Shown: positions 1-64,000 of the stretch, piece after piece
Numbering within the stretch: the first letter of the stretch is position 1
Layout: each line of letters opens with the position of its first letter
NCBI RefSeq assembly: GCF_016807805.1
Contig: NZ_CP063362.1
Location: 4,568,501-4,632,500 of the forward strand
DNA: 64,000 bases
Reading direction: 5' to 3'
From: Xanthobacter dioxanivorans
GTDB taxonomy: Bacteria > Pseudomonadota > Alphaproteobacteria > Rhizobiales > Xanthobacteraceae
Translations under genes and position numbers: made by a program
Notes under the pieces: model-generated
Told to the model about the DNA's origin: nothing
What the model saw: only the letters and a program-made list of their open reading frames with translations
Databases searched by the model: none

Positions 1-569
1 CCTGGATCGACCGTACGGCGGTGGGCTTCGCCGTCGCCGGCGTGTCGGTCCCCCATTACTGGCTGGGCATGGTCCTCGTCATCGTCTTCTCGGTGCTGCT
101 GGGCTGGCTGCCGTCCATCGGCGCCGGCCCAGGGGACTGGGCGTGGGACTGGACCCACATCCGCCACCTCATCCTGCCGGCTGTGACCCTTTCGGTCATT
201 CCGGCGGGCCTCGTGACGCGCACCGTGCGCGGGGTCGTGGTGGAGATTCTCGGCCAGGACTTCATCACCACGCTGAGGGGCAAGGGCCTCAGCCGCCGCA
301 TGATCCTGCTCCATGTGGTGAAGAACGCCGCTCCGAATGCGCTGGCGGTCATGGGCCTTCAGCTCGGCTACCTCATGGGCGGCTCGATCTTGGTGGAGAC
401 GGTCTTCGCCTGGCCGGGCACCGGCATGATGCTGAACCAGGCCATCTTCCAGCGCGACATCCCCGTGCTCCAGGGCGCGACCCTGGTGCTGGCCATGATC
501 TTCGTCGCCCTCAATCTCGTCGTCGACCTGATCCAGACCGCCCTCGACCCAAGGATGCGCCGGATATGA
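1..569 (+). CDS. ABC transporter permease, DppB-type (5' truncated by window edge)
   Basis: Inner-membrane permease subunit of a peptide/nickel/opine-type ABC importer. Only the C-terminal ~189 residues are present; the reading frame is already open at base 3, so the true start lies left of the window. Four to five hydrophobic segments are visible. The cytoplasmic EAA-type loop that docks the ATPase is seen in DFITTLRGKGLSRRMILLH, and the C-terminus (VVDLIQTALDPRMRR) is the standard ending of DppB/OppB permeases. The stop codon overlaps the start of the next permease gene by 4 bases (ATGA), so the two are translationally coupled. The substrate is not readable from the permease; the downstream amidase suggests an amide or short peptide. 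Confidence 0.93.
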   Translation, partial: WIDRTAVGFAVAGVSVPHYWLGMVLVIVFSVLLGWLPSIGAGPGDWAWDWTHIRHLILPAVTLSVIPAGLVTRTVRGVVVEILGQDFITTLRGKGLSRRMILLHVVKNAAPNALAVMGLQLGYLMGGSILVETVFAWPGTGMMLNQAIFQRDIPVLQGATLVLAMIFVALNLVVDLIQTALDPRMRRI

Positions 570-1468
570 CAGACGCTTCCTCCGTTTCGACCAAGCTTGC
601 CGTATCCCGTCGCGCCGCCGCTCCGCCGCGATCCAGCTACTGGCGGGAGGTCGGCAAGAGGCTGCTGCGCGACAGGCTGACGATGGCCTGCCTCGCCGTC
701 CTCCTGCTCATGGCGCTGGTCATCGTGCTCGCGCCGCTGATCGCCCCCTACAATCCGCTCCAGGGCAGCATGGCGCGGCGGCTGAAGCCGGTGGGCTATC
801 CCGGCCACATCCTGGGCACCGACGAGCTCGGTCGCGACATGCTCACCCGCCTGATCTACGGGGGGCGGCTGTCCTGGTTCGTGGGCCTGACCCCCGTGGT
901 CATCGCCTTCGTCGTCGGCGGCGCCCTCGGCATCACCGCGGGCTATGCGGGCGGGCGCGTCAACATGCTGATCATGCGCACCACCGACGTGTTCTATGCC
1001 TTTCCCTCGGTGCTGCTGGCAGTCGCCATCAGCGGGGCGCTGGGGCCGGGCATCGGCAACGCCATCGTCGCCATGACCATGGTCTTCATCCCGATGATGA
1101 TCCGCATCTCGGAGACCGTCACCACCAGCACGCGCAACCTCGATTACGTGGAGGCGGCACGGGCCACCGGGGCGAACCCGCTCACCGTGGTGCGCGTGCA
1201 CGTGCTGCCCAACGTGCTCGGGCCGATCTTCGTCTATGCGACGGCGCTGGTGAGCGTGTCCATGATCCTGGCCTCCGGCCTCTCCTTCATCGGCCTCGGC
1301 GTGAAGCCGCCGGAGCCGGAATGGGGCCTGATGCTCAACACTCTGCGCACCGCCATCTATTCGCAGCCGTTGCTGGCGACGCTGCCCGGCATCTGCATTT
1401 TCGTGACCAGCATCTGCTTCAACATGGCGAGCGACGGCCTACGCACCGCCATGGACGTGAAGAACTGA
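566..1468 (+). CDS. ABC transporter permease, DppC-type
   Basis: Second permease subunit (300 residues) of the same importer, forming the heterodimeric membrane channel with the preceding gene. After a ~35-residue cytoplasmic N-terminus there are about six membrane segments. The N-terminal OppC-type element NPLQGSMARRLKP, followed by HILGTDELGRDMLTRLIYG, is typical of DppC, and the EAA loop is EAARATGANPLTVVRVHVLP. The ATG at 566 overlaps the upstream stop codon, which fixes the start. No ATPase genes follow; they must lie left of the window or elsewhere. A gap of about 410 bases separates this gene from the binding-protein gene, so the binding protein probably also has its own promoter. Confidence 0.95.
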   Translation: MTDASSVSTKLAVSRRAAAPPRSSYWREVGKRLLRDRLTMACLAVLLLMALVIVLAPLIAPYNPLQGSMARRLKPVGYPGHILGTDELGRDMLTRLIYGGRLSWFVGLTPVVIAFVVGGALGITAGYAGGRVNMLIMRTTDVFYAFPSVLLAVAISGALGPGIGNAIVAMTMVFIPMMIRISETVTTSTRNLDYVEAARATGANPLTVVRVHVLPNVLGPIFVYATALVSVSMILASGLSFIGLGVKPPEPEWGLMLNTLRTAIYSQPLLATLPGICIFVTSICFNMASDGLRTAMDVKN

Positions 1469-1880
1469 CGGGATGGCTGCGGCTCACCCGCCGCCGCGGT
1501 CACAAAACGAATGGGTATAGTATTTTTTCATTGCGGAAGCGGACATGAATTGCTTTAATTCGCACGCCCGTTTGTGTCTGAGCTGATACGATCAGCAGTG
1601 AGGCAGTGAAACGGCGCACCTCAATCAGATACACCTGACATGAGCGAGCGCTGACATGCCCCATATTGACCATGTATGCGGAAATTCAACCGTCCGATCC
1701 GGAAACAGATCTTCATATTATTCCACCGCATGGCCGACCAGCCATCCTCTCCCGGTGGTGATCCAACCCCAAAGAACGGCGCAAGGCCGCCGTGTCGCAC
1801 GGCATGCGCAGGTCCGGGCCTCCCCGGCGCCTGAAGCATCCGCCGGGAGGAAGCGTTGCCCGCACATCTCAGAGGTGTTC
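1469..1880. other. 412-base non-coding gap with two TGACATG repeats
   Basis: No convincing gene. The stretch is less GC-rich than its surroundings near 1510-1700. Two direct copies of TGACATG lie at 1636-1642 and 1652-1658, 16 bases apart, which could be regulator half-sites for the binding-protein gene starting at 1881. A weak ribosome-binding sequence, AGAGGTG, lies at 1871-1877. The assignment as a promoter region is inference from position only. Confidence 0.45.
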
Positions 1881-3473
1881 ATGCGATCGAAGTCAGTTTT
1901 CCTGGCCGCTGCGCTCGCGCTCGGCCTCACCGTGGGGCCACTCGGCGCTCAGACGCTGCGCGTCGGCATGACCACGTCGGACGTCCCCACCACCGGGGGC
2001 ATCCCGGACAACGGCAGCGAGGGCGGCCGCTTCGCCGGCTATCCCATCTATGACGCGCTGGTGAACTGGGACTTCACCAAGACCGACCAGTTCGCCGATC
2101 TCACGCCGGGGCTTGCCACCGAGTGGCACATCGACCCCAACGACCACACACGCTGGATCTTCACCCTGCGCGAGGGCGTGAAGTTCCATGACGGCACGGA
2201 CTTCAAGGCCGACGACGTCATCTGGAACTTCGACCGGCACCTCAACGACAAGGCGCCGCAGTTCGACCAGGCCCAGTCGCGCAGCTACCGCACCTACACC
2301 TCTTCGGTGGTGAAGTACGAGAAGATCGACGACACGCACGTCGCGCTCTACACGGCCAAGCCCTTCTCCATGCTGCCGTACCTGATCTCGCGCGTGTTCA
2401 TGGTAAGCCCCACGCAATACGCCAAGGTTGGCAACTGGGTGGACTTCCGCATTCGCCCCGCCGGCACTGGGCCGTTCAAGGTGGAACGCGTCACGCCCCG
2501 CACCTCCATCGAGCTGGCGCGCAACGCGGACTACTGGGACAAGACCCGCATCCCCAAGATCGCCAAGCTGGTGCTGATGCCGATCCCCGACGCCAACACC
2601 CGCGTCGCGGCCCTGCGCTCGGGCCAGGTGGACTGGATCGAATATCCCGCCCCCGACAGCATTCCCGGCCTGAAGGGCGCGGGCTTTCAGATCGTCACCA
2701 AGCCCTATCCGCACATCTGGGCATGGCACGCCAACAACAGCGACAATTCCCCCATCCACGACAAAAGGGTGCGGCTCGCGCTCAATTACGGCCTCGATCG
2801 GGATGCCCTGGTGGAAATGCTGGCCGGAACGGCGATCCCGGCCCGAGGCCCCTGGCCGGACACGTTCAGACTGTTCGGCCAGCCGGAGGCGACCTACAAG
2901 TATGACCCCGAAAAGGCCAAGGCCCTGCTGAAGGAAGCCGGCTACGGCCCGGGCGGCAAGCCGCTAAAACTGAAGGTGCAGGTCCCCACCGCCGGCTCCG
3001 GCAACATGGTGCCCCTGCCCATGGCCGAGTTCGTCCAGCAGAGCTACAAGGAACTGGGCATCGACGTGGAATACGAGGTGGTGGACTGGGGCACCATGCT
3101 CGGCGCCATGCGCCAGCGCGTGGACCAGCCCGGGTCGTCCCGCTACGACGCCATCAATCACGGACTGCCCATTTCCGACCCTTCCCAGCTGTTCCTGAAT
3201 TTCCACTCGGCCGCCTTCCCGCCCAACGGGTCCAACTGGAGCCTGTACAAGAACCCGAAGGTGGACGAGTTGATGGACAAGGCGTTCGCGACCTTCGAGC
3301 CGAAGGAACGCGACGCCCTCATCGCCCAGGCCCATGCGCTCATCGTCGACGACGCCCCATGGGTGTTCGTGGTGCACGACCTCAACCCACGCGCGCTGAG
3401 CCCGAAGGTCAAGGGCTTCAGGCAGGCCCAGAGCTGGTACCAGGACTTCACCCAGGTGACGGTGGAGCCTTGA
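1881..3473 (+). CDS. ABC transporter substrate-binding protein, family 5 (SBP_bac_5)
   Basis: Periplasmic binding protein of 530 residues that delivers ligand to the DppB/DppC-type permeases upstream. Start chosen at ATG 1881 because it opens with a clean signal peptide (Arg/Lys then a hydrophobic run ending LGAQ, cleavage about residue 24) and has AGAGGTG a few bases upstream; an in-frame ATG at 1656 would prefix 75 residues of non-protein-like sequence. The SBP_bac_5 fold is shown by LTPGLATEWHIDPNDHTRW, the motif FTLREGVKFHDG, and RIRPAGTGPFKVER. Ligand identity cannot be read. The set permease-permease-binding protein-exporter-amidase on one strand suggests a shared catabolic role. Confidence 0.95.
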   Translation: MRSKSVFLAAALALGLTVGPLGAQTLRVGMTTSDVPTTGGIPDNGSEGGRFAGYPIYDALVNWDFTKTDQFADLTPGLATEWHIDPNDHTRWIFTLREGVKFHDGTDFKADDVIWNFDRHLNDKAPQFDQAQSRSYRTYTSSVVKYEKIDDTHVALYTAKPFSMLPYLISRVFMVSPTQYAKVGNWVDFRIRPAGTGPFKVERVTPRTSIELARNADYWDKTRIPKIAKLVLMPIPDANTRVAALRSGQVDWIEYPAPDSIPGLKGAGFQIVTKPYPHIWAWHANNSDNSPIHDKRVRLALNYGLDRDALVEMLAGTAIPARGPWPDTFRLFGQPEATYKYDPEKAKALLKEAGYGPGGKPLKLKVQVPTAGSGNMVPLPMAEFVQQSYKELGIDVEYEVVDWGTMLGAMRQRVDQPGSSRYDAINHGLPISDPSQLFLNFHSAAFPPNGSNWSLYKNPKVDELMDKAFATFEPKERDALIAQAHALIVDDAPWVFVVHDLNPRALSPKVKGFRQAQSWYQDFTQVTVEP

Positions 3474-3533
3474 ACGGCAGGGCACTCGACGTCGGTCCCG
3501 GCGGCTCCCACCCCAGGCCAAGATCCCGGTGCC

Positions 3534-3564
3534 GACCGGACGGTGGTGCGGTCCGGTCCGCACC
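3534..3564. repeat. Hairpin-forming inverted repeat between binding protein and MFS genes
   Basis: GACCGGAC at 3534-3541 and GTCCGGTC at 3551-3558 are perfect inverted copies with a 9-base loop. An alternative stem pairs GGTGCG (3545-3550) with CGCACC (3559-3564). There is no T-tract, so this is not a canonical intrinsic terminator; it may reduce read-through or stabilise the upstream mRNA. Confidence 0.45.
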
Positions 3565-3638
3565 GGTCCGGGGGATGCCCCGCCACGGCCGGGCGTGGCG
3601 CCCGGCCCGGGCCTGTCCCGCGAAGCGAAAGTCCCATC

Positions 3639-4883
3639 GTGATCATCCAGCTGCTGCGGAACGCGGAGTTCCGTTCCTTCCTGGCCGGCAACACCCTCTC
3701 GCGCCTGTGCATGTCGGGGCTGACGGTGCTGCTCGGCTTCCAAGTCTACGAACTGACGCGCAACCCCTTCAATCTCGGCCTCCTCGGTTTGACCGCGGCG
3801 GTGCCCGGCATCTCCCTGGTGCTCTACGGCGGCGACGTGGCCGACCGCCACAACCGGCGCACCCTCGTCCTCACCACCCTGGGGCTGTTCACTCTGCTGG
3901 CGGGGGTCCTCGCCTTGATCTCCCAGATGGAGCAAGGCGCCCTGCTGCCGGTCATCTATGCCGTGGCCTTCCTCGCATCGGCCATCCGCGCTTTCGAGGA
4001 CCCGGCCTCGGTCGGGCTGGAGGCGCAGGTTCTGCCCCGGCACATGGTGCTGCGCGGCGTGCCCATCCTCGCCTCGGCGGGGCGCACCGCGGAGGTGGCG
4101 GGACCGGCGGCGGCGGGCTTGGCCTGGGCGGCCTTCGGGCCGGCCGTCACCTATGGCCTCATCGCGGCCCTGTTCGCCGTCTCCTGCCTCACCATCCTCA
4201 CCGGAGTGAAGAGCCACGCGCCCCCGCCCAGGACCTCGGACGCGCGCGCCCTGCAACGCATCGGCGAAGGCGTGCGCTTCGTCTTCGCCAGCCAGGTGCT
4301 GGTGGGCTCCATGGTGCTCGATCTGTTCGCGGTGTTCTTCGCCGGCGCCAACGCGCTGCTTCCAGCCATCGCCACCGACGTCCTGCACGTGGGCCCGATC
4401 GGCTTCGGCATCCTGCGTTCGGCGAGCGCAGCAGGAGCCCTGACCGCGGCGCTGGCGGCCACCCGGCTGCTGCCGGCCCGCCGCGCCGGGGTGGCGCTCC
4501 ACTGCATCATCGCCGTGTTCGGGCTAAGCGTGATCGTGTTCGGCCTGTCCCGAACGTTCTATCTTTCGCTCGCGGCCCTCTTCCTCGCCGGGCTCTGCGA
4601 CGGGGTGAGCATGGTGATCCGCCATGCCATCCTGCGCCTTGCCTCCCCGGAGGCCATGCGCGGGCGGATCGCCGCGGTGAAGTCGGTATTCGTGGGCTCG
4701 TCCAACGAGCTGGGCGCGTTCCAGAGCGGCATGACCGCAAGCCTCATCGGCGCCAGCGCCACCCTGTGCCTCGGCGGCGTGGTCACCTTGTTCGTGGTCG
4801 GCGCCGTCGCCCTGCGGGCGCCGCTCCTGTGGAAACTGAATCTGGAGGCGGTCACCCGGCCGCTCGCCAAGGAAGCGGCTTGA
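3639..4883 (+). CDS. MFS transporter, enterobactin-exporter-like (MFS_3)
   Basis: Twelve-helix major facilitator, 414 residues from the GTG at 3639 (VIIQLLRNAEFRSFLAGN). This start is preferred because residues before it are Arg/Pro/Gly-rich and not membrane-like. The sequence LLRNAEFRSFLAGNTLSRLC followed by FQVYELTRNPFNLGLLGL and ADRHNRRTLVL (the loop 2-3 motif) is typical of the EntS/MFS_3 group of drug or siderophore exporters. It is downstream of the binding-protein gene and 11 bases upstream of the amidase region, so it may export a product or toxic analogue of the imported substrate. Substrate unknown. Confidence 0.88.
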   Translation: MIIQLLRNAEFRSFLAGNTLSRLCMSGLTVLLGFQVYELTRNPFNLGLLGLTAAVPGISLVLYGGDVADRHNRRTLVLTTLGLFTLLAGVLALISQMEQGALLPVIYAVAFLASAIRAFEDPASVGLEAQVLPRHMVLRGVPILASAGRTAEVAGPAAAGLAWAAFGPAVTYGLIAALFAVSCLTILTGVKSHAPPPRTSDARALQRIGEGVRFVFASQVLVGSMVLDLFAVFFAGANALLPAIATDVLHVGPIGFGILRSASAAGALTAALAATRLLPARRAGVALHCIIAVFGLSVIVFGLSRTFYLSLAALFLAGLCDGVSMVIRHAILRLASPEAMRGRIAAVKSVFVGSSNELGAFQSGMTASLIGASATLCLGGVVTLFVVGAVALRAPLLWKLNLEAVTRPLAKEAA

Positions 4884-4924
4884 GTGCCCGCGCAATGGAT
4901 CGTGCAAAGAAGAGGACCGAAGTC

Positions 4925-7270
4925 ATGACCAAATCCCTCGGCGTGCCCTTCCGCCTGGAAGAAGCGACCATCGCGGAGATGCAGGCGGCCATCCAGGCCG
5001 GCGAGACCACTGTGGTCGCCATCGTGCAACACTATATCGACCGCTGCCGCGCCTATAACGGCGTCGCCAGCATGCTGGTGACGGCGGACGGCGCGCCCGT
5101 GGCCGAGGCCACCGGCACCGTCCGCGCCACGCAGCCCCTCACCTTTCCCACGCAGACGGTGAAGGTCTCCGACATCCTGCCTGACCTCTACAAGTACAAG
5201 GGGCCGCCGCTGGAGTTCGGCCGCATGGAAGCCACCGCCTCCGACCCGGAGGTGATGCAGCAGTTCGGCATGATCGTCGGCATCCCCAATGCCGGCCAGG
5301 TGAACGCCATCGGCACGCTGAATATCCGCGGCGAGCGCTCGGTGACCTGCAAGGGCGCGTTCGACCTGCACCCCTCCCTCGGTGATCTGCCCCCCGGCGC
5401 GCCGCCGGTGTGCCAGTTCTTCCGCCAGCTGCCCGACGCGCTGGAGCGCGCCGCCGAGCTGGACGCTACGTATGGCACCGATCCGGACCTCGAGAAGATG
5501 CCCATGTACGGCGTCGTCTTCTCCTTCAAGGATCCCTTCGACACCAAGGACATGCGGTCCACCGGCGGCGGCGATGCGGCCTACGACATGGACTTCCCGG
5601 CGCGCGACCACGTGCTGGTGGAGCAGCTGCGCAACAAGGGCGCCATCATCTTCGCCAAGGCGATCAACACCGAATATAACGGCCGTGCCGGCGATCCCGG
5701 CGGCCGGCACGCGCCAGACCAAGTGCTGCCCTCCACCCTCGGTTACCAGCGCTCCACCTGGGGCGGCAACCCCTCCAACCCCTACGACACCACCCGCGCC
5801 GCCTCGCTGGGATCGAGCTCCGGCTCGGCCCTTTCGGTGTCCACCAACCTGGTGATGGCGAGCCTGGGCGAGGAAACCCGCGCCTCCTGCCGCGGGCCGT
5901 CGAACCACAATGCGGTGGCACTGATCCTGCCCCACAAGGCCATGCTCGGCTTCGACGGCGGCGCCATCGGCGCCGACATCTATTGCGACCGCACCGGCAT
6001 TCACGCCCGCACCATCGGCGACTGCGCCAAGATCCTCGACGCGCTTAAGGACCCCGAGAAGGGCTATTACGATCCACGCGACCCCTTCACCACGGTGCCG
6101 CGCTCCTCGGTGCTGGCCACGCCCTACGTGAGCCATGTGGCCACCTCGGCCCCGCCCGGCGCGCTGGACGGCGTGCGCATCGGCGTCATCCGCGAGTCCA
6201 TGACCTATCCGAGGGACTCCAGGACCGAGGAGCCCATCGTCTCGGCCGCCACGCAGGAGATCAAGGAGGTGCTGGGCAAGACGCTCGGCGCCACCCTGGT
6301 GGAATCCTCCGATCCCCTGTGGACCCCCGATCCCGAAATCGAGCAGATGAGCGTGGACTTCCGCACCGCTTTGGCGCGGCTGGTGCCGGTGTTCATGCCG
6401 GACCTGCTGTTCCGCCTCGGTCGGGACGGCCAGCCGGTGTTCAAGGAATTCGTTGCGGCGATCCAGCCCACCGAGTTCATGCCCGGCAAGGTGTTCGGCT
6501 CCGGCACCATGACGCCCATCGATTATTGCGTCGCGCTGGCGGACGGCCGGATCACGCCGCCTGTCAACCTCGACCTCGGCACCATCCAGCACCAGGAGCT
6601 GGCCAACACCTTCCGCTTCCACATTCCCCAGTATCTCACCCGCCGCGCGGCGGACTGGGCACAGAAGGGCTTCAGCGAGACCATCACCGACTTCGCCAGC
6701 CTCAATGCGCGCTCCAAGTTCTGGGGCGACGACCAGCGCTCCGCCTTCAGGAACTGGGAGGAGATCGCCGATCCGCGCAATCCGCTCGGCGGCCGGCAGG
6801 GCGTCAACGAGCGCATCATGCTGCGCGAGCTGCTGCGCCGGGTGGACATGATGGTGATCCTGGAGAACAAGCTCGACTGCCTGGTGCGGCTGCACACGCC
6901 GTGGGCTCCGGGCCTCATCGGCCACGCCTACCAGTACGACATCCCGAGCAACCTGAGACCGGAATCCCTCAGCGGCCCCAATGCAGGGCTGAGCGAGATG
7001 CTGGTGCCGGCCGGCTTCGTGACCACGGTCTACGACCCGGTGTTCAAGCTCACCGCCGACGGCACGCGCTACGTGTCGGCGCCATCCTCGACGCCCACCA
7101 CCATCCCGGAACCCGGCCTGCCCTTCTCCCTCGTGTTCCGCGCCGAGCCCGGCAAGGAGGACATTCAGCTCAAGGTCGCTTCCGCCTACGAGGCCGCCTC
7201 CCGGCGGCGCGTGCCACCGCCGGCCTTCGGGCCGATCCCCATGAATGTGACCACCAAAGCCACCGCCTGA
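4925..7270 (+). CDS. Amidase-signature hydrolase, unusually long (781 residues)
   Basis: Amidase-signature enzyme hydrolysing a C-N amide bond by a Lys-cisSer-Ser triad. The triad is visible: Lys202 in SFKDPFDT, Ser297 in GSSSGS and the nucleophile Ser321 in EETRASCRGPS. The spacing of 24 residues between the two serines matches the family. The usual GGS of the nucleophile motif is replaced by RAS, which is uncommon. Family members are commonly 450-550 residues; here about 80-100 extra residues precede the Lys motif and the C-terminal part is also extended. Start at ATG 4925 is favoured by AGAGGAC upstream; ATG 4895 is an in-frame alternative. No signal peptide is seen, so it is probably cytoplasmic, acting on what the ABC importer brings in. 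Substrate unknown. Confidence 0.9.
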   Translation: MTKSLGVPFRLEEATIAEMQAAIQAGETTVVAIVQHYIDRCRAYNGVASMLVTADGAPVAEATGTVRATQPLTFPTQTVKVSDILPDLYKYKGPPLEFGRMEATASDPEVMQQFGMIVGIPNAGQVNAIGTLNIRGERSVTCKGAFDLHPSLGDLPPGAPPVCQFFRQLPDALERAAELDATYGTDPDLEKMPMYGVVFSFKDPFDTKDMRSTGGGDAAYDMDFPARDHVLVEQLRNKGAIIFAKAINTEYNGRAGDPGGRHAPDQVLPSTLGYQRSTWGGNPSNPYDTTRAASLGSSSGSALSVSTNLVMASLGEETRASCRGPSNHNAVALILPHKAMLGFDGGAIGADIYCDRTGIHARTIGDCAKILDALKDPEKGYYDPRDPFTTVPRSSVLATPYVSHVATSAPPGALDGVRIGVIRESMTYPRDSRTEEPIVSAATQEIKEVLGKTLGATLVESSDPLWTPDPEIEQMSVDFRTALARLVPVFMPDLLFRLGRDGQPVFKEFVAAIQPTEFMPGKVFGSGTMTPIDYCVALADGRITPPVNLDLGTIQHQELANTFRFHIPQYLTRRAADWAQKGFSETITDFASLNARSKFWGDDQRSAFRNWEEIADPRNPLGGRQGVNERIMLRELLRRVDMMVILENKLDCLVRLHTPWAPGLIGHAYQYDIPSNLRPESLSGPNAGLSEMLVPAGFVTTVYDPVFKLTADGTRYVSAPSSTPTTIPEPGLPFSLVFRAEPGKEDIQLKVASAYEAASRRRVPPPAFGPIPMNVTTKATA

Positions 7271-7281
7271 GGTGGCCGCCC

Positions 7282-7315
7282 GCCGAAGGACCGGGGACGG
7301 CTCCGGCCCTTCGGC
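7282..7315 (+). terminator. Terminator-like hairpin after the amidase gene
   Basis: Stem of 13 bases (7282-7294 against 7303-7315, arms GCCGAAGGACCGG and CCGGCCCTTCGGC) with one mismatch and an 8-base loop. It starts 12 bases after the amidase stop. No T-run follows, so it may act as a weak terminator or mRNA 3' stabiliser. Confidence 0.55.
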
Positions 7316-7413
7316 AGTATTGCAGCGGACCCCTTTGGGTGGCATGCCGTAGAGGCCGTGTGCCACAACGGCCCAGCGGCAGGCATCATGACACCCGACC
7401 AGTGGAGCCGGCC

Positions 7414-8127
7414 GTGTTCGACGTGACGAGAGAACAGAAGCTGCTGCGCCACGAAATCTACCGTCGGCTGCACCACGACATCGTCACCTGCGCGCTGCTG
7501 CCCGGCCAGGAACTGCGCGAGAACGAGCTCGCGGACCAGTTCAGCATCAGCAAGTCGCCAATCCGCGACGCGCTCCTCAAGCTGGAATTCGAGGGCCTGG
7601 TGGAGGTGTTGCCCCGCCGTGGCTACCGCGTGCGCCCGCTGGTGTGGGAAGACGCGGAAGAACTCTACGACATGCGCGACCTCCTGGAGCGCGAATGCGC
7701 CCGCGTCGCCATCGCCCGTGCCGGCGATGCGGATTTCGAGGCCCTGCGCCTCGCCGCGCGGATCCGTCCGAGCGATGCGGCGGACTTCCTCGGCTACAAC
7801 CGGCGCTTCCATATCGCCCTGGCCCGCACCTCCGGCCGCAAGCAGCTGGCCGAGGCGAGCATCCGGGTCATCTCCCAGTTCGACCGCATGATCGTCCTCA
7901 GCCTGTCGCAGCTGCGCATCGTGCGCATCAAGGACCTGGAAAAGGGCCACATGGCCATGGTGGACGCCCTGCAGCAGCGCGACGCGGCGCTGGCGGACGA
8001 GCTGATCCGCTCCCACGTGCATCGCTCCAAGGAGCGGGTGCGCGAGGCCCTGTCGAAGATGGAGGTGTCCATGCTCGCCGCGCCGCCGCGCCTGCCCGCC
8101 CGGCAACGCAAGGCGGCGGTTCGCTGA
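7414..8127 (+). CDS. GntR-family regulator (FadR/FCD type)
   Basis: Transcription factor of 237 residues. The N-terminal winged helix (about residues 8-75) contains ELRENELADQFSISKSPIRDALLKLEFEGLVE and the wing LPRRGYRVRP; the C-terminal half is the all-helical FCD ligand domain (YDMRDLLERECARVAI..., RFHIALARTSGRKQL). FCD proteins sense small organic acids or related effectors, often with a metal. Start GTG 7414 is chosen because GGAG lies six bases upstream. It follows the amidase cluster on the same strand, so it is the probable local regulator. An inverted repeat GTGGCA (7339-7344)/TGCCAC (7361-7366) upstream could be its operator; that is inference. Confidence 0.92.
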   Translation: MFDVTREQKLLRHEIYRRLHHDIVTCALLPGQELRENELADQFSISKSPIRDALLKLEFEGLVEVLPRRGYRVRPLVWEDAEELYDMRDLLERECARVAIARAGDADFEALRLAARIRPSDAADFLGYNRRFHIALARTSGRKQLAEASIRVISQFDRMIVLSLSQLRIVRIKDLEKGHMAMVDALQQRDAALADELIRSHVHRSKERVREALSKMEVSMLAAPPRLPARQRKAAVR

Positions 8128-8137
8128 CGCCGCCGCG

Positions 8138-8653
8138 TCACCTCATCTGCAGACGCATCCACCGCCAGAGGGCACGGGCCTTCAGCTTGAGTTCGGCGAG
8201 CCTCAGCCAGGACACGATGGACCGCCGCACCGCCCCGATGGTTTCGATGAGCCAGGCCATCCACGGCAGGGTCATCAGCTTTTCGCGCCCCGCGGAATAG
8301 ATCCGCTCGATGAGCACGAAGCTCACCAGGTAGGCAATCAGGAAAAGCGCCGTGCCGGTGCGCACGTGCCCATCGGCGATCCACAGCAGAGCCACGAACT
8401 TGAGCGGCTCGATGATAAGATAGGGCACCGCGATCAGGATCAGGATCAGGTAGGGCGAGAGGCGGCTGACCTGCCGTTCCAGCGCCTGCATCAACTCGAG
8501 CCCGGCGAGCCAGCGCAGGAGCGGCCGGTAGAGCGGCCGCACCAGTTCGTCGAGCAGGATGACGATCCCGCACACGATCCGGAAGGCGAGGCGCACCCCG
8601 GCCAGGAATGGATTCGCCGGGCGGCGGCGGGAGGGGGACGAGGGATCTGCCAT
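8138..8653 (-). CDS. Small integral membrane protein of unknown function
   Basis: A 171-residue protein with three to four hydrophobic segments (FRIVCGIVILLDELV, PYLILILIAVPYLIIEPLK, TALFLIAYLVSFVLIERIY) and a basic C-terminal amphipathic tail (RLAELKLKARALWRWMRL). I do not recognise a named domain; similar unannotated membrane proteins are common in Rhizobiales. ATG 8653 is chosen because the earlier ATG adds a Gly/Pro/Arg-rich stretch. It converges on the GntR gene (10 bases apart) and is divergent from cobS, with a ~210-base intergenic region. Confidence 0.78.
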   Translation of the reverse strand: MADPSSPSRRRPANPFLAGVRLAFRIVCGIVILLDELVRPLYRPLLRWLAGLELMQALERQVSRLSPYLILILIAVPYLIIEPLKFVALLWIADGHVRTGTALFLIAYLVSFVLIERIYSAGREKLMTLPWMAWLIETIGAVRRSIVSWLRLAELKLKARALWRWMRLQMR

Positions 8654-8862
8654 CCGCGGATGATGCCGGGGAAACCGCGCTCCGCCTATCACGATCGAAG
8701 GGCCCCATCCCGCGGCCGGCAAATGCAACAAAACCGGCATGCGTTCCCGGCGCGGTCGTCTGCCGATCTCCGCCGCACTTGACCGCGGCGACGAATAAGG
8801 CTCCCAAGGGCGGGCGGCGGGCGTGGGGTCCGGCGCCCCCTGCCACGGCCTGCCGGAACACC

Positions 8863-9660
8863 ATGCCGACCCATCGGATCGCCAAGGACCTCGCCGCCGC
8901 CCTGCGCTTCTATTCCCGGATTCCGCTCCCCGCCGGGGGGCATCCGGCGGAGGCCCATGCGGCGCCGGACCTCGACCGCATCGCCTACGCCATTCCCCTC
9001 GCGGGCGTGGTGATCGGTCTCGTGGGCGGCGTCGTGCTCGTTGCCGCGGTGGCGCTGAAGCTGCCCGCCTTCCTCGCCGCCGCGCTGGCGGTGACCGCGC
9101 TCGTGCTCGCCACCGGCGCCTTTCACGAGGACGGCCTCGCCGACACGGCCGATGGCCTCGGCGGGGGTCGGGACCGGGCGCAGAAGCTCGCCATCATGCG
9201 CGACAGCCGCATCGGCACCTACGGCACGGCCGCCCTGGGCCTCTCCCTGCTCCTGCGCATCGGCGCGCTCGAGGCGCTGGTGACGGCGAGCGGACCACTG
9301 CGCACGGCTCTCACGCTGGTCGCCGCGTCGGCGGTCTCGCGGGCCGCCGGCATCCTTCTGCTGCTCGCCCTCCCCCCGGCCCGCGCCGACGGGTCCGGCG
9401 CTGCCTTCGGACAGCCGTCGGCGGAAGCGGCGCTCTCCTGCGGCCTCGTCGCCGCCCTGGTGGCGGCGGTCGTCCTCGTGCCGAGCTTCGGAATAGGCGC
9501 GGCCTTCGCCGGGCTGGTGGGGCCCCTCCTCGCTCTGTTCTTCATGGTGCGCCTCTCCGGCCGCCTCATCGGCGGCCAGACGGGGGACGTGGCGGGTGCG
9601 ACGCAACAAGTGGCAGAGATTGTCTTCCTCATTGGGGTGCTTATCTTTCGGGGCAGGTGA
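8863..9660 (+). CDS. cobS: Adenosylcobinamide-GDP ribazoletransferase (cobalamin-5'-phosphate synthase)
   Basis: Joins adenosylcobinamide-GDP to alpha-ribazole (or its phosphate), the final assembly step of cobalamin, at the inner membrane. At 265 residues it has normal length. The acidic signature FHEDGLADTADGLGGG (about residues 88-102) and the following KLAIMRDSRIGTYGT are diagnostic of CobS/CobV. Several hydrophobic helices follow. Start ATG 8863 places FYSRIPLPAG at residue 17 as in homologues. No other cobalamin gene is adjacent in the window, and no B12 riboswitch is recognisable in the 209-base upstream region. The minus-strand neighbour is divergent. Confidence 0.95.
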   Translation: MPTHRIAKDLAAALRFYSRIPLPAGGHPAEAHAAPDLDRIAYAIPLAGVVIGLVGGVVLVAAVALKLPAFLAAALAVTALVLATGAFHEDGLADTADGLGGGRDRAQKLAIMRDSRIGTYGTAALGLSLLLRIGALEALVTASGPLRTALTLVAASAVSRAAGILLLLALPPARADGSGAAFGQPSAEAALSCGLVAALVAAVVLVPSFGIGAAFAGLVGPLLALFFMVRLSGRLIGGQTGDVAGATQQVAEIVFLIGVLIFRGR

Positions 9661-9718
9661 ACCGGCGCGAGTCGCCGGGCCCGCGCCGGAAACCCGCAAC
9701 GAGGGGTGCCACGACCCG

Positions 9719-9949
9719 ATGTCCATGCCGCCGGAGCCCGCGCCCTGCCAGGACGCCATCGCCACGCCATGCGTGCGCGTGTGTGTCGTGGAGCCGGCGA
9801 GCAGCCTGTGCATCGGCTGCGGGCGAACCCTGCGCGAGATCGGCTCCTGGGCGTCCTATTCCCACGCCACGCGCGCCGCCATCATGTCCGCCCTGCCCGA
9901 GCGCCTCGACCGCCTGAAGGCGAGCGCGCCGGACGCGTTCACGGACTGA
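9719..9949 (+). CDS. DUF1289 family protein
   Basis: Small cytoplasmic protein (76 residues) with the DUF1289 cysteine pattern: TPCVRVCVVEPASSLCIGCG, then GRTLREIGSWASYS. The four cysteines suggest a metal or iron-sulfur site, but no function is established from the sequence. It starts 58 bases after cobS and ends 4 bases before the protease gene, suggesting a cobS-DUF1289-protease transcription unit. ATG 9719 is the only start that places the conserved Cys block near the N-terminus. Confidence 0.88.
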   Translation: MSMPPEPAPCQDAIATPCVRVCVVEPASSLCIGCGRTLREIGSWASYSHATRAAIMSALPERLDRLKASAPDAFTD

Positions 9950-9953
9950 GCCA

Positions 9954-10685
9954 ATGCGCAGCGACCTCCTCCTCTGGATCCTGCTCGTCGGCCTCTTTGG
10001 CGGCGTGGTAGTGCTGGCCGTGCACCACGAGCAGGGCCAGGTGGCCGGCCTCGACCTCAACCAGTTCGGCGCCCTGGTGGGACAGCTCTCCATCGCCATA
10101 TTCGTCGGCGCCGCCTTGTGGTCGGTGGCGCGCGGGCGCATCGCCGAATCCCTTCTGGCCGCCCTGTTCTGGCTGGTGCTCGCGGCGGTCCTGGCCCTCG
10201 GCTACACCTATCGCGAGCCCCTCACCCAGGTGGGCCAGCGGGTACTCGCGGAGATCGCCCCCGGCTATGCGGTGAACGTCGCCCGCAGCCCCGGCATCGC
10301 CTCGGTGGAGGTGACGCGCGCGGCGTCCGGCGATTTCGGCGTCCGCGCCGCCGTCAACGGCACCGGTCTCAACATGCTGGTGGACACCGGGGCAACCTCC
10401 GTGGTGCTCACCCACGAGGCGGCCCAGGCTGCGGGCCTGCCGGTGGACTTCCTCAAATATGACGTGCCCGTGGATACCGCCGGCGGGCGCACCCGGGCCG
10501 CCTCGGTGGTGCTGGACAGCGTGGTGGTGGGCAACATCGTGGAACGGCGGGTGCCGGCGCTGGTCTCTCCGCCCGGCATGTTGCGCACCAGCCTCCTGGG
10601 GATGAGCTTCCTGTCTCGCCTGGAGGCCTTCGAGTTTCGCGGCGACCGGCTGGTGATGCGCGGCGCGGCGGTTGCCGGGCGCTGA
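9954..10685 (+). CDS. Membrane-anchored retropepsin-like aspartic protease (clan AA, TIGR02281 type)
   Basis: 243 residues. Two or three N-terminal membrane helices (about residues 5-24, 42-58, 66-84) are followed by a periplasmic single-domain aspartic protease. The active-site motif is LVDTGATSVVLT at about residues 142-153, the hydrophobic-Gly element is TSLLGMSFLSRL, and VDTAGGRTRAASVVLDSVVVG forms the flap and strand region. Such proteins are monomer halves that dimerise like retropepsin. Substrates in bacteria are mostly unknown. It is probably co-transcribed with the DUF1289 gene ending 4 bases upstream, a pairing that I recall from other Rhizobiales. Confidence 0.9.
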   Translation: MRSDLLLWILLVGLFGGVVVLAVHHEQGQVAGLDLNQFGALVGQLSIAIFVGAALWSVARGRIAESLLAALFWLVLAAVLALGYTYREPLTQVGQRVLAEIAPGYAVNVARSPGIASVEVTRAASGDFGVRAAVNGTGLNMLVDTGATSVVLTHEAAQAAGLPVDFLKYDVPVDTAGGRTRAASVVLDSVVVGNIVERRVPALVSPPGMLRTSLLGMSFLSRLEAFEFRGDRLVMRGAAVAGR

Positions 10686-10783
10686 CGAAAGCGCCCTGCT
10701 CTTTAAAGCCGCCAGAAAGAAGCCGGGACGGGCGGAGCATGTGCTCAACCCTCCCCACCCTTGTGCGATCCTGCTGGAACGCC

Positions 10784-13700
10784 CTACTCGGCCGCCAGGC
10801 GATCCGGCACGGCGGCGGGCTTGACGGGCTCGTCGTGGCGTCCGGACACGGCGTGGTGCACGATCGCATCGAGCCGGTCGAGGTAGAGATAGATCACCGG
10901 CGTGATGTACAGGGTGAGGAGCTGCGAGAACAGCAGCCCGCCCACCACCGCGACGCCGAGGGGCTGGCGCAGCTCGGATCCCGCCCCGGCGCCGATGGCG
11001 ATGGGCAGCACGCCGAAGATGGCGGCCAGCGTCGTCATCATGATCGGCCGGAAGCGCAGCAGCGCCGCCTCGCGGATGGCGTCGAGGGGCGCCGCGCCGC
11101 CGCGTCGTCGTTCAAGCGCAACGTCGATCATCATGATCGCGTTCTTCTTGACGATGCCCACCAGCATGATGATGCCGATGATGGCGATGACGGACAGTTC
11201 CATCCCTGCCGCCATCAGCGTCAGCAGCGCCCCGATGCCCGCCGCGGGAAGGCCGGACAGGATGGTGATTGGGTGGATGAAGCTCTCGTAGAGGATGCCC
11301 AGCACGATATAGATCACCACCACCGCCGCGAGGATGAGCAGCGGCTGGTTGGACAGCGAATCCTGGAACACCTGGGCGGTGCCCTGGAAGCCGGTGACGA
11401 TGCTGGCCGGCAGCCCGGCCTCGCGCGCGGCCGCCTCGATCTCCTCCACCGCCTGGCCCAGGGAGGTCCCCGGCGCGAGGTTGAAGGAGATGGTGACGGA
11501 CGGCTGCTGCTGCTGGTGCTGGATCGAAAGCGGTCCCACCGTGCGGCGGATGTCGGCGATGGTCTCCAACGGCACCACGGCACCCGATGCGGTGCGCAGG
11601 TAGACGCGACCGAGGTCGCCCGGCTCGCGCTGGAAGCGGGGCTGCACCTCGGCGATGATGGCGTACTGGTTGGTGGAGGTGAACAGGGTCGCGATCTGCC
11701 GCGTGCCGAACTGGGTGTAGAGGGCGTCGCGCAGCTTCTGCTCGGTGATGCCGAGGGCCGCCGCCTTGTCCTTGTCGAGCACGATGGTGAGCTGCGGATT
11801 GGTGATCTGCAGGTCCGAAGTCACGTCCCTGAGGCCGGGCAGCTTGCCAAGGCGCTGCTCCATGGTGGCGGCGGCCGGGTAGAGCGCCTGCGTGTCCGAA
11901 CTTTGCAGGGTGTACTGGAACTGGCTCTTGGAGGCGACGGCGCCCACCGAGATGTTCTGCACCGGTTGGAAGAAGACGTTGACCCCGGGCACCTGCGTCA
12001 TGCGGCGGCGCAGGTTCTGGATCACCTCGTTGGCGGTGAGCGTGCGCTCGCCGGCGCCGTGCCCCTTGGGCTTGAGCGCGATGAACAGGCGTCCCGAATT
12101 GGTGGTGCGGCTGCTGCCGGTGGCGCCGGCCGTGGAGACCAGGTAGTCCACGTCGGGATCCGCCCGCACCGCCGCCGCCACCTGCTTCTGGCGCTCCACC
12201 ATGGCGTCGAAGGAGCTGTCGGTGGCTGCCTCGACCGTGCCGATGAGGAAGCCGTTGTCCTCCTGCGGGAAGAAGCCCTTGGGGATGATGATGTAGAGGT
12301 AGACCGACAGGCCGATGGTGATGAGCGTCACGACCAGCATGACCGGCCTATGCCTCAGCACGAAATCGAGGCTCACCCGGTATCCGGCGAGCCAGGCGTC
12401 GAACATGCTCTCGGTGATGCGGAAGAAGGCTGACGGCTTCTTGTGATGGTTCGGCGCCTTCATCACCCGCGCGCACAGCATGGGCGTGAGCGTGAGGGAG
12501 ACGAGGCCGGAGACGAGGATCGCCACCGAGATGGTCACCGCGAATTCGCGGAACACGCGCCCGACCACGCCGCCCATGAACAGCACGGGAATGAACACCG
12601 CCACCAGCGACAGAGTCATGGAGATGATGGTGAAGCCGATCTCCCGCGATCCGAGGATGGCGGCGCGGAAGGGCTTTTCCCCGTTCTCCACGTGGCGGTA
12701 GATATTTTCCAGCACGACGATGGCGTCGTCCACCACGAAGCCGACGCACAGGGTGAGCGCCAGCAGCGTCATGTTGTTGATGGAATAGCCAAACAGCCAC
12801 ATCACCGCGAAGGTGGCGATGATAGAGAGCGGCAGCGCCAGGGACGGGATGATGGTTGCGCGCACGTTGCGCAGGAACAGGAAGATCACCAGCACCACGA
12901 GGACGATGGCCTCGAACAGGGTCTTCTGCACGTCCGCCACCGCCTCGCGGATGGAGACGGAACGGTCGAACATCACATTGATGCTCACCGCGCCCGGAAC
13001 CTGCGCGCGAAATTCCGGCAGGCGCGCGCGCACCTCGTCCACCACGCTCACCGTGTTGGCATCCGGCTGGCGGACGATGGCGAGCACGATGCCGCGCGTG
13101 TCGTTGTACCAGCTCGCAACCCGCTCGTTCTCGACGCCGTCGGAGACGGTGGCGATCTCCTCCAGCCGCACCGGCGCGCCGTTGCGCCAGGCGACGATGG
13201 TCCGGCGGAACTGGGTGGCGTCGGCCTTGGACGAGCCCATGTCGATGGTCTGGGCCTGCTTGGGGCCGGAGACGATGCCGAGCGGCGTGTTGGAGGCGGC
13301 CGCCTCCACCGCGCCCTGGATGTCGTCAGACGAGATGTTGCGCACGCCGGCCGCGCCGGGATCGACGCGGATGCGCACGGCGTATTTCTGCGTGCCGTAG
13401 ATCTGCACCTGCGCCACGCCCGGAAGCTGGGAGATCTGCTGGCCGATCAGCGTGTCCGCATATTCGTTCACCGCCGAAAGCGGCAAGGTGCCCGACGAGA
13501 CGGAGAGGAGCAGCACCGGGGCATCCGCCGGATTGACCTTCCGGTAGCTCGGCGGCGTGGTCATCTCCTGCGGCAGCTGTCGCTGCGCCACGGAGAGGGC
13601 CGACTGCACGTCGAGGGCGGCCGCGTCGATATTGCGATTGAGGTCGAACTGCACCGTGATGGAGGTGGAACCCTGCGTCGACGACGAGGTCAGTGAGGAA

Positions 13701-13927
13701 ATGCCGGCGATGGTGGCCAGCTGGCGCTCGATGGGCGTCGCCACCGCCGTTGCCATGGTGTCCGGGCTGGCGCCCGGCAGCGTCGCGGTGATGTTGATGG
13801 TGGGGAAGTCCACTCGCGGCAATGCCGCCACCGGCAGCTGGCGGTAGGCGAACAGGCCGGCGACGACGAGCGACAGCATCAGCAGCGTCGTCATTACCGG
13901 GCGGCGGATGCAGGTTTCAGCCAGCAT
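10784..13927 (-). CDS. RND multidrug efflux permease (AcrB/MdtB-MdtC type)
   Basis: Inner-membrane proton-driven pump of 1047 residues, full family length. It has the N-terminal helix after MLAETCIRRPVMTTLLML, the periplasmic porter domains, and the helix-4 proton-relay aspartates in CVGFVVDDAIVVLENIYRH, followed by the helix-5/6 repeat. The C-terminal half repeats the architecture (LSGLPAAGIGALLTL, IGIIMLVGIVKKNAIMMID). The sequence KGFFPQEDNGFLIGTVEA resembles the MdtB/MdtC/HAE1 group. It begins 4 bases after the adaptor gene stop, so the two form an operon. No outer-membrane factor (TolC/OprM type) is adjacent, so the pump must borrow one. Confidence 0.96.
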   Translation of the reverse strand: MLAETCIRRPVMTTLLMLSLVVAGLFAYRQLPVAALPRVDFPTINITATLPGASPDTMATAVATPIERQLATIAGISSLTSSSTQGSTSITVQFDLNRNIDAAALDVQSALSVAQRQLPQEMTTPPSYRKVNPADAPVLLLSVSSGTLPLSAVNEYADTLIGQQISQLPGVAQVQIYGTQKYAVRIRVDPGAAGVRNISSDDIQGAVEAAASNTPLGIVSGPKQAQTIDMGSSKADATQFRRTIVAWRNGAPVRLEEIATVSDGVENERVASWYNDTRGIVLAIVRQPDANTVSVVDEVRARLPEFRAQVPGAVSINVMFDRSVSIREAVADVQKTLFEAIVLVVLVIFLFLRNVRATIIPSLALPLSIIATFAVMWLFGYSINNMTLLALTLCVGFVVDDAIVVLENIYRHVENGEKPFRAAILGSREIGFTIISMTLSLVAVFIPVLFMGGVVGRVFREFAVTISVAILVSGLVSLTLTPMLCARVMKAPNHHKKPSAFFRITESMFDAWLAGYRVSLDFVLRHRPVMLVVTLITIGLSVYLYIIIPKGFFPQEDNGFLIGTVEAATDSSFDAMVERQKQVAAAVRADPDVDYLVSTAGATGSSRTTNSGRLFIALKPKGHGAGERTLTANEVIQNLRRRMTQVPGVNVFFQPVQNISVGAVASKSQFQYTLQSSDTQALYPAAATMEQRLGKLPGLRDVTSDLQITNPQLTIVLDKDKAAALGITEQKLRDALYTQFGTRQIATLFTSTNQYAIIAEVQPRFQREPGDLGRVYLRTASGAVVPLETIADIRRTVGPLSIQHQQQQPSVTISFNLAPGTSLGQAVEEIEAAAREAGLPASIVTGFQGTAQVFQDSLSNQPLLILAAVVVIYIVLGILYESFIHPITILSGLPAAGIGALLTLMAAGMELSVIAIIGIIMLVGIVKKNAIMMIDVALERRRGGAAPLDAIREAALLRFRPIMMTTLAAIFGVLPIAIGAGAGSELRQPLGVAVVGGLLFSQLLTLYITPVIYLYLDRLDAIVHHAVSGRHDEPVKPAAVPDRLAAE

Positions 13928-13931
13928 GCGC

Positions 13932-15082
13932 TCAGCTCCCGGTGGCGGGCGCGGCGCGGTTGCGCACGTTCACCCGGCTGCCGTTGCGCAGCGAAAGCTG
14001 CCCGTCCGTCACCACCGTCTCGCCCCCGTCGAGCCCGGTCAGGACGACTGTCCGCCCCTCCAGGGTGCGTCCCACCTTCACCGGCTGCACCTTCGCCCTG
14101 CCATCGGCGACCACGAAGACGAAGGATCCATCCTGCCCGGCCTGCACCGCCTCGCTCGGCACGGCGACGATGTTCTGCTCTACCCGCAGCGTCACCGTGA
14201 CCGAGCCGAGGGTGCCCGGCCACAGCCGTTCGTCGTCATTGGGGAAGACGGCCCTGGCCGTCAGCGTGCCGGTCTGGGGGTCCACGGTGTTGTCGATCAC
14301 CGCCACCGCGCCGCCGGTGATGACCTCCCCGGAGCCCTGCAGCGTGATCGAGACCTTGGCGTCCTTGGCGGCGCGCAGCTCGCCGATATAGCGTTCGGGA
14401 AGACCGAAGGCGACGTAGATGGGCTTAAGCTGACGGACCGTGGCGAGGGTGTCGTCCACACGGATCACCGTGCCCGCCCGAACCGAAGACACGCCGATGC
14501 GCCCCGTGACGGGGATGTGATGTCGTAATAGCCGCGCTGGACCTTCAGGGATTGCAGGTTCGCCTCGTCCTGCTCCACCGTCGCCTTCTGCACGTCGGCG
14601 GTGGTGCGGGCATCGTCCACCTGCACCTGCGACACCGCATTGCGGGAGGCAAGGCCGGTATAGCGGTCCACGTCGCGTCGGGTCTTTTCGAGCTGCACCT
14701 TGTCGCGGGCGAGGGTTGCATCCGCCTGGCGAATCTGCGCGTCGATGACCCGGGAATCGAGGACGTAAAGGGGATCGCCAGCCTTCACGAAGGCGCCGTC
14801 GGCGAATCCCACCTTCTCCACCGCCGCCGCGACCCGCGAGCGGACCGGGACCGTAACCATGGATTCTACCGTGCCGAGGGCCTCCGCCCGCACCGGCAGC
14901 GCGGTGCGTTCCGCCTGCCCGGTGAGCACGGCCACCACCCGCTCGGAGGGGGCAGCCTGCGTCTTCGCCGCCGCGACGACCCAGGGCTTGTGCTCCCACA
15001 ACCAGTAGCCGCCAGCTCCGGCGGCGACCACCGCCAAGGCAAGGAAGATACGACCGGAACGCGACGCCTTCTGGACGGTCAT
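13932..15082 (-). pseudogene. RND efflux periplasmic adaptor (HlyD/MdtA-like), frameshifted as sequenced
   Basis: Membrane fusion protein linking the RND pump to an outer-membrane channel. Reading from ATG 15082 gives a membrane anchor, then the biotinyl/lipoyl and coiled-coil regions (TVPVRSRVAAAVEKVGFADG, KVQLEKTRRDVDRYTGLASR, LKVQRGYYDITSP). The frame then breaks at a C4 run (plus-strand G4 at 14511-14514). The other frame continues exactly where homologues do: VTGRIGVSSVRAGTVI, the beta-barrel and the membrane-proximal domain, ending at 13932. One extra base in the run gives 383 residues, the usual length. There is no other damage, so this is probably a sequencing error and the protein functional. 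Same operon as the pump. Confidence 0.9.
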
Positions 15083-15335
15083 GCGACCTCTCACCGAAAT
15101 CCGGGCCTTTCGACGAGGCCCAGTCCCACGACCTCTCCATGCTTCAGCATGGCAATGAAAAGACCTGCGCGGCGATGCAACATGAAATCGGCGGCCGCGT
15201 CCAATTAAGCTTTGGTCACCTGTACGCGGCCTTCCGGAGGGTGGGATGACGATTTCGTGAGCGGAGCAGTCGAAACCCGGCAATTCCGCTGCAACCTTGC
15301 GCCGAACTCCCAAAGGTCACTTTTGGCAGAGAGCC

Positions 15336-16523
15336 TCACCGCAGGCCCGGAACCTTGGCAAGGCGCTCGAGGGCCCGGTCGATTGTCGTGTCGTGCTTGG
15401 CGAAGCAGAAGCGCACCACGCTGCGCACCGCATCTTCCGCGTAGAATGCCGAGACCGGGATCGCCGCCACCCCGTGGGTGCGCACCAGATCGAGGCAGAA
15501 GGCCTCGTCGTCGGCCGCGTTGGTGAGCGGGGCGAGGTCGATGGACAGGAAGTAGGTGCCGCTCGACGCAAGCACGGAAAACCCCAGATCCGTAAGGCCC
15601 CGGGCCAGCCGATCACGGGAGCGCTGGAGCCCGGCGCGCATGCCGGTGAAATAGTCGTCCGACTTACCGAGCCCGTAGGCCACCGCCACCTGGAGGTTGG
15701 GCGGCGTGGTGAAGGTGAGGAACTGATGCGCCTTGGACAGCACCTTCATCAGCGCAGGTGCTGCGAACACCAGGCCCACCTTCCACCCCGTCATGCCGAA
15801 GATCTTGCCGGCGGAGGAGATCTTCACCGTCCGCTCGCGCATGCCGGGCAGGGCCATCACCGGGACGAAGGCGAGGTCGTCGAAGATGACGTGCTCCCAC
15901 ACTTCGTCGCACACGGCATATGCATCGAACGCGACGCAGAATTCGGCGAGCAGCGTCAGGTCCTGCCGCGAGTACACCACCCCGGTCGGGTTCTGCGGAT
16001 TGTTGAACAGGACCAGCTTGGTGCGCTCGGAGAAGGCGGCGGCAAGCTTCTCCCGCGTGATGTTCCACGCCGGAGGCTCCAGCCGCACCAGCTTCGCGAT
16101 GCCGCCGGCGCGGCGCACCAGCGGCAGATAGGCGTCGTAGAGCGGCTGGAACAGCACCACCTCATCGCCGGGCTCGATCAGGGCGAGCAACGCCCCGGCG
16201 ATCGCCTCGGTGGCGCCGGAGGTGACCATGACCTCGCTGTCCGGGTCGAGCTCCAGCCCTTGCCAGCGGCGATAATGCGCCGCAGCGGCGCGGCGCAGCT
16301 CCACCAGCCCCATCATGGGGGGATATTGGTTCCAACCATCCACCACGGCTTCCGCCGCCTTGCGCCGGACATCCTGCGGGCCGGGATCGTCGGGGAAGCC
16401 CTGACCGAGATTGACCGCATCATGGGTGCGGGCAAGATGCGACATCACCTCGAAGATGGTGGTCGGCAGCTCGGCATAGATCGGGTTGAGCGGGCGGGCG
16501 GGATGAGCGGCTGGCAGGGACAT
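15336..16523 (-). CDS. Class I/II PLP-dependent aminotransferase
   Basis: Cytosolic fold-type I aminotransferase, 395 residues. Visible elements: VNLGQGFPDDPGP (N-terminal substrate loop), SGATEAIAGALLALIEPGDEV (cofactor phosphate region), LVLFNNPQNPTGVVYS (the conserved NPxNPTG), the Asp of YAVCDEVWEHVIFDD that binds the pyridine nitrogen, and the Schiff-base lysine in SSAGKIFGMTGWKVG. C-terminal Arg in VRFCFAKHD binds the substrate carboxylate. The subgroup resembles kynurenine/methionine aminotransferases (YbdL/KAT-like), but amino-acid specificity cannot be fixed. ATG 16523 (MSLPAAHPARPLNP) is chosen over an in-frame ATG seven codons earlier. About 250 bases separate it from the adaptor gene, so it is not clearly part of that operon. 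Confidence 0.93.
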   Translation of the reverse strand: MSLPAAHPARPLNPIYAELPTTIFEVMSHLARTHDAVNLGQGFPDDPGPQDVRRKAAEAVVDGWNQYPPMMGLVELRRAAAAHYRRWQGLELDPDSEVMVTSGATEAIAGALLALIEPGDEVVLFQPLYDAYLPLVRRAGGIAKLVRLEPPAWNITREKLAAAFSERTKLVLFNNPQNPTGVVYSRQDLTLLAEFCVAFDAYAVCDEVWEHVIFDDLAFVPVMALPGMRERTVKISSAGKIFGMTGWKVGLVFAAPALMKVLSKAHQFLTFTTPPNLQVAVAYGLGKSDDYFTGMRAGLQRSRDRLARGLTDLGFSVLASSGTYFLSIDLAPLTNAADDEAFCLDLVRTHGVAAIPVSAFYAEDAVRSVVRFCFAKHDTTIDRALERLAKVPGLR

Positions 16524-16586
16524 GACGGTCGATCGCAAAGGCAAGGCGCCGCGCGGGCGCGGACGGAAACGCGAAGCTCGCGCCCT

Positions 16587-16907
16587 TTAGCCCTTATCGC
16601 TGGGCAGCGGAAGCCCGCCGCCTGCCGGGGCGGGTGCCCCGAGCGGCGCGAGGGCAGCGACCAGCGCCTCCGCCGTCACCTGCGCCATGGGCATCAGCAC
16701 CTTGGCGGCCTCGGTGCGGCGGCCGGGCCGCATGACGAGGACCACCGTCTCCGCGCCGCCGCAGGCTGGATCGCCGCAGGAGATTTCCGAGACAGAGACC
16801 GTGGCCGCTTCCTCCAGAGAGAGGGTTTCGCGCACCAGGTCGGCGAGCCGGCGGGCGGCATCGCGCTCGGGCCCGGCCTCGCCGCGCCGGCGCATGAACA
16901 GCCTCAT
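16587..16907 (-). CDS. Small conserved protein with a Cys-Gly-Asp-Pro-x-Cys motif
   Basis: 106 residues, start at ATG 16907 with a good GGAGG ribosome-binding site five bases upstream. The core ISCGDPACGGAETVVLVM resembles a family of small alphaproteobacterial proteins of unknown function with a CGxPxC signature; the two cysteines could bind a metal or form a redox pair. The rest is Ala/Gly-rich. It lies between the antiporter and aminotransferase genes, all on the minus strand (79 bases after the antiporter stop, 63 before the aminotransferase start). No function can be given. Confidence 0.7.
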   Translation of the reverse strand: MRLFMRRRGEAGPERDAARRLADLVRETLSLEEAATVSVSEISCGDPACGGAETVVLVMRPGRRTEAAKVLMPMAQVTAEALVAALAPLGAPAPAGGGLPLPSDKG

Positions 16908-16986
16908 GTGGTTCCTCCCGCGATCGGCCCCGTTTGCGCCGGCCTGTCTGCCGCCCCGGCGCGGCGGGAACGTGGCGAAGCCGGCA

Positions 16987-18762
16987 TCAATCGTCGTCGC
17001 TGTCCGGCTGCGACAGGCCGAGCAGGCGGCGCGCCCGGGCAATGCCGCGCTTCAGCCGCCCTGCCTCGAGCCGTAGGACGGCCCAGGTCACCCGCCCCTC
17101 CACCACCTCGCGCACCTCGATCACCGCATGCCCGTAGGCGATGCGCATGCCCGGCGCCGGATGGTCGTCGGAGCGGTCGGCGAAGGCCTCGGCGATGGTG
17201 AAGGCGTGTTCGCCGGTCGGCACCGTCAGCCCATAGAAGACGGCGAGGTCGCCGAGCTTCACCTCGCCGACGAAGGGGAAGGCCGCGCTGTCGTCGAGGG
17301 CGGTCGCCTCCTGGGGCCGAAACAGGCGATCGAGCTGGTGGACGCGCCGGGGCGGCGCGAGCACGTAGCCATAGTCGCCCGGCCTGAGCGCGCCGGCCGC
17401 CTCCGGGGTCAGGGTCTGGTTGGCGCGCACCACCATCACCAGCCGCGCCCAGTTGGGCAGCGTGCTCTGGCCGGCCACGGGCGTGCCCTCCGTGACCGGG
17501 TAGGCGACGAGTTCCATGTCGGTCTGGCCCGGCAGGTCGATCTCGAACCGACGGATGCCCGGCTTCGGGTCGGAAAGGGCGACGTCGAGCCGGCGGGCCA
17601 CCGCCGCCATGGTCCAGCCGTGCAGGATGAGCGAGACCAGCACCACCGTGAAGGCGATGTTGAAATACACCTCTGCCTGCGGCAGGTGCGCCAGCATGGG
17701 GATGGTGGCGAGGAAGATGGAGACCGCTCCGCGCAGGCCTGCCCAGGAGATGAACAGCTTCTCCTTGAAGGAGAAGCGGAAGGGCGCGAGGCAGGCGAAC
17801 ACCGCCGCCGGCCGCCCCACCGCGATAAGGAACGCCGCGACCCCGAGCGCCGGCAGGCCGTAGTGTATGATCTTCTGCGGCGAGACCAGCAGGCCCAGCA
17901 TCACGAACATGACGATCTGGCAGAGCCAGGTGACGGTGTCGAGGAACGAGGTGATAGAGGCGATGGCCCGCACCGGCCGGTTTCCCAGCACGAGGCCGGC
18001 GAGGTAGACGGCGAGAAAGCCGGACCCGTGCAGCAGCGAGGTGAGGGCGAACAGCAGGACCGCGACGCCCACAACCATGACGGGATGCAGCCCGCCGGGC
18101 AGATCCACACGATTGAGCAGGGAAACGAGGGCAAAGCCGCCGGCGACACCCAGCACCGCACCGAGCACCAGCTCGCGCAGCACGCCGAACACGACCATGA
18201 AGCCGGGGTCGGCCATGTTGCTGGTGAGAAGCTCCACCAGGAGCACGGTGAGGAACACCGCCGCCGGATCGTTGGTGGCGGATTCGATCTCGATCACCGA
18301 GCCGACCCGGCGGCCGAGATGCAGCCCCTGCGCCCGGACCAGGAACAGCACCGCCGCGGCGTCGGTCGAGGCCACGATGGCGCCGACCAGCAGGCTTTCC
18401 ATCGGCGACAGGTGGAGAAGCGGCGCGGCGACCAGCGCCACGAGGCCCGCGGTGAACACCACGCCCACGGTGGACAGGCCGAGCGCCGGCAGGATCGCAC
18501 CGCGCATGCTGGCGACGCGCATCCGCAGGCCGCCGTCGAAAAGAATGACCGCCAGCGCCGCCGAGCCCACCATGTAGGTGGCCCAGTAGTCATCGAAGTG
18601 AATTCCGCCGGGCCCTCCCTCGCCCGCGGCCATGCCGATGACGAGGAAGACGAGGAGGATGGGCGCGCCGAAACGTGCCGCGAGCAGGCTTGAGAGCGTG
18701 CCCACCACCACCAGCGCCGCCACCACCAGCAGCACCGCGTTTGAAATCACCACCGAACCCAT
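16987..18762 (-). CDS. K+/H+ antiporter, NhaP2/CvrA type, with regulatory C-terminus
   Basis: Monovalent cation:proton antiporter (CPA1 family), 591 residues. Residues ~1-395 form the transporter domain with the characteristic GSAALAVILFDGGLRMR, VGAIVASTDAAAVLFLVR and IEIESATNDPAAVFLTVLLV motifs; ATND carries the ion-binding Asn-Asp pair. The C-terminal ~190 residues contain a TrkA-C-like segment (DMELVAYPVTEGTPVAG, LRPGDYGYVLAPP) and a CorC/HlyC-like domain (FPFVGEVKLGDLAVFYGL), the arrangement of NhaP2/CvrA, which regulates ion balance and cell volume. Start ATG 18762 (MGSVVISNAVLL) is preferred over an ATG 11 codons upstream because it begins just before the first helix. Confidence 0.93.
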   Translation of the reverse strand: MGSVVISNAVLLVVAALVVVGTLSSLLAARFGAPILLVFLVIGMAAGEGGPGGIHFDDYWATYMVGSAALAVILFDGGLRMRVASMRGAILPALGLSTVGVVFTAGLVALVAAPLLHLSPMESLLVGAIVASTDAAAVLFLVRAQGLHLGRRVGSVIEIESATNDPAAVFLTVLLVELLTSNMADPGFMVVFGVLRELVLGAVLGVAGGFALVSLLNRVDLPGGLHPVMVVGVAVLLFALTSLLHGSGFLAVYLAGLVLGNRPVRAIASITSFLDTVTWLCQIVMFVMLGLLVSPQKIIHYGLPALGVAAFLIAVGRPAAVFACLAPFRFSFKEKLFISWAGLRGAVSIFLATIPMLAHLPQAEVYFNIAFTVVLVSLILHGWTMAAVARRLDVALSDPKPGIRRFEIDLPGQTDMELVAYPVTEGTPVAGQSTLPNWARLVMVVRANQTLTPEAAGALRPGDYGYVLAPPRRVHQLDRLFRPQEATALDDSAAFPFVGEVKLGDLAVFYGLTVPTGEHAFTIAEAFADRSDDHPAPGMRIAYGHAVIEVREVVEGRVTWAVLRLEAGRLKRGIARARRLLGLSQPDSDDD

Positions 18763-18909
18763 AACACCCCGACACGCCAGACTGGACAACCTCAACTCAA
18801 CAGTAGCGTCCGAAGGCCTCGCGGCGTAAGGTCCGTCACGTCGCGAGTGTGCGGGGCGTGCGCACGTGTCGCGAGCGGACCGGTCCGGGGGGCGGAAAGG
18901 GACGTGGAA

Positions 18910-19212
18910 ATGTCGTTGAGCGGCATTCCGTGCGCGTATCTAGTCACGTCTATGGTGCGTACTGAGCTAGGCGTTCTCACGGTGGAAGGCGAGACGGTCT
19001 GTCACGACCGCGATCTCGCTTTCGAGATGGCGGAGGCAGACTGCTGCCATTGCGATTGGGTCGGCGTCTATGCGCTCGATGCCAATGGTCGCTGCATCAC
19101 CGGCGCGCCCATCTACTTCTCCGGACTTCTGATCGCGCCCACGGACGCCTACGCGGTGCCGCTGCAGGCGCAGGCGACATCGGCATGGCGGCCGTATCCG
19201 CCCTTCAGCTGA
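18910..19212 (+). CDS. Hypothetical protein, 100 residues
   Basis: Begins at ATG 18910 with a purine-rich AAGGGACG sequence upstream. The protein is soluble, with two close cysteines in EADCCHCDWVG. The sequence reads like a real protein (balanced composition, TELGVLTVEGETVCHDRDLAFEMAE). I do not recognise a family. It is divergent from the antiporter gene (147 bases between starts) and convergent with the small zinc-ribbon-like gene whose stop lies 7 bases away. Confidence 0.55.
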   Translation: MSLSGIPCAYLVTSMVRTELGVLTVEGETVCHDRDLAFEMAEADCCHCDWVGVYALDANGRCITGAPIYFSGLLIAPTDAYAVPLQAQATSAWRPYPPFS

Positions 19213-19219
19213 GCGGGCC

Positions 19220-19456
19220 TCATCGACCGGCTCCCCGTCGCGCCACAAACGATATGGCCTGGAGCGGCGAGTCGACCTCCACCACATGAACCCGCCGGCT
19301 CCCGCACAGGTCGCACCGCAAGCGCGGTGGCGCCGCCGCCGTGTCGGGCACACCCGACCCGGATTCGGAGACGAGGGCTTCGGAGACGAGGCTTTGCGGC
19401 GCATGGCCGGAAAGGATGGATCGCCGCCCGCAGCGGCTGCATTCGGCGCAGATCAT
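19220..19456 (-). CDS. Small putative zinc-ribbon protein
   Basis: 78 residues with cysteines paired as CAECSRCG near the N-terminus and LRCDLCGSR at about residues 46-54, a spacing typical of a small zinc ribbon. The C-terminus (VVEVDSPLQAISFVARR) has no known signature. Similar short ribbon proteins of unknown role are frequent in Hyphomicrobiales. It is convergent with the 100-residue hypothetical gene and lies 58 bases downstream of another small minus-strand gene, with which it may be co-transcribed. Coding status is inferred from the Cys pattern. Confidence 0.5.
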   Translation of the reverse strand: MICAECSRCGRRSILSGHAPQSLVSEALVSESGSGVPDTAAAPPRLRCDLCGSRRVHVVEVDSPLQAISFVARRGAGR

Positions 19457-19514
19457 CCCCGCAACGGGCGCGCAAAAGACGTCGGCGTCAAGGCGGTTGT
19501 CTCAGCGCAGCGGG

Positions 19515-19757
19515 TCACAGCATTGCCTTGGCGTGAAAGAACCGGCGCACATGGCTTTCGGCAAAGGCAATGTCCTCCGGTCGTCCGGCCTGCGCCGCCT
19601 CCAGCAGCGCCTTCAGCGCCGAATTGAGCTGCGGCCCGCCGTCTCCTTGTGCAAATCGCTGGAGCAGGTGCCGGCCGCAGTCCCCCAGCGTGGCGAGCCA
19701 CGTCCCGTCGTGGAGCCAGATGGGGTGATGCAGATCGCTGTTCCAAAATCGCGCCAT
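19515..19757 (-). CDS. Small hypothetical protein, possibly DUF982-like
   Basis: 80 residues, ATG at 19757. The pattern DGTWLATLGDCGRHLLQRF followed by an Ala-rich helix ALKALLEAAQAGRPEDIAFAESH is loosely like the DUF982 family of small rhizobial proteins, but the match is weak and by eye. It sits downstream of egtD on the same strand (about 105 bases from the egtD stop). No function can be assigned. Confidence 0.5.
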   Translation of the reverse strand: MARFWNSDLHHPIWLHDGTWLATLGDCGRHLLQRFAQGDGGPQLNSALKALLEAAQAGRPEDIAFAESHVRRFFHAKAML

Positions 19758-19862
19758 GGTATCCCGACAACGTAGCCCGTCGGGTTTGGTTTCGACCGGT
19801 TTCGTGAATGCACGCCCGCCTTGCCCGGCCCGTCTTGCCGCACACGCGCGTTGGCTCGCGCC

Positions 19863-20834
19863 TCATCCCCGCTCCAGCAGCGCGACGGCAAACCAGCCGC
19901 GCGCATCGGTCCACAGCGCCCGCTCCCGCCAACCCGCGCCGCGCGCCAGCTCGGCGAAGGCAGCGGGCGCGTACTTGTAGGAATTCTCCGTGTGGATGGT
20001 CTCTCCCCGCGCGAAGGCGATGGGCGTGCCGGCGATGCGCACCGTCTGCGCCGCGAGGCTTTCCAGATGCATCTCCACCCGGCCAGCGGCCGGATCGTAG
20101 AAGGCCCGGTGGCGGAAGCCGGCGAGGTCGAAGTCGGCGCCGAGCTCCCGATTGATGCGGGCGAGCAGATTGAGGTTGAAGGCGGCGGTCACGCCCTGGT
20201 TGTCGTTGTAGGCGGCGTCGAGGATCTCAGCGTCCTTGGCAAGGTCGAAGCCCACCACGAAGGCCGCTCCCGCCCCCAGCATCGCGCCGGCTCCGGCGAG
20301 AAAGCCCGCTGCGGCCTCAGGGGTGAAGTTGCCGATGGTGGAGCCGGGGAAGAAGCCCACCTTGCGGCCCGGCGCGCCGATGGGCGGAAGCGCTGCGAGG
20401 CGGGTGAAATCGGCTTCCACCGGCTGCATGGCAACCGCGGGATAGGCGCGGGCGAGGCGCGCGATGGCGGCGCGCATGTGCGGGCCGGAAATGTCGATGG
20501 GCACGTAGGCCGCCGGCGCCTGCATGGCGTCGAGCAGCAGCCGTACCTTCTCGCTCGATCCGGAGCCGAACTCGACCAGGGCGGCACCGGCCCCCGCGAA
20601 CGCACCGATGTCGCCGGCGTGGGCCGAAAGGATCTCCAGCTCGGTGCGGGTCGGGTAATATTCCGGCAGACGGCAGATGCGGTCGAACAGGCGCGAGCCG
20701 GCCTCGTCGTAGAAATATTTGGGCGAAATGGCCTTGGGTCGGCCCGCGAGGCCCGCCAGCACGTCGGCACAGAAGCCGGCGACGGCATCCGCAGGTCGCG
20801 CCTGCGGGCGGGGGAGCGTGGAAAGGTCGGTCAT
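19863..20834 (-). CDS. egtD: L-histidine N-alpha-methyltransferase (ergothioneine biosynthesis)
   Basis: SAM-dependent trimethylation of histidine to hercynine, the first step of ergothioneine synthesis. 323 residues, normal length. The canonical N-terminal block is AISPKYFYDEAGSRLFDRI followed by LPEYYPTRTE; the SAM-binding loop is LVEFGSGSSEKVRLLLDA; VGFFPGSTIGNFTP and the substrate region YNDNQGVTAAFNLNLLARIN are also typical, and AGETIHTENSYK-type residues appear as ARGETIHTENSYKYA. The start codon overlaps the egtB stop codon by 4 bases (ATGA), so egtB and egtD are coupled in that order. Confidence 0.97.
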   Translation of the reverse strand: MTDLSTLPRPQARPADAVAGFCADVLAGLAGRPKAISPKYFYDEAGSRLFDRICRLPEYYPTRTELEILSAHAGDIGAFAGAGAALVEFGSGSSEKVRLLLDAMQAPAAYVPIDISGPHMRAAIARLARAYPAVAMQPVEADFTRLAALPPIGAPGRKVGFFPGSTIGNFTPEAAAGFLAGAGAMLGAGAAFVVGFDLAKDAEILDAAYNDNQGVTAAFNLNLLARINRELGADFDLAGFRHRAFYDPAAGRVEMHLESLAAQTVRIAGTPIAFARGETIHTENSYKYAPAAFAELARGAGWRERALWTDARGWFAVALLERG

Positions 20835-22111
20835 GCGTCCTCCGCGAGCCTCAGGCCGGCAAAGGGCCAGCGCTGGTGGGGATAGAAGAAGTTGCGGTAG
20901 GTGGCGCGCGCATGGTCGGCCGGCGTGGCGCAGCTGCCGCCGCGCAGCACCATCTGGCCCGACATGAACTTGCCGTTGTACTCGCCGATGGCGCCCGGCG
21001 CCGGGCGGTAGCCGGGATAGGCGACGTAGGGGCTCTCAGTCCATTCCCAGACATCCCCGAAGAGCTGGCCCAGCCCCTCCCCGTGGTCCGCCGCCAGGGG
21101 CCGCAGCGCACCGCTTTCGAGGAAATTGCCCGCCACGCGGTGCCCCCGCGCGGCCAACTCCCATTCCGCCTCGCTCGGCAGGCGCCGGCCGGCCCAGCGG
21201 GCGTAGGCGTCCGCCTCGAAATAGCTGACATGGACGACGGGCGCCGCCGGGTCCGGCGCATGCATCCCGCCGAGGCTCATGGCTTGCCAGCCCGCCTCGT
21301 CCTTCTCCCAATAGAGCGGCGCCTCGTATTCACCGGCCTTCACCCGGGCCCAACCGTCGGCGAGCCACAGCTCGGGACGGCGATAGCCGCCATCATCCAT
21401 GAAGGCGAGCCACTCGCCGTTGGTCACCGGCCGCGACGCCAGGCGATAGGGGCGCAGCAGCACCGCATGGCGCGGGCTCTCATTGTCGTAGGCGAAGGCC
21501 GGCCCATCGTGGCCGATCTCGAAGATGCCACCGGGGAATTCGTGGAACGACACCGGCGCGGCAATCCGCGCGGCGTGCGCCCGGAACGGGCTGTATGCGG
21601 GCCTCAACGGATTGGCGGCGAACAGGTTCAGGATATCCATCAGGATCAGTTCCTGATGCTGTTGCTCGTGGTTGATGCCGATCTCCAGCAGCGGCGCGAG
21701 GCGCTCGAACGCGCCGTCGTCCGCGCGCGACAGCAGCCCATCCATGGCGGCCGTCACCCGCGCGCGATACCCCGCCACCTCCTCGACTGTCGGCCGGGTG
21801 ATCAGGCCGCGCGCGAAACGGGCGTGACGCGGCCCCGCAGCCTCGTAGTACGAGTTGAAAAGAAAGGCGAACCGAGGATCCGCCACCGCGTAGCCCGGCA
21901 GATGCGGCGCCAGGATGAAGGTCTCGAAGAACCAGGAAACGTGGGCGAGGTGCCACTTGGTCGGACTGCAGTCCGGCATGGACTGCACGGTCTGGTCCTC
22001 GGGATGCAGATCGTGGGCCAGATCTTCCGTGAGGCGCCGCACCACGTGGAAGCGCGCCTGCGTCGCCGCGCGGGACACGTCCCGCGGGCGATCCATATCC
22101 TTGAGTCTCAT
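20831..22111 (-). CDS. egtB: Ergothioneine biosynthesis sulfoxide synthase EgtB
   Basis: Non-heme iron enzyme that joins hercynine to gamma-glutamylcysteine or cysteine with oxygen. 426 residues: N-terminal DinB-like helical domain with iron ligands HLAH (about residues 54-57) and HEQQHQE (148-154), then a C-terminal FGE-sulfatase-type domain (PVTNGEWLAFMDDGGY, RLPSEAEWELAARG, FGDVWEWTESPY, MVLRGGSCATP). ATG 22111 is chosen because GGAG lies five bases upstream; an ATG 19 codons earlier lacks support. egtC and egtE are not next to it, as is common outside actinobacteria. A LysR gene lies upstream on the same strand with a 117-base gap. Confidence 0.97.
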   Translation of the reverse strand: MRLKDMDRPRDVSRAATQARFHVVRRLTEDLAHDLHPEDQTVQSMPDCSPTKWHLAHVSWFFETFILAPHLPGYAVADPRFAFLFNSYYEAAGPRHARFARGLITRPTVEEVAGYRARVTAAMDGLLSRADDGAFERLAPLLEIGINHEQQHQELILMDILNLFAANPLRPAYSPFRAHAARIAAPVSFHEFPGGIFEIGHDGPAFAYDNESPRHAVLLRPYRLASRPVTNGEWLAFMDDGGYRRPELWLADGWARVKAGEYEAPLYWEKDEAGWQAMSLGGMHAPDPAAPVVHVSYFEADAYARWAGRRLPSEAEWELAARGHRVAGNFLESGALRPLAADHGEGLGQLFGDVWEWTESPYVAYPGYRPAPGAIGEYNGKFMSGQMVLRGGSCATPADHARATYRNFFYPHQRWPFAGLRLAEDA

Positions 22112-22228
22112 CGCATCTCCCGACGCCGGCGGATGTGCCCCCTGCGCAGACAACGCTGCGCCGGTCACATGGTTCTACGGACGACTTCCGGATTTGGAGC
22201 GGCGAAGGTTACGGTCACCGCCGGATTT

Positions 22229-23122
22229 TTACGAGGGCATGGGTCCGGGCGCGTGGCTCGGGAGGCTCCCGGTCATATCCCCCGAGACGCGATCTTCCGA
22301 GGCGCGCGCCAGCGCGACGACGGCCTCGATGGACGCGCGGGACGGGCTGTGAGGGCGCCACAAGGCGATGGTCGACACCAAAACCGGCCCGGGGGTAAGG
22401 CGCCGGGTGGCCACCTCCCCCAGCGCCCGCCATCGCTCCACCGCCGAGGCCGGCAGCAGGGTGCGGCCCAGGCCGGCGGAGACGCAGCCGATGATGCCGT
22501 CGAGGGTGCCCAGCTCCAGCACGGGTGCTTCGCCGAAGACCGCGCGGCACCGCTCGCGGTAGCAGCAGCCCTCGCGGAACACCACCAGCGCGCTGTCCGC
22601 CTCGCCGCCGGCCGGGCGGACTTCCACCAGTTCCTCCTGCCACAGGACCGTGGAGGCGAAGGAAGCGTCCGCCGCATCCTCGGCGACGAGCACGAGATCG
22701 AGGGTGCCGCGCTTCAGTTCGGCCACCAGTTCCCCGCTTGTGCCACTGCGCAGTTGCAGGCGCAGACTCGGCAGATCCGTCCGCATCCGCTTCAGCAGGG
22801 CTGGAAGGCGGACGGCGGCCGTGGTTTCCATGGTTCCCACCCGCAGGGGCGGCAACGCCTCCCCGGCGGATTGCAACAGCGCTTCCGCCTCCCGCGACAG
22901 GCGGAAGATGCGGGTTCCATAATCGAGGGCGAGGCTGCCGAGGGCGGTGGGGACCATGCGCCCGTCGATCCGCTCCACCAGCCGCTGGCCAAGCCGCGCC
23001 TCCAGCTTCTTGAGGCGGGTGGTGACGTTGGACTGGACACAGCCCAGCACCTGGGCGGCGCGGGTGATGCTCCCCGTCTCCGCCACGGCCTGAAGGAATT
23101 GGAAGTCGCGCATTTCCATCAT
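22229..23122 (-). CDS. LysR-family transcriptional regulator
   Basis: 297 residues. N-terminal winged HTH (residues 3-62): MRDFQFLQAVAETGSITRAA, then AQVLGCVQSNVTTRLKKLEA and LGQRLVERIDGRMVPTALG. The effector domain follows from about residue 90 (LRVGTMETTAAVRLPALLKRM); RPAGGEADSALVVFREGCCY and SAGLGRTLLPASAVE are typical of the RD-II fold. It is divergently transcribed from the nitronate monooxygenase gene over a 131-base region holding TTCAAT repeats, the classic arrangement of a LysR regulator and its target. It may also read into egtB-egtD, which lie downstream on the same strand. Confidence 0.94.
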   Translation of the reverse strand: MMEMRDFQFLQAVAETGSITRAAQVLGCVQSNVTTRLKKLEARLGQRLVERIDGRMVPTALGSLALDYGTRIFRLSREAEALLQSAGEALPPLRVGTMETTAAVRLPALLKRMRTDLPSLRLQLRSGTSGELVAELKRGTLDLVLVAEDAADASFASTVLWQEELVEVRPAGGEADSALVVFREGCCYRERCRAVFGEAPVLELGTLDGIIGCVSAGLGRTLLPASAVERWRALGEVATRRLTPGPVLVSTIALWRPHSPSRASIEAVVALARASEDRVSGDMTGSLPSHAPGPMPS

Positions 23123-23139
23123 CAGATGAGAACAATAAA

Positions 23140-23161
23140 TTCAATATGTTTCAATTTCAAT
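23140..23161. promoter_or_regulatory. Triple TTCAAT array between LysR and monooxygenase genes
   Basis: Three direct TTCAAT copies at 23140-23145, 23150-23155 and 23156-23161 in an AT-rich stretch. ATTCA (from 23139) and TGAAT (from 23161) also form an outer inverted repeat. This is the probable LysR binding region; the exact box is inference. Confidence 0.5.
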
Positions 23162-23253
23162 GAATATGGTCTTCCCTCATACTGCCGCCCGTCTCTCGAC
23201 TTATGAGCGAGCGGGCCGCGCCGGCGCGCCGGCCCGAGACAGGAGTGGGCGCC

Positions 23254-24378
23254 ATGACCAAGCCGATCGAACCCGCACGCTGGACGGACCGGCGCATCCT
23301 CGACCTGTTCGGCATCGCGGCGCCCATATTGCTGGCCCCCATGGCGGGAGCCGGAACGCCCGAACTGGCCATCGAGGTGGCGCGGGCCGGCGGCCTCGGC
23401 GCCCTGCCCGGCGCCATGTACACGCCCGACCAGCTGCACGCGGCCATAGCGGCGTTCCGCGCCGGAGCCCCCGGCCATCCGCTCAACGTGAACTTCTTCT
23501 GTCACGCTCCGCCGGCGCGGGATCCGGCGCGGGCGATGGGCTGGCGCACGCGCCTTGCGCCCTATTACGTGGAGATGGGCCTCGATCCGGAGGAGACGCC
23601 CCCCGTCGCCGGGCGCGCGCCGTTCGATGCCGGGCTCTGTGCCCTGGTGGAGGCGTGCCGGCCCGAGGTGGTGAGCTTCCATTTCGGCTTGCCGCCCGCC
23701 GACCTGCTCGCCCGGGTGAAGGCCACCGGCGCGAAGGTCCTTTCCTCCGCCACCACCGTGGCGGAGGCCCGCTGGCTCGCCGCGCACGGCTGCGACGCCG
23801 TCATCGCCCAGGGCTTCGAGGCCGGCGGGCATCGCGGCGTGTTCCTGTCGGAAGAGATTGCCGGCGACATGCCCGGCGTCATCGCCCGGCAGGTGGGCAC
23901 CTTCGCTCTGGTGCCCCAGGTGGCGGATGCGGTGGACGTGCCCGTCATCGCCGCCGGCGGCATCGCCGACGGGCGGGGCGTGGCCGCCGCCCTGATGCTC
24001 GGCGCCGCGGCGGTGCAGGTCGGCACTGCCTATCTCTTCTGCCCGGAAGCGAAGATCCCGGCGGTGCACCGCGCCGCGCTGGAGACGGCCGGCGACGAGA
24101 ACACCGCCCTCACCAACCTGTTCACCGGCCGGCCCGCGCGCGGCGTGGTGAACAAGGTGATGCGCGAGGTGGGTCCCCTGTCGGCGGATGCGCCGGCCTT
24201 TCCGCTCGCCGGTGGCGCGCTGGTGCCGCTCAGGCAGAAGGCCGAGGCGGCAGGGCGGGGCGATTTCACCAGCCTCTGGTCCGGACAGGCCGCCGGCCTC
24301 GCCCCGCGCCTTCCTGCATTCGAACTCACGCAGCAGCTTGCCGCCGACGCCCTCGCCCGCATGACCCGCCACGCCTGA
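23254..24378 (+). CDS. Nitronate monooxygenase (2-nitropropane dioxygenase family)
   Basis: FMN-dependent TIM-barrel oxygenase of 374 residues that oxidises nitronates such as propionate 3-nitronate, or a related substrate. Start at ATG 23254 has AGGAG nine bases upstream; an ATG at 23203 is in frame but lacks a ribosome site. Motifs: ILLAPMAGAGTPELAIEVA (barrel strand 1 with the FMN ligand), ARAGGLGALPGAMYTPDQL, LNVNFFCH, AVIAQGFEAGGHRGVF (phosphate-binding and catalytic His region), PVIAAGGIADGRGVAAALML and GTAYLFCPEA. Divergent LysR gene is the likely regulator. The substrate could also be an azinate-like or fatty nitro compound. Confidence 0.92.
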   Translation: MTKPIEPARWTDRRILDLFGIAAPILLAPMAGAGTPELAIEVARAGGLGALPGAMYTPDQLHAAIAAFRAGAPGHPLNVNFFCHAPPARDPARAMGWRTRLAPYYVEMGLDPEETPPVAGRAPFDAGLCALVEACRPEVVSFHFGLPPADLLARVKATGAKVLSSATTVAEARWLAAHGCDAVIAQGFEAGGHRGVFLSEEIAGDMPGVIARQVGTFALVPQVADAVDVPVIAAGGIADGRGVAAALMLGAAAVQVGTAYLFCPEAKIPAVHRAALETAGDENTALTNLFTGRPARGVVNKVMREVGPLSADAPAFPLAGGALVPLRQKAEAAGRGDFTSLWSGQAAGLAPRLPAFELTQQLAADALARMTRHA

Positions 24379-24393
24379 ACGGCACGCCCGCGG

Positions 24394-27300
24394 TCACCGC
24401 GTCGGCGGGGCGTCGCTGGAATCCTTGAACTCGAAGATCTTGCGCAGGAAGCCCGGCGCCACCGCGGAGATGGGGTTGATGCGCAGCGTCGGCCCGCCCG
24501 CCAAAGGCCCGACGATCTCGAAGGTCACGCCCACGAGGCCCTCGTTCGGCCCGCCGCCCAGGAACAGGCCGATCACCGGCAGCTTCGAGAACATGTTGTT
24601 GAGGGCATAGGCCGGCACGAACGTGCCGCGGATGGAGATCCGGTCGCCGGCGAAATCGAGGGTGCCGTCGAAGGTGGCGCCCACCGAGGGTCCCCAGATG
24701 GCGCCCTCCTTGAACACGATCTTGCCGGTGGTGCGGGCGAACTGGGCCTGCGCCTTCTGGAACGAGGCGGTGCCGTCCTCGATCTTGCCGGAGGCATCGC
24801 GCGCCGCGCTGGACAGGCGCTCCAGCCCCGGCTCCCCCTTGATGGCGAAGTCGCGCACGTGCAGCACGCCCTCCTGCGGGGTGTTGTCGCTGCGCGGTGG
24901 ATCCACCACGATCCAGGCCTCGCCGCCCTGCACCTTGGGATAGATGTCGAGGAAACGCAGCAGCGCGCCCGCATCCGAGGTGGTCACCACCAGCGCCCGC
25001 TGGCGGCCCTGCCAGTTGCGCATCTCGCCGGCCACCGCGCCGTCGCGGCCCACCTTGGCGGTAAGGGTGAAATCCCGCGTCTCCACGCCCCGGCGGGCAA
25101 CGGAAAGCTCCATCTGGCGCAACACCTCGCCATTGTTTCCGGTGAGGGCGCCGATGCGCGCCTCCAGGTCCACGTCGGGCGTCTTCTGCGTCCGGCGCTG
25201 CACCGCCGGGGCGGAGACGAGGCTCTTCATGATGCCCCGGGCGTCCATCACGTCGCCGGTGATGCGGACCTTGAGCACGTCGCCGACCCTGTCGGCCTTG
25301 AGCGAGGCCTTGTCGCCGTCGGAAAGCTGGAACGTGGGGAAGACGGCGGAGATGAGGTCGCCGGTGTCGGAGAGCTCCAGCGCCCCCTTCAGCAGCGTGC
25401 CCGACCCATCCATCACCATGTCGTCGAGGCGGATCGTGTTGCCCTTGTCGTTCACCACGAACCGCGCCTTCATCGGCTTGCCGGCAGGCTTGCTGAGGCC
25501 GGGGATGAGGTCGGCGATGCGCGCCTGGGTCAGGTCGGTCTCGATGGTGGCCCGGGTGTCCTTGTTGTTGGTGGTACCCACCATGCGCACGCCGACCGGG
25601 CCGGACACGCCGGGAAGGTCGACCCCGAGGCGCCCGCGCGCGGCATCGTCGAGGGTGGCGGAGATGCGGATGTCGGAGTCCGCCGCGTCCTTCCTCTTTT
25701 CATACTCGAACGCCACCGGCGCCCCGGCGAGCTTGCCGTCGCCGCGCAGCACGATGCCGGACGGCGAGGCGAAGGCCTTCACCGTCGCCCCTTCCATGCG
25801 CTGACCCTTGAACACCTTGTCCACGCCGAAATCGGTGAGCGTCGCCTCAAGCGAATAGTCGAAATCCTCCGGCCGCCCCACCTTGCGGAAAAGGATGTTC
25901 ACCTGCAGCAGGGCGGAGAACTTGCCGCGCGTCGTGGACGGGTCGAAGGCGGTACCGGTGGGGCCCTTCAGCGGCTCCATGCCCAGCACCTCGATGGCGG
26001 CGTCGGCGGGACCGTCGAACTTCACGCGGATCTGCGCGGAGGGCTCGCGGGGAAGTAGTCCGGCAGCAGCATCACCCCGTCGCTCACCGCGATCTTGCGG
26101 TTCTGCGGCGTCACCGCAGTGCCGTCCGGCATGGTGATCCGCACCGAGCGGCCGGTGACGAGGATGGAGAGGTTGGCGTTGACGATGGGCGGCAGGCCCT
26201 TGACCGGACGCAGCGTGACGCCGTTTCCGTTGATGGTGAAGCGCACGCCGTCCTCCGGCATGGGCACCTGCTTCTGCCCGATGAGGTCGAGCGGCAGGAG
26301 CACCGCGACGGTGATGCCGTCGGCGGTCCCGCCGGAAACGTTCTCCAGCGCGAACTGGCGTGCGGGGGGCGCGATGGTCACCGGCCAGAAGCGCTTGATG
26401 GTCGCGACCGGCATGGGCGTGGCCGTGCCGTCGAACTTCAGGGTTGGCACGTCCACCCCGAAATCGAACATGGCGGTGAAGGAAAAGCTACCGGCGGCCG
26501 AGCCGAGGAAGCCGGTGTCGACGATGAGCCGCCGGCTCGGCGGATCGTAGCGTCCGCCCAGGTCCACCTTGTCGATGACGAGCGCGGGCTCGGGCATTTC
26601 CTTGCCGGCCAGCACCACCTCTTTCTGCCGGATATGGAAGGTCCATGGCGCCCGCGCCGTGGCGGGCACCGGCATCTCCCCCTGCAGGATGACGCGGTTC
26701 TCGTTCTTGATGGCCTCGATCGGCGCGAGCACGATGACGCGGCGGGCGAGGTCCAGGGTGGCGGCGACGCGCGCCCGGTCGATGACGAAGCGCTCCTCCA
26801 CCTCCTCGCCGTTGCCCAGGGCGCCGGCGCCGAGGTCGATGCTCGCGTCCGCCGCCCGAAGGTCGCCCTCCAGGGAGATCCGCGCGGTGACGGCGGCATT
26901 GAGGGGCGTGTCGATATAAAAGCGCCGGTGATCCTGGGTGAAGGCCTGGAGCAGGTCGCGGGTGGAGACGTTGCGGATGGAGACGTCGATGGCGCGCTCG
27001 CCATCCCTGGCGGCGCCGATCCGGGCCACGGCGGTGGCCACGCCCTGCGGCGACTGGGTGGTGAGGGTGAGCTGTGCCCCCCCGTCCCGTGGGCGCGCGA
27101 GGCGCACGCTGATGTGCTGGAACACGATGCGCCGGCCCGAACTCTCGTTCTCGACGATCAGCGTGCCGTCCTTGAGGCCCACATCGGCGAGCGCGCCGCC
27201 ATCGAAGCCGGCGGCCTCCAGTTCCGACATCCAGTGGGCAATGAAGACGGGTTTCAGCGGATCCATATCCACCGCCGTCGGCGGCGAGCCCGATGCCGGC

Positions 27301-27953
27301 TGCGACGCCCCGCCGGGGACTGAAGGCGCGGGTCCGCCCGCGGCGGGCGTGGTCGTCTGCGGCATCGCCTGGGGCGCATCGGCGCGCGGTGCGGACGCGG
27401 ACGGGAGCGACGAAGCCGAGATGGGTTTCGCGCCCTTGCCGGTGGTCACCGCCAGGTGCCCCGAAGCGGCGATGCGGACAGTCATCTCGGCGCCGACGAG
27501 ATCGATGCGCCGCGCCTTCGGCATCAGCGAGAGCAGCGAACCCTCGAGCTCCACCTCGGCGCTGGGGGCGCTCGCCACCAGCTGCCCGTCGGGACCCAGA
27601 ACCTTGATGTCATGCACCACCACCTGCGTCGCGCCGCCGCCGGTGGTCTCCACGGTGGTGCTGCCGATGTCCACCTTGTGACCGCCGCCGATCCGATCCT
27701 CGAGCGCCCGCTCGATATAGGGGGTGGCGATGTCGGCGGTGATGGTGCCCGTGGCGATGAGGGCGTAGAGGGTGACGGCGGCAACACCCCCGAGGGCAAT
27801 GAGCACGAGGCAGATGGCGCTGAATATGCGCGCGGCGCGGCTGCGCGGCGCGAGCGCTCCCATGATGCCCCGGAACCGCGAGCGGCGCGGCTGACGCCGC
27901 ACCAACTCGGGCTTGCGCACGCTCTCCTCCATCCCGTTCTTGTCCTTCCGCAA
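24394..27953 (-). pseudogene. AsmA-like (DUF3971) giant envelope protein, frameshifted as sequenced
   Basis: A very large protein anchored in the inner membrane and mostly periplasmic, of the YhdP/AsmA-like group thought to bridge the envelope and move phospholipids. The first part starts at ATG 27953 with one helix (ARIFSAICLVLIALGGVAAVTLYALI) and runs 643 codons to PDYFP, where the frame ends at plus-strand G4, 26049-26052. The other frame carries on as REPSAQIRVKFDGPADAAIE and continues to 24394, ending with the AsmA2-type block ALNNMFSKLPVIGLFLGGG and GLVGVTFEIVGPLAGGPTLR. One extra base in the run gives about 1186 residues. No other lesion is seen, so it is probably intact in the organism. 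Convergent with the monooxygenase gene. Confidence 0.9.
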
Positions 27954-28162
27954 CCGCTCCGCTGCGTCCCCGGACGCGCCGATTCGAGCTCCCCGAGCCT
28001 AATCTGCCCCCCGCTCGTAAAGATGAGGTGGATCAAATACCCGCAGGTTACCATCTTCGCCCGGAACACGGCTATCTTGTGGGCCGCAGGCTCACTTGAC
28101 GCGTCCCCGGGCCGGTGGGCCCCCTGCCCCGTATGACGCCGAACACGTCGAAAGGAAGGCGA

Positions 28163-28636
28163 ATGTCCAAATTGCCGGAAGTCGGCCAGAAAGCACCCCC
28201 CTTCTCCCTCGCCCGCGATGGCGGCGGGACGGTGGCGCTCAAGGATTTCAAGGGGCGCAAGCTGGTGCTGTATTTCTATCCCAAGGCCGATACCCCCGGC
28301 TGCACCAAGGAGGCGATCGCCTTCAACGGCCTGAAGGCGGCCTTCGCCGCCGCCGACACCGATATCCTCGGCGTCTCGGCGGACGCGGTGAAGGCCCAGG
28401 ACAAGTTCAAGACCAAGTATGACCTCGACTTCCCGCTCGGCTCCGACCCTGAGAAGGCGATGCTGGAGGCCTATGGCGTGTGGGTCGAGAAGAGCATGTA
28501 CGGCAAGACGCACATGGGCATCGAGCGGGCGACGCTGCTCATCGGCCGCGACGGCAAGGTGGCTCACACCTGGCCGAAGGTGAAGGTGGAAGGCCACGCC
28601 GAAGCGGTGCTGAAGGCGGCGCAGGAGCTGGCGTAG
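28163..28636 (+). CDS. bcp: Thioredoxin-dependent peroxiredoxin, BCP/PrxQ type
   Basis: Reduces hydrogen and organic peroxides in the cytoplasm. 157 residues, start ATG 28163 with AAGGAAG upstream. The peroxidatic cysteine is Cys47 in YFYPKADTPGCTKEA; the resolving cysteine five residues later in classic BCP is Ala or Ile here, so it is a one-cysteine-like variant needing an external thiol. The conserved Arg of the active site is in GIERATLLIGRDGKV. It is divergent from the AsmA-like gene (209 bases between starts) and convergent with hmuV. Confidence 0.93.
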   Translation: MSKLPEVGQKAPPFSLARDGGGTVALKDFKGRKLVLYFYPKADTPGCTKEAIAFNGLKAAFAAADTDILGVSADAVKAQDKFKTKYDLDFPLGSDPEKAMLEAYGVWVEKSMYGKTHMGIERATLLIGRDGKVAHTWPKVKVEGHAEAVLKAAQELA

Positions 28637-28651
28637 CAGCCGGCGGGCCCC

Positions 28652-29428
28652 CTACCCGGCCAGCCGCACGTTCTGCGGCAGCACAAACGGCCCGGCCGGC
28701 GCCACGCCCACCCGCACGGACACGCCAAACGCTTCTTCGAGCACGCGATCGGTGATCACCTCCCCGACCGGGCCGGCCGCGCGGATGCGCCCGCCGGCGA
28801 GGACCACGATCTCGTCGGCCACCATGGCCGCGAGGTTGAGGTCGTGCAGCACGGCGAGCACGCCGCCCCCCTTGTCCGCATGGGCACGGGCAAGGCGCAG
28901 CACCACCAGCTGGTGGGCGAGGTCGAGGCTCGCCGTGGGCTCGTCGAGGAACAGGTAGCTCGGCGCATCCGAAGGACCCAGCTCCAGCTGGGCGAGGATG
29001 CGGGCGAGTTGCACCCGCTGGCGCTCGCCACCCGACAGGCTGTCATAGCGCCGCGCGGCGAAGCCCGGCAGGTCCACGACGGCGAGCAGCCGGGCGATGC
29101 GCCCCGCGTCCCGTCCGTCCGCCGCCAAGAGCCCGGCACCGATCACCTCCCCCGCGGTGAAGGGGAACGCCACCTCGGCGGCCTGCGGCAGCACTGCGCG
29201 TCGGCGGGCCAGCGCCAGCGGATGCACGCGGGCGATGGGCCCGCCGTCAAGGCTCACCGATCCCCCCGCCAGCCGCTGCTCGCCAGACATGGCCTTCAGC
29301 AGGGTGGACTTGCCAGCCCCGTTCGGTCCCACCAGCACCGTGACGGCCCCGGGCCGCACGGCGAGGCTCGCCCCATCCACCAGCGTGCGGCCGCCAGCCA
29401 CCACGCGCACGTCTTCAGCCCGGTACAT
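28652..29428 (-). CDS. hmuV: Heme ABC transporter ATP-binding protein HmuV
   Basis: ATPase of the periplasm-to-cytoplasm heme importer, 258 residues. Walker A GPNGAGKSTLLKAM, signature LSGGERQRVQLARIL and Walker B SYLFLDEPTASLDLAHQ are present, with the Q-loop in RRRAVLPQAAEVAFPFTAGE and the H-loop in VLHDLNLAAMVADE. The sequence is typical of FecE/HmuV family proteins. It starts 4 bases after hmuU stops and is the last gene of the hmuT-hmuU-hmuV operon. Confidence 0.95.
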   Translation of the reverse strand: MYRAEDVRVVAGGRTLVDGASLAVRPGAVTVLVGPNGAGKSTLLKAMSGEQRLAGGSVSLDGGPIARVHPLALARRRAVLPQAAEVAFPFTAGEVIGAGLLAADGRDAGRIARLLAVVDLPGFAARRYDSLSGGERQRVQLARILAQLELGPSDAPSYLFLDEPTASLDLAHQLVVLRLARAHADKGGGVLAVLHDLNLAAMVADEIVVLAGGRIRAAGPVGEVITDRVLEEAFGVSVRVGVAPAGPFVLPQNVRLAG

Positions 29429-29432
29429 CGGC

Positions 29433-30521
29433 TCACCCCACGAATGCGCGGCGCCGCAGCAGCAGCCACAGGAAAAAGGGCGCCCCCACGAGGGCGGTGA
29501 CGACCCCGAGGGGCAGTTCCGCCGGGGCGGCGATCATGCGCGCCAGGATGTCGGCGGCGAGCAGCACCGCCACGCCGAGCAGCGCGGACGCCGGCAGCAG
29601 CGTCCGATGCGAGGGGCCGATCACCAGCCGGGCCAGGTGCGGCACCACCAGCCCCACGAACCCGACCACCCCCGCTGCCGCCACGCTGGCGCCGACGCCG
29701 GCCGCCACGGCGACGACGGCGATGCGCTTCAACCGTTCCACCGCCACCCCGGCGTGGAAGGCCTCCGCCTCCCCCAGCGCCAGTGCGTCCAGCCCGCGCG
29801 AAAGCGACAGGGCGGCAGCCAGCAGCCCGAGCACGAAGGGAGCGGCCATCGCGGCCTTGAGCCAGGTGGCACCGCCGAGGCTGCCCAGGGTCCAGAACAG
29901 GAATTCCCGCGTCTGCTGCTCGGAGGCGAGGAAGACCATCACGCCGGTGCCGGCGCTCGCCAGCGCGCCGAGGGCGAGGCCGGCGAAGAGCAGCGTGGCC
30001 ACGGAGGTGCGCCCGTCCCGCTCGGCGAGGCGGGCAATGAGCAGCGTGGTGCCGAGCCCGCCGGCGAAGGCGGCCAGCGGCAGCCCCAAGGCCTGGAGCG
30101 GGGCGGGCAGCAGGGCGGCAACCGGCGCCCCGAATACCACGAATGCCACCGCCGCCAGCGCCGCGCCGGGGGCGACGCCCACGAGGCCGGGATCGGCCAG
30201 CGGATTGCGGAACACGCCCTGCATGAGGGCGCCCGCCACCGCCGTGCCGGCCCCGGTCAGCGCCCCGACCACAGCGCGGGGAAAGCGCACGTCTAGCACC
30301 ACGATGCGCTCGCGCAGGGTTGCCGCCGGGGTGCCCGTGCCCGTGGCCCAGTCCCACAGGATGGCGAGCACGCGGCCCGGCGGAATGGTGAACGGGCCGA
30401 TGACCAGGGCGCCGAGGAAGGCGGCGACGGCCAGCACGGCGAACAGCACGAGGCCGGTCGCCACAGGCCGCCCCGCCAGGGCACGGGTTCCGCCCGCCAT
30501 TGCCAGAGGCTCCGCGCTCAT
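29433..30521 (-). CDS. hmuU: Heme ABC transporter permease HmuU (FecCD family)
   Basis: Inner-membrane permease, 362 residues, about ten helices. FecCD signatures are GTPAATLRERIVVLDVRFPR, the RAVVGALTGAGTAVAGALMQ block followed by GVFRNPLADPGLVGVAPGAA, and GFVGLVVPHLARLVIGPSHR near the C-terminus, where the coupling helix contacts the ATPase. The ATG at 30521 overlaps the hmuT stop by 4 bases, showing translational coupling. Confidence 0.95.
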   Translation of the reverse strand: MSAEPLAMAGGTRALAGRPVATGLVLFAVLAVAAFLGALVIGPFTIPPGRVLAILWDWATGTGTPAATLRERIVVLDVRFPRAVVGALTGAGTAVAGALMQGVFRNPLADPGLVGVAPGAALAAVAFVVFGAPVAALLPAPLQALGLPLAAFAGGLGTTLLIARLAERDGRTSVATLLFAGLALGALASAGTGVMVFLASEQQTREFLFWTLGSLGGATWLKAAMAAPFVLGLLAAALSLSRGLDALALGEAEAFHAGVAVERLKRIAVVAVAAGVGASVAAAGVVGFVGLVVPHLARLVIGPSHRTLLPASALLGVAVLLAADILARMIAAPAELPLGVVTALVGAPFFLWLLLRRRAFVG

Positions 30522-31465
30522 TGGTCCTTCTCCATGCTCCAGGGGCGCGCCGGCAGCTCCGGCAGCCGGGTGCCGGGACGAAGCGCGGACGCGAGGTCCC
30601 GCGCCGCACGGGGAGAACGCGGGCCGAAGCCCAGCAGATAGGAGCCCGGCAGGGTCACCAGCCTTCGGTCGCGCGCGGCCGGCGTGCCGGCGAAGGCGGG
30701 AAGGGAGAAGACCGTGTCGGCATCGAGCACCTGCCCGCCACCCTGCATCACCACCACCGCGTCCGGCTCCGCCGACATGGCCGCCTCGTCGAGGGCCGGC
30801 TTGAATCCCTTGATGGAGGCCATGGCGTTGGAGACGCCGGCGAGGCGCAGGATAGCGTCGGCGCTGGTGTCGGCCCCGCCCACCACCGCCGCCCCGCCCG
30901 ACGCGGACAGGACGAACACCGCCCGCGGCCGTTCGGGCAGCAGCTTCACCATGGCGTCGAGGGCGGCGAAGTCCGCGGCCACATCGGCGGCCAGCGCCCG
31001 GCCCTTCTCCTCCTCCCCCACCGCATTCGCCACCGCCTCGATCTTGCGCAAGACCCCCTCCGGGCTGTGCGCGTCCGGAATGATCACCACGGGCACCGAG
31101 GCCTGCTCCAGTACATCGAGGGTGGACCGCGGCCCCGCGCCCTCCACGGCGAGGATCAGGCTCGGCCCCACGGAAAGCACGCCCTCGGGCGAGAGCGCGC
31201 GGGAATAGCCCACGTCCGGCTTCTTGCGGGCGGCGGCGGGGTAACGGCTGGTCTGGTCCACCGCCACCACCCGCTCGCCCAGCCCCAGCGCGAACAGGAT
31301 CTCGGTCACCGCCCCGCCGATGGAGACGATGCGCGAGGCGTCCGCGACGGCGACCGTGCGCCCGCGCGCATCCCGGATCTCGGCGGCGGCCGCGCCGAGG
31401 CCGGCGACGGCTATCGAAACGGCAAGGCAGGAAACGAGCAACAAGAGAGAGCGGCGGCGTTTCAT
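30518..31465 (-). CDS. hmuT: Heme-binding periplasmic protein HmuT
   Basis: Periplasmic heme-binding protein of the ABC importer, 315 residues. It has a signal peptide (MKRRRSLLLLVSCLAVSIAVAG, cleaved near residue 28) and then the class III binding-protein fold: RIVSIGGAVTEILFALGLGERVV and AVDQTSRYPAAARKKPDVGY. Tyr and His side chains near VDQTSRYP and DVGYSR are candidate heme ligands by analogy with HmuT proteins. First gene of the operon; its start is 4 bases from an Irr-type box and it is divergent from the TonB receptor gene. Confidence 0.94.
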   Translation of the reverse strand: MKRRRSLLLLVSCLAVSIAVAGLGAAAAEIRDARGRTVAVADASRIVSIGGAVTEILFALGLGERVVAVDQTSRYPAAARKKPDVGYSRALSPEGVLSVGPSLILAVEGAGPRSTLDVLEQASVPVVIIPDAHSPEGVLRKIEAVANAVGEEEKGRALAADVAADFAALDAMVKLLPERPRAVFVLSASGGAAVVGGADTSADAILRLAGVSNAMASIKGFKPALDEAAMSAEPDAVVVMQGGGQVLDADTVFSLPAFAGTPAARDRRLVTLPGSYLLGFGPRSPRAARDLASALRPGTRLPELPARPWSMEKDQ

Positions 31466-31468
31466 AGA

Positions 31469-31485
31469 ATTAGAAAACTTCCATT
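31469..31485 (-). promoter_or_regulatory. ICE-like box (candidate Irr operator)
   Basis: The sequence ATTAGAAAACTTCCATT matches 10 of the 14 fixed positions of the Irr control element consensus TTTAGAANNNTTCTAAA, including AGAA-N3-TTC. It begins 4 bases upstream of the hmuT start codon. Irr is the iron/heme-responsive regulator of Rhizobiales, so iron control of heme uptake from this site is expected. By-eye match; not tested. Confidence 0.5.
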
Positions 31486-31528
31486 CTGAGTATATAGGCG
31501 AATCTCACCTCCCTGCGACAGCAACTTT

Positions 31529-31541
31529 TTGAATTATTCAA
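31529..31541. promoter_or_regulatory. Perfect palindrome in the hmuT-receptor intergenic region
   Basis: TTGAAT-T-ATTCAA is a perfect 6-1-6 inverted repeat in the AT-rich centre of the divergent region. It is a candidate operator or part of a promoter for either direction; its regulator cannot be named. Confidence 0.4.
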
Positions 31542-31745
31542 TTTTCATTGCGGTCACATCGAAGTGGTATATGCGCCACAATCAGTGGCGTTATTTGGCA
31601 CCATTGGCAAGATTCATGTAATAATCTTGACGGCTCTGTGGCCGAAAGGTAGCAGGGGAGGAGCAGGCGGGGGCCTGCGGCACGCCACGTCCCTCACGGC
31701 GGACGATAGCCAGCTCGATCATTCGCCTATTTCCAGGAGACGATC

Positions 31746-33962
31746 ATGGCGCGCAGGCCGCACCGCACGGGTGTTTCGGCGGGTATTTCCAACAGGACGA
31801 GGGGGGTCTTGCGCTCGGGTGTCGCGGCTTCCGCATTGCTATTGGCCACGGGCGGCGCCTTCGCCCAGAGCGCGCCCGCGGCGACCGATCCATCCGCCGA
31901 CACCGGCAGCCAGGTCACCCTCGACACCATCACGGTCGCGGCGACACTGACCGAGGAGCGCACCATCGACACGCTCGCCGCGGTCAGCGTGGTGCGCCCC
32001 GACGATCTGATCCAGTTCATGCCGGACCGCGTGCAGGACGTGTTCTTCGGCATGCCCGGCACCACCGTGATCCAGAACGGAAACTCGCCCCAGGCCGCCA
32101 TCAACATCCGCGGCCTGCAGGATTTCGGCCGCGTCGCCGTGTTCGTCGACGGGGCGCGGCAGAACTTCACCCAGCTCGGCCACGGCTCGGGGGCGGGCAC
32201 GTTCTTCCTGGAGCCGGGCCTGCTCGCCGACGTGGACGTGGTGCGCGGGCCGGTGTCCAACATCTACGGTTCGGGCGCCATCGGCGGCGTGGTCACCTTC
32301 CGCACCAAGGATGCCGACGACATCATCAAGAAGGGCCAGGCCTGGGGCGTGGAATCCACCGGCGAGTTCGGCTCCAACGGCCCCATGGGCTACGGCGCCC
32401 TGTTCGGCGCGGCCCGCGTCGGCCAGAACATCGACCTGTTCTTCGGCGGCACCTACCGCGCCCAGAACGATTATGAGGACGGCGACGGCAACGTGGTACC
32501 CGGCTCCGGCTACGACACCTGGACCGGCACGGCCAAGGCCACCTTCCGCCCCGCCGACTTCCATGAGGTGAAGATCAGCGCCCTCAACTATTCCGCCGAC
32601 TACACGACCTACAATGCGGCACTGGTGAACAATGACGTTCCCGCCTCCGCCACGCAATACGGCACCACCGTGCTCAACCAGACGGTGACCGGGAGCTACA
32701 ACTACTCCAACCCCGACGACAACGTCTTCGACTGGCGCAGCAGCATCTACTGGAACCGGGTGAAGCAGGATCAGCTGAAGGTGGCCGGCACGCCGAGCTC
32801 GATCACCGGCGCCATCGGCGACCCGCGCACCTTCACCATCAACACCGTTGGCTTCGACGCCAACAACACGTCGCGCTTCAACTGGAGCGGCATCCGCAAC
32901 GCCATCACCGTGGGCGGCGACTACTTCCACGACGACGTGGACAACGTGGACAATTACGGCTTCGGCGAAGGCTACAACCCCAACGGGGAGCGCGGGGTGG
33001 GCGGCGCCTTCGTGCAGTGGAAGGCCAACTACTCCACCTGGCTCGAAGCCCAGGCGGCGGTGCGCTATGACACCTACAATCTCTCCGGTGACGGAGTCTC
33101 CACCGACGGCGACCGCTTCTCCCCCAAGGCCACCGTCGGTGTCACCCCGTGGAGTTGGGTGACCGTCTACGGGACCTATGCCGAGGGTTACCGCGCGCCG
33201 GCCATCACCGAGACGCTGGTTTCCGGTGCCCATCCGCCGAACATCCCGCTCGTCTTCTGCCCCGATGGCAGCTACGGCGTGTTCTGCTTCGTGCCCAACC
33301 CGTACCTCAAGCCCGAGGTGGGCAAGAACAAGGAAATCGGCCTTAACCTGAAGTTCGACGACATCTTCACGAAGGGCGACAAATTCCGCGCCAAGGCGAA
33401 TGTGTATCGCAACGACGTAGAAGATTATATCGAGCTGGTCGGCTACAACATGACACCGTTCGGCACCTATGCCGACTATCAATACCAGAACATCGCCAAC
33501 GCGAGACTGCAGGGCTTTGAATTCGAGAGCAATTACGACGCCGGATCATGGTTCGCCGGGTTCAATGCGACCGTTTCGGACGGCGAGAACGTGGACAATG
33601 GGCAGCCCCTCGCCAACGTGATGCCCAGCAACATCGCAACGACCCTCGGGGCACGTTTCCTCGAAAACAAGCTCACCGTCTCGGTGCGCTGGCAGTGGGT
33701 GGCCGCCAAGACCGCCGCCGACCTGCCGACGGATTCCCCCTACGAGCCGACGCCAAGCTTCAACCTCGTGAATTTCTACGTGGGCTACCAGCCCAGCGAG
33801 AACCTGCTGGCCTCCCTTTCCGTTGAGAACCTGCTCAACGAGCAGTATGTTCAATACCAGCAGTTTCTGCCGAGCGCCGGCCTCACCGTGAAGGGCGGGC
33901 TCAAGATCCGCTTCGGGGCGGATACGATCGCCGCGGCGACGCCCTCGCCCCTGTTCAAGTAG
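31746..33962 (+). CDS. TonB-dependent heme/hemoglobin receptor
   Basis: Outer-membrane 22-strand beta-barrel transporter (738 residues) that takes up heme using TonB energy. A long signal peptide ends at AFAQ. The plug domain follows (FFGMPGTTVIQNGNSPQAAI, INIRGLQDFGRVAVFVDGAR, GPVSNIYGSGAIGGVV). Heme-receptor boxes are visible: a FRAP-type box as YRAP in EGYRAPAITE, an NPNL-type box as NPYLKPE, and a histidine between them in SGAHPPN, matching the expected heme-ligand His. Two cysteines (CPDGSYGVFC) lie in the same loop. Divergent from hmuTUV, and followed by a small heme monooxygenase-like gene. Confidence 0.95.
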   Translation: MARRPHRTGVSAGISNRTRGVLRSGVAASALLLATGGAFAQSAPAATDPSADTGSQVTLDTITVAATLTEERTIDTLAAVSVVRPDDLIQFMPDRVQDVFFGMPGTTVIQNGNSPQAAINIRGLQDFGRVAVFVDGARQNFTQLGHGSGAGTFFLEPGLLADVDVVRGPVSNIYGSGAIGGVVTFRTKDADDIIKKGQAWGVESTGEFGSNGPMGYGALFGAARVGQNIDLFFGGTYRAQNDYEDGDGNVVPGSGYDTWTGTAKATFRPADFHEVKISALNYSADYTTYNAALVNNDVPASATQYGTTVLNQTVTGSYNYSNPDDNVFDWRSSIYWNRVKQDQLKVAGTPSSITGAIGDPRTFTINTVGFDANNTSRFNWSGIRNAITVGGDYFHDDVDNVDNYGFGEGYNPNGERGVGGAFVQWKANYSTWLEAQAAVRYDTYNLSGDGVSTDGDRFSPKATVGVTPWSWVTVYGTYAEGYRAPAITETLVSGAHPPNIPLVFCPDGSYGVFCFVPNPYLKPEVGKNKEIGLNLKFDDIFTKGDKFRAKANVYRNDVEDYIELVGYNMTPFGTYADYQYQNIANARLQGFEFESNYDAGSWFAGFNATVSDGENVDNGQPLANVMPSNIATTLGARFLENKLTVSVRWQWVAAKTAADLPTDSPYEPTPSFNLVNFYVGYQPSENLLASLSVENLLNEQYVQYQQFLPSAGLTVKGGLKIRFGADTIAAATPSPLFK

Positions 33963-34017
33963 CCACGCCGTTCCGGCGCAGCCAACCTGCATCCATATTG
34001 CGCATGGAGTTGAGAAG

Positions 34018-34353
34018 ATGTTCATCGCCACCAACAGGTTCAAGGTGAAGCACGGCTCGGAGGCCGAGTTCGAGCAGGTATGGCGCGAGCGCGATACCCA
34101 CATCGCTGCCGTCCCCGGCTTCGTCGCCTTCGATCTGTGCCGCGGCGGAGAGAAGGAGGACCACACCCTCTACATCTCCCACACCGTCTGGGCGTCCAAG
34201 GCCGACTTCGAGGCCTGGACCAAGTCTGAAGCCTTCCGCCTCGCCCACCGCAACGCCGGCGCCTCCTCCAACCGGGTGAACTATATCGGCGGTCCGGAGT
34301 TTGAAGGCTTTGAATCCGTGCTGTCCCTCACCCCCGGTGAGAAGGCGGCCTGA
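34018..34353 (+). CDS. Heme-degrading monooxygenase-like protein (HmuQ/IsdG-type ABM fold)
   Basis: 111 residues with the antibiotic-biosynthesis-monooxygenase fold: MFIATNRFKVKHGSEAEFEQ, VWRERDTHIAAVPGFVAFDL, TLYISHTVWASKADFEAWTK. Rhizobial HmuQ/HmuD proteins of this fold cleave heme and release iron; the location 55 bases after the heme receptor gene supports that role. It also resembles generic ABM-fold proteins, so heme cleavage is inference. Start ATG 34018 has the usual spacing to a purine-rich GAGTTGAGA. Two hairpins follow. Confidence 0.85.
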   Translation: MFIATNRFKVKHGSEAEFEQVWRERDTHIAAVPGFVAFDLCRGGEKEDHTLYISHTVWASKADFEAWTKSEAFRLAHRNAGASSNRVNYIGGPEFEGFESVLSLTPGEKAA

Positions 34354-34366
34354 GCGGATTTCACCC

Positions 34367-34388
34367 GCGCCGGGACTGCCCCCGGCGC
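34367..34388. repeat. Hairpin upstream of the main terminator
   Basis: GCGCCGGG (34367-34374) and CCCGGCGC (34381-34388) form an 8-base perfect stem with a 6-base loop. No T-run follows. It precedes the intrinsic terminator by about 20 bases and may add to termination. Confidence 0.5.
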
Positions 34389-34406
34389 TCCCATCGTGGC
34401 ACCTCG

Positions 34407-34442
34407 CCCGGCCGGGTCCCCACCCGCGCCGGGTTTTCTTTT
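34407..34442 (+). terminator. Rho-independent terminator of the heme receptor/monooxygenase unit
   Basis: A GC-rich stem with outer arms CCCGGC (34407-34412) and GCCGGG (34428-34433), inner arms GGGT (34414-34417) and ACCC (34422-34425), and a 4-base CCCC loop. The stem is followed at once by TTTTCTTTT (34434-34442). This is a textbook intrinsic terminator, about 55 bases past the monooxygenase stop. Confidence 0.85.
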
Positions 34443-34566
34443 CGCTGGCGTCCCTTTCTGCCGGCTTCTCTCGGCCCCGGCGGGCCCTTCCCTCCCCGCC
34501 CGGGCTTGTCTACCGTCGCGCCATGACATTGCATTGCGGCCATCCGGCCGGAGGGATTTCTCGCCC

Positions 34567-36074
34567 ATGAGCGCATATTCCGACCTTTCCGCCCATTTCG
34601 CCCGGGCCTCGGCCCTGTCCAACGGCATCGGCATTCTCCAGTGGGACAGCGACACCATGATGCCGAAGGGCGCCGCCGGAACCCGGGCGGAGAGCCTGGC
34701 GCTGCTGCGCGTGCTCAGCCACGGCATGGTGACAGACCCGCGCATCGCCGACTGGATCGGCGCGGCCGGGAGTGAAGAGCTCGGTCCCTGGGAGCGCGCC
34801 AACCTGCGCGAGATGGAGCGGCTCTACACGGTGCAGACCGCTTTGCCCTCCGACCTCGTGGAGGCGTCCAGCAAGGCGGTGTCCAAGTGCGAGATGGCCT
34901 GGCGCAAGGCGCGCGCCGAGGCGGACTTTCCCGCGCTCCTGCCTTATCTGGGGGAGGTGCTGCGCCTGCAGCGGGAGATCGCCCGGGCCAAGGGCGAGAA
35001 GCTCGGGCTCCTGCCCTATGACGCGTTGCTCAACGATTACGAGCCCGGGGGCCGCTCGGCGCGCATAGACGCCTTGTTCGACGACCTCGCCGCCTTCCTG
35101 CCCGCCTTCACCGAGGAGGTGCTGGAGGTGCAGGCGCGTCGGCCGCCCACTCCGCCCTTGTCCGGCCCGTTCGCAGTGGAGGCGCAGCGGGCGCTGGGGT
35201 GGAGATGATGAAGGTGGTGGGATTCGATTTCGAGCGCGGCCGGCTCGACGTCTCCGTCCATCCCTTCTGCGGTGGGGCGGACAACGACGTGCGCATCACC
35301 ACGCGCTATGACGAAACCGACTTCTCCCGCGCCCTCATGGGCGTGCTGCATGAGACCGGCCATGCCCTCTACGAGCAGGGCCGGCCGCAGGCCTATCTTG
35401 AGCAGCCGGTGGGCGCCGCCCGCTCCATGAGCGTGCATGAGAGCCAGTCCCTGCTCATGGAGATGCAGGCCTGCCGCAGCCGGGAATTCCTCACCTTCGC
35501 TGCCCCGCGCATGCGGGCCGCCTTCGGCGCCTCCGGCCCCGGCTGGGAGCCGGATGCCCTGTGGCGGCTCTATACCCGTGTGGAGCGTGGCTTCATCCGC
35601 GTGGATGCGGACGAGGTGACTTATCCCGCCCACGTCATCCTGCGCTATCGCCTGGAAAAGGCGCTGATCGCCGACGAGATGCCGCTGTCCGACCTCCCCG
35701 CCGCCTGGGCCGAGGGGATGAAGGGGCTCTTGGGGGTGGTGCCGCCGGACGACCGCCTCGGCTGCCTGCAGGACATCCACTGGCCGAGCGGCGGCTGGGG
35801 CTACTTCCCCACCTATACCCTTGGCGCCATGACCGCCGCCCAGCTGTTCGATGCCGCCTGCCGGGCGGACGCCAGCATCCTGCCCGGCATCGCCCGCGGC
35901 GATTTTGCCCCCCTGCTCGCATGGCTGCGCGCGAACGTGCACAGCCAGGGCTCGCTGCTGGAGACCGACGACCTCCTCACCCGTGCCACCGGGCGGCCCC
36001 TCGATGCCTCGGTGTTCAAGGCGCACCTACGCCGGCGCTATGGCGGCGAGATGGAACAGGACGTGGCGGCGTAG
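34567..36074 (+). pseudogene. Carboxypeptidase M32 (Taq family), frameshifted as sequenced
   Basis: Zinc-dependent metallocarboxypeptidase. The first part (ATG 34567, MSAYSDLSAHFARASAL) runs to AQRALGW and stops; the other frame continues GVEMMKVVGFDFERGRLDVS, giving the catalytic HETGH (in VLHETGHALYEQG) with the third ligand in SVHESQSLLME, and ending at 36074. The break is a G4 run at 35196-35199; with one more G the reading is LGVEMMKV and the protein is 502 residues, the family length. There is no other lesion, so this is probably a sequencing error and an active enzyme. GGAGGG about 11 bases upstream supports the start. A strong terminator follows. Confidence 0.9.
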
Positions 36075-36090
36075 GTCAGCCCTGCCGGGA

Positions 36091-36114
36091 ATGCGGGCTT
36101 GGGCCCGCATTTTT
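36091..36114 (+). terminator. Rho-independent terminator after the M32 peptidase
   Basis: ATGCGGGC (36091-36098), 4-base loop, GCCCGCAT (36103-36110), then TTTT (36111-36114). Perfect 8-base stem, 16 bases after the peptidase stop codon; a clear intrinsic terminator just before the MarR promoter. Confidence 0.88.
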
Positions 36115-36120
36115 CGCCTC

Positions 36121-36167
36121 AGTAGTTGACTAGGAACTCACGTCATATAGTTTCCTAGTTAACTACT
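36121..36167. promoter_or_regulatory. Double MarR-type operator
   Basis: A 16-base inverted repeat: AGTAGTTGACTAGGAA at 36121-36136 and TTCCTAGTTAACTACT at 36152-36167, one mismatch, 15-base spacer. Each arm contains a 10-base palindrome or near-palindrome: TAGTTGACTA (36123-36132) and TAGTTAACTA (36156-36165), a spacing of 33 bases (about three helical turns). It ends 3 bases before the marR start region. The TATAGT at 36146-36151 between the sites could be the -10 element. MarR autoregulation of the downstream pair is the expected function. Confidence 0.8.
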
Positions 36168-36176
36168 GAGGTGCCC

Positions 36177-36647
36177 GTGACCAACATCCCGTCCCGTCCT
36201 GAGCTTGCGACGCTCGAGGCCCATCTGGGGTACTGGCTGCGCTTCGTGTCGAACCAGGTGTCCCACGCCTTCGGCCTCAAGCTCGCCGGGCGTGGCGTGA
36301 CGGTGGCGGAATGGGTGGTGCTACGCGAGCTCTACGACGCCGAGACCTGCGTCCCGAGCGCCCTCGCCGATCGGCTGGGCATGACGCGGGGCGCCATCTC
36401 CAAGCTCGCCGACCGGCTGGAGGCCAAGGGCCTCGCCGCACGCCGGGCCGACACGGACGACCGCCGCTTCCAGACCCTGACGCTATCCGCCGGGGGCCGC
36501 GCGCTGGTGCCGGAACTGGCGGCGCTGGCGGACGCCAACGACGCCGATTTCTTCGGCCACCTGGACCCCGCCGACCGTGTCCGCCTGGAGGCGGTCCTGC
36601 GCGACATCGTCCGGCGCAAGGGATTGAAGGCCGTTCCGGTCGACTGA
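36177..36647 (+). CDS. MarR-family transcriptional regulator
   Basis: Winged-helix dimer repressor, about 156 residues. The HTH is LADRLGMTRGAISKLADRLEAKGL with the wing RRADTDDRRFQTLTLSAGG. Start is GTG 36177, with GAGGTG just upstream; GTG 36171 two codons earlier is also possible. The operator directly precedes it. The next gene (DUF1398) starts 43 bases after the stop on the same strand and is the likely target. No ligand can be inferred. Confidence 0.92.
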   Translation: MTNIPSRPELATLEAHLGYWLRFVSNQVSHAFGLKLAGRGVTVAEWVVLRELYDAETCVPSALADRLGMTRGAISKLADRLEAKGLAARRADTDDRRFQTLTLSAGGRALVPELAALADANDADFFGHLDPADRVRLEAVLRDIVRRKGLKAVPVD

Positions 36648-36689
36648 CGCGCCGCGCGAACCACCCCCTTGATTTCAGGAGAGGTAAAG

Positions 36690-37091
36690 ATGGACCAGAC
36701 CGTTCACAGCATCATCCGCGACTGCATCACCGCCTCGGACGACGAGCGCATCACCTTCGGCGAGGTGGTGGGAAAACTGATCGCTGCAGGGGTCGAGCGC
36801 TATGACGCCGACCTCGTGCGCTCCGAGAAGACCTTCTACATGCCGGACGGCGACAGCACCGTGCTTCCCAGCAGCCGGATCGACGGGACCGCGTCGGCGG
36901 ACTTCTCGCCGGCCACCGTTGAAGCCGCCGTCCGCGCCATCCAGGCGGGGCAGATCCGGTACAAGGAATTCTGCCGGCGCATCCTCGCCGGTGGCTGCGT
37001 CGGCTATCAGGTGAGCCTCGCCGGGCGCCGGGCCATCTATTACGGGCGCACCGGCGATGCCCACGTGGAATGGTTCCCCGGCGCGCGCTGA
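36690..37091 (+). CDS. DUF1398 family protein
   Basis: 133 residues, start ATG 36690 with an AGGAGAGG ribosome site. The DUF1398 (YbcV-like) pattern is seen in YDADLVRSEKTFYMPDGDST, YKEFCRRILAGGCVGYQVSL and GRRAIYYGRTGDAHVEWFPG. The function is unknown. It follows marR and probably forms one transcript with it; MarR would therefore repress it in the absence of a ligand. Confidence 0.9.
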   Translation: MDQTVHSIIRDCITASDDERITFGEVVGKLIAAGVERYDADLVRSEKTFYMPDGDSTVLPSSRIDGTASADFSPATVEAAVRAIQAGQIRYKEFCRRILAGGCVGYQVSLAGRRAIYYGRTGDAHVEWFPGAR

Positions 37092-37216
37092 TCAGGGTCT
37101 GCCCCAAGGGCATGCCGGGCCAATGCATGTCATCCCGGCGCTTCGCGACTTTTGCGCCGGCCTGTCGGCCGTGGTCATACTCCCGCGTCCTTGCAGAAGA
37201 CGAAAGGGAGCTCCCC

Positions 37217-37591
37217 ATGATGTACGCCATCCTCTGCTACCACGAAGAAGACGTGGTCTGCGCCTGGAGCAAGGAGGAGGACGCCGCCGTCATGGCGCGG
37301 ATCGGCGAGGTGCAGGAGCGCCTGATCAAGGCCGGCAAGATGGGGGCCTCGCTGCGCCTCCTGCCCACCACCGCCGCCGCCACCCTGCGCAAGACCCAGG
37401 AGCCGCCGCTGATCATCGACGGCCCCTTCGCCGAGACCAAGGAACAGCTGCTCGGCTTCTACCTGGTGGACGCCGCCGATCTGGAGGATGCCCTCGCCAT
37501 CGCCCGCGACCTCGCCGCCGCCAATCCCGGCGGCGCCTACGAGATCCGCCCGGTGGGCATGTTCTTTCCCGACCAGCGGACCGGAACGTGA
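37217..37591 (+). CDS. YCII/DGPF-domain protein (ECF sigma partner)
   Basis: 124-residue YCII-fold protein. The motif IIDGPFAETKEQLLGFYLV is the signature DGPF segment of the family that is co-encoded with ECF42-type sigma factors. Start ATG 37217 has AAAGGGAG upstream; a second ATG follows three bases later. Its stop overlaps the next gene's GTG start (GTGA), indicating coupling. The precise activity of DGPF proteins is not known. Confidence 0.92.
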   Translation: MMYAILCYHEEDVVCAWSKEEDAAVMARIGEVQERLIKAGKMGASLRLLPTTAAATLRKTQEPPLIIDGPFAETKEQLLGFYLVDAADLEDALAIARDLAAANPGGAYEIRPVGMFFPDQRTGT

Positions 37592-38841
37592 CAACGCCGG
37601 CCCTCACCGATCCCACCTGGATCAACGGTGCGCTCACCGCCGCGCGGCCGCAGGCGGTGGCGGCCCTGCTGCGCTATTTCCGCGATCTCGACACCGCCGA
37701 GGAGGCCTTCCAGGAAGCCTGCCTCCGGGCGCTGAAGACCTGGCCCGCCAACGGGCCGCCACGGGACCCGGCCGCCTGGCTCATCCTTGTCGGCCGCAAT
37801 GCCGCTCTCGACGGCGCGCGGCGCACCGCCCGCCACGATCCCCTGCCCCCCGACGAGCAGCTCTCCGACCTCGACGACGCGGAAGCCTCCCTCGCCGAGC
37901 GGCTGGACAATTCCCATTATCGTGACGACGTGCTGCGCCTGCTCTTCATCTGCTGCCACCCGGAGCTGCCGGTGACGCAGCAGATCGCGCTGGCGCTGCG
38001 CATCGTCTCCGGCCTGTCGGTCAAGCAGATCGCCCGCGCCTTCCTGGTGAGCGAGGCGGCCATGGAGCAGCGCATCACCCGCGCCAAGGCCCGCATCGGC
38101 AAGGCGGATGTGCCCTTCGAGGCGCCGGGGCCGGTGGACCGGTCGGAGCGGCTGGGCACAGTGGCGGCCATGGTCTATCTCGTCTTCAACGAGGGCTATT
38201 CCGCCGGCTCCGACCCCGACCGCGCCGGCCTGTGCGAGGATGCCATCCGCCTCGCCCGCCTGCTGCTGCGCCTGTTTCCCACCGAGCCAGAAATCATGGG
38301 CCTTGCCGCCCTCATGCTGCTGCAGCACGCCCGGGCGGCGGCGCGCTTCGACGCGGAAGGCCGCGTGGTGCTGCTGGAGGCGCAGGACCGCAGCAAATGG
38401 GACCACGCGCGCATCGTCGAGGGCCTCGCCCTCATCGACAAGGCGATCCGCCACCGACGGCCCGGCGCCTATCAGGTGCAGGCGGCCATCGCCGCGCTCC
38501 ACGCCCGCGCCCTGCGGCCCGAAGACACCGACTGGGCGCAGATCGACGCGCTTTATGCGACGCTCGAATACCTGCAGCCCTCGCCCGTGGTCACCCTCAA
38601 CCGAGCGGTGGTGGTGAGCAAGGTGAAAGGCCCGGAAGCCGCCCTCGCCATGATCGAGCCGCTGGGCCCACAGCTTTCCGGCTATTTCCACTATTTCGGC
38701 GCCCGTGGCGCCTTCCTGCTCCAGCTCGGCCGGCGGGAAGAGGCCAAAGAGGCGTTCGACCGCGCCATTGCCCTCGCCAACACGCCCGCCGAGGCCGACC
38801 ATATCCGCGCCCATCTCGACCGGCTGATGTCGCCGGCGTGA
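37588..38841 (+). CDS. ECF sigma factor, ECF42 type (with C-terminal TPR-like extension)
   Basis: RNA polymerase sigma factor of 417 residues, far longer than a minimal ECF. Sigma2 lies in AALLRYFRDLDTAEEAFQEA and AWLILVGRNAALDGARRTAR; sigma4 in LALRIVSGLSVKQIARAFLV and SEAAMEQRITRAKARIGKAD. The rest (~residues 190-410) is the SnoaL-free, helical DUF6596/TPR-like extension typical of ECF42, including MVYLVFNEGYSAGS, HARALRPEDTDWAQIDALYA and NRAVVVSKVKGPEAAL. GTG 37588 overlaps the upstream DGPF gene's stop. No anti-sigma factor is seen, in line with the family. Confidence 0.93.
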   Translation: MTTPALTDPTWINGALTAARPQAVAALLRYFRDLDTAEEAFQEACLRALKTWPANGPPRDPAAWLILVGRNAALDGARRTARHDPLPPDEQLSDLDDAEASLAERLDNSHYRDDVLRLLFICCHPELPVTQQIALALRIVSGLSVKQIARAFLVSEAAMEQRITRAKARIGKADVPFEAPGPVDRSERLGTVAAMVYLVFNEGYSAGSDPDRAGLCEDAIRLARLLLRLFPTEPEIMGLAALMLLQHARAAARFDAEGRVVLLEAQDRSKWDHARIVEGLALIDKAIRHRRPGAYQVQAAIAALHARALRPEDTDWAQIDALYATLEYLQPSPVVTLNRAVVVSKVKGPEAALAMIEPLGPQLSGYFHYFGARGAFLLQLGRREEAKEAFDRAIALANTPAEADHIRAHLDRLMSPA

Positions 38842-38932
38842 TAAAACGGCGAGCCGGTGTCGGCACACGCCGCCCCGGAGCGTCCTTGGAGCATGGCGCC
38901 GCATCCGCGACGCTTCTGGAGGAGGAACACTG

Positions 38933-39370
38933 ATGTCCGATACAGCCGAAGTGACGACGCCCACGGCCGATTTCAGTGCGATGCCCCCGGTGAAGGGCGG
39001 CGTCACCGCCTATCTCACGGTGAATGGCGCGATGAAGGCGGTCGAGTTCTACAAGGAAGCGCTGGGCGCGGAGCTCGCCTTCGCCATCCCCCCGGACGAC
39101 AGCGGCCGCACCATGCACGTCCACCTCTATATCAACGGCACCTCGGTGATGCTGGCCGACCCTTATCCGGAATATTGCGCCGGCCCCGTCGAGACGCTCG
39201 GCGGCTTCAACCTCAGCATGCATGTGAAGGACACGGATGCGGCTTTCGAGCGCGCGGTGGCGGCAGGGGCGAGCGTCATGATGCCGCCGTCCGACATGTT
39301 CTGGGGCGCCCGCTATGCGCAGGTGCGAGACCCGTTCGGCGTGGTCTGGGCCTTCAACCAGCCCAAATGA
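38933..39370 (+). CDS. VOC-fold (PhnB/glyoxalase-like) protein
   Basis: 145 residues with the vicinal-oxygen-chelate fold in PhnB-like order: VTAYLTVNGAMKAVEFYKEALGAELA, TMHVHLYINGTSVMLADPYP and GFNLSMHVKDTDAAFERAVAAGA, ending WGARYAQVRDPFGVVWAFN. Of the usual metal ligands, His (MHVHLYI) and Glu/His in the second half can be identified only in part, so catalytic activity is unproven. It lies 92 bases after the sigma factor gene; such genes often accompany ECF42 sigma loci, so it may be a target. Confidence 0.9.
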   Translation: MSDTAEVTTPTADFSAMPPVKGGVTAYLTVNGAMKAVEFYKEALGAELAFAIPPDDSGRTMHVHLYINGTSVMLADPYPEYCAGPVETLGGFNLSMHVKDTDAAFERAVAAGASVMMPPSDMFWGARYAQVRDPFGVVWAFNQPK

Positions 39371-39427
39371 TGGGATCGCGAGGCGCCTCCCCTTCGAGGC
39401 GATGGCCGGAGCGGGCGCCCCGCGGGC

Positions 39428-41389
39428 TCAGCCCACCGCGGTCACCCGCTCCCCGTTGATGCTGTCTTCGTCGCGGCGGTCCACCGCCCCGACGGCGTCG
39501 TCCACCCCTTCCGACACGCGGGCGAGGGCGTCGGCAGCGTCCTCGGCCTCCCGCTGCCGGTTCCACAGGGCAGCGTAGAGCCCGCCCCGCGCGAGGAGCT
39601 CGGCATGGCAGCCGCGCTCGGCGACGCGACCGTCCGCCAGCACCAGGATTTCGTCCGCCGCCACCACGGTGGACAGGCGGTGGGCAATCACCAGGGTGGT
39701 GCGCCCCTCGGACACGCGGTCGAGGGCGTCCTGGATGTCCTTTTCCGTGTGGCTGTCGAGGGCGGACGTGGCCTCGTCCAGCACCAGGATGGGCGGAGCC
39801 TTCAGGATGGTGCGGGCAATGGCCACGCGCTGCTTCTCGCCGCCGGAGAGCTTGAGGCCCCGCTCGCCCACTTCCGTCCTGTAGCCCTTGGGCGTGGAAC
39901 GGATGAAGCCGTCGATCTGGGCGAGGCGCGCCGCCTCCTCCACCTCCGCCTCCGTGGCGCCGGGGCGGCCATAGCGGATGTTGTAGGCGACGGTGTCGTT
40001 GAACAGCACGGTATCCTGCGGGACCATGCCGATGGCGGCGCGCAGGCTCTCCTGTGTCACCGCGCGGATGTCCTGCCCGTCGATGGTGATGCGGCCGGAG
40101 GTGATGTCGTAGAAGCGGAACATCAGGCGCGACAGGGTCGACTTGCCCGCCCCCGACGGCCCGACGATGGCCACCGTCCGGCCCGCCGGCACCTCGAAGC
40201 TGATGCCCTTCAGGATCTCGCGGCCGGCATCATAGGAAAAGCGCACATCCTCGAACCGCACCGTGCCGCCGGAGACCACGAGCGCCGGCGCGCCCGGCCG
40301 GTCCGTCACCTCCGGCGCGCGGGCGAGCACGGCGAACATGGCCTCGATGTCGACGATGGCCTGCTTGATCTCGCGATAGATGAAGCCGAGGAAATTCAGC
40401 GGGATGTAGAACTGCACCATCATGGCGTTGACCATGACGAAGGAGCCCACCGTCTGCCGCCCGGCGCGGATGTCGAGCACACACATCACCATCACGGCGG
40501 CGAGGCCGATGGAGAAGATGAAGGCTTGACCCGCATTCAGCCAGGCCAAGGACGTGAAGGTATTCACGGTGGCCTTCTCGTAGCGCGCCATGGAGCGGTC
40601 GTAGCGCGCCGTCTCCCAGCGCTCGGCGCCGAAATACTTCACCGTCTCGTAATTGAGCAGGCTGTCCACGGCCTTGGTATTGGCATCCGTATCGCTCTCG
40701 TTCATCTCCTTGCGGATGGAGAGCCGCCACTCGCTGGCATAGTAGGTGAAGAAGCCATAGAGCGCGACGGTGACGCCGACCACGGCGGCATACCGCCAGT
40801 CGAAGGCGAAGAAGAGCACCGCCATCACCATCACCAGCTCGACGATGGTGGGTGCGAGCTGGAGCACCAGCATGCGTACGATGGTTTCGATGCCGGACCG
40901 CGCCCGCTCCAGCACGCGGGTGAGGCCGCCCGTCTTGCGCTCCAGGTGGAAGCGCAGGGAGAGCGCGTGCATGTGCTCGAAGGTTTCCAGCGCCAGCTTG
41001 CGCACCGCGTGCAGCGCCACCTTGGCGAAGATGCCGTCGCGCAGCTGGGTGACGCCGGCCATGACGATGCGGCCGAGGCCGTAAGCGAGCGTCAGCGCCA
41101 CCGGCGCGCCGACCACGAGCGCCCAGAAGACCGGCTCCGGACCGCCGGTACGGCCGGCGGCCACCTCGGCGGTCAGGGCATCGGTCGCCCATTTGAAGAT
41201 GAAGGGCACCGCCATGGTCGCGCCCTTGGACGCAAACAGCAGCACGAAGGTGACGATCACCCGCGCCCGGAGATCCGCACGGCCCTTCGGCCACAGATAG
41301 GGCCACAGGGACCGCACCGTGCCGAACAGGGCGTCGGCGGAAACGGCGGGGCGCGTGCTGCCGCCGGCGGGAGGAGGCGTATCGGACAT
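39428..41389 (-). CDS. Atm1/HMT1-type ABC exporter (ATPase fused to membrane domain)
   Basis: 653-residue half-transporter: an N-terminal membrane domain with six helices and a C-terminal ATPase. The start GTVRSLWPYLWPKGRADLRA and FASKGATMAVPFIFKWATDAL are characteristic of Atm1-like proteins. ATPase motifs: Walker A VGPSGAGKSTLSRLMFRF, signature LKLSGGEKQRVAIARTIL, Walker B PILVLDEATSALD. Atm1 proteins export glutathione-linked sulfur compounds, and bacterial ones can confer heavy-metal resistance. The gene starts 6 bases after arsR stops, so metal-responsive expression is expected. It converges with the VOC gene. Confidence 0.94.
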   Translation of the reverse strand: MSDTPPPAGGSTRPAVSADALFGTVRSLWPYLWPKGRADLRARVIVTFVLLFASKGATMAVPFIFKWATDALTAEVAAGRTGGPEPVFWALVVGAPVALTLAYGLGRIVMAGVTQLRDGIFAKVALHAVRKLALETFEHMHALSLRFHLERKTGGLTRVLERARSGIETIVRMLVLQLAPTIVELVMVMAVLFFAFDWRYAAVVGVTVALYGFFTYYASEWRLSIRKEMNESDTDANTKAVDSLLNYETVKYFGAERWETARYDRSMARYEKATVNTFTSLAWLNAGQAFIFSIGLAAVMVMCVLDIRAGRQTVGSFVMVNAMMVQFYIPLNFLGFIYREIKQAIVDIEAMFAVLARAPEVTDRPGAPALVVSGGTVRFEDVRFSYDAGREILKGISFEVPAGRTVAIVGPSGAGKSTLSRLMFRFYDITSGRITIDGQDIRAVTQESLRAAIGMVPQDTVLFNDTVAYNIRYGRPGATEAEVEEAARLAQIDGFIRSTPKGYRTEVGERGLKLSGGEKQRVAIARTILKAPPILVLDEATSALDSHTEKDIQDALDRVSEGRTTLVIAHRLSTVVAADEILVLADGRVAERGCHAELLARGGLYAALWNRQREAEDAADALARVSEGVDDAVGAVDRRDEDSINGERVTAVG

Positions 41390-41395
41390 GATGGT

Positions 41396-41770
41396 TCAGT
41401 CGTCCTGCGGCGCGCAGCAATCAGATGCCGGGGCAAGCAGTGCCGCAAAGAGGGAATCGATCTCGATCTTGAGCGCCGACAGCGCTTCCCGATCGAGACA
41501 GTAGCCGGAGCGCTGGCCTTCGGTTCGGCTGCGGATCAGGCCGGCGTCCAGCAGGACCTTGAGATGTTGCGAAACGGTGGATTGCGCAAGGGGCAGCGCC
41601 CGCACGATATCGCCGCACACGCAACGGTCCTGTCCCGACAGGGTCTCGAGCACGGTGAGGCGCACCGGGTGGCCGATGGCTCGCAGGCGGGCGGCGAGCT
41701 GCGCCTTGTCATCCGCATCATCTGCCGGTGCGGGGATAGCGGAAATCGGGACAAAGGGCGGAGCATTCAT
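41396..41770 (-). CDS. ArsR/SmtB-family metalloregulator
   Basis: 124 residues. Winged HTH: LARLRAIGHPVRLTVLETLS, ALPLAQSTVSQHLKVLLDAG and RTEGQRSGYCLD. Metal-type cysteines: Cys50-x-Cys52 in the helix-3 position (DRCVCGDIV), plus Cys118-Cys119 at the C-terminus (SDCCAPQDD), and Cys91. The CxC at helix 3 is as in arsenic/cadmium sensors. It is the first gene of a two-gene operon with the ABC exporter; a dyad covers its own start codon. The inducing metal is not known. Confidence 0.93.
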   Translation of the reverse strand: MNAPPFVPISAIPAPADDADDKAQLAARLRAIGHPVRLTVLETLSGQDRCVCGDIVRALPLAQSTVSQHLKVLLDAGLIRSRTEGQRSGYCLDREALSALKIEIDSLFAALLAPASDCCAPQDD

Positions 41771-41793
41771 CGTCCATCGCCGATAAACGATGA
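41767..41793. promoter_or_regulatory. Dyad operator over the arsR start codon
   Basis: Outer arms TCATCGT (41767-41773) and ACGATGA (41787-41793), inner arms ATCG (41776-41779) and CGAT (41781-41784) around a central C. All 11 arm positions are perfectly symmetric. The site includes the arsR start codon (41768-41770 on the complementary strand), so ArsR bound here would block its own transcription. This is inferred from symmetry and position. Confidence 0.7.
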
Positions 41794-41944
41794 GAGAACG
41801 GCTTTCAAGGGCGCCCCGGTTGCGGGCCGTCTGGCCGCGCCGTCATCATGGCCCCGCCGTCATGGCGGTGTCGCCGGCTTCGGGCTAGCTCGTCGCGCCC
41901 GCGCGCCATGGCGGACGGGGGCGCAAGTTTGCTAATGTGCTTTG

Positions 41945-42553
41945 ATGGCTAGAATTGACAGCGTTTGTGTCTATTGCGGGTCCTCCACCGGGAGCGACCC
42001 TGAATTTGCCGAGCAGTCGCGCCGGTTCGGCCGCATCCTCGCCGACGAGGGCGTGCGACTGGTCTATGGCGGTGGCGGCGTGGGGCTCATGGGCGAGGTG
42101 GCAAGCGCCGCCGCGCTGGCGGGCGGGGTCGTCACCGGCATCATTCCGCGCTTTCTCATGAACCGGGAACGCGCCTTCACCCACGAGGCGGAAATGATCG
42201 TGGTGGAGGACATGCACGAGCGCAAGCGCCTCATGTTCGAGCGCGCGGACGCCTTCGTCGCGCTGCCGGGCGGGGTCGGCACGCTGGAGGAGCTGGTGGA
42301 GCAGATGACCTGGGCCCAGCTCGGGCGTCACCGCAAGCCCATCCTCATCGCCAACATCGCCGGCTTCTGGGATCCGCTGCTCACCCTCGTCGACCACATG
42401 CGCACCGCCGGCTTCATCCGCGAGGCGACGCCAGTGGACATTCTCACCGCCGATCGGGTCGAGGACATCCTGCCCCGCCTGCGGGAAGCGGCCGCATCCG
42501 TGCCGGAGCGCGCGCTGCACGCCGCGGACGACGAACTCGCCGATCGCATGTGA
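41945..42553 (+). CDS. LOG-family protein (cytokinin nucleotide phosphoribohydrolase-like)
   Basis: 202 residues; the family cleaves nucleotide 5'-monophosphates such as cytokinin ribotides. Signatures: DSVCVYCGSSTG at the N-terminus, LVYGGGGVGLMGEVASAA and FVALPGGVGTLEELVEQMTW (the PGGxGTxxE site with the catalytic Glu). Start ATG 41945; a TTG just before is unlikely. It is divergent from arsR over 174 bases. In bacteria, possible roles include plant hormone production or general nucleotide turnover. Confidence 0.92.
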   Translation: MARIDSVCVYCGSSTGSDPEFAEQSRRFGRILADEGVRLVYGGGGVGLMGEVASAAALAGGVVTGIIPRFLMNRERAFTHEAEMIVVEDMHERKRLMFERADAFVALPGGVGTLEELVEQMTWAQLGRHRKPILIANIAGFWDPLLTLVDHMRTAGFIREATPVDILTADRVEDILPRLREAAASVPERALHAADDELADRM

Positions 42554-42637
42554 GGGCGCGCAAATAAGGCCAAGCAGACGACGGCCCGAACGCCGTTGCG
42601 CGGGACCAAAATGATCGATCCCGGATTCTTACCCTGC

Positions 42638-42718
42638 TCACTCGCCGGGCTGGTCTAGTGCGGCGATGGCCATCATCATGACCGACCCGATGAGCACGAT
42701 GGTGACAACGGTCTGCAT
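42638..42718 (-). CDS. Putative 26-residue membrane peptide
   Basis: From ATG 42718 (minus strand) the frame reads a 26-residue peptide: MQTVVTIVLIGSVMMMAIAA then LDQPGE. It is a single hydrophobic helix with a polar tail. GGAGG lies 8 bases upstream of the ATG. Short hydrophobic genes are common but easily over-called; the ribosome site and composition are the only support. It lies between the LOG gene and tRNA-Arg. Confidence 0.4.
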   Translation of the reverse strand: MQTVVTIVLIGSVMMMAIAALDQPGE

Positions 42719-42891
42719 CTCCTCACCCTCCGCCGCAATGCAGCATGAGGGATTACACACCAGAGGAGCCGATGTTGCAATGCAGCATACGCCGGGCACC
42801 CCTGCGCAGCGCGCGCAGCAACGGGTGATTCCGACAAGGGCTCCGGGAGGAGCGATCGCTAACGCCGCGCGGGACAGCGTCGCACGGAAGA

Positions 42892-42968
42892 TGGCGACCC
42901 CGGCAGGGCTCGAACCTGCGACCTAGTGCTTAGAAGGCACTCGCTCTATCCAGCTGAGCTACGGGGCC
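42892..42968 (-). tRNA. tRNA-Arg (anticodon TCT)
   Basis: On the minus strand the sequence folds as a full cloverleaf of 77 bases including an encoded CCA (plus-strand TGG at 42892-42894). Acceptor arm GGCCCCG pairs with CGGGGTC (one G-U). Anticodon stem AGTGC/GCACT, loop CTTCTAA, anticodon TCT, which reads AGA. T-arm GGTTCGAGCC. Confidence 0.97.
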
Positions 42969-43057
42969 GGCGGTTCGCTTTTAGTGCGCGGCCCGGCGCA
43001 AGGGAAGCGTCACCCGGACGGCAGCCACAGGGGTTCGCCGCCGTGCGCGCCAGGGGA

Positions 43058-43363
43058 TCAGTGCGTCCACTGCCCCAGGCGGCTGGTGGCGAAATTGTCG
43101 GAATAGGCGATGCGCCGGCGCCCCGCCTCGTGTGGCTCGAACACCTGGAAGGGGATGCCGCGCTTCTGCGCATAGGCGATCGCCTCTTCCTTGGTTTCGA
43201 AGGTCAGGTGGATCTGGCTGCGCATGTCGGCGGACGAGGTATAGCCCATCAGGGGCTCCACCATCCGCGCATGCTCGGGCTCGTAGTCGAGCACCCAGTG
43301 CTTGGTCTTCGCCACGCCGGATTGCATGGCGTTGCGCGACGGCTTGTAGATACGTGCCACCAT
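43058..43363 (-). CDS. Complex I accessory subunit (NDUFS4-like, ETC complex I conserved region)
   Basis: 101 residues of the NDUFS4 family, an accessory subunit near the N-module of alphaproteobacterial and mitochondrial NADH:ubiquinone oxidoreductase. Pattern: VARIYKPSRNAMQSGVAKTK then HWVLDYEP, MGYTSSADMRSQIHLTFETK, and the ending YSDNFATSRLGQWTH. Start ATG 43363 is the only one that opens with the conserved block. Its presence supports an alphaproteobacterial host. It is stand-alone, not in a nuo operon. Confidence 0.93.
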   Translation of the reverse strand: MVARIYKPSRNAMQSGVAKTKHWVLDYEPEHARMVEPLMGYTSSADMRSQIHLTFETKEEAIAYAQKRGIPFQVFEPHEAGRRRIAYSDNFATSRLGQWTH

Positions 43364-43491
43364 GTCTGCGCCCCAGCCCTCTGCCTCAGCCCATCCCGGA
43401 TGAACGACGGGCTGTGCGTGCCCGGCATCCTTCCTTGAATCCCTCTCGTCTATAGTCAGGCCGAGACGCGATGACAACCGAGCCGGACGCC

Positions 43492-43788
43492 TCAGCGCAG
43501 GATGAGGCAGTTCGCCGCCGCCTGGGCCGATTCGCTCGCCTTCATGTGGTTGATCTTGCCCGAAAGCACCAGCGTGCGGGTCTGGTCCGTCACCACCGCG
43601 CGGCCATCGGCGCCGGGCACCAGCAGAGGCACGCTCGCCACGTAGATCGCCTTCGCCTCGGGCGGGAGCTTTGCAGCGCATCGCTCGGCCGCGGCCTTGT
43701 CCGCCAGGGCAGGTACCGCTGCGAGCAGGCTGACGAGGAGAGCCCCACCCAGTGCCACGCCACGCGCCTTCGCCATTCCCATACCCAT
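43492..43788 (-). CDS. Small exported protein of unknown function
   Basis: 98 residues; start ATG 43788 has GGAGCGGAG upstream. The signal peptide is MAKARGVALGGALLVSLLAA with cleavage after VPALA. The mature part is ~70 residues with two cysteines (AAERCAAKLP and ANCLILR at the very end), probably a disulfide. The body includes AIYVASVPLLVPGADGRAVV. No named family is recognised; the same kind of short secreted protein occurs near NDUFS4-like genes in relatives, though this is by recollection only. It is followed by the complex I subunit on the same strand, about 130 bases on. Confidence 0.7.
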   Translation of the reverse strand: MGMGMAKARGVALGGALLVSLLAAVPALADKAAAERCAAKLPPEAKAIYVASVPLLVPGADGRAVVTDQTRTLVLSGKINHMKASESAQAAANCLILR

Positions 43789-44390
43789 TTGCTCCGCTCC
43801 TTCCGCCCGCGGGCCATCGCAGCCGGGACGTGCCGCTTTGAGCCGCAGAACGATGGCGATTGCAAGAGCCCCCGGCGGGAGCGCGAGCTGAGCTGCGGCC
43901 CGCGGCCGACCGCTCGATGGGCGCAGGCCCACCCCGCGCGTGCGCCGCGGCATCTGCGCGGCGCGCCGCGCACCGAATTCGTGGGTGCAGAGGAGCCCGA
44001 CGGAAATCGCCAAAGCGCTTGGCATAGGCCGGGTCTCGGCCTGCCGCCTTCTTGAGATCCAAACGCCTCACTGCAAGAAACAGGTCTGACTACCTGCCAG
44101 CTTGCCACACCTTGTGAGACGCGCGCCGCCACTCGGCTTGAGCGAGCTCAACGCATGTATTCGGAGACCCACGGAATCGTCCGACCGTAAGTTGCCCGTA
44201 AGCTTGGGCGGCGCGTCGCTTGCCGAGCAGCTTCAGGCCCAAGGGTGTGTGCGCACCGGAATGCACGAGAATTGCTCCCCTGCGGGCGCGCCCCTTTTTC
44301 TTTGCATGCGGTTCAATGGCGAGGCGGCTGTTTCGGCGGCATATTCAAAGCCAAGCGAGATCATAAAATAATGATATCAATAGGATCTAA
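43789..44390. other. 602-base stretch without a supported gene
   Basis: Open frames on both strands here have unnatural composition (Arg/Pro/Ala-rich) and no recognisable motif. The part 44330-44390 is AT-rich (ATCATAAAATAATGATATCA) and precedes the tRNA-Pro gene on its downstream side. I see no RNA gene, repeat or terminator with confidence. Confidence 0.5.
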
Positions 44391-44467
44391 TGGTCGGAGC
44401 AGCAGGATTTGAACCTGCGACCCTCTGCTCCCAAAGCAGATGCGCTACCAGGCTGCGCTATGCTCCG
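44391..44467 (-). tRNA. tRNA-Pro (anticodon TGG)
   Basis: Minus-strand cloverleaf of 77 bases with encoded CCA (plus-strand TGG at 44391-44393). Acceptor CGGAGCA pairs with TGCTCCG. Anticodon arm CTGCT/AGCAG with loop TTTGGGA, anticodon TGG. T-arm GGTTCAAATCC. Confidence 0.97.
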
Positions 44468-44671
44468 ACGGGGGGCACCTGCGATGTTCGTACCGTCTCG
44501 CGACTGCTGATGCAAGGTTGCGACGTCGGGGGCGAGACGGGCGGGCACCATCGCCGCTTGATTTTCACGGCGGTGGCGGCGAAATCGGATCGGCCGGGCG
44601 CCCACTCGCCCCATCCGGGCGCTGCCGGCGGCATTTTATCGACCTGCTTGCGACACGAGAGGATTTTCCAG

Positions 44672-44956
44672 ATGGCATCCGACGCCGCGCTTTCGGAATG
44701 GCTCAGCTCCATGAGCAAGGCGGTGGGCACCGCTCAGGCCCATACCATGGTGCAGCACTTCATTCTTCGGGACATCGTGATCCAGCTCGCCGCCCTGCGC
44801 GACGAGCCCGAGGCCTTCATCGCCGCCATGTTCGAGCGCGTGAGCGGCCTCGTCGACCAGTGCGAGCTCGCCGGCAAGCCGGAGATCGAATCCGAGATGC
44901 GATGGTACACGGACTCGTTCTTCACCTCGGCAGGCAAGGCGGTGGTGAAGTCCTGA
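44672..44956 (+). CDS. Hypothetical cytoplasmic protein, 94 residues
   Basis: Start ATG 44672 with AGAGGA eight bases upstream. Mostly helical by eye: DAALSEWLSSMSKAVGTAQA then HTMVQHFILRDIVIQLAALR, and later MRWYTDSFFTSAGKAVVKS. Natural composition and the ribosome site make it a likely real gene. No known domain. It is convergent with the outer-membrane protein gene, whose stop is 54 bases away. Confidence 0.65.
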   Translation: MASDAALSEWLSSMSKAVGTAQAHTMVQHFILRDIVIQLAALRDEPEAFIAAMFERVSGLVDQCELAGKPEIESEMRWYTDSFFTSAGKAVVKS

Positions 44957-45010
44957 GAAGCGCGCCCAGCGCGACGGGAAGGAGCCGCCGCCCCTCCCCG
45001 CCGAGCCGGC

Positions 45011-45850
45011 TCACTTGTGCGGAAATGCCGCCTGGGATGGCGGCGGATTCCACAGCGGCACGATGATGCGGGTCCAGACGCGCGTGTCGTTGCCGCCGTA
45101 ATTCTCCTGGTAGACATCCGTGGTGAGATAGGCCTGTACGATCACCGGACCGAAGTCGTAGCCAACGAGCCCGCCCACCGCGAACTGGCTCTGCTTGCCG
45201 TAGAATGGCAGCGGCTTGTTGAGGTCGGTGGAGTAATAAGCCACCGGGCCGATCTCGAACTTGCCGAACTTCTTCGTCGCGGTGAGGTCGACATTGAGGA
45301 AGTTCGGATTGACCGTGGTGCTCACGCCGTTCGCCTGGATGCCCCATATGGCGTTGGCGGTGAGGTTCCAGCCATCGGCGGTGTAACTCACTGCGAAGCG
45401 CTGGTTGAAGGAGGTGGAATCGAACGCCACCCCCGTATTCACCCCCAGATAAAAGCCAGCCATATAGCTGAAGCCGAACCCGTTACCGAGGTCCCAGGCG
45501 AGCTGCGCAGCAAAGAAGGGATTGTAGAAACCCGACGTGTAGTCGCCATTCTCGACACCGACCTCGATCAGCGGCGCGGCAGTGAGGAGCTGGAGGCGGC
45601 CGCCCAGCAGGAAGACCGGCGTCGCCCATGCGAGCACGGGGATATCCACGCCCACGCAGGTGGTGTCCGGCGAAGTGTTGCGGCAGCCCCAATCCGCAGT
45701 GTTGACGAAATAGACCCCCTCCGGCAGCGGCGCGCCGGCGGCGATGCCGACCGTCTCGCCCGGCTGGGTGACGGAGCCGGCGTGGACAGGTGTTGCCACG
45801 GCGACAAGCGACAATGCGCCTGCTGCCGCCATTCTTGCGAATGTCGTCAT
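45011..45850 (-). CDS. MetA-pathway/phenol-degradation-type outer membrane protein
   Basis: 279 residues with a signal peptide (MTTFARMAAAGALSLVAVAT, cleaved after PVHA) and an aromatic, Gly-rich beta-strand pattern. It resembles the family named for the meta-pathway of phenol degradation (PF13557): GETVGIAAGAPLPEGVYFVN near the start, VPVLAWATPVFLLGGRLQLL, NPFFAAQLAWDLGNGFGFSY, GKFEIGPVAYYSTDL and GGLVGYDFGPVIVQAYLTTD. Such proteins are predicted outer-membrane channels for hydrophobic compounds; no substrate is known. No catabolic genes are adjacent. Confidence 0.85.
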   Translation of the reverse strand: MTTFARMAAAGALSLVAVATPVHAGSVTQPGETVGIAAGAPLPEGVYFVNTADWGCRNTSPDTTCVGVDIPVLAWATPVFLLGGRLQLLTAAPLIEVGVENGDYTSGFYNPFFAAQLAWDLGNGFGFSYMAGFYLGVNTGVAFDSTSFNQRFAVSYTADGWNLTANAIWGIQANGVSTTVNPNFLNVDLTATKKFGKFEIGPVAYYSTDLNKPLPFYGKQSQFAVGGLVGYDFGPVIVQAYLTTDVYQENYGGNDTRVWTRIIVPLWNPPPSQAAFPHK

Positions 45851-46438
45851 GATTTCCTCCGGTGTGATGCGAGCCTTCGTCCGGGTCCCCGCCGGCGGGC
45901 TTCTCGCTTGCGCTTCCTCAGGCGCTCATGCGCCGCACACTTTTTTCGGCCGGAGGGGTTCGAGCCCGCACGCGGCGTCAGCAAGGCGCGTCATTGCCAC
46001 GCGGCAGACGCAATGGCATGCGCTCGCCGACCGATGGCCGGTGGCACAGGCTTTCGTTGGGGCACGCTACGGCAGCGTGTCACGACCCTGGCGGCGCGAG
46101 TGAACCTCGCTCAGTGTGCCGCGCGAGACCTTCGAGGATGACCGGCAATCCCGAAAGCCGATCTCCTTGAAGCCGTAGCAGTTTGCGACTGTAGTTCAAA
46201 AAATGAGCAAGACGCCACCTGTGACGTGCTTCCATCGGCGCCTCGCCGCGCGAAATATACGCATAGTTGCCCAATTGTCACAATTTTCCGCCTCACCGTG
46301 GCGAGGAATGCGGCGCCTGCCGCCCAGCCAGTGGACATCTCCCGCGGCAGGACGGAAGGTGATGAAACACGGCCTGCGGATTCTTGTTCGTGGGTCCGCG
46401 CGCGCGCCTCTCGTCCCACCTTTTGCAGCACGGTCGCC
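45851..46438. other. 588-base stretch without a supported gene
   Basis: No open frame here shows protein-like composition or a domain. Shorter frames on both strands are Arg/Ala-rich. It may hold promoters for the outward genes (the outer-membrane protein on the minus strand and the CYTH-like gene on the plus strand). Nothing specific is seen. Confidence 0.45.
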
Positions 46439-47275
46439 ATGCAGGACATCCACTACCGCGAATACAAAATCCTCCTGCGGCCGGAGCAGTTCTATGCACC
46501 GAAGCGGTTCGAGGATTACTGGAGCGAATTGAAGTCGATCGCCAAGAAAATGGGCGTCGGCGTTAAGACGAATGACGACGCCTTCACGCGGATGGTCCGC
46601 GAGGTGCTCTTCTACGACACGCCGGAGTTCGACCTCTACAACAACTCGTTTATCCTGCGTAAGCGCACCTTCTACGACAATGGCTGGCCGCGCCCGGAAC
46701 ATGAGCTCGCCGTCAAGTTCCGCAGCCCGGACCGCGAGAGGTGCGCCACCATGGACATGGCGCCGCGCATCGTCGGCGCGGTGGAGGTCAAGTTCAAGGA
46801 AGAGATCCTGCCGCTCAAGGACAAGCTCGGCGAGATGCGGTCCCTCTACTCGCACAACTGCATCATCATCTCGCCCGGCGTCGTCCTCAACCAGGGCATC
46901 AAGGATATCGCCTCCGTCTTTCCCGCCATGGCCTGCCTGGACGTGGACAATGATTCCCAGATCGACCTCGTGAACAACATGGCGGTGGAAGAGATCCAGG
47001 TGGATCCCGGTCATTTCGACTTCGGCCACGGCTACGAGGCGAAGGCCACCATCGCCATTTGGCGCAACCGGGCCTCCGAAACCTCGCTGGTCGGGGAATT
47101 CGCCTTCCAAGCGAAGTTCCAGCATTACGACGACATCCACGACAAGGCGAAGAAGCTGTCCGAGGACTTCTTCTGCGCCGCGCAGACCCTGGCCCCCGAA
47201 TGGGTGCAGCTCGGCACCACCAAGACTGCCATGGTCTACGGCATCGGCGCGAAAAAGGTGGAACACACCGAATAG
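46439..47275 (+). CDS. Unknown protein with CYTH-like charge pattern
   Basis: 278 residues from ATG 46439. I do not recognise the family with certainty. Alternating charged strands such as YREYKILLR (7-14), LYNNSFILRKRTFY (67-79), EHELAVKFR (88-95) and AVEVKFKEEILP (114-125) resemble the EXEXK-type beta-strands of CYTH/triphosphate tunnel enzymes, which bind triphosphates with lysines and arginines. This is inference by eye. The rest is a soluble domain ending LGTTKTAMVYGIGAKKVEHT. The start has no clear ribosome site and could be upstream. It precedes the chromate-type genes by 76 bases on the same strand. Confidence 0.75.
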   Translation: MQDIHYREYKILLRPEQFYAPKRFEDYWSELKSIAKKMGVGVKTNDDAFTRMVREVLFYDTPEFDLYNNSFILRKRTFYDNGWPRPEHELAVKFRSPDRERCATMDMAPRIVGAVEVKFKEEILPLKDKLGEMRSLYSHNCIIISPGVVLNQGIKDIASVFPAMACLDVDNDSQIDLVNNMAVEEIQVDPGHFDFGHGYEAKATIAIWRNRASETSLVGEFAFQAKFQHYDDIHDKAKKLSEDFFCAAQTLAPEWVQLGTTKTAMVYGIGAKKVEHTE

Positions 47276-47351
47276 GCCAGGAGAGCCTGCCGCGCCCGGA
47301 CGCGCGGCATCGGTCCGCCTATCGCCACGAGATGCACATCGCGAGACGCCC

Positions 47352-47989
47352 ATGAGTCCCGACGCGCCGCCCGGCATCGAGCCAGCTCATCCTCCCGCGT
47401 CGCCCTCCCCGGCGGCGGGCCGCCCCTTGGTGCAGGCGACGATCCTGGAGATCTTCCTCACCTTCCTGCTCATCGGCGCCACCAGCTTCGGCGGCGGGGT
47501 GGTCGCCTACCTGCGCAACGCCCTGGTGGTGCAGAAGGGCTGGCTGGACGAGGAGGAATTCCTCACCGCGCTGGAAATCTCCCAGGCCCTGCCGGGCCTC
47601 AACGCCACCAACATGAGCGTGATCGTGGGCGACCGCCTGCGCGGGCCGGTCGGCGCCGTGGCGGGCTTCCTCGGCATGACGCTGCCGGGGGACTGCTGGT
47701 GTTCGCCCTCGGCATCTTCTACGCGTCGAACCACGGCAACCCCGCCATGCACAAGGTGCTGGCCGGCATTGGCGCGGCGTCGGTGGGCCTTCTGGCAGCG
47801 GTCACGCTCCAGATCGGGCACAAGCAGCTGGAACACCTGCGCGAGATCGCGCTCATCGTCCTGACGGTGGCGATGGTGAGCTTCCTCCACATCTCGCTCA
47901 TCTTCGTGCTCCTCACCGTGCTGCCGTTCGCCGTCTTCATCTACCGCCCGCGCGGCGCCGGGCCGGACGCCCCGGGAGGCCAGTCGTGA
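47352..47989 (+). pseudogene. chrA: Chromate-type transporter, N-terminal half protein, frameshifted as sequenced
   Basis: First of two short CHR-family genes that together form a chromate or related anion transporter. The frame from ATG 47352 gives ILEIFLTFLLIGATSFGGGV, LRNALVVQKGWLDEEEFLTAL and GLNATNMSVIVGDRLRGPVG, typical of CHR proteins, then breaks at the G5 run 47687-47691. With one extra base it reads MTLPGGLLVFALGIFYASNH and continues with helices (VLAGIGAASVGLLAAVTLQI) to 47989, giving 212 residues. Other CHR features are intact, so this is probably a sequencing error. The second half overlaps by 4 bases (GTGA at 47986-47989). Confidence 0.88.
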
Positions 47990-48519
47990 ACGACCACAAT
48001 CCCGACCTCACCCTCCTCGGGGTCTTTTCCCTGCTCTCCATCCTCGCCGTCGGCGGCGGCACGGCGGTGCTGCCGGAGATGAAGGCGCTCACGGTGAACG
48101 TCCACCAGTGGATCACCGACGGCCAGTTCCGGGACATCTACAGCCTCGGCCAAGTGGCGCCGGGACCCAACATGCTGATGGTGATCGTCATCGGCTACCA
48201 CGTGGCGGGCACGCCGGGGGCGCTCATCGCCTTCTGCGGCTTCTTCTTCCCCGCCTCGGCGCTGGCCCTCGGCTCGTCGCGCCTGTGGAATCATTTCGAG
48301 GGCTCGCCCTGGCGCCTCGCGCTGCAGAAGGCGCTCGCCCCCATCGTCGTCGGCCTCATGGCGGCGGGCATGATCGCCATCGCCCGCACCGCCATCACCG
48401 GCCTCGAGACGACGCTGATCGCCGCGGCGGTCTTCGCGATCATCTATTTCGGACCGAAGATCAATCCGGCGCTGCTCATCCTCATGGGCGGCGTCGTCGG
48501 CTACTTCACGCTGAGCTAG
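47986..48519 (+). CDS. chrA: Chromate-type transporter, C-terminal half protein
   Basis: 177 residues, the second CHR domain. Start GTG 47986 overlaps the upstream gene's stop. Motifs: LLGVFSLLSILAVGGGTAVL, LPEMKALTVNVHQWITDGQF, LGQVAPGPNMLMVIVIGYHV and GALIAFCGFFFPASALAL. Split CHR proteins act as heterodimers in bacteria; transport of chromate itself is not proven, and some members move other anions. The pair converges on the DUF192 gene. Confidence 0.93.
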   Translation: MNDHNPDLTLLGVFSLLSILAVGGGTAVLPEMKALTVNVHQWITDGQFRDIYSLGQVAPGPNMLMVIVIGYHVAGTPGALIAFCGFFFPASALALGSSRLWNHFEGSPWRLALQKALAPIVVGLMAAGMIAIARTAITGLETTLIAAAVFAIIYFGPKINPALLILMGGVVGYFTLS

Positions 48520-48549
48520 CCCGCGCTCCAGGATCGGCTCAGGGGACGT

Positions 48550-49053
48550 TCACTTTCCCTTGAACAGGGCATGCGCGACGTGGTCTCCGGGCTTGATACC
48601 GAGCTTCCGGGCCGCACCGCCGGCGATTTCAAGCACCGCGCGCACCGGCTCTCCGGAGGAGATGGTGGCGGTGGAGAGCGGCGTCGTCATCGCGGCGATG
48701 CGGGCGATGGACCCGTCGGCCCGAATGAACAGCATGTCGAGGGGGATGTAGGTGTTCTGCATCCACATGCTGACCATCTGGTCGGCCTCGAAGTCGAACA
48801 GCATGCCGGCGCGCTCGCCCAGCGACTTGCGGTACATCAGGCCGGTCGCCCGCTGCTCGTTGGTGCGGGCAACCTCCACCTCGAACGGCACCACCCCCTT
48901 GGAGGTGGCGATCTCCAGCGGCTCGAGTGGTCCGACCGGCTGGGCGGCCTGCGCCAGGGCCGGCCCCACCGAAATCGCCGGGGCCAGCGCGAAGCCGAGC
49001 GAAAGCGCCAGGACGGCGGCCGATGCCGCCCGCCATAGAACGAAAAGATGCAT
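48550..49053 (-). CDS. DUF192 family exported protein
   Basis: 167 residues with a signal peptide or anchor (HLFVLWRAASAAVLALSLGF, cleaved near ALAQ). The DUF192 pattern is EVARTNEQRATGLMYRKSL, MLFDFEADQMVSMWMQNTYI and PLDMLFIRADGSIARIAAM. The function is unknown. It starts 2 bases after the cold-shock gene ends, so the two form an operon, a frequent arrangement in Rhizobiales. It converges on the chromate-type pair. Confidence 0.92.
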   Translation of the reverse strand: MHLFVLWRAASAAVLALSLGFALAPAISVGPALAQAAQPVGPLEPLEIATSKGVVPFEVEVARTNEQRATGLMYRKSLGERAGMLFDFEADQMVSMWMQNTYIPLDMLFIRADGSIARIAAMTTPLSTATISSGEPVRAVLEIAGGAARKLGIKPGDHVAHALFKGK

Positions 49054-49055
49054 GA

Positions 49056-49634
49056 TCAGTGATTCCCGCCGGTTCCGGCATCGGCCTTGACCTCGGCCGC
49101 CATCAGCCCCTTGGCGCCGTCGCCGTAGCGCACCAGCACGGACTGGCCGGGCCTGAGTTCGGTAAGGCCGTGGCGGCGCAGCGTCTCCATGTGCACGAAA
49201 ATGTCGGGAGTGCCGTCCCCCTGGGTCAGGAAGCCGAAGCCGCGCAGCCGGTTGAACCACTTCACCGTGGCCCGCTCGAAGCCGCTCGTCGGCTCCACCG
49301 CCACGCGGGTGCGCGGGGGCTGGGGCGGGGCATGCACGGCGGTGGACAAATCGAGGGAAAGCACCCGGAACGCCTGGCGTCCCTTGGCGCGCTGCACCGC
49401 CTCGCACACCACGCGGGCGCCTTCGATGGCGGTCTGGAAGCCGTCGCGGCGCAGGCAGGTGACATGGACCAGCACGTCGGGGCCGCCATCGTCTGGTACG
49501 ATGAAACCATAGCCCTTGGAGGCGTCATACCATTTTATGGATCCGGAGACCTCGACGAGCCCGATGGGATCGTCGTTCCCCTCATCCGTCGGGCCGGCGG
49601 TCAGTGGCCCCAGCCCCAGTGAGTCAGACCCCAT
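49056..49634 (-). CDS. Two-domain cold-shock-like (CspA-type) protein
   Basis: 192 residues, with two S1-like cold-shock domains. The first contains [20 protein letters not shown] and the second [20 protein letters not shown]; each has RNP1-type KGYGF/RGFGF and a second strand with VHVT or VHME. These proteins bind RNA or single-stranded DNA and often act as chaperones or anti-terminators. Start ATG 49634; an upstream ATG at 49712 would add Arg-rich residues. Operon with the DUF192 gene. Confidence 0.94.
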
Positions 49635-49715
49635 GACCACCCCGACATCACGCGCGCCGCGCCCTTGATTCCGCGAGCGCACACGATAGCAAGTCAAGGC
49701 GCATTCGCCCACCCC

Positions 49716-50486
49716 TTACCCGTCCTGCGCGAAAGGGGACAGGACCTCGCCGATCTCGGTGCGCACCACGAGGTCGGCGAGGTCGTCGAACTCGGTCGGC
49801 TCCCGGTTGAGAATGACGAGCCGCGCGCCGTTGTGCTTGGCCTTGAGCGGGAAGCCGGCGGCTGGGAACACCACCAGCGACGAGCCGATGACGATGAACA
49901 GGTCGGCGCGAAGCGTGAGCATTTCCGCCCGCATCATCTCCCGCTCCGGCATGGCCTGGCCGAAGGAGATCGTCGCCGCCTTTACCGGCCCGCCGCATTC
50001 CGGACAGTCGGGGGCGACGCCGCCGGCGGCATCAAAATGCGCCTTCACCCAGCCGAGCTCGTAGCGCGCGCCACAATCGAGGCAGGTGGCGTAGGTGCCG
50101 TTGCCGTGCAGTTCCACCAGCGCCTCGTCCGGCACGCCGGAGGCCTGGTGCAGGCCGTCGATGTTCTGGGTGATGATACCGGCGAGACGACGGCGCGCGA
50201 GCAGCCGCGCCAGGGCCCGGTGGCCCCGGCCGGGGCGGGCGAAGGCAAAGGCCTCCTCCATGGCGAACTTGCGCCGCCAGGCTTCGTTTCGGGCCGCCTT
50301 GTGGGCGCGGAACACATCGAAGGGGATGGGCTTGTTCTGCGTCCACAGGCCGCCGGGAGAGCGGAAATCGGGAATGCCGCATTCGGTGGAGATGCCGGCG
50401 CCGGTGAAGGCGACGGCGCCCTCCGCCTCGTCGAGCAATTCCGAGAGCCGCGCCCTCGCCCCCTTGAGATCCGTGTCGAACAGCAT
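49716..50486 (-). CDS. cobB: NAD-dependent protein deacylase (Sir2 family)
   Basis: 256 residues. It removes acyl groups from lysines using NAD+. Rossmann part: [20 protein letters not shown]; the catalytic region is [14 protein letters not shown] with the catalytic His in VELHGNG. Two Cys pairs bind zinc (CLDCG and CPECG). ISFGQAMPE and [15 protein letters not shown] complete the NAD pocket. It stands alone, divergent from the glyoxalase gene (about 120 bases). Confidence 0.95.
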
Positions 50487-50609
50487 ACGTCAACAGCGCC
50501 GGTTCGCCGGCACCCTCCACTTGGCCCATCGGGAAGCACTTTTCCTTTCCGGCGCGAGAGCCTATCCGCTCCGGAGCCTCCGCGCTCCCCCACCAGGACG
50601 AGATCGCCA

Positions 50610-51032
50610 ATGCGCTTTCTGCACACCATGGTCCGCGTGACCGACATCGACCAGTCGCTGGACTTCTACTGCAATAAGCTGGGGCTCAGGGAGATCCGCC
50701 GCAAGGAGGTGCCGCAAGGGCGCTACACCCTCGTCTTCCTCGCCGCACCCGGCCAGGAGGACGTGGCCAAGATCGAGCTCACCTACAACTGGGACAAGGA
50801 GCCCTACGGCGAAGGCCGCAATTTCGGTCATCTCGCCTTCGAGGTGGAGGACATCTACGGCACCTGCGAGCGGCTGATGGCCTCGGGCGTCACCATCAAC
50901 CGGCCACCGCGCGACGGCTACATGGCCTTCGTGCGTTCGCCGGATAACGTTTCCGTCGAACTGCTGCAGAAGGGCGGCCCCAAGGCTCCCGCCGAGCCTT
51001 GGGCCTCCATGCCGAACACCGGCAAGTGGTGA
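50610..51032 (+). CDS. gloA: Lactoylglutathione lyase (glyoxalase I)
   Basis: 140 residues of the VOC fold with the classic GloA sequence: [60 protein letters not shown] and [13 protein letters not shown]. Metal ligands are His5 (LHTMVR), Glu in ELTYN, His in FGHLAF and Glu in VELLQ. It converts the methylglyoxal-glutathione hemithioacetal to S-lactoylglutathione in the cytoplasm. ATG 50610. Confidence 0.95.
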
Positions 51033-51192
51033 CCCGCCGGCCCCGCCCGGAGGGTTCCGATCCGGGTGCGCCCGGTGCGGGGCGTCGGCAAGCCGGCTTT
51101 GGATATCTGGGAAGCGGCGCTTGCGAGGCCGCTGCGCTCCTCCTATAAGGGCCCGCGCTCCCGCTCCGCCCTGCGCGGCTCGGGACGCCCGC

Positions 51193-51267
51193 GCGCCCTT
51201 CGTCTATCGGTTAGGACGCCACCCTTTCACGGTGGAGAGAGGGGTTCGACTCCCCTAGGGCGCGCCA
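51193..51267 (+). tRNA. tRNA-Glu (anticodon TTC), probable integration site
   Basis: 75-base cloverleaf including encoded CCA at 51265-51267. Acceptor GCGCCCT/AGGGCGC, anticodon stem CCACC/GGTGG around loop CTTTCAC (anticodon TTC), T-arm GGGGTTCGACTCCCC. The DNA beyond it becomes less GC-rich and carries mobile-element genes ending with a tyrosine integrase, so its 3' end is the likely attachment site. The second copy is not found in this window. Confidence 0.97.
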
Positions 51268-51340
51268 GGATACCTTTGTCCAAAATTTCCGTTGATTTTC
51301 AAGGGGCTACGGACCCCGTCCTCGGCTATGGTACCCCAGC

Positions 51341-51363
51341 CGGGACCCCAAAACGGGACCCCA
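51341..51363. repeat. Two CGGGACCCCA direct repeats just inside the island
   Basis: CGGGACCCCA at 51341-51350 and 51354-51363, 13 bases apart, about 75-95 bases inside the presumed tRNA-Glu boundary. GGACCCCG is also present near 51311. Short direct repeats beside an attachment site can be integrase arm-type sites; this is inference. Confidence 0.45.
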
Positions 51364-51365
51364 GA

Positions 51366-51797
51366 ATGACCAACTCCGAACAAGGAGACCCGCCTCCATT
51401 GTGGAGGAGGCTCCTGATTTCTCCTGTGGTGGTGTGGGGGGTATGGGTGGCAGTTCTGATTGCTCACCTCTGGTGGCTATGCGTGGCCATGGACCCGGTT
51501 GTCGTCCAACGTTTCGGGGCATTCACCATCATCATCGGGATTTTGATGGCTGCTCGCCCCTATCTTCGAAATGGTCCTGAGAAGGTGACGCAAGCGGCTA
51601 TCCCGCGTCCTCCAGGACTTTTTCCGGTCAAGAGCGAAGATATCGCTCTCTATCGCGAGCGCGTCGCCAAAGAGGCTCCTGAGGTTCAGAAAGATGTGCT
51701 TGCCGAACGCCGGAATGGCGTTCTCATGGTCGGCATGGGAACGCTGATCAACGGCTACGGCGACGTGGTTGCGAAGTGGCTACTGGGCCAAGTTTGA
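51366..51797 (+). CDS. Small membrane protein of the island, unknown function
   Basis: 143 residues from ATG 51366. Two helices near the N-terminus (LLISPVVVWGVWVAVLIAHL and FGAFTIIIGILMAARPYL), then a soluble, charged C-terminal part ending GYGDVVAKWLLGQV. The same frame is open upstream through the tRNA-Glu gene, but that extension is not protein-like. Less GC-rich than the chromosome. No family recognised. It is the first gene inside the island and is transcribed away from the tRNA. Confidence 0.7.
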   Translation: MTNSEQGDPPPLWRRLLISPVVVWGVWVAVLIAHLWWLCVAMDPVVVQRFGAFTIIIGILMAARPYLRNGPEKVTQAAIPRPPGLFPVKSEDIALYRERVAKEAPEVQKDVLAERRNGVLMVGMGTLINGYGDVVAKWLLGQV

Positions 51798-51823
51798 GCC
51801 GCCAAGCCAGCCGTGCCGGGGTA

Positions 51824-52585
51824 CTAAAGCAATCCGAGTTGCCCCTTCTCGTCCAACCGAACCACCCCGAGGAGTTGCCACGTCTTGGGACGCTTCATCA
51901 TGTTCCCCGTGGCGAACAGCATTCCCTTGGCAGGATACTCGTCATTGAAGCGTCCGCCGAGCCGTTCCAGCGCTGACGCTTCTCCGTACCTCTTACGCCA
52001 GTAGAAGAAAGTGGCGTGCGTTTCCCAATCGCCGCAGGTCCAAGTATGCGGCCCTTCTGCGTCACGAAACGTGAACGCGAATGCGAAGGGGGTGGGCTCA
52101 AAAGCGGCCAAGTCCGCGTCAAGGAGGCTCTGCTGCCTTCCCGCTTCTCGGTATTCCCGGCGCTCTGCTTCGAGTTGCGCCTCGGATTTCCGACGCCAGC
52201 GAAATCTCGGATTGGAAGGCCGGATCAGGGCGAGAGAAGCGCCGGAGCTTGCCGCAGCCGATGCCGAGGGCATGACCATCGGGTCGAGAAGTGCAAACCT
52301 GTCGTTTTCCGGGAGGGCGCCGACAACCTTAATGGCATCCTCGAAGACGTGGCAACTTTCTCGACGACGATCTGTCGTGGGTGGCCGATGGGCGAATTCG
52401 ACCCAGTCCCAACGCCGAAAGCTCCGCCCACTGGTCAGTTGCCGAAAGCGCACCGGATACAGGCGTTTCCATTCCCGGCTCGCGGTAATCCCAGCGCAGC
52501 AGACGGTCTCGCCGTACTTGCTACTCGGCCGCGGCAAGGCCTTGATGATTATGACAGCGCGGGAAATTGGGAGAGTTGCGGACAT
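51824..52585 (-). CDS. Unknown protein encoded with DUF488 (island module)
   Basis: About 253 residues from ATG 52585. The N-terminal part VIIIKALPRPSSKYGETVCC followed by AGITASREWKRLYPVRFR is distinctive: a conserved Cys pair and a basic-aromatic stretch; the later part is charged (RKSEAQLEAERREYREAGRQ) and ends with TWTCGDWETHATFFYWRKRY and KRPKTWQLLGVVRLDEKGQL. Similar proteins accompany DUF488 genes on other mobile elements as I recall, but I cannot name a function. It overlaps the DUF488 gene by about 65 bases, so the two are coupled. An ATG 13 codons further upstream is possible. Confidence 0.65.
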   Translation of the reverse strand: MSATLPISRAVIIIKALPRPSSKYGETVCCAGITASREWKRLYPVRFRQLTSGRSFRRWDWVEFAHRPPTTDRRRESCHVFEDAIKVVGALPENDRFALLDPMVMPSASAAASSGASLALIRPSNPRFRWRRKSEAQLEAERREYREAGRQQSLLDADLAAFEPTPFAFAFTFRDAEGPHTWTCGDWETHATFFYWRKRYGEASALERLGGRFNDEYPAKGMLFATGNMMKRPKTWQLLGVVRLDEKGQLGLL

Positions 52586-53039
52586 ACCGTTGTGGATCAT
52601 CCGCATACAGATCGAAGGTTGCAAGCCCCTCTGCCGCCAATTCCCCAGCGATAATGGTCCGGTGACAGCCTTGCGGGTCTCGCTCGAAGCACATCATGCA
52701 GACCACATCAGTGGCGCAGCAACCTTCGAGGTTCGCGAGTGCTGAAATCGCTCCTTCAGTTTTCAGGTGGCGACTGTAGACGGCGCGGAACTCGTCCATC
52801 TCACCGCGGCGGGCGGCTTCTCGCCCCTCCTTGGGATCCCCAAGTTCGACAAAGTGGCGGTACGCGATGCCGGCCTCTTCTAGGTGCTGCCTCAAAGCGT
52901 TTTTAGAGAAGCCCTTCTTGCGGGAAATTGGAACGGCGCGGACGTCAGCCAGCATGGTGACGCCAACGGACTTCAGGACCGCGATGAATGCGTTGATCGT
53001 CGTGCCCTCATAGCCGACCGTATAGACCACCTGCATCAT
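52521..53039 (-). CDS. DUF488 family protein
   Basis: 172 residues. DUF488 signature: VVYTVGYEGTTINAFIAVLK at the start, LADVRAVPISRKKGFSKNA, GIAYRHFVELGDPKEGREA, and the Cys-rich region CCATDVVCMMCFERDPQGCHR with the final ELAAEGLATFDLYADDPQRY. Function unknown; the family often lies on mobile or defence-rich DNA. Overlaps the next gene downstream, so a two-gene operon. ATG 53039; a second M follows directly. Confidence 0.9.
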   Translation of the reverse strand: MMQVVYTVGYEGTTINAFIAVLKSVGVTMLADVRAVPISRKKGFSKNALRQHLEEAGIAYRHFVELGDPKEGREAARRGEMDEFRAVYSRHLKTEGAISALANLEGCCATDVVCMMCFERDPQGCHRTIIAGELAAEGLATFDLYADDPQRYVRNSPNFPRCHNHQGLAAAE

Positions 53040-53197
53040 GCGCTCCGCCGTTCGCCGGCTTTCAATGTGCCCCGCGCTCGGTTAACGCCACACTCCGCGG
53101 TTGCGCAAGGCGCTCTTTCGCAAAGAAACAGATCGGGAGAGGCACGTGCCGGAGAAGAGACAGATGGGCAGACGGGCGCATGGCAAATCGCCGAGCC

Positions 53198-53800
53198 TCA
53201 CCCGGCAGCCCCCACCACCCGTTGCACCGCCGACACGCCCACCCCCAGCGTCTTCGCCACCTTCAACATCCCCATGCCCTGCGCCCGAAGCTCCTTGATC
53301 CGTGCCTCGGTGTCTGCGCCCACCGTGGGCCGCCCCAGCTTCTTCCCCTCCGCTTTCGCCCGCGCGAGCCCGGCGTTCACGCGCTCCCGGATCATGGCCC
53401 GTTCGTATTCGGCGAACACGCCCATCATCTGGAACATGGCCCGGCCGGAGGGCGTCGAGGTGTCCAGGGCTTGCTGGTGCAGGTAGAGGTCGGCGCCACG
53501 GGCGTGAAGCTCGCCGAGGAAGGCCACGAGGTCCGCCATCGAACGGCCGAGCCGATCCACCGACCACGCGGCCACCATGTCCACCTCGCGCCGGGTCACG
53601 GCTTTCAGCATCGCGTCGTAGCCGGGGCGCTGGTCGCGGCCCTTGGCGCCGGAGACGCCGGCATCCTCGAACACGGCCACCACTTCCCAGCCGGCCTTCT
53701 CCGCCACGGCCTGAAGCTCGCGCCGCTGGTTCTCGGTGGTCTGTTCGGAGGTGGAGACGCGCAGATAGAGGGCGACGCGACGAACGGTCTTGCGGGACAC
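53198..53800 (-). CDS. Serine recombinase (resolvase/invertase family)
   Basis: 200 residues from GTG 53800. The catalytic N-terminal domain holds the nucleophile Ser16 in ALYLRVSTSEQTTENQRREL; other active-site arginines are in YDAMLKAVTRREVDMVAAWS and VDRLGRSMADLVAFLGEL, followed by the E-helix FQMMGVFAEYERAMIRERVN. The C-terminal HTH is GMGMLKVAKTLGVGVSAVQR. Size fits a small resolvase. Its GTG is preferred because the ~60 residues upstream are not protein-like. It is a second recombinase in the island next to the tyrosine integrase. Confidence 0.93.
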   Translation of the reverse strand: MSRKTVRRVALYLRVSTSEQTTENQRRELQAVAEKAGWEVVAVFEDAGVSGAKGRDQRPGYDAMLKAVTRREVDMVAAWSVDRLGRSMADLVAFLGELHARGADLYLHQQALDTSTPSGRAMFQMMGVFAEYERAMIRERVNAGLARAKAEGKKLGRPTVGADTEARIKELRAQGMGMLKVAKTLGVGVSAVQRVVGAAG

Positions 53801-54238
53801 GGCAGGGGCTCCGGGAAGCTGGTGATATCCATACCGATAACAAGTGTTTACGGAATGCGTCAAGCCCCCTTCGCAAACCGGCATGGATGCTGGACTGGAC
53901 ACGGCAATTTTCAGCAAGGGTTTCGGTATGGGGCCTTCCGCCTCCCTCGCGGCCCTGGGAGAGGCCGGACAGAGGACAACCGACAACGCCTCTCCGGTGC
54001 GTCACGCCTACGCGCGGCTTGCCGTATCGCTCACGCGAAAGATGCTAGCCGCACCCGCGAAACCGCCCGCGCGACCTGACGCGCCCGTGCGCGACACCGT
54101 GCGCCTGATGCGCGAGGGGGCACGGGGGGTATCGCGCGAGCCTTTTTCAATCGACACCGTTTCAGAAATTTCGGCCAAATATCGCCGGTGCTCCTCCGAC
54201 GAGCCGGGGGTCGGACCCGGCAACGTGGAAGGGAAGCG
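53801..54238. other. 438-base gap, recombinase upstream region
   Basis: No gene with support. An open frame at 53844-54278 is Arg/Pro/Ala-rich and unlike a protein. The first ~60 bases upstream of the recombinase are AT-richer (CCATACCGATAACAAGTG) and could contain its promoter or a recombination site; no clear res sub-sites can be resolved by eye. Confidence 0.45.
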
Positions 54239-57200
54239 CTACTGCACCGTGCCCATGACGGCGTCTGGCAGGGAATAACCCGTCTGGCTCTTGGGGGCGA
54301 ACCTCGGGGCATCCTGGACGAGGAGACCGAGGGCCGACTGGACAGCGATGTTATTGCTGAACGGCAGGATCGACAGCATCTGCCGCCACTCGGGTTGAGA
54401 CCGCTCCCGCCCGGCCACGATGGGCTGCATGAAGGCGCTCGGGGCGACCCTGAAGAGGTTGTTCAGGAACGTGACCGAGGGGTTGCCGAACCATGCGTCG
54501 GACGGCAGGGCAGAGTTGCGGAAGCCGAAGATCGGGTTGGCACCGGCCACGCCAATCCCGGTGTCCACCAGTGCCGGAATGAGCGAGGAGTAGGCGCCGA
54601 GCTGGAAGATGGCCGCGGCGAAAGCGCCGGGGGCGAAGCGCTCCTGGAGGTGCTTTTCGGGGTCGGAGCGAGTGGCAGCCTCGATCCGAGTCCGGACGGC
54701 GTACAAGGCCGCCGCGGCGAAGGTGGAGGCGACCACGTCCCAGAACACCTCCGGGTCACGCATGGCGTAGCCGTGAAGGATGTTCATGTGCCATGCGTTC
54801 AAGCCGAACCGGCGGAGCTGGGAGAAGGTCCGAAAGATCGGAGAGCGGTCCCAGACCGTGCCGGCCCCGAAGTCGTGCTCCATACTGGCCCGGCCGGCGG
54901 CCCGGTTGAGGGCCATGGTGAAAGCGTGCTTCGCTTCCACGTCCGTCCAGGCGTCCGGGTTCAGCCGGTTGAGCTTCGCCCCGGTCCAATGGTCCACCGT
55001 CTCCCCGTGCTCCTTCACCTCTCGGAGGACGCGGACAAGCATGTCGTCGCCGAGGCCAAACCATTTCATCCGGTTCAGCTCCGCCGGTGACAGCTTGGCG
55101 AGGTCCGCGGCGGCACCACCGGCGAACACCTTCTCCGCATCGCGGTAGAAGCGCGACGCCATCACGCGCCGAGCCGCCTCCCGAACACCGCGGTTGATGA
55201 TGTTCATGCCGGAGAGGTGGACCACGGCGTCAGCCCCGGTGCGCGTGTAGCCCCCGATCTTGTCGAGGGCGCCTTGCATCGGCGTCGTCAGCATCCCGTC
55301 TTCGGGGAGCCGGCGGGCCGACAGGTGCCGAAACTCGTCGACGGCACCGAAGGCCGCGATATCCATGGCGAGGTCGCTACGGGGGCGCAGAACACCCCCT
55401 TGCACGATCTCGGTACGGAAGCCGGGCAAGTGCTGAAGCATGGCCCGAAGCCCCCGACAGTGGCGATGCGGGCCATGTCGGGAATCGCGGAGAGGCCGAA
55501 GTTGCCCGCCGAGGTCATGGTTGCGAGTTTGCGGATGATCTCGGCGCCCTTGGCCACGGTCGACGATGCCTTCTCATGGGGGACACCGAACAGGCGGTCG
55601 AACATCTCCCGGAGGAGAGCTGTGTCGTCCTCGATCTGCTTGGGCGTAAGGCCCGCTTGATACCCCTTGTCGGCGACCTGTTGCAGGACGTCGCTGATTT
55701 CCTTTCGGGACCGGACGCCGTCCAGCAACACCTCCCCATCACCCCTGACGATCTGAATGCGACCCGCCGCCCGCCATGCCGAGGCTTGGTGGTTATAGTG
55801 GTCGAAGAGGTCGAAGGCGTTGGTCTCGGTGAAGTCGCCGAGCTTGAGGCCGGTCCTCGGATGGACGAAGGTCTCGTCGAGGTCCAGGCGGAGGTGAGTG
55901 AAGCCGGGCTTGGAGCCCTTCGGCAGGCGGGCAAGAATGTCGGCGATGTCCGCTTCCGACATGCCGATGTCCAGCATGCCGGAGCGCAGAACGTCCGCCG
56001 TCGCCCCGTCACGGGCCATCATGGCGAACTCGTCGAGGTTGAAGCCCCGACGCACGACGCCACTGTAAAGCCCGCGGGCAAGGGTCTCGGCTTTGTCGCC
56101 AAGCTCCTTATGCGCGGACAGGAGAGAGCCTTCCAGCCATCCGATGAACTTCCGGCCCGTGGGGTCAATCGCCATGATCTTGTCGAGGCGGTAGACACGG
56201 GGCATGTAGCGCGGATTGGCGGGGACATGCTCCAACCCGGCGAGGGGACGGCCGGGGTTGTCCGGGGTCTCAGGCCGGGGCGTGATGTTGCCTTGCCGGT
56301 GCTCTTCCAGGGCCGTTCCCAGCTCCTTCGACACCTTCACCACCTGGGGGTCATAGTGGACGTCCCGGTCGGCCCGAAGGTCCCGGCGGTGGGCCGTGAT
56401 CTGCTCGGCGAAGGTCTCCCACTCGTCCGTCAGGCGCGGGGAGACCCGCTTCATCCAGTTGACGCCCCGCGCCTTGGCCCACTCGTCAAACTGGGGATAG
56501 GCCACGCTGTACAGACGATTGCTACCGGCGCTCATGATCCGCAGCTTGTCCTCTCCGGCGGAGAACGGATTGACCGCCATCTCGCCGTTGGGGCCGACCT
56601 TGCCCACCACGTCGAGACCGAGCGACTGGGAGACCGCCCGCATGAGCGGGTTGTCGGAGGTGGCGCCACGGCCGGCCATATCAGGGCGGAGGCTCTCCAC
56701 TGCGGTGCGTGGCACGTCCGCGTCGACGATGGACATGAGGTCGCCCTGGGAGAGCTTAACGTTGTCGACCGCAGCGGGAGCGGCACTCAAGGTCCCCTCG
56801 CCACCGGAGAAGCGTGGAACGCCACGTTCAATGTCCGTCATCGCCCGGCTTGCAGCGTGGGCGCCAGCGTCGGCAAGGTCCTGCGTCGCAGGGTTCCGGG
56901 CGAACGGCCCGAAGGCGAACCCGAGACCGAGACCCCAGGCGGCGGCGTAGGCATAGTCGGAACTGGTTGTTTCCTTACCAGCGGCATTGGCGATGCCTGT
57001 CAGGGCAACATTACCCGCCGCGGCACCCAGACCACCCGCGACACGCTGGACAAGCCTGCCGGCCTTCATGGTCCCGCCAGCGAAGGCACCGAGACCGCCA
57101 GAGGCAATCCCCGCACCGAGGCTGACAGGATCGAGGATGTCGGTCGCAAGCTGGATGCCGGTGCCGGTCCACCCTGCCTCGGCGAGGGTGCGCTCGTTCT

Positions 57201-58314
57201 CCGCCTGCCGCTGGGCCTGGGCCGTGAGGTAGTCGGAATGGGCCGGCGACACGCCGATGAGGCGGTCGTGGAACTTCTCCGGGAGGCCCTGCTTGCGGGC
57301 TTCCAGCTCCTCAATGGTGGGCTTGTAGTCCGGGGCCGGTGCGAACACGGGGCTGTCGCGGAAGACGTAGGCCGTGGTGGTCTCGTCGGCCGCCGCCTCG
57401 ACAGTGCGCCAGAGGGTCGGGCTGGGCTTGTCGGTGACGCGGTCCTGGAGGATGGCGTCGTCCGCCTGGGAGCCGGCGGGGGCGAACGGCGGGGCGGTCT
57501 CGGAACGCGGGATGGTGGTGGTGAAGTTGGTCGGGACGTTCTTCGCGCCCAGGGCCTTGTTCATCTTGCCGGAGGTCCAGGCGATGAAGTCGGCGTTCGT
57601 GACGATCCCGGACTTGGCCAGCCAGGGGTTCGCTTCGTAGACCACATTGCCCCAGCCGGGCTTCACCCCGTCGAGGGTGTCCTTCAGGCTGGCGGAGGGA
57701 TTGGCGAGGATGCGGGGCCCAGCCCCCGCGCCCTGGTAGTAGACCACGTACATCTCGCCCGGCGTGGGATCACGGCCCAGCGCCTTCCGGGCTCGGTCGT
57801 AGGCGTCCCGCATCTTGGGCATGACGGCGCGGAGCTGGACCTCGGGGTCCGTGCTGTCGCCGATGCCGGTCTTGATCCGCTCGTCCTTGAGGAGCTGGCC
57901 AATCCCGAAGGCCGAGGACAGAGGCTTGCCGTCATTGCCGATGGGGCGCTGGGCGGGATCGAAGTTGCTCTCCTGCTTCAGGATGGCGACCACGTGGTTC
58001 GCCGGCAGTCCCTGCTCCTTCGCCATCTGGTAGGCGCGATTGGCGATGGCGTTGCTGTGAACGAAGAGCGGGGCGTCATCTCCCACCGGCGGCGTCATGG
58101 GACGCTGGTCCGCAGCACCGGGGCGCGGCGGGACGGGATCGACGGAGGGCTGGGTGGGAGGAGCGGCCAGGGCCGCGGAAGTGGGGGCTGGAAGCACCTG
58201 ATCGGCCCCGAGGGTGTCCGGCAGGTTGTCCACCAGGGGCATTTCGGGCGCCGCCGGGGCGGCTCCTTGGGTATCTGGGAGGTCGAGGAACAGACTATCG
58301 ATGTCTTGGGGCAC
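54239..58314 (-). pseudogene. Large virion-type (T7 gp16-like) protein with lytic transglycosylase domain, frameshifted as sequenced
   Basis: From ATG 58314, a Pro-rich leader is followed by an SLT lytic transglycosylase domain (about residues 87-215) with catalytic Glu115 in VVAILKQESNFDPAQRPIG, the GIGQ motif in SSAFGIGQLLKDER, and YYQGAGAGPRILANP. A long non-globular region follows. The frame breaks at the C5 run 55451-55455. Adding one base continues as VGGLRAMLQHLPGFRTEIV to 54239, giving 1358 residues, similar in length to the T7 internal virion protein gp16 (about 1320), which carries its transglycosylase domain at the N-terminus. Thus it looks like an ejectosome protein that cuts peptidoglycan during DNA entry. 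No neighbouring gp14/gp15-type genes are found. Confidence 0.8.
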
Positions 58315-58487
58315 TCGCGTGGTTCTCTATGGCTTGGGAGCAGATGGGGGTGCCCGCCTTGGCGAGGCGCGACACACGCGGAGGCCGGCGCCGCGACGGG
58401 ATTGGACCGGCCACGGCGTCGGGAGATGAGGTCGTGATTTGGGGGAGTAAGCGCCCGTGTATGACAACAGAAGGGGGAGCGCTTACT

Positions 58488-59042
58488 TCAGGATTTCCGG
58501 TGGAGCCTCTTGCGGCTCTCGGCATGATCCCGTTGTCGTGTCCTCAGAGACGACCACTTAAAGACCGCCGCTTCGGACACCGACAGGACCCGCGCAATGT
58601 CCCTGGTGGTCAGCTCGGGGAAGTGATCCAGGAGCCAGCACACGTCCATCTGCGTGGTCATGGGCCCACCGCGCCAATCGCAATAGGCTTGCAGGGCAAG
58701 AGCTGCTGCGGAGCCGCGGTGTCTCTCGACCTCGGCCTTCGCTGAAGACCACCTCTCCTTGGCCCATGCCTGCCCGGCGGGGAAGAGCACATCGAAGGGA
58801 AAGCGGGTGCCCTTCTTGTGGAGGCGCATCCCGAGCCCTGCGGCTTGATGTTCGAGCTTGATCCGAAGACGCCCACCCTCTGACTGAAGGAGGCCCATCT
58901 CCACCAGGACGGCCCGACCGAGGCGAAGGGGGACGCCCATGCTATCGGTGAACTCGGACAAGGTCATGGACACGCCGAGGTCGAAGGAGATGGCCTCGCC
59001 TGTGACAGGGTCGGCCGTCTCTAGGACGTAGGGGACTCCCAT
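58488..59042 (-). CDS. Unknown phage-island protein with C-terminal HTH
   Basis: 184 residues. The C-terminus has a likely helix-turn-helix, HFPELTTRDIARVLSVSEAA then VFKWSS. The middle (LGRAVLVEMGLLQSEGGRLR, KLEHQAAGLGMRLHKKGTRF) is basic. I recognise no family; it resembles phage regulatory or packaging-type DNA-binding proteins in size and HTH position only. Sits between the large virion-type protein gene (about 170 bases away) and rnhA, all on the minus strand. Confidence 0.6.
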   Translation of the reverse strand: MGVPYVLETADPVTGEAISFDLGVSMTLSEFTDSMGVPLRLGRAVLVEMGLLQSEGGRLRIKLEHQAAGLGMRLHKKGTRFPFDVLFPAGQAWAKERWSSAKAEVERHRGSAAALALQAYCDWRGGPMTTQMDVCWLLDHFPELTTRDIARVLSVSEAAVFKWSSLRTRQRDHAESRKRLHRKS

Positions 59043-59067
59043 TCTACGGTGGTCGTGTCCGGGACGG

Positions 59068-59589
59068 TCAGACCGCCTCCCACGTCCGCCCGAAGGGAGC
59101 GGGATTGTCGGGGGACCACCGCGCCCGGACCAACAGCTTCCGCTTCTCAGCTTCAGCCCGTGCCAGTCGGTCCACGGTCTCGTTCAGCTTGTCTCCGGCG
59201 TGGCCCCGGACCCACTTGAAAGTGGCATGGGGGCGGGCGTCGGCGGCTGCGTAGAGGGCTTCCCAGAGGTCGCGGTTGGCTACTGCCTTGCCGGAGGAGC
59301 CTTTCCAGCCCCTTCGCTCCCAGCCTTTGCGCCAGACGGTGGCGCCCTTCACGACATAGTCGCTGTCGAGGTGCAGCACGGCAGGAACGTCGGCAGGCAG
59401 CGCCTTCAGCGCCTCAAGGGCGGCCGTCAATTCCATCCGGTTGTTGGTGGTGTGGTCTTCGCCTCCCGTCAGGGGACGAGCGCTGCCGTCCTCCCTCACG
59501 ATGACAGCGGCCCAGCCACCGGGGCCGGGATTGTCGATGGCGGAGCCGTCCGCATAGACGATGAGGGGTCGGTTCGGAACGGCCGTCAA
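59068..59589 (-). CDS. rnhA: Ribonuclease HI
   Basis: 173 residues from a TTG start at 59589; the open frame continues upstream but that part is Arg/His-rich, so the TTG is the best start. RNase H motifs: IVYADGSAIDNPGPGGWAAV with Asp14, TTNNRMELTAALEALKAL with Glu53, VLHLDSDYVVKGATVW with Asp75, and FKWVRGHAGDKLNETVDRLA with His130 and Asp140. It degrades RNA in RNA-DNA hybrids and may support replication or transcription of the element. In the island it lies between two unknown proteins. Confidence 0.92.
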   Translation of the reverse strand: MTAVPNRPLIVYADGSAIDNPGPGGWAAVIVREDGSARPLTGGEDHTTNNRMELTAALEALKALPADVPAVLHLDSDYVVKGATVWRKGWERRGWKGSSGKAVANRDLWEALYAAADARPHATFKWVRGHAGDKLNETVDRLARAEAEKRKLLVRARWSPDNPAPFGRTWEAV

Positions 59590-59741
59590 GCGGGCATCCC
59601 CGCGATGCTGAGCGCGGTCGCAAGGGCGAGGTGGATGGCGAGAACGGGTTGTGATGCGAGGCGCAAGAGCCAATCGGGCAAGGTCGGGTCCTTTCTGTGA
59701 GAGATGAGGGAAGGCCCCTCCGGAAGGGCCATGGTCGTGTG

Positions 59742-60785
59742 TCAGGCTGCCAAAGGGCATTGGGTGTCGCGCCAAGCGTCGTCCACAGGCGCGAGGATCT
59801 CGACGGGGCCTGTCAGGCCTTCGACAAGGTGCATGCGGATGCCGCGCTTGCCGCCGCCTGGGATACGTTCCGTTCGCACGGCGTACGGGGTTTTGCCGGC
59901 CGGGGTGGCCACCTGCCAGTCGTGGCCCTCAATCAAGGGTATGTCGGCGGCGGCAATGGCTGCGACAAAGCCGTGGGTCAGGGTCACGAGGGCTCGGTCA
60001 CCCTCGACAGTGATGGGACGGGGACCTTGGGAGGTCTTCCGGTGCCTCTCAGCAACACGCTTGGCTGCCCTACGCTTGCTCTGTCCGGCGGTGCGTTTCG
60101 CTTTCCGGGCGTCCTTCTTGGCGGCGGCCCGCTGCGACGGAGGCAGGAAGAGCCCCCTGCGCCACTCGGCGAGGGCGTCGAGGTCAGGCGCGGCCGGCCG
60201 GGTGATCCACCCGCGGTCATCGTCGAGACCTCCGGCAGCGGCAATCTGGGCCGTGACCATCCGATGGGCTCGCCAGATGCGGAAGATGAAGAGGAGCGCC
60301 GAGCGCCCACCGCCAACTACAGGGGGCCACCATGTCCACGGCAGGGTGCAATGGGGATAGCCGGTCGCTCGGGGGAACGGGCTCTGCTCTGAGGGCTCGA
60401 AATGCGTGGCGAGGATCTCCGCTTCATCGGCCCACATGTGACGGAGGTGCAGGAACTCTTCGTCGCACCCTAGCTTAGTGCAGCCGGGGGAGCCGTCGAG
60501 ATGATCCCAGATGGTCGCGACGCCTCCGTGTAGGGCGGCGATGTGCGCTTCGCGCTCTCGATGCGCACGATAAGCGACCACGTGGGCGTTGAGCTGCTCC
60601 CCCGCCCACGCGTCGTCTTTGTCCTCGGGCTCGTCGTCGAAGGCATCGTTGAAGTCGGCAGGGAGGCCGAGGGCCTCGGGGTCCGCCAAGAGCGCGTCAT
60701 AAAAGGAAGGGGAGGCAGAGTCCGAGTCGGAGGCTGCGAAGGTGGGGAGGCTGTAACAGGACAATCGCGGCTCCTTTCTGGCCAA
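59742..60785 (-). CDS. Unknown island protein with an AP2/HNH-like C-terminal half
   Basis: 347 residues from ATG 60785. The first ~190 residues are acidic and unlike any known domain, with Cys/His residues in GCTKLGCDEEFLHLRHMWAD. From about residue 265, ALVTLTHGFVAAIAAADIPL then EGHDWQVATPAGKTPYAVRT and GKRGIRMHLVEGL resembles the AP2-like N-terminal part of phage HNH homing endonucleases. The HNH box itself is missing; the protein ends soon after (VDDAWRDTQCPLAA). It may be a truncated or decayed HNH endonuclease, or a different DNA-binding protein. Its 3' end does not overlap rnhA when the TTG start is used. Confidence 0.55.
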   Translation of the reverse strand: MARKEPRLSCYSLPTFAASDSDSASPSFYDALLADPEALGLPADFNDAFDDEPEDKDDAWAGEQLNAHVVAYRAHREREAHIAALHGGVATIWDHLDGSPGCTKLGCDEEFLHLRHMWADEAEILATHFEPSEQSPFPRATGYPHCTLPWTWWPPVVGGGRSALLFIFRIWRAHRMVTAQIAAAGGLDDDRGWITRPAAPDLDALAEWRRGLFLPPSQRAAAKKDARKAKRTAGQSKRRAAKRVAERHRKTSQGPRPITVEGDRALVTLTHGFVAAIAAADIPLIEGHDWQVATPAGKTPYAVRTERIPGGGKRGIRMHLVEGLTGPVEILAPVDDAWRDTQCPLAA

Positions 60786-60984
60786 GCGGGTGGCGACAGT
60801 GAACCGCGGGGTGCGGCTTCGTGGAGAGGGGGACCGGGGTGAGATACGAGGTGGGTTGCGTTGAAAGTACGGAAAACGGCCGTGATTTGGCGTTTCCGGT
60901 GCTAGTGTGGGGGCAAACTAACTATTTGATATAACTATATTTTTCGTCAGATGGCCGTTACCTTCTGCGGCCGACGTCGGCGCT

Positions 60985-61194
60985 ATGATGCTGCCCTTCA
61001 CCGTCGAGAACCTGCCGGACACCCTCCAGGCGGGCGTTGCGCTCGGCGCCGTGATCCTCGGCCGGGTGTTCCTCACCTCCGGGTTCCCCACGGATGTCGC
61101 GACGGGGCTGGTCCAGCTCTACGGGCTGGAGGCCAAGATCGCCCTGGCGCAGATCGCCAGCGGCAAGGCCGTCACCGTGACCCCCACCGTCTGA
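60985..61194 (+). CDS. Short hydrophobic island protein
   Basis: 69 residues from ATG 60985 (or 60988). One hydrophobic, Gly-rich segment LQAGVALGAVILGRVFLTSG. It might be a small holin-like or unknown phage protein, but there is no clear ribosome site and no family match. It lies 29 bases before the antirepressor gene, on the same strand, after an AT-rich promoter-like region (60905-60950). Confidence 0.45.
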   Translation: MMLPFTVENLPDTLQAGVALGAVILGRVFLTSGFPTDVATGLVQLYGLEAKIALAQIASGKAVTVTPTV

Positions 61195-61223
61195 CCTTTC
61201 GCTCGCACAGAAGGTACGCGATC

Positions 61224-61841
61224 ATGGACAATCTCTCCCTGTTCAACTTCAAGGGCCACGACGTGCGCGTGGTCGTGATCGACGACGCTCCGTGGTGGGT
61301 AGCAGCGGACGCCCTTCGAGCGCTCGGCCTCTCCACCTCGTCGGGAACCTCCCATCAGCTACAGCACCTCTCCCTTTGCGAGGTCCGGCACGTCCCGCGG
61401 TCTACCCTCGGCCAGATCGAGGTTAGCTTCCCCAACCGGGGAGCTAACTGCATCTCCGAGAGCGGCCTCTACAAGCTCGTCATGCGCTCCGACAAGCCCG
61501 AGGCCCGCGCCTTCCAGGACTGGGTGACGCGCGTGGTGCTGCCGGCCATCCGCAAGGATGGGGCCTACATCATGGGCGAGGAGAAGGTCGCGACGGGAGA
61601 AGTCACGGCCGAGGAGCTTGCCGCGCGAGTGGTCGACGCCCTCGGCGCCAAGGGGATCATGGGCGACGTCGTCAAGCGGCTGGAGGCCATTGGCCGCCGG
61701 CTCACGCTGGAGGACCAGAAGCCGCAGTTCTTCGCCCACGGGCTGAAGGCTGCCGGATATGCCCGTCCTCGCGGGCTGACGAAAAAGTCCCTCTTGGCGG
61801 CCGATAAATTAGAACGCCTACCGGAGCGCCAAGAGATTTGA
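61224..61841 (+). CDS. Phage antirepressor (BRO-N domain)
   Basis: 205 residues from ATG 61224. The BRO-N domain (residues ~3-110) is seen in FNFKGHDVRVVVIDDAPWWV, AADALRALGLS, FPNRGANCISESGLYKLVMR and SDKPEARAFQDWVTRVVLPA, followed by IRKDGAYIM. The C-terminal part is charged and helical (VTAEELAARVVDALGAKGIM) and ends RGLTKKSLLAADKLERLP. Such proteins antagonise prophage repressors or act in phage regulation. Opposite strand to the virion-type block, with a divergent AT-rich region before it. Confidence 0.9.
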   Translation: MDNLSLFNFKGHDVRVVVIDDAPWWVAADALRALGLSTSSGTSHQLQHLSLCEVRHVPRSTLGQIEVSFPNRGANCISESGLYKLVMRSDKPEARAFQDWVTRVVLPAIRKDGAYIMGEEKVATGEVTAEELAARVVDALGAKGIMGDVVKRLEAIGRRLTLEDQKPQFFAHGLKAAGYARPRGLTKKSLLAADKLERLPERQEI

Positions 61842-62209
61842 TTCCGTGCGGCGGCTACCCCCCTAGCTGAAAAGCCGAATCAATTTGCACGACCATCCGT
61901 TTTAACCAGAAAAATCAGACACTTATTTTGGCTTTCTCGGCCTTGGGGGGGCTTGTAGCACTCCGCTGTCCGCCCTACATCATTCCCATGGATGATGCGC
62001 CATAACATATTGAAAATAAACAATTTATGGAGAACGCTATGCGGCTTCAGCTTACCATCTCGCCTTGGTTCCTCTGCCTCCTGTTTCATGTTGTTCAGGC
62101 CATGAATAGCAGTCCCGCTCAGTGTCCTTTTTTCGAGTCTTGCGGTCGTTGGCTCGTCTAAAGGGTGCGGTATGATTGAGCGCCTGAGCGTACGTCACAT
62201 CTGAGCAGC
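61842..62209. other. 368-base AT-rich gap
   Basis: Lower GC than the rest of the island (stretches such as TTGAAAATAAACAATT in either orientation). No gene, RNA or repeat with support; a 69-codon frame on the minus strand (61880-62089) has no recognisable features. It may hold regulatory signals between the antirepressor and the convergent integrase gene. Confidence 0.45.
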
Positions 62210-63493
62210 CTAACCCGGTCCAGGGGCATCAGGGAGGGCACCCAACAACCCTTCTCCCTTCAGCGTGAGGGCCACGCATGAACCAACCAACTGCTCTTTG
62301 GAAAGGGCGCCATAGCTAACCCGGAGAAGCGCAACGCGTTGCTCAGCCTTAGTGATCTGCGCCCGTAAGTCGCCCTTAACGGCGTCGGCAGGAACGGGCG
62401 GAGGCGCACCAACTGAATGCGCCGGCTGAGCATGGAACATCGGCATTGGCCGGCCTCCGTCCCCCGTGCCACCCACCATTGGTGTTCCTGCCACCATCAC
62501 GTCCAGGTCGTTCGACACGAGGTTCGTGTAGCGGCGAGTCGTGCTCAGGCTGGAATGCCCCATCCATTTCTGGATGCGCCAGAAGTCCCACCCCTCCAGG
62601 GCGAACCACGTGCAGCGGGTGTGCCGCAGGGTGTGGATGGTGGTCTCGTCGGCGAGCTTCAGGTGCTCCTTGATCCGATACCACGCCTTCCGAAGCCGGG
62701 CGCCCTTCACGTCTTGGAAGGGCCGATCCAGATCCCCAGTGGCAGCACGGCAGCGCTCCAGGGCAGCGACCGACGTCGGGAAGAGCGGCACGGTGCGGTC
62801 GGACGCGGTCTTGGTGATGTCCCGCGCGAACGTCACAGACCGGAAGCCCTCGGAGAAGTCCGACCAACGCACCTTCTCGGCCTCGCCCAGGCGGCAGCCG
62901 GTGTCGATCAGGAACTGGAACATATCGGCCTCGCGCTGGTAGCCCCAGCGCTGCGCAAGCCGAATGATGGCCGCGACCTCGTCCTTCGTGAAGGCGACGG
63001 TGCGACCGGGCCCCTCCTTCTGCCAAGGAATGTCGGGCATCTTGTCGAGCTTGTCGGCCTTGAGGGCGACACGCGCCATCTTGGAGACGTTGGAGAGGTA
63101 GCGGTTGATCGTCCCGTTGGAGCACCCCGAAGCCTTCAGCTCCGCCAGGAAGTCCCCCAGCTTCTCCGCCGAGAAAGCGGACTTGGGCGGGACCTTGCCG
63201 CCGACGAAGTCGACGAACCGCTGGGCATTGCGCTTCTGGTCCGCCGCCGATTTCGCCCCCGACCAATGGACCCTCACCACGTGATTGAAGAGGCCGCGAA
63301 GAACGTCCAGTCCGCCAGCGGCGGCAGTCGGGTTGAACTCGCGCTTTTCGACGGGCTTTCCAAGTGCAAGGTCGGCACGGGTCTTGAACTCCCATGCCTG
63401 GGCTTCGGTTGGCGAGGTGAACATCTCCCGGTAGCGTATCCCCGCGACCATGAAATCCGCGAGGAATTTCGTGCCCCGTTGGCGTACAGCCAT
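62210..63493 (-). CDS. Tyrosine recombinase/integrase
   Basis: 427 residues. It has an N-terminal arm-binding region (MAVRQRGTKFLADFMVAGIR), a core-binding SAM-like domain (residues ~80-150, SAADQKRNAQRFVDFVGG, NRYLSNVSKMARVALKA) and the catalytic domain. Catalytic residues: Arg201 in DTGCRLGE, Lys228 in ITKTASDRT, His287 and Arg290 in IHTLRHTRC, His313 in WMGHSS, and the nucleophile Tyr322 in RRYTNLVS. The C-terminal 80 residues are an unusual Gly/Pro-rich tail beyond the core. It is the probable integrase of the island; the left boundary would be tRNA-Glu at 51.2 kb, the right end lies outside. Confidence 0.95.
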   Translation of the reverse strand: MAVRQRGTKFLADFMVAGIRYREMFTSPTEAQAWEFKTRADLALGKPVEKREFNPTAAAGGLDVLRGLFNHVVRVHWSGAKSAADQKRNAQRFVDFVGGKVPPKSAFSAEKLGDFLAELKASGCSNGTINRYLSNVSKMARVALKADKLDKMPDIPWQKEGPGRTVAFTKDEVAAIIRLAQRWGYQREADMFQFLIDTGCRLGEAEKVRWSDFSEGFRSVTFARDITKTASDRTVPLFPTSVAALERCRAATGDLDRPFQDVKGARLRKAWYRIKEHLKLADETTIHTLRHTRCTWFALEGWDFWRIQKWMGHSSLSTTRRYTNLVSNDLDVMVAGTPMVGGTGDGGRPMPMFHAQPAHSVGAPPPVPADAVKGDLRAQITKAEQRVALLRVSYGALSKEQLVGSCVALTLKGEGLLGALPDAPGPG

Positions 63494-63583
63494 CTTCAGG
63501 TTTCCTTCTGCGTAGAAGCAAAATACCCGAGCGAGGCAATATTCTCGCCGTGTGCGAGGCCCGGCCGCTGTGAGAGTGACGCT

Positions 63584-63997
63584 TCATCGGCCGGAAGAAG
63601 GGCGTAAGAACACTTCTCGCAGAATAGGGTCCGGAAAGATCAGCACGGCTGCGATCCCCAGTTCAATCCGCATCCGTCGCGGCGCAGGCCATTCGATGGG
63701 CGATATGCCTTCCTCTTCGCAATAGCGGAGCGCCTCCGCCTGCCAAGGGTCTCCCATCCACTCGCTGAGGGTTTCTTCCATCGTCGCTTCCGCGCTGTCG
63801 AAGAGCCCCCATTCCGTCAGCGCGGCCCAATGCGGGATGGAGTACCAGCCGGGAGGGGGCGGCGGGTCGAGATTGAGGCAGTCCCTCGGAAACCACCCGT
63901 CCCAAGTGCGGAGGTCACTGGGGATGTTTTCGACACGGCATCCGCGGGGCGCTGAGGAGAACGGAATTGGGTGAACGTGCAGGACGTGCGAAACCAT
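63584..63997 (-). CDS. Hypothetical protein at the window edge
   Basis: 137 residues from ATG 63997, three bases from the window end. Tryptophan-rich and soluble (DLRTWDGWFPRDCLNLDPPP, MEETLSEWMGDPWQAEALRY, CEEEGISPIEWPAPRRMRIE). No known domain. Upstream sequence is missing, so an earlier start cannot be excluded. It precedes the integrase on the same strand, so it belongs to the island. Confidence 0.55.
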   Translation of the reverse strand: MVSHVLHVHPIPFSSAPRGCRVENIPSDLRTWDGWFPRDCLNLDPPPPPGWYSIPHWAALTEWGLFDSAEATMEETLSEWMGDPWQAEALRYCEEEGISPIEWPAPRRMRIELGIAAVLIFPDPILREVFLRPSSGR

Positions 63998-64000
63998 AGC

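Follow-up and report, generated by a model that had tools for sequence, protein, structure and literature searches.

The window analysed here is a 64,000-nucleotide stretch of the Xanthobacter dioxanivorans chromosome, positions 4568501-4632500 of contig 1 of a 6.65 Mb genome in five contigs. Three relatives have chromosomes about 0.9 Mb smaller, and the gene order here looks strongly rearranged, as the genes of a 20 kb stretch of one relative match scattered places on it. Five genes of the window each fall into an N-terminal and a C-terminal piece in different frames, with a short G/C run at the break:

13932-15082, minus strand: RND/HlyD-type efflux adaptor, whole gene, 1151 nt
14516-15082, minus strand: adaptor, N-terminal piece, open from an ATG start; Biotin_lipoyl_2 match below the cut-off
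14511-14514, minus strand: adaptor break, G/C run of 4
13932-14510, minus strand: adaptor, C-terminal piece in the other frame; HlyD_D23 117-212 and HlyD_3 6-103
24394-27953, minus strand: AsmA/YhdP-like protein, whole gene, 3560 nt
26055-27953, minus strand: AsmA/YhdP-like protein, N-terminal piece; YhdP 6-127, below the cut-off
26049-26052, minus strand: AsmA-like break, G/C run of 4
24394-26046, minus strand: AsmA/YhdP-like protein, C-terminal piece in the other frame; YhdP 601-892, below the cut-off
34567-36074, plus strand: M32 carboxypeptidase, whole gene, 1508 nt
34567-35193, plus strand: M32 carboxypeptidase, N-terminal piece; Peptidase_M32 2-204
35196-35199, plus strand: M32 break, G/C run of 4
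35199-36074, plus strand: M32 carboxypeptidase, C-terminal piece in the other frame; Peptidase_M32 209-489
47352-47989, plus strand: chromate transporter half, whole gene, 638 nt
47352-47684, plus strand: chromate transporter half, N-terminal piece; Chromate_transp 1-82
47687-47691, plus strand: chromate transporter break, G/C run of 5
47693-47989, plus strand: chromate transporter half, C-terminal piece in the other frame; Chromate_transp 86-161
54239-58314, minus strand: phage internal virion protein, whole gene, 4076 nt
55456-58314, minus strand: virion protein, N-terminal piece; phrog_342 19-855
55451-55455, minus strand: virion gene break, G/C run of 5
54239-55450, minus strand: virion protein, C-terminal piece in the other frame; phrog_342 861-1232

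All five runs were found where the preliminary description had located them, and its statement that each gene is one base short of a multiple of three was reproduced by the recomputed lengths, all of which equal 2 modulo 3. None of the ten gene pieces contains an internal stop. When the pieces were searched separately, those of the M32 carboxypeptidase, the chromate transporter half and the virion protein matched consecutive parts of one family profile in each of the three pairs. The adaptor halves match different but compatible domains rather than one profile, and the two YhdP matches of the AsmA-like halves come in the right order but below the cut-off; for these two genes it is therefore the relatives that settle whether the halves belong together. 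A G/C run of four or more bases is present within 6 nt of 11.6% of coding positions, which puts the chance that all five breaks would be so close to one at about 2e-5.

Conservation analysis showed that both halves of the AsmA-like gene share one frame in 13 of 13 relatives, those of the chromate transporter in 10 of 10, and those of the M32 carboxypeptidase in 94 of 94 relatives' loci, some of which are one genome counted twice. The nearest named loci of the M32 C-terminal piece are mostly from Xanthobacter, with 84-90% amino-acid identity. Of the 14 adaptor loci in relatives, 12 hold both halves in the same frame, and the remaining two have one piece or none. Halves in different frames were thus seen in none of the relatives examined for these four genes, so that for four of the five genes the search for relatives sharing the frameshift, the observation which the preliminary description held would speak against an error, was negative.

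Alignments spanning the break give the relative one extra base in 12 of 12 cases for the adaptor, 13 of 13 for the AsmA-like gene, 51 of 53 for M32 and 8 of 9 for the chromate transporter. These cover 53 of the 94 M32 loci, while two of the 14 adaptor loci and one of the 10 chromate loci did not align at the site; the exceptions are two M32 rows without a net difference in a short span and one chromate row that is four bases longer. A G/C run of the same length is often absent at the site in relatives (in M32, 13 of the 14 rows listed have a run of three or fewer), so a shortfall in the run itself is not provable from sequence alone. Of the earlier claim that each run needs one more base, the one-base shortfall at or beside the run is borne out, and its placement inside the run is not proven. 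Each of the four genes was compared with two relatives, and the pN/pS values to either side of the break fall within 0.17-0.35, including 0.26-0.29 for the adaptor C-terminal piece and 0.21 for that of the AsmA-like gene. The absence of stops and, in these four genes, the low pN/pS values agree with the earlier view that both sides of every break read as protein and that no second lesion is present.

In 60 other genomes of the family the virion gene has no real match, four of them containing no more than short matching stretches (E of 5e-5 or weaker), and a viral contig search with its N-terminal piece found nothing. Both of its parts are present, at 25-26% identity (25.5% for the N-terminal piece), in Mesorhizobium phage Lo5R7ANS, at a gene annotated as a putative internal virion protein, and the match coordinates place the N- and C-terminal matches in a single frame of that phage. 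Within the same genome, 297 bases of the virion gene are 70% identical to positions 40371-40667 of the 145 kb contig C3.

For a genome-scale count of frameshifts, samples of this genome and of the relatives G012 and G003 served to train a coding HMM, and the coding segments were then compared between genomes. A first setting of the HMM gave zero frame switches; as used here, it switched frame at all five breaks. The comparison revealed six distinct frameshifts in 140,806 comparable nt of this genome, four of which are window breaks. The window accounts for four in 34,630 nt and the sequence outside for two in 106,176 nt, one of these doubtful because it lies in a poorly aligned gene end; the difference in density (P 0.036) arises partly because the window was picked. 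In three relatives, only one frameshift was found in 956,503 nt (G012, 0 in 294,388; G003, 0 in 295,479; G001, 1 in 366,636, a gain). The excess in this genome has a P of about 3e-5 including the four preselected window breaks and of 0.028 outside the window alone, where two of three events fall here; the control genomes overlap in gene content and are not fully independent. In a test blind to direction, all six frameshifts of this genome, the four window breaks among them, are losses modulo three. Ab initio, frameshift-like switches number 6.0 per 100 kb of coding sequence here, versus 2.6 in G012 and 2.7 in G003.

Two simpler approaches were abandoned. A tblastn split test with all open reading frames reported frameshifts in every genome, as shadow reading frames in GC-rich DNA are also alike, and was replaced by the coding-HMM segments. 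HMM frame switches as the sole filter were set aside as well: 85 of 105 in a 400 kb sample were of the overlapping-gene kind, a label that also caught the AsmA-like and M32 breaks. Near-identical repeats, with thresholds of 300 bases and 93%, which could have provided an internal control, were absent from 596 kb.

Loss-direction breaks recur elsewhere in the genome. Apart from one that was too short, there were 46 loss-direction candidates, four of them window breaks, and 11 of the other 42 junctions were tested by family: four split a single family, five are junctions between separate genes and for two the matches were too few. Five of 15 candidates in the gain direction were tested as well: four proved to be two-gene junctions and one lacked a family match, so no gain was confirmed. 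Together with mutL and a D-Ala-D-Ala ligase gene, six further genes are split in the loss direction, each with a G/C run of at least four at the break:

mutL, L298:7906-9539 (contig C1, about 643906-645539), minus strand: profile 1-152 and 151-554
D-Ala-D-Ala ligase, adjoining ftsQ and ftsA, L301:3738-4660: profile 5-115 and 127-304, beside a run of seven G
FecCD permease: profile 2-139 and 142-310
phytoene synthase: profile 2-188 and 194-262
sugar-acid hydrolase: profile 1-244 and 246-282
autotransporter beta-domain: profile 1-118 and 123-254

The ligase split was deduced from these profile matches. mutL is in one frame in all nine other genomes of the genus searched (one full match in seven, two matches in the same frame in two), and here it is one base short against two aligned relatives. 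The loss-only direction and uniform G/C context that had been described for the window, 5 of 5 in both respects, thus recur in six further genes. The autotransporter gene (L104:12317-16291) has three loss-direction switches in about 2.3 kb, one backed by the family split and another by a relative. A stretch of contig C2 (L178:1659-3728) has four in about 1.8 kb, only one of them obviously at a G/C run of at least four, and may be a decayed plasmid gene.

Other genes are whole, namely rpoB, both DNA polymerase III alpha-type genes, mutS and rpoA. In the ribosomal cluster, no break was found in 31 coding segments covering 17.5 kb, and its 13 frame switches were by eye all gene junctions; gene names in this cluster were read from the sequences, rpoA alone coming from a search. 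The 400 kb sample contains nine split genes and, in its coding sequence, 509 runs of five and 80 runs of six, which amounts to about 1.5% of runs affected, a lower bound as many genes were not comparable. G/C runs of at least four are about five times as common in this genome as A/T ones, and the base after a C run of four to five is, as background, G in 53%, T in 24% and A in 23% of cases. A shortening of the G/C run spectrum was looked for and not found, runs of six and seven not being depleted compared with relatives. The contamination estimate of the genome is 2.82%, where among 13 other genomes of the genus 11 have 1-2 and two have 3; this could, on weak evidence, stem from split marker genes.

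The best explanation of the five breaks, to which we give a probability of roughly 0.88 on the strength of sequence comparisons, is that they are leftover homopolymer-deletion consensus errors in a long-read assembly. In a small fraction of the short G/C homopolymers, one base would have been dropped, so that an intact gene would read as two pieces. The living strain would then carry the genes intact; that the sequencing technology was long-read is suggested by the five contigs for 6.65 Mb. Intact relatives, recurrence in further genes and the lack of a confirmed gain all favor this error, which the preliminary description had also proposed, although its term "systematic" is too strong: given the unshortened run spectrum, the error would be occasional. 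Long-read homopolymer errors provide a parallel, as the passages considered of the Kastor paper (PMC12007338) describe a nanopore assembly with single-base losses beside runs of about four to five that fragment genes intact in relatives, deletion errors peaking after four to five identical bases. In the same passages, however, that assembly (59% GC) was affected mostly at A/T runs, the commonest error sites, with about half as many at G/C runs, whereas only G/C runs are seen to be affected here. This difference lowered our probability for consensus error from 0.90 to 0.88 and slightly raised that for a mutator. The undepleted runs of six and seven, the greater density of breaks in the window than outside it and the unbroken state of rpoB, DNA polymerase III alpha, mutS, rpoA and the ribosomal cluster likewise count against consensus error, as does the split mutL, which would be expected of a real mutator too.

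Five independent natural pseudogenes would suit genes that are plausibly dispensable, and the virion gene is indeed without relatives in the family. We nevertheless consider this origin very improbable, in agreement with the preliminary description: all five breaks share the same direction and context (the context alone having the chance of about 2e-5 given above), no further lesions are present, four of the genes are under purifying selection on both sides, and frameshifts are more frequent here than in relatives. Phase variation, or programmed slippage within the homopolymers, is just as improbable. The break sites are homopolymers, as such switching would predict, but tracts of four to five bases are short, and the frame is kept in relatives even where the run is missing, as it often is, which supports the earlier judgment that phase variation is the less likely alternative. 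Moreover, the five broken genes are presumably not typical contingency loci.

Because mutL is split, a real mutator, which the preliminary description does not consider, is the main rival to consensus error: without functional mutL, genuine slippage by one base in G/C homopolymers would pile up genome-wide. The contrast between the split gene here and the single frame in nine of nine other genomes of the genus fits this scenario, and so does the likeness to mismatch-repair-deficient mutators, in which a repair gene is broken, as it apparently is here, and one-base indels occur in short G/C runs. In repair-deficient P. aeruginosa, the portion of the study considered (PMC4702332) reports 104 of 108 indels in G:C runs, mainly homopolymers of 5-7 bases and most often of 6 bp, an exclusiveness nearly as great as here. 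The same portion puts the ratio of insertions to deletions at 3.32, and the parts considered of a study of P. fluorescens ATCC948 (PMC4316635) describe an insertion bias too. In contrast to both Pseudomonas studies, confirmed events here are losses only. At the P. aeruginosa ratio, the probability of losses alone is 7e-4 for five genes and 1e-7 for eleven, the latter overstated, as the candidates from which four of these eleven genes were taken were losses only. A deletion bias is described for wild-type Vibrio lines in the sections considered of PMC5854121; indel bias thus varies between species and the argument from direction is not absolute. The mutL lesion is, furthermore, no different in kind from the others, which also affect a peptidoglycan-ligase gene. 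The five breaks lack a second lesion, and selection is not relaxed in the four genes tested. With no gain confirmed, against the insertion bias of repair-deficient Pseudomonas, we regard a real mutator as unlikely, with odds somewhat below one in ten, and the split mutL as probably another error, although it would make the strain a mutator if real. Slightly less likely still is the more specific picture of a true mutL mutator whose slippage at G/C runs of about 5-6 would only remove bases, in contrast to the insertion-biased Pseudomonas mutators, with the window as a snapshot of ongoing gene loss.

Homopolymer sequencing error, an ordinary artefact, is thus by far the likeliest cause of the five breaks: the sequence feature is real as deposited, and the biology behind it is most likely not real. 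Users of this reference would call mutL, D-Ala-D-Ala ligase and phytoene synthase broken, and, if the breaks are artefacts, a false mutator story could follow, as the assembly points, in all likelihood wrongly, to a mutator deficient in mutL. Our analysis suggests that indel direction at homopolymers can help to distinguish assembly error from a mismatch-repair mutator without reads.
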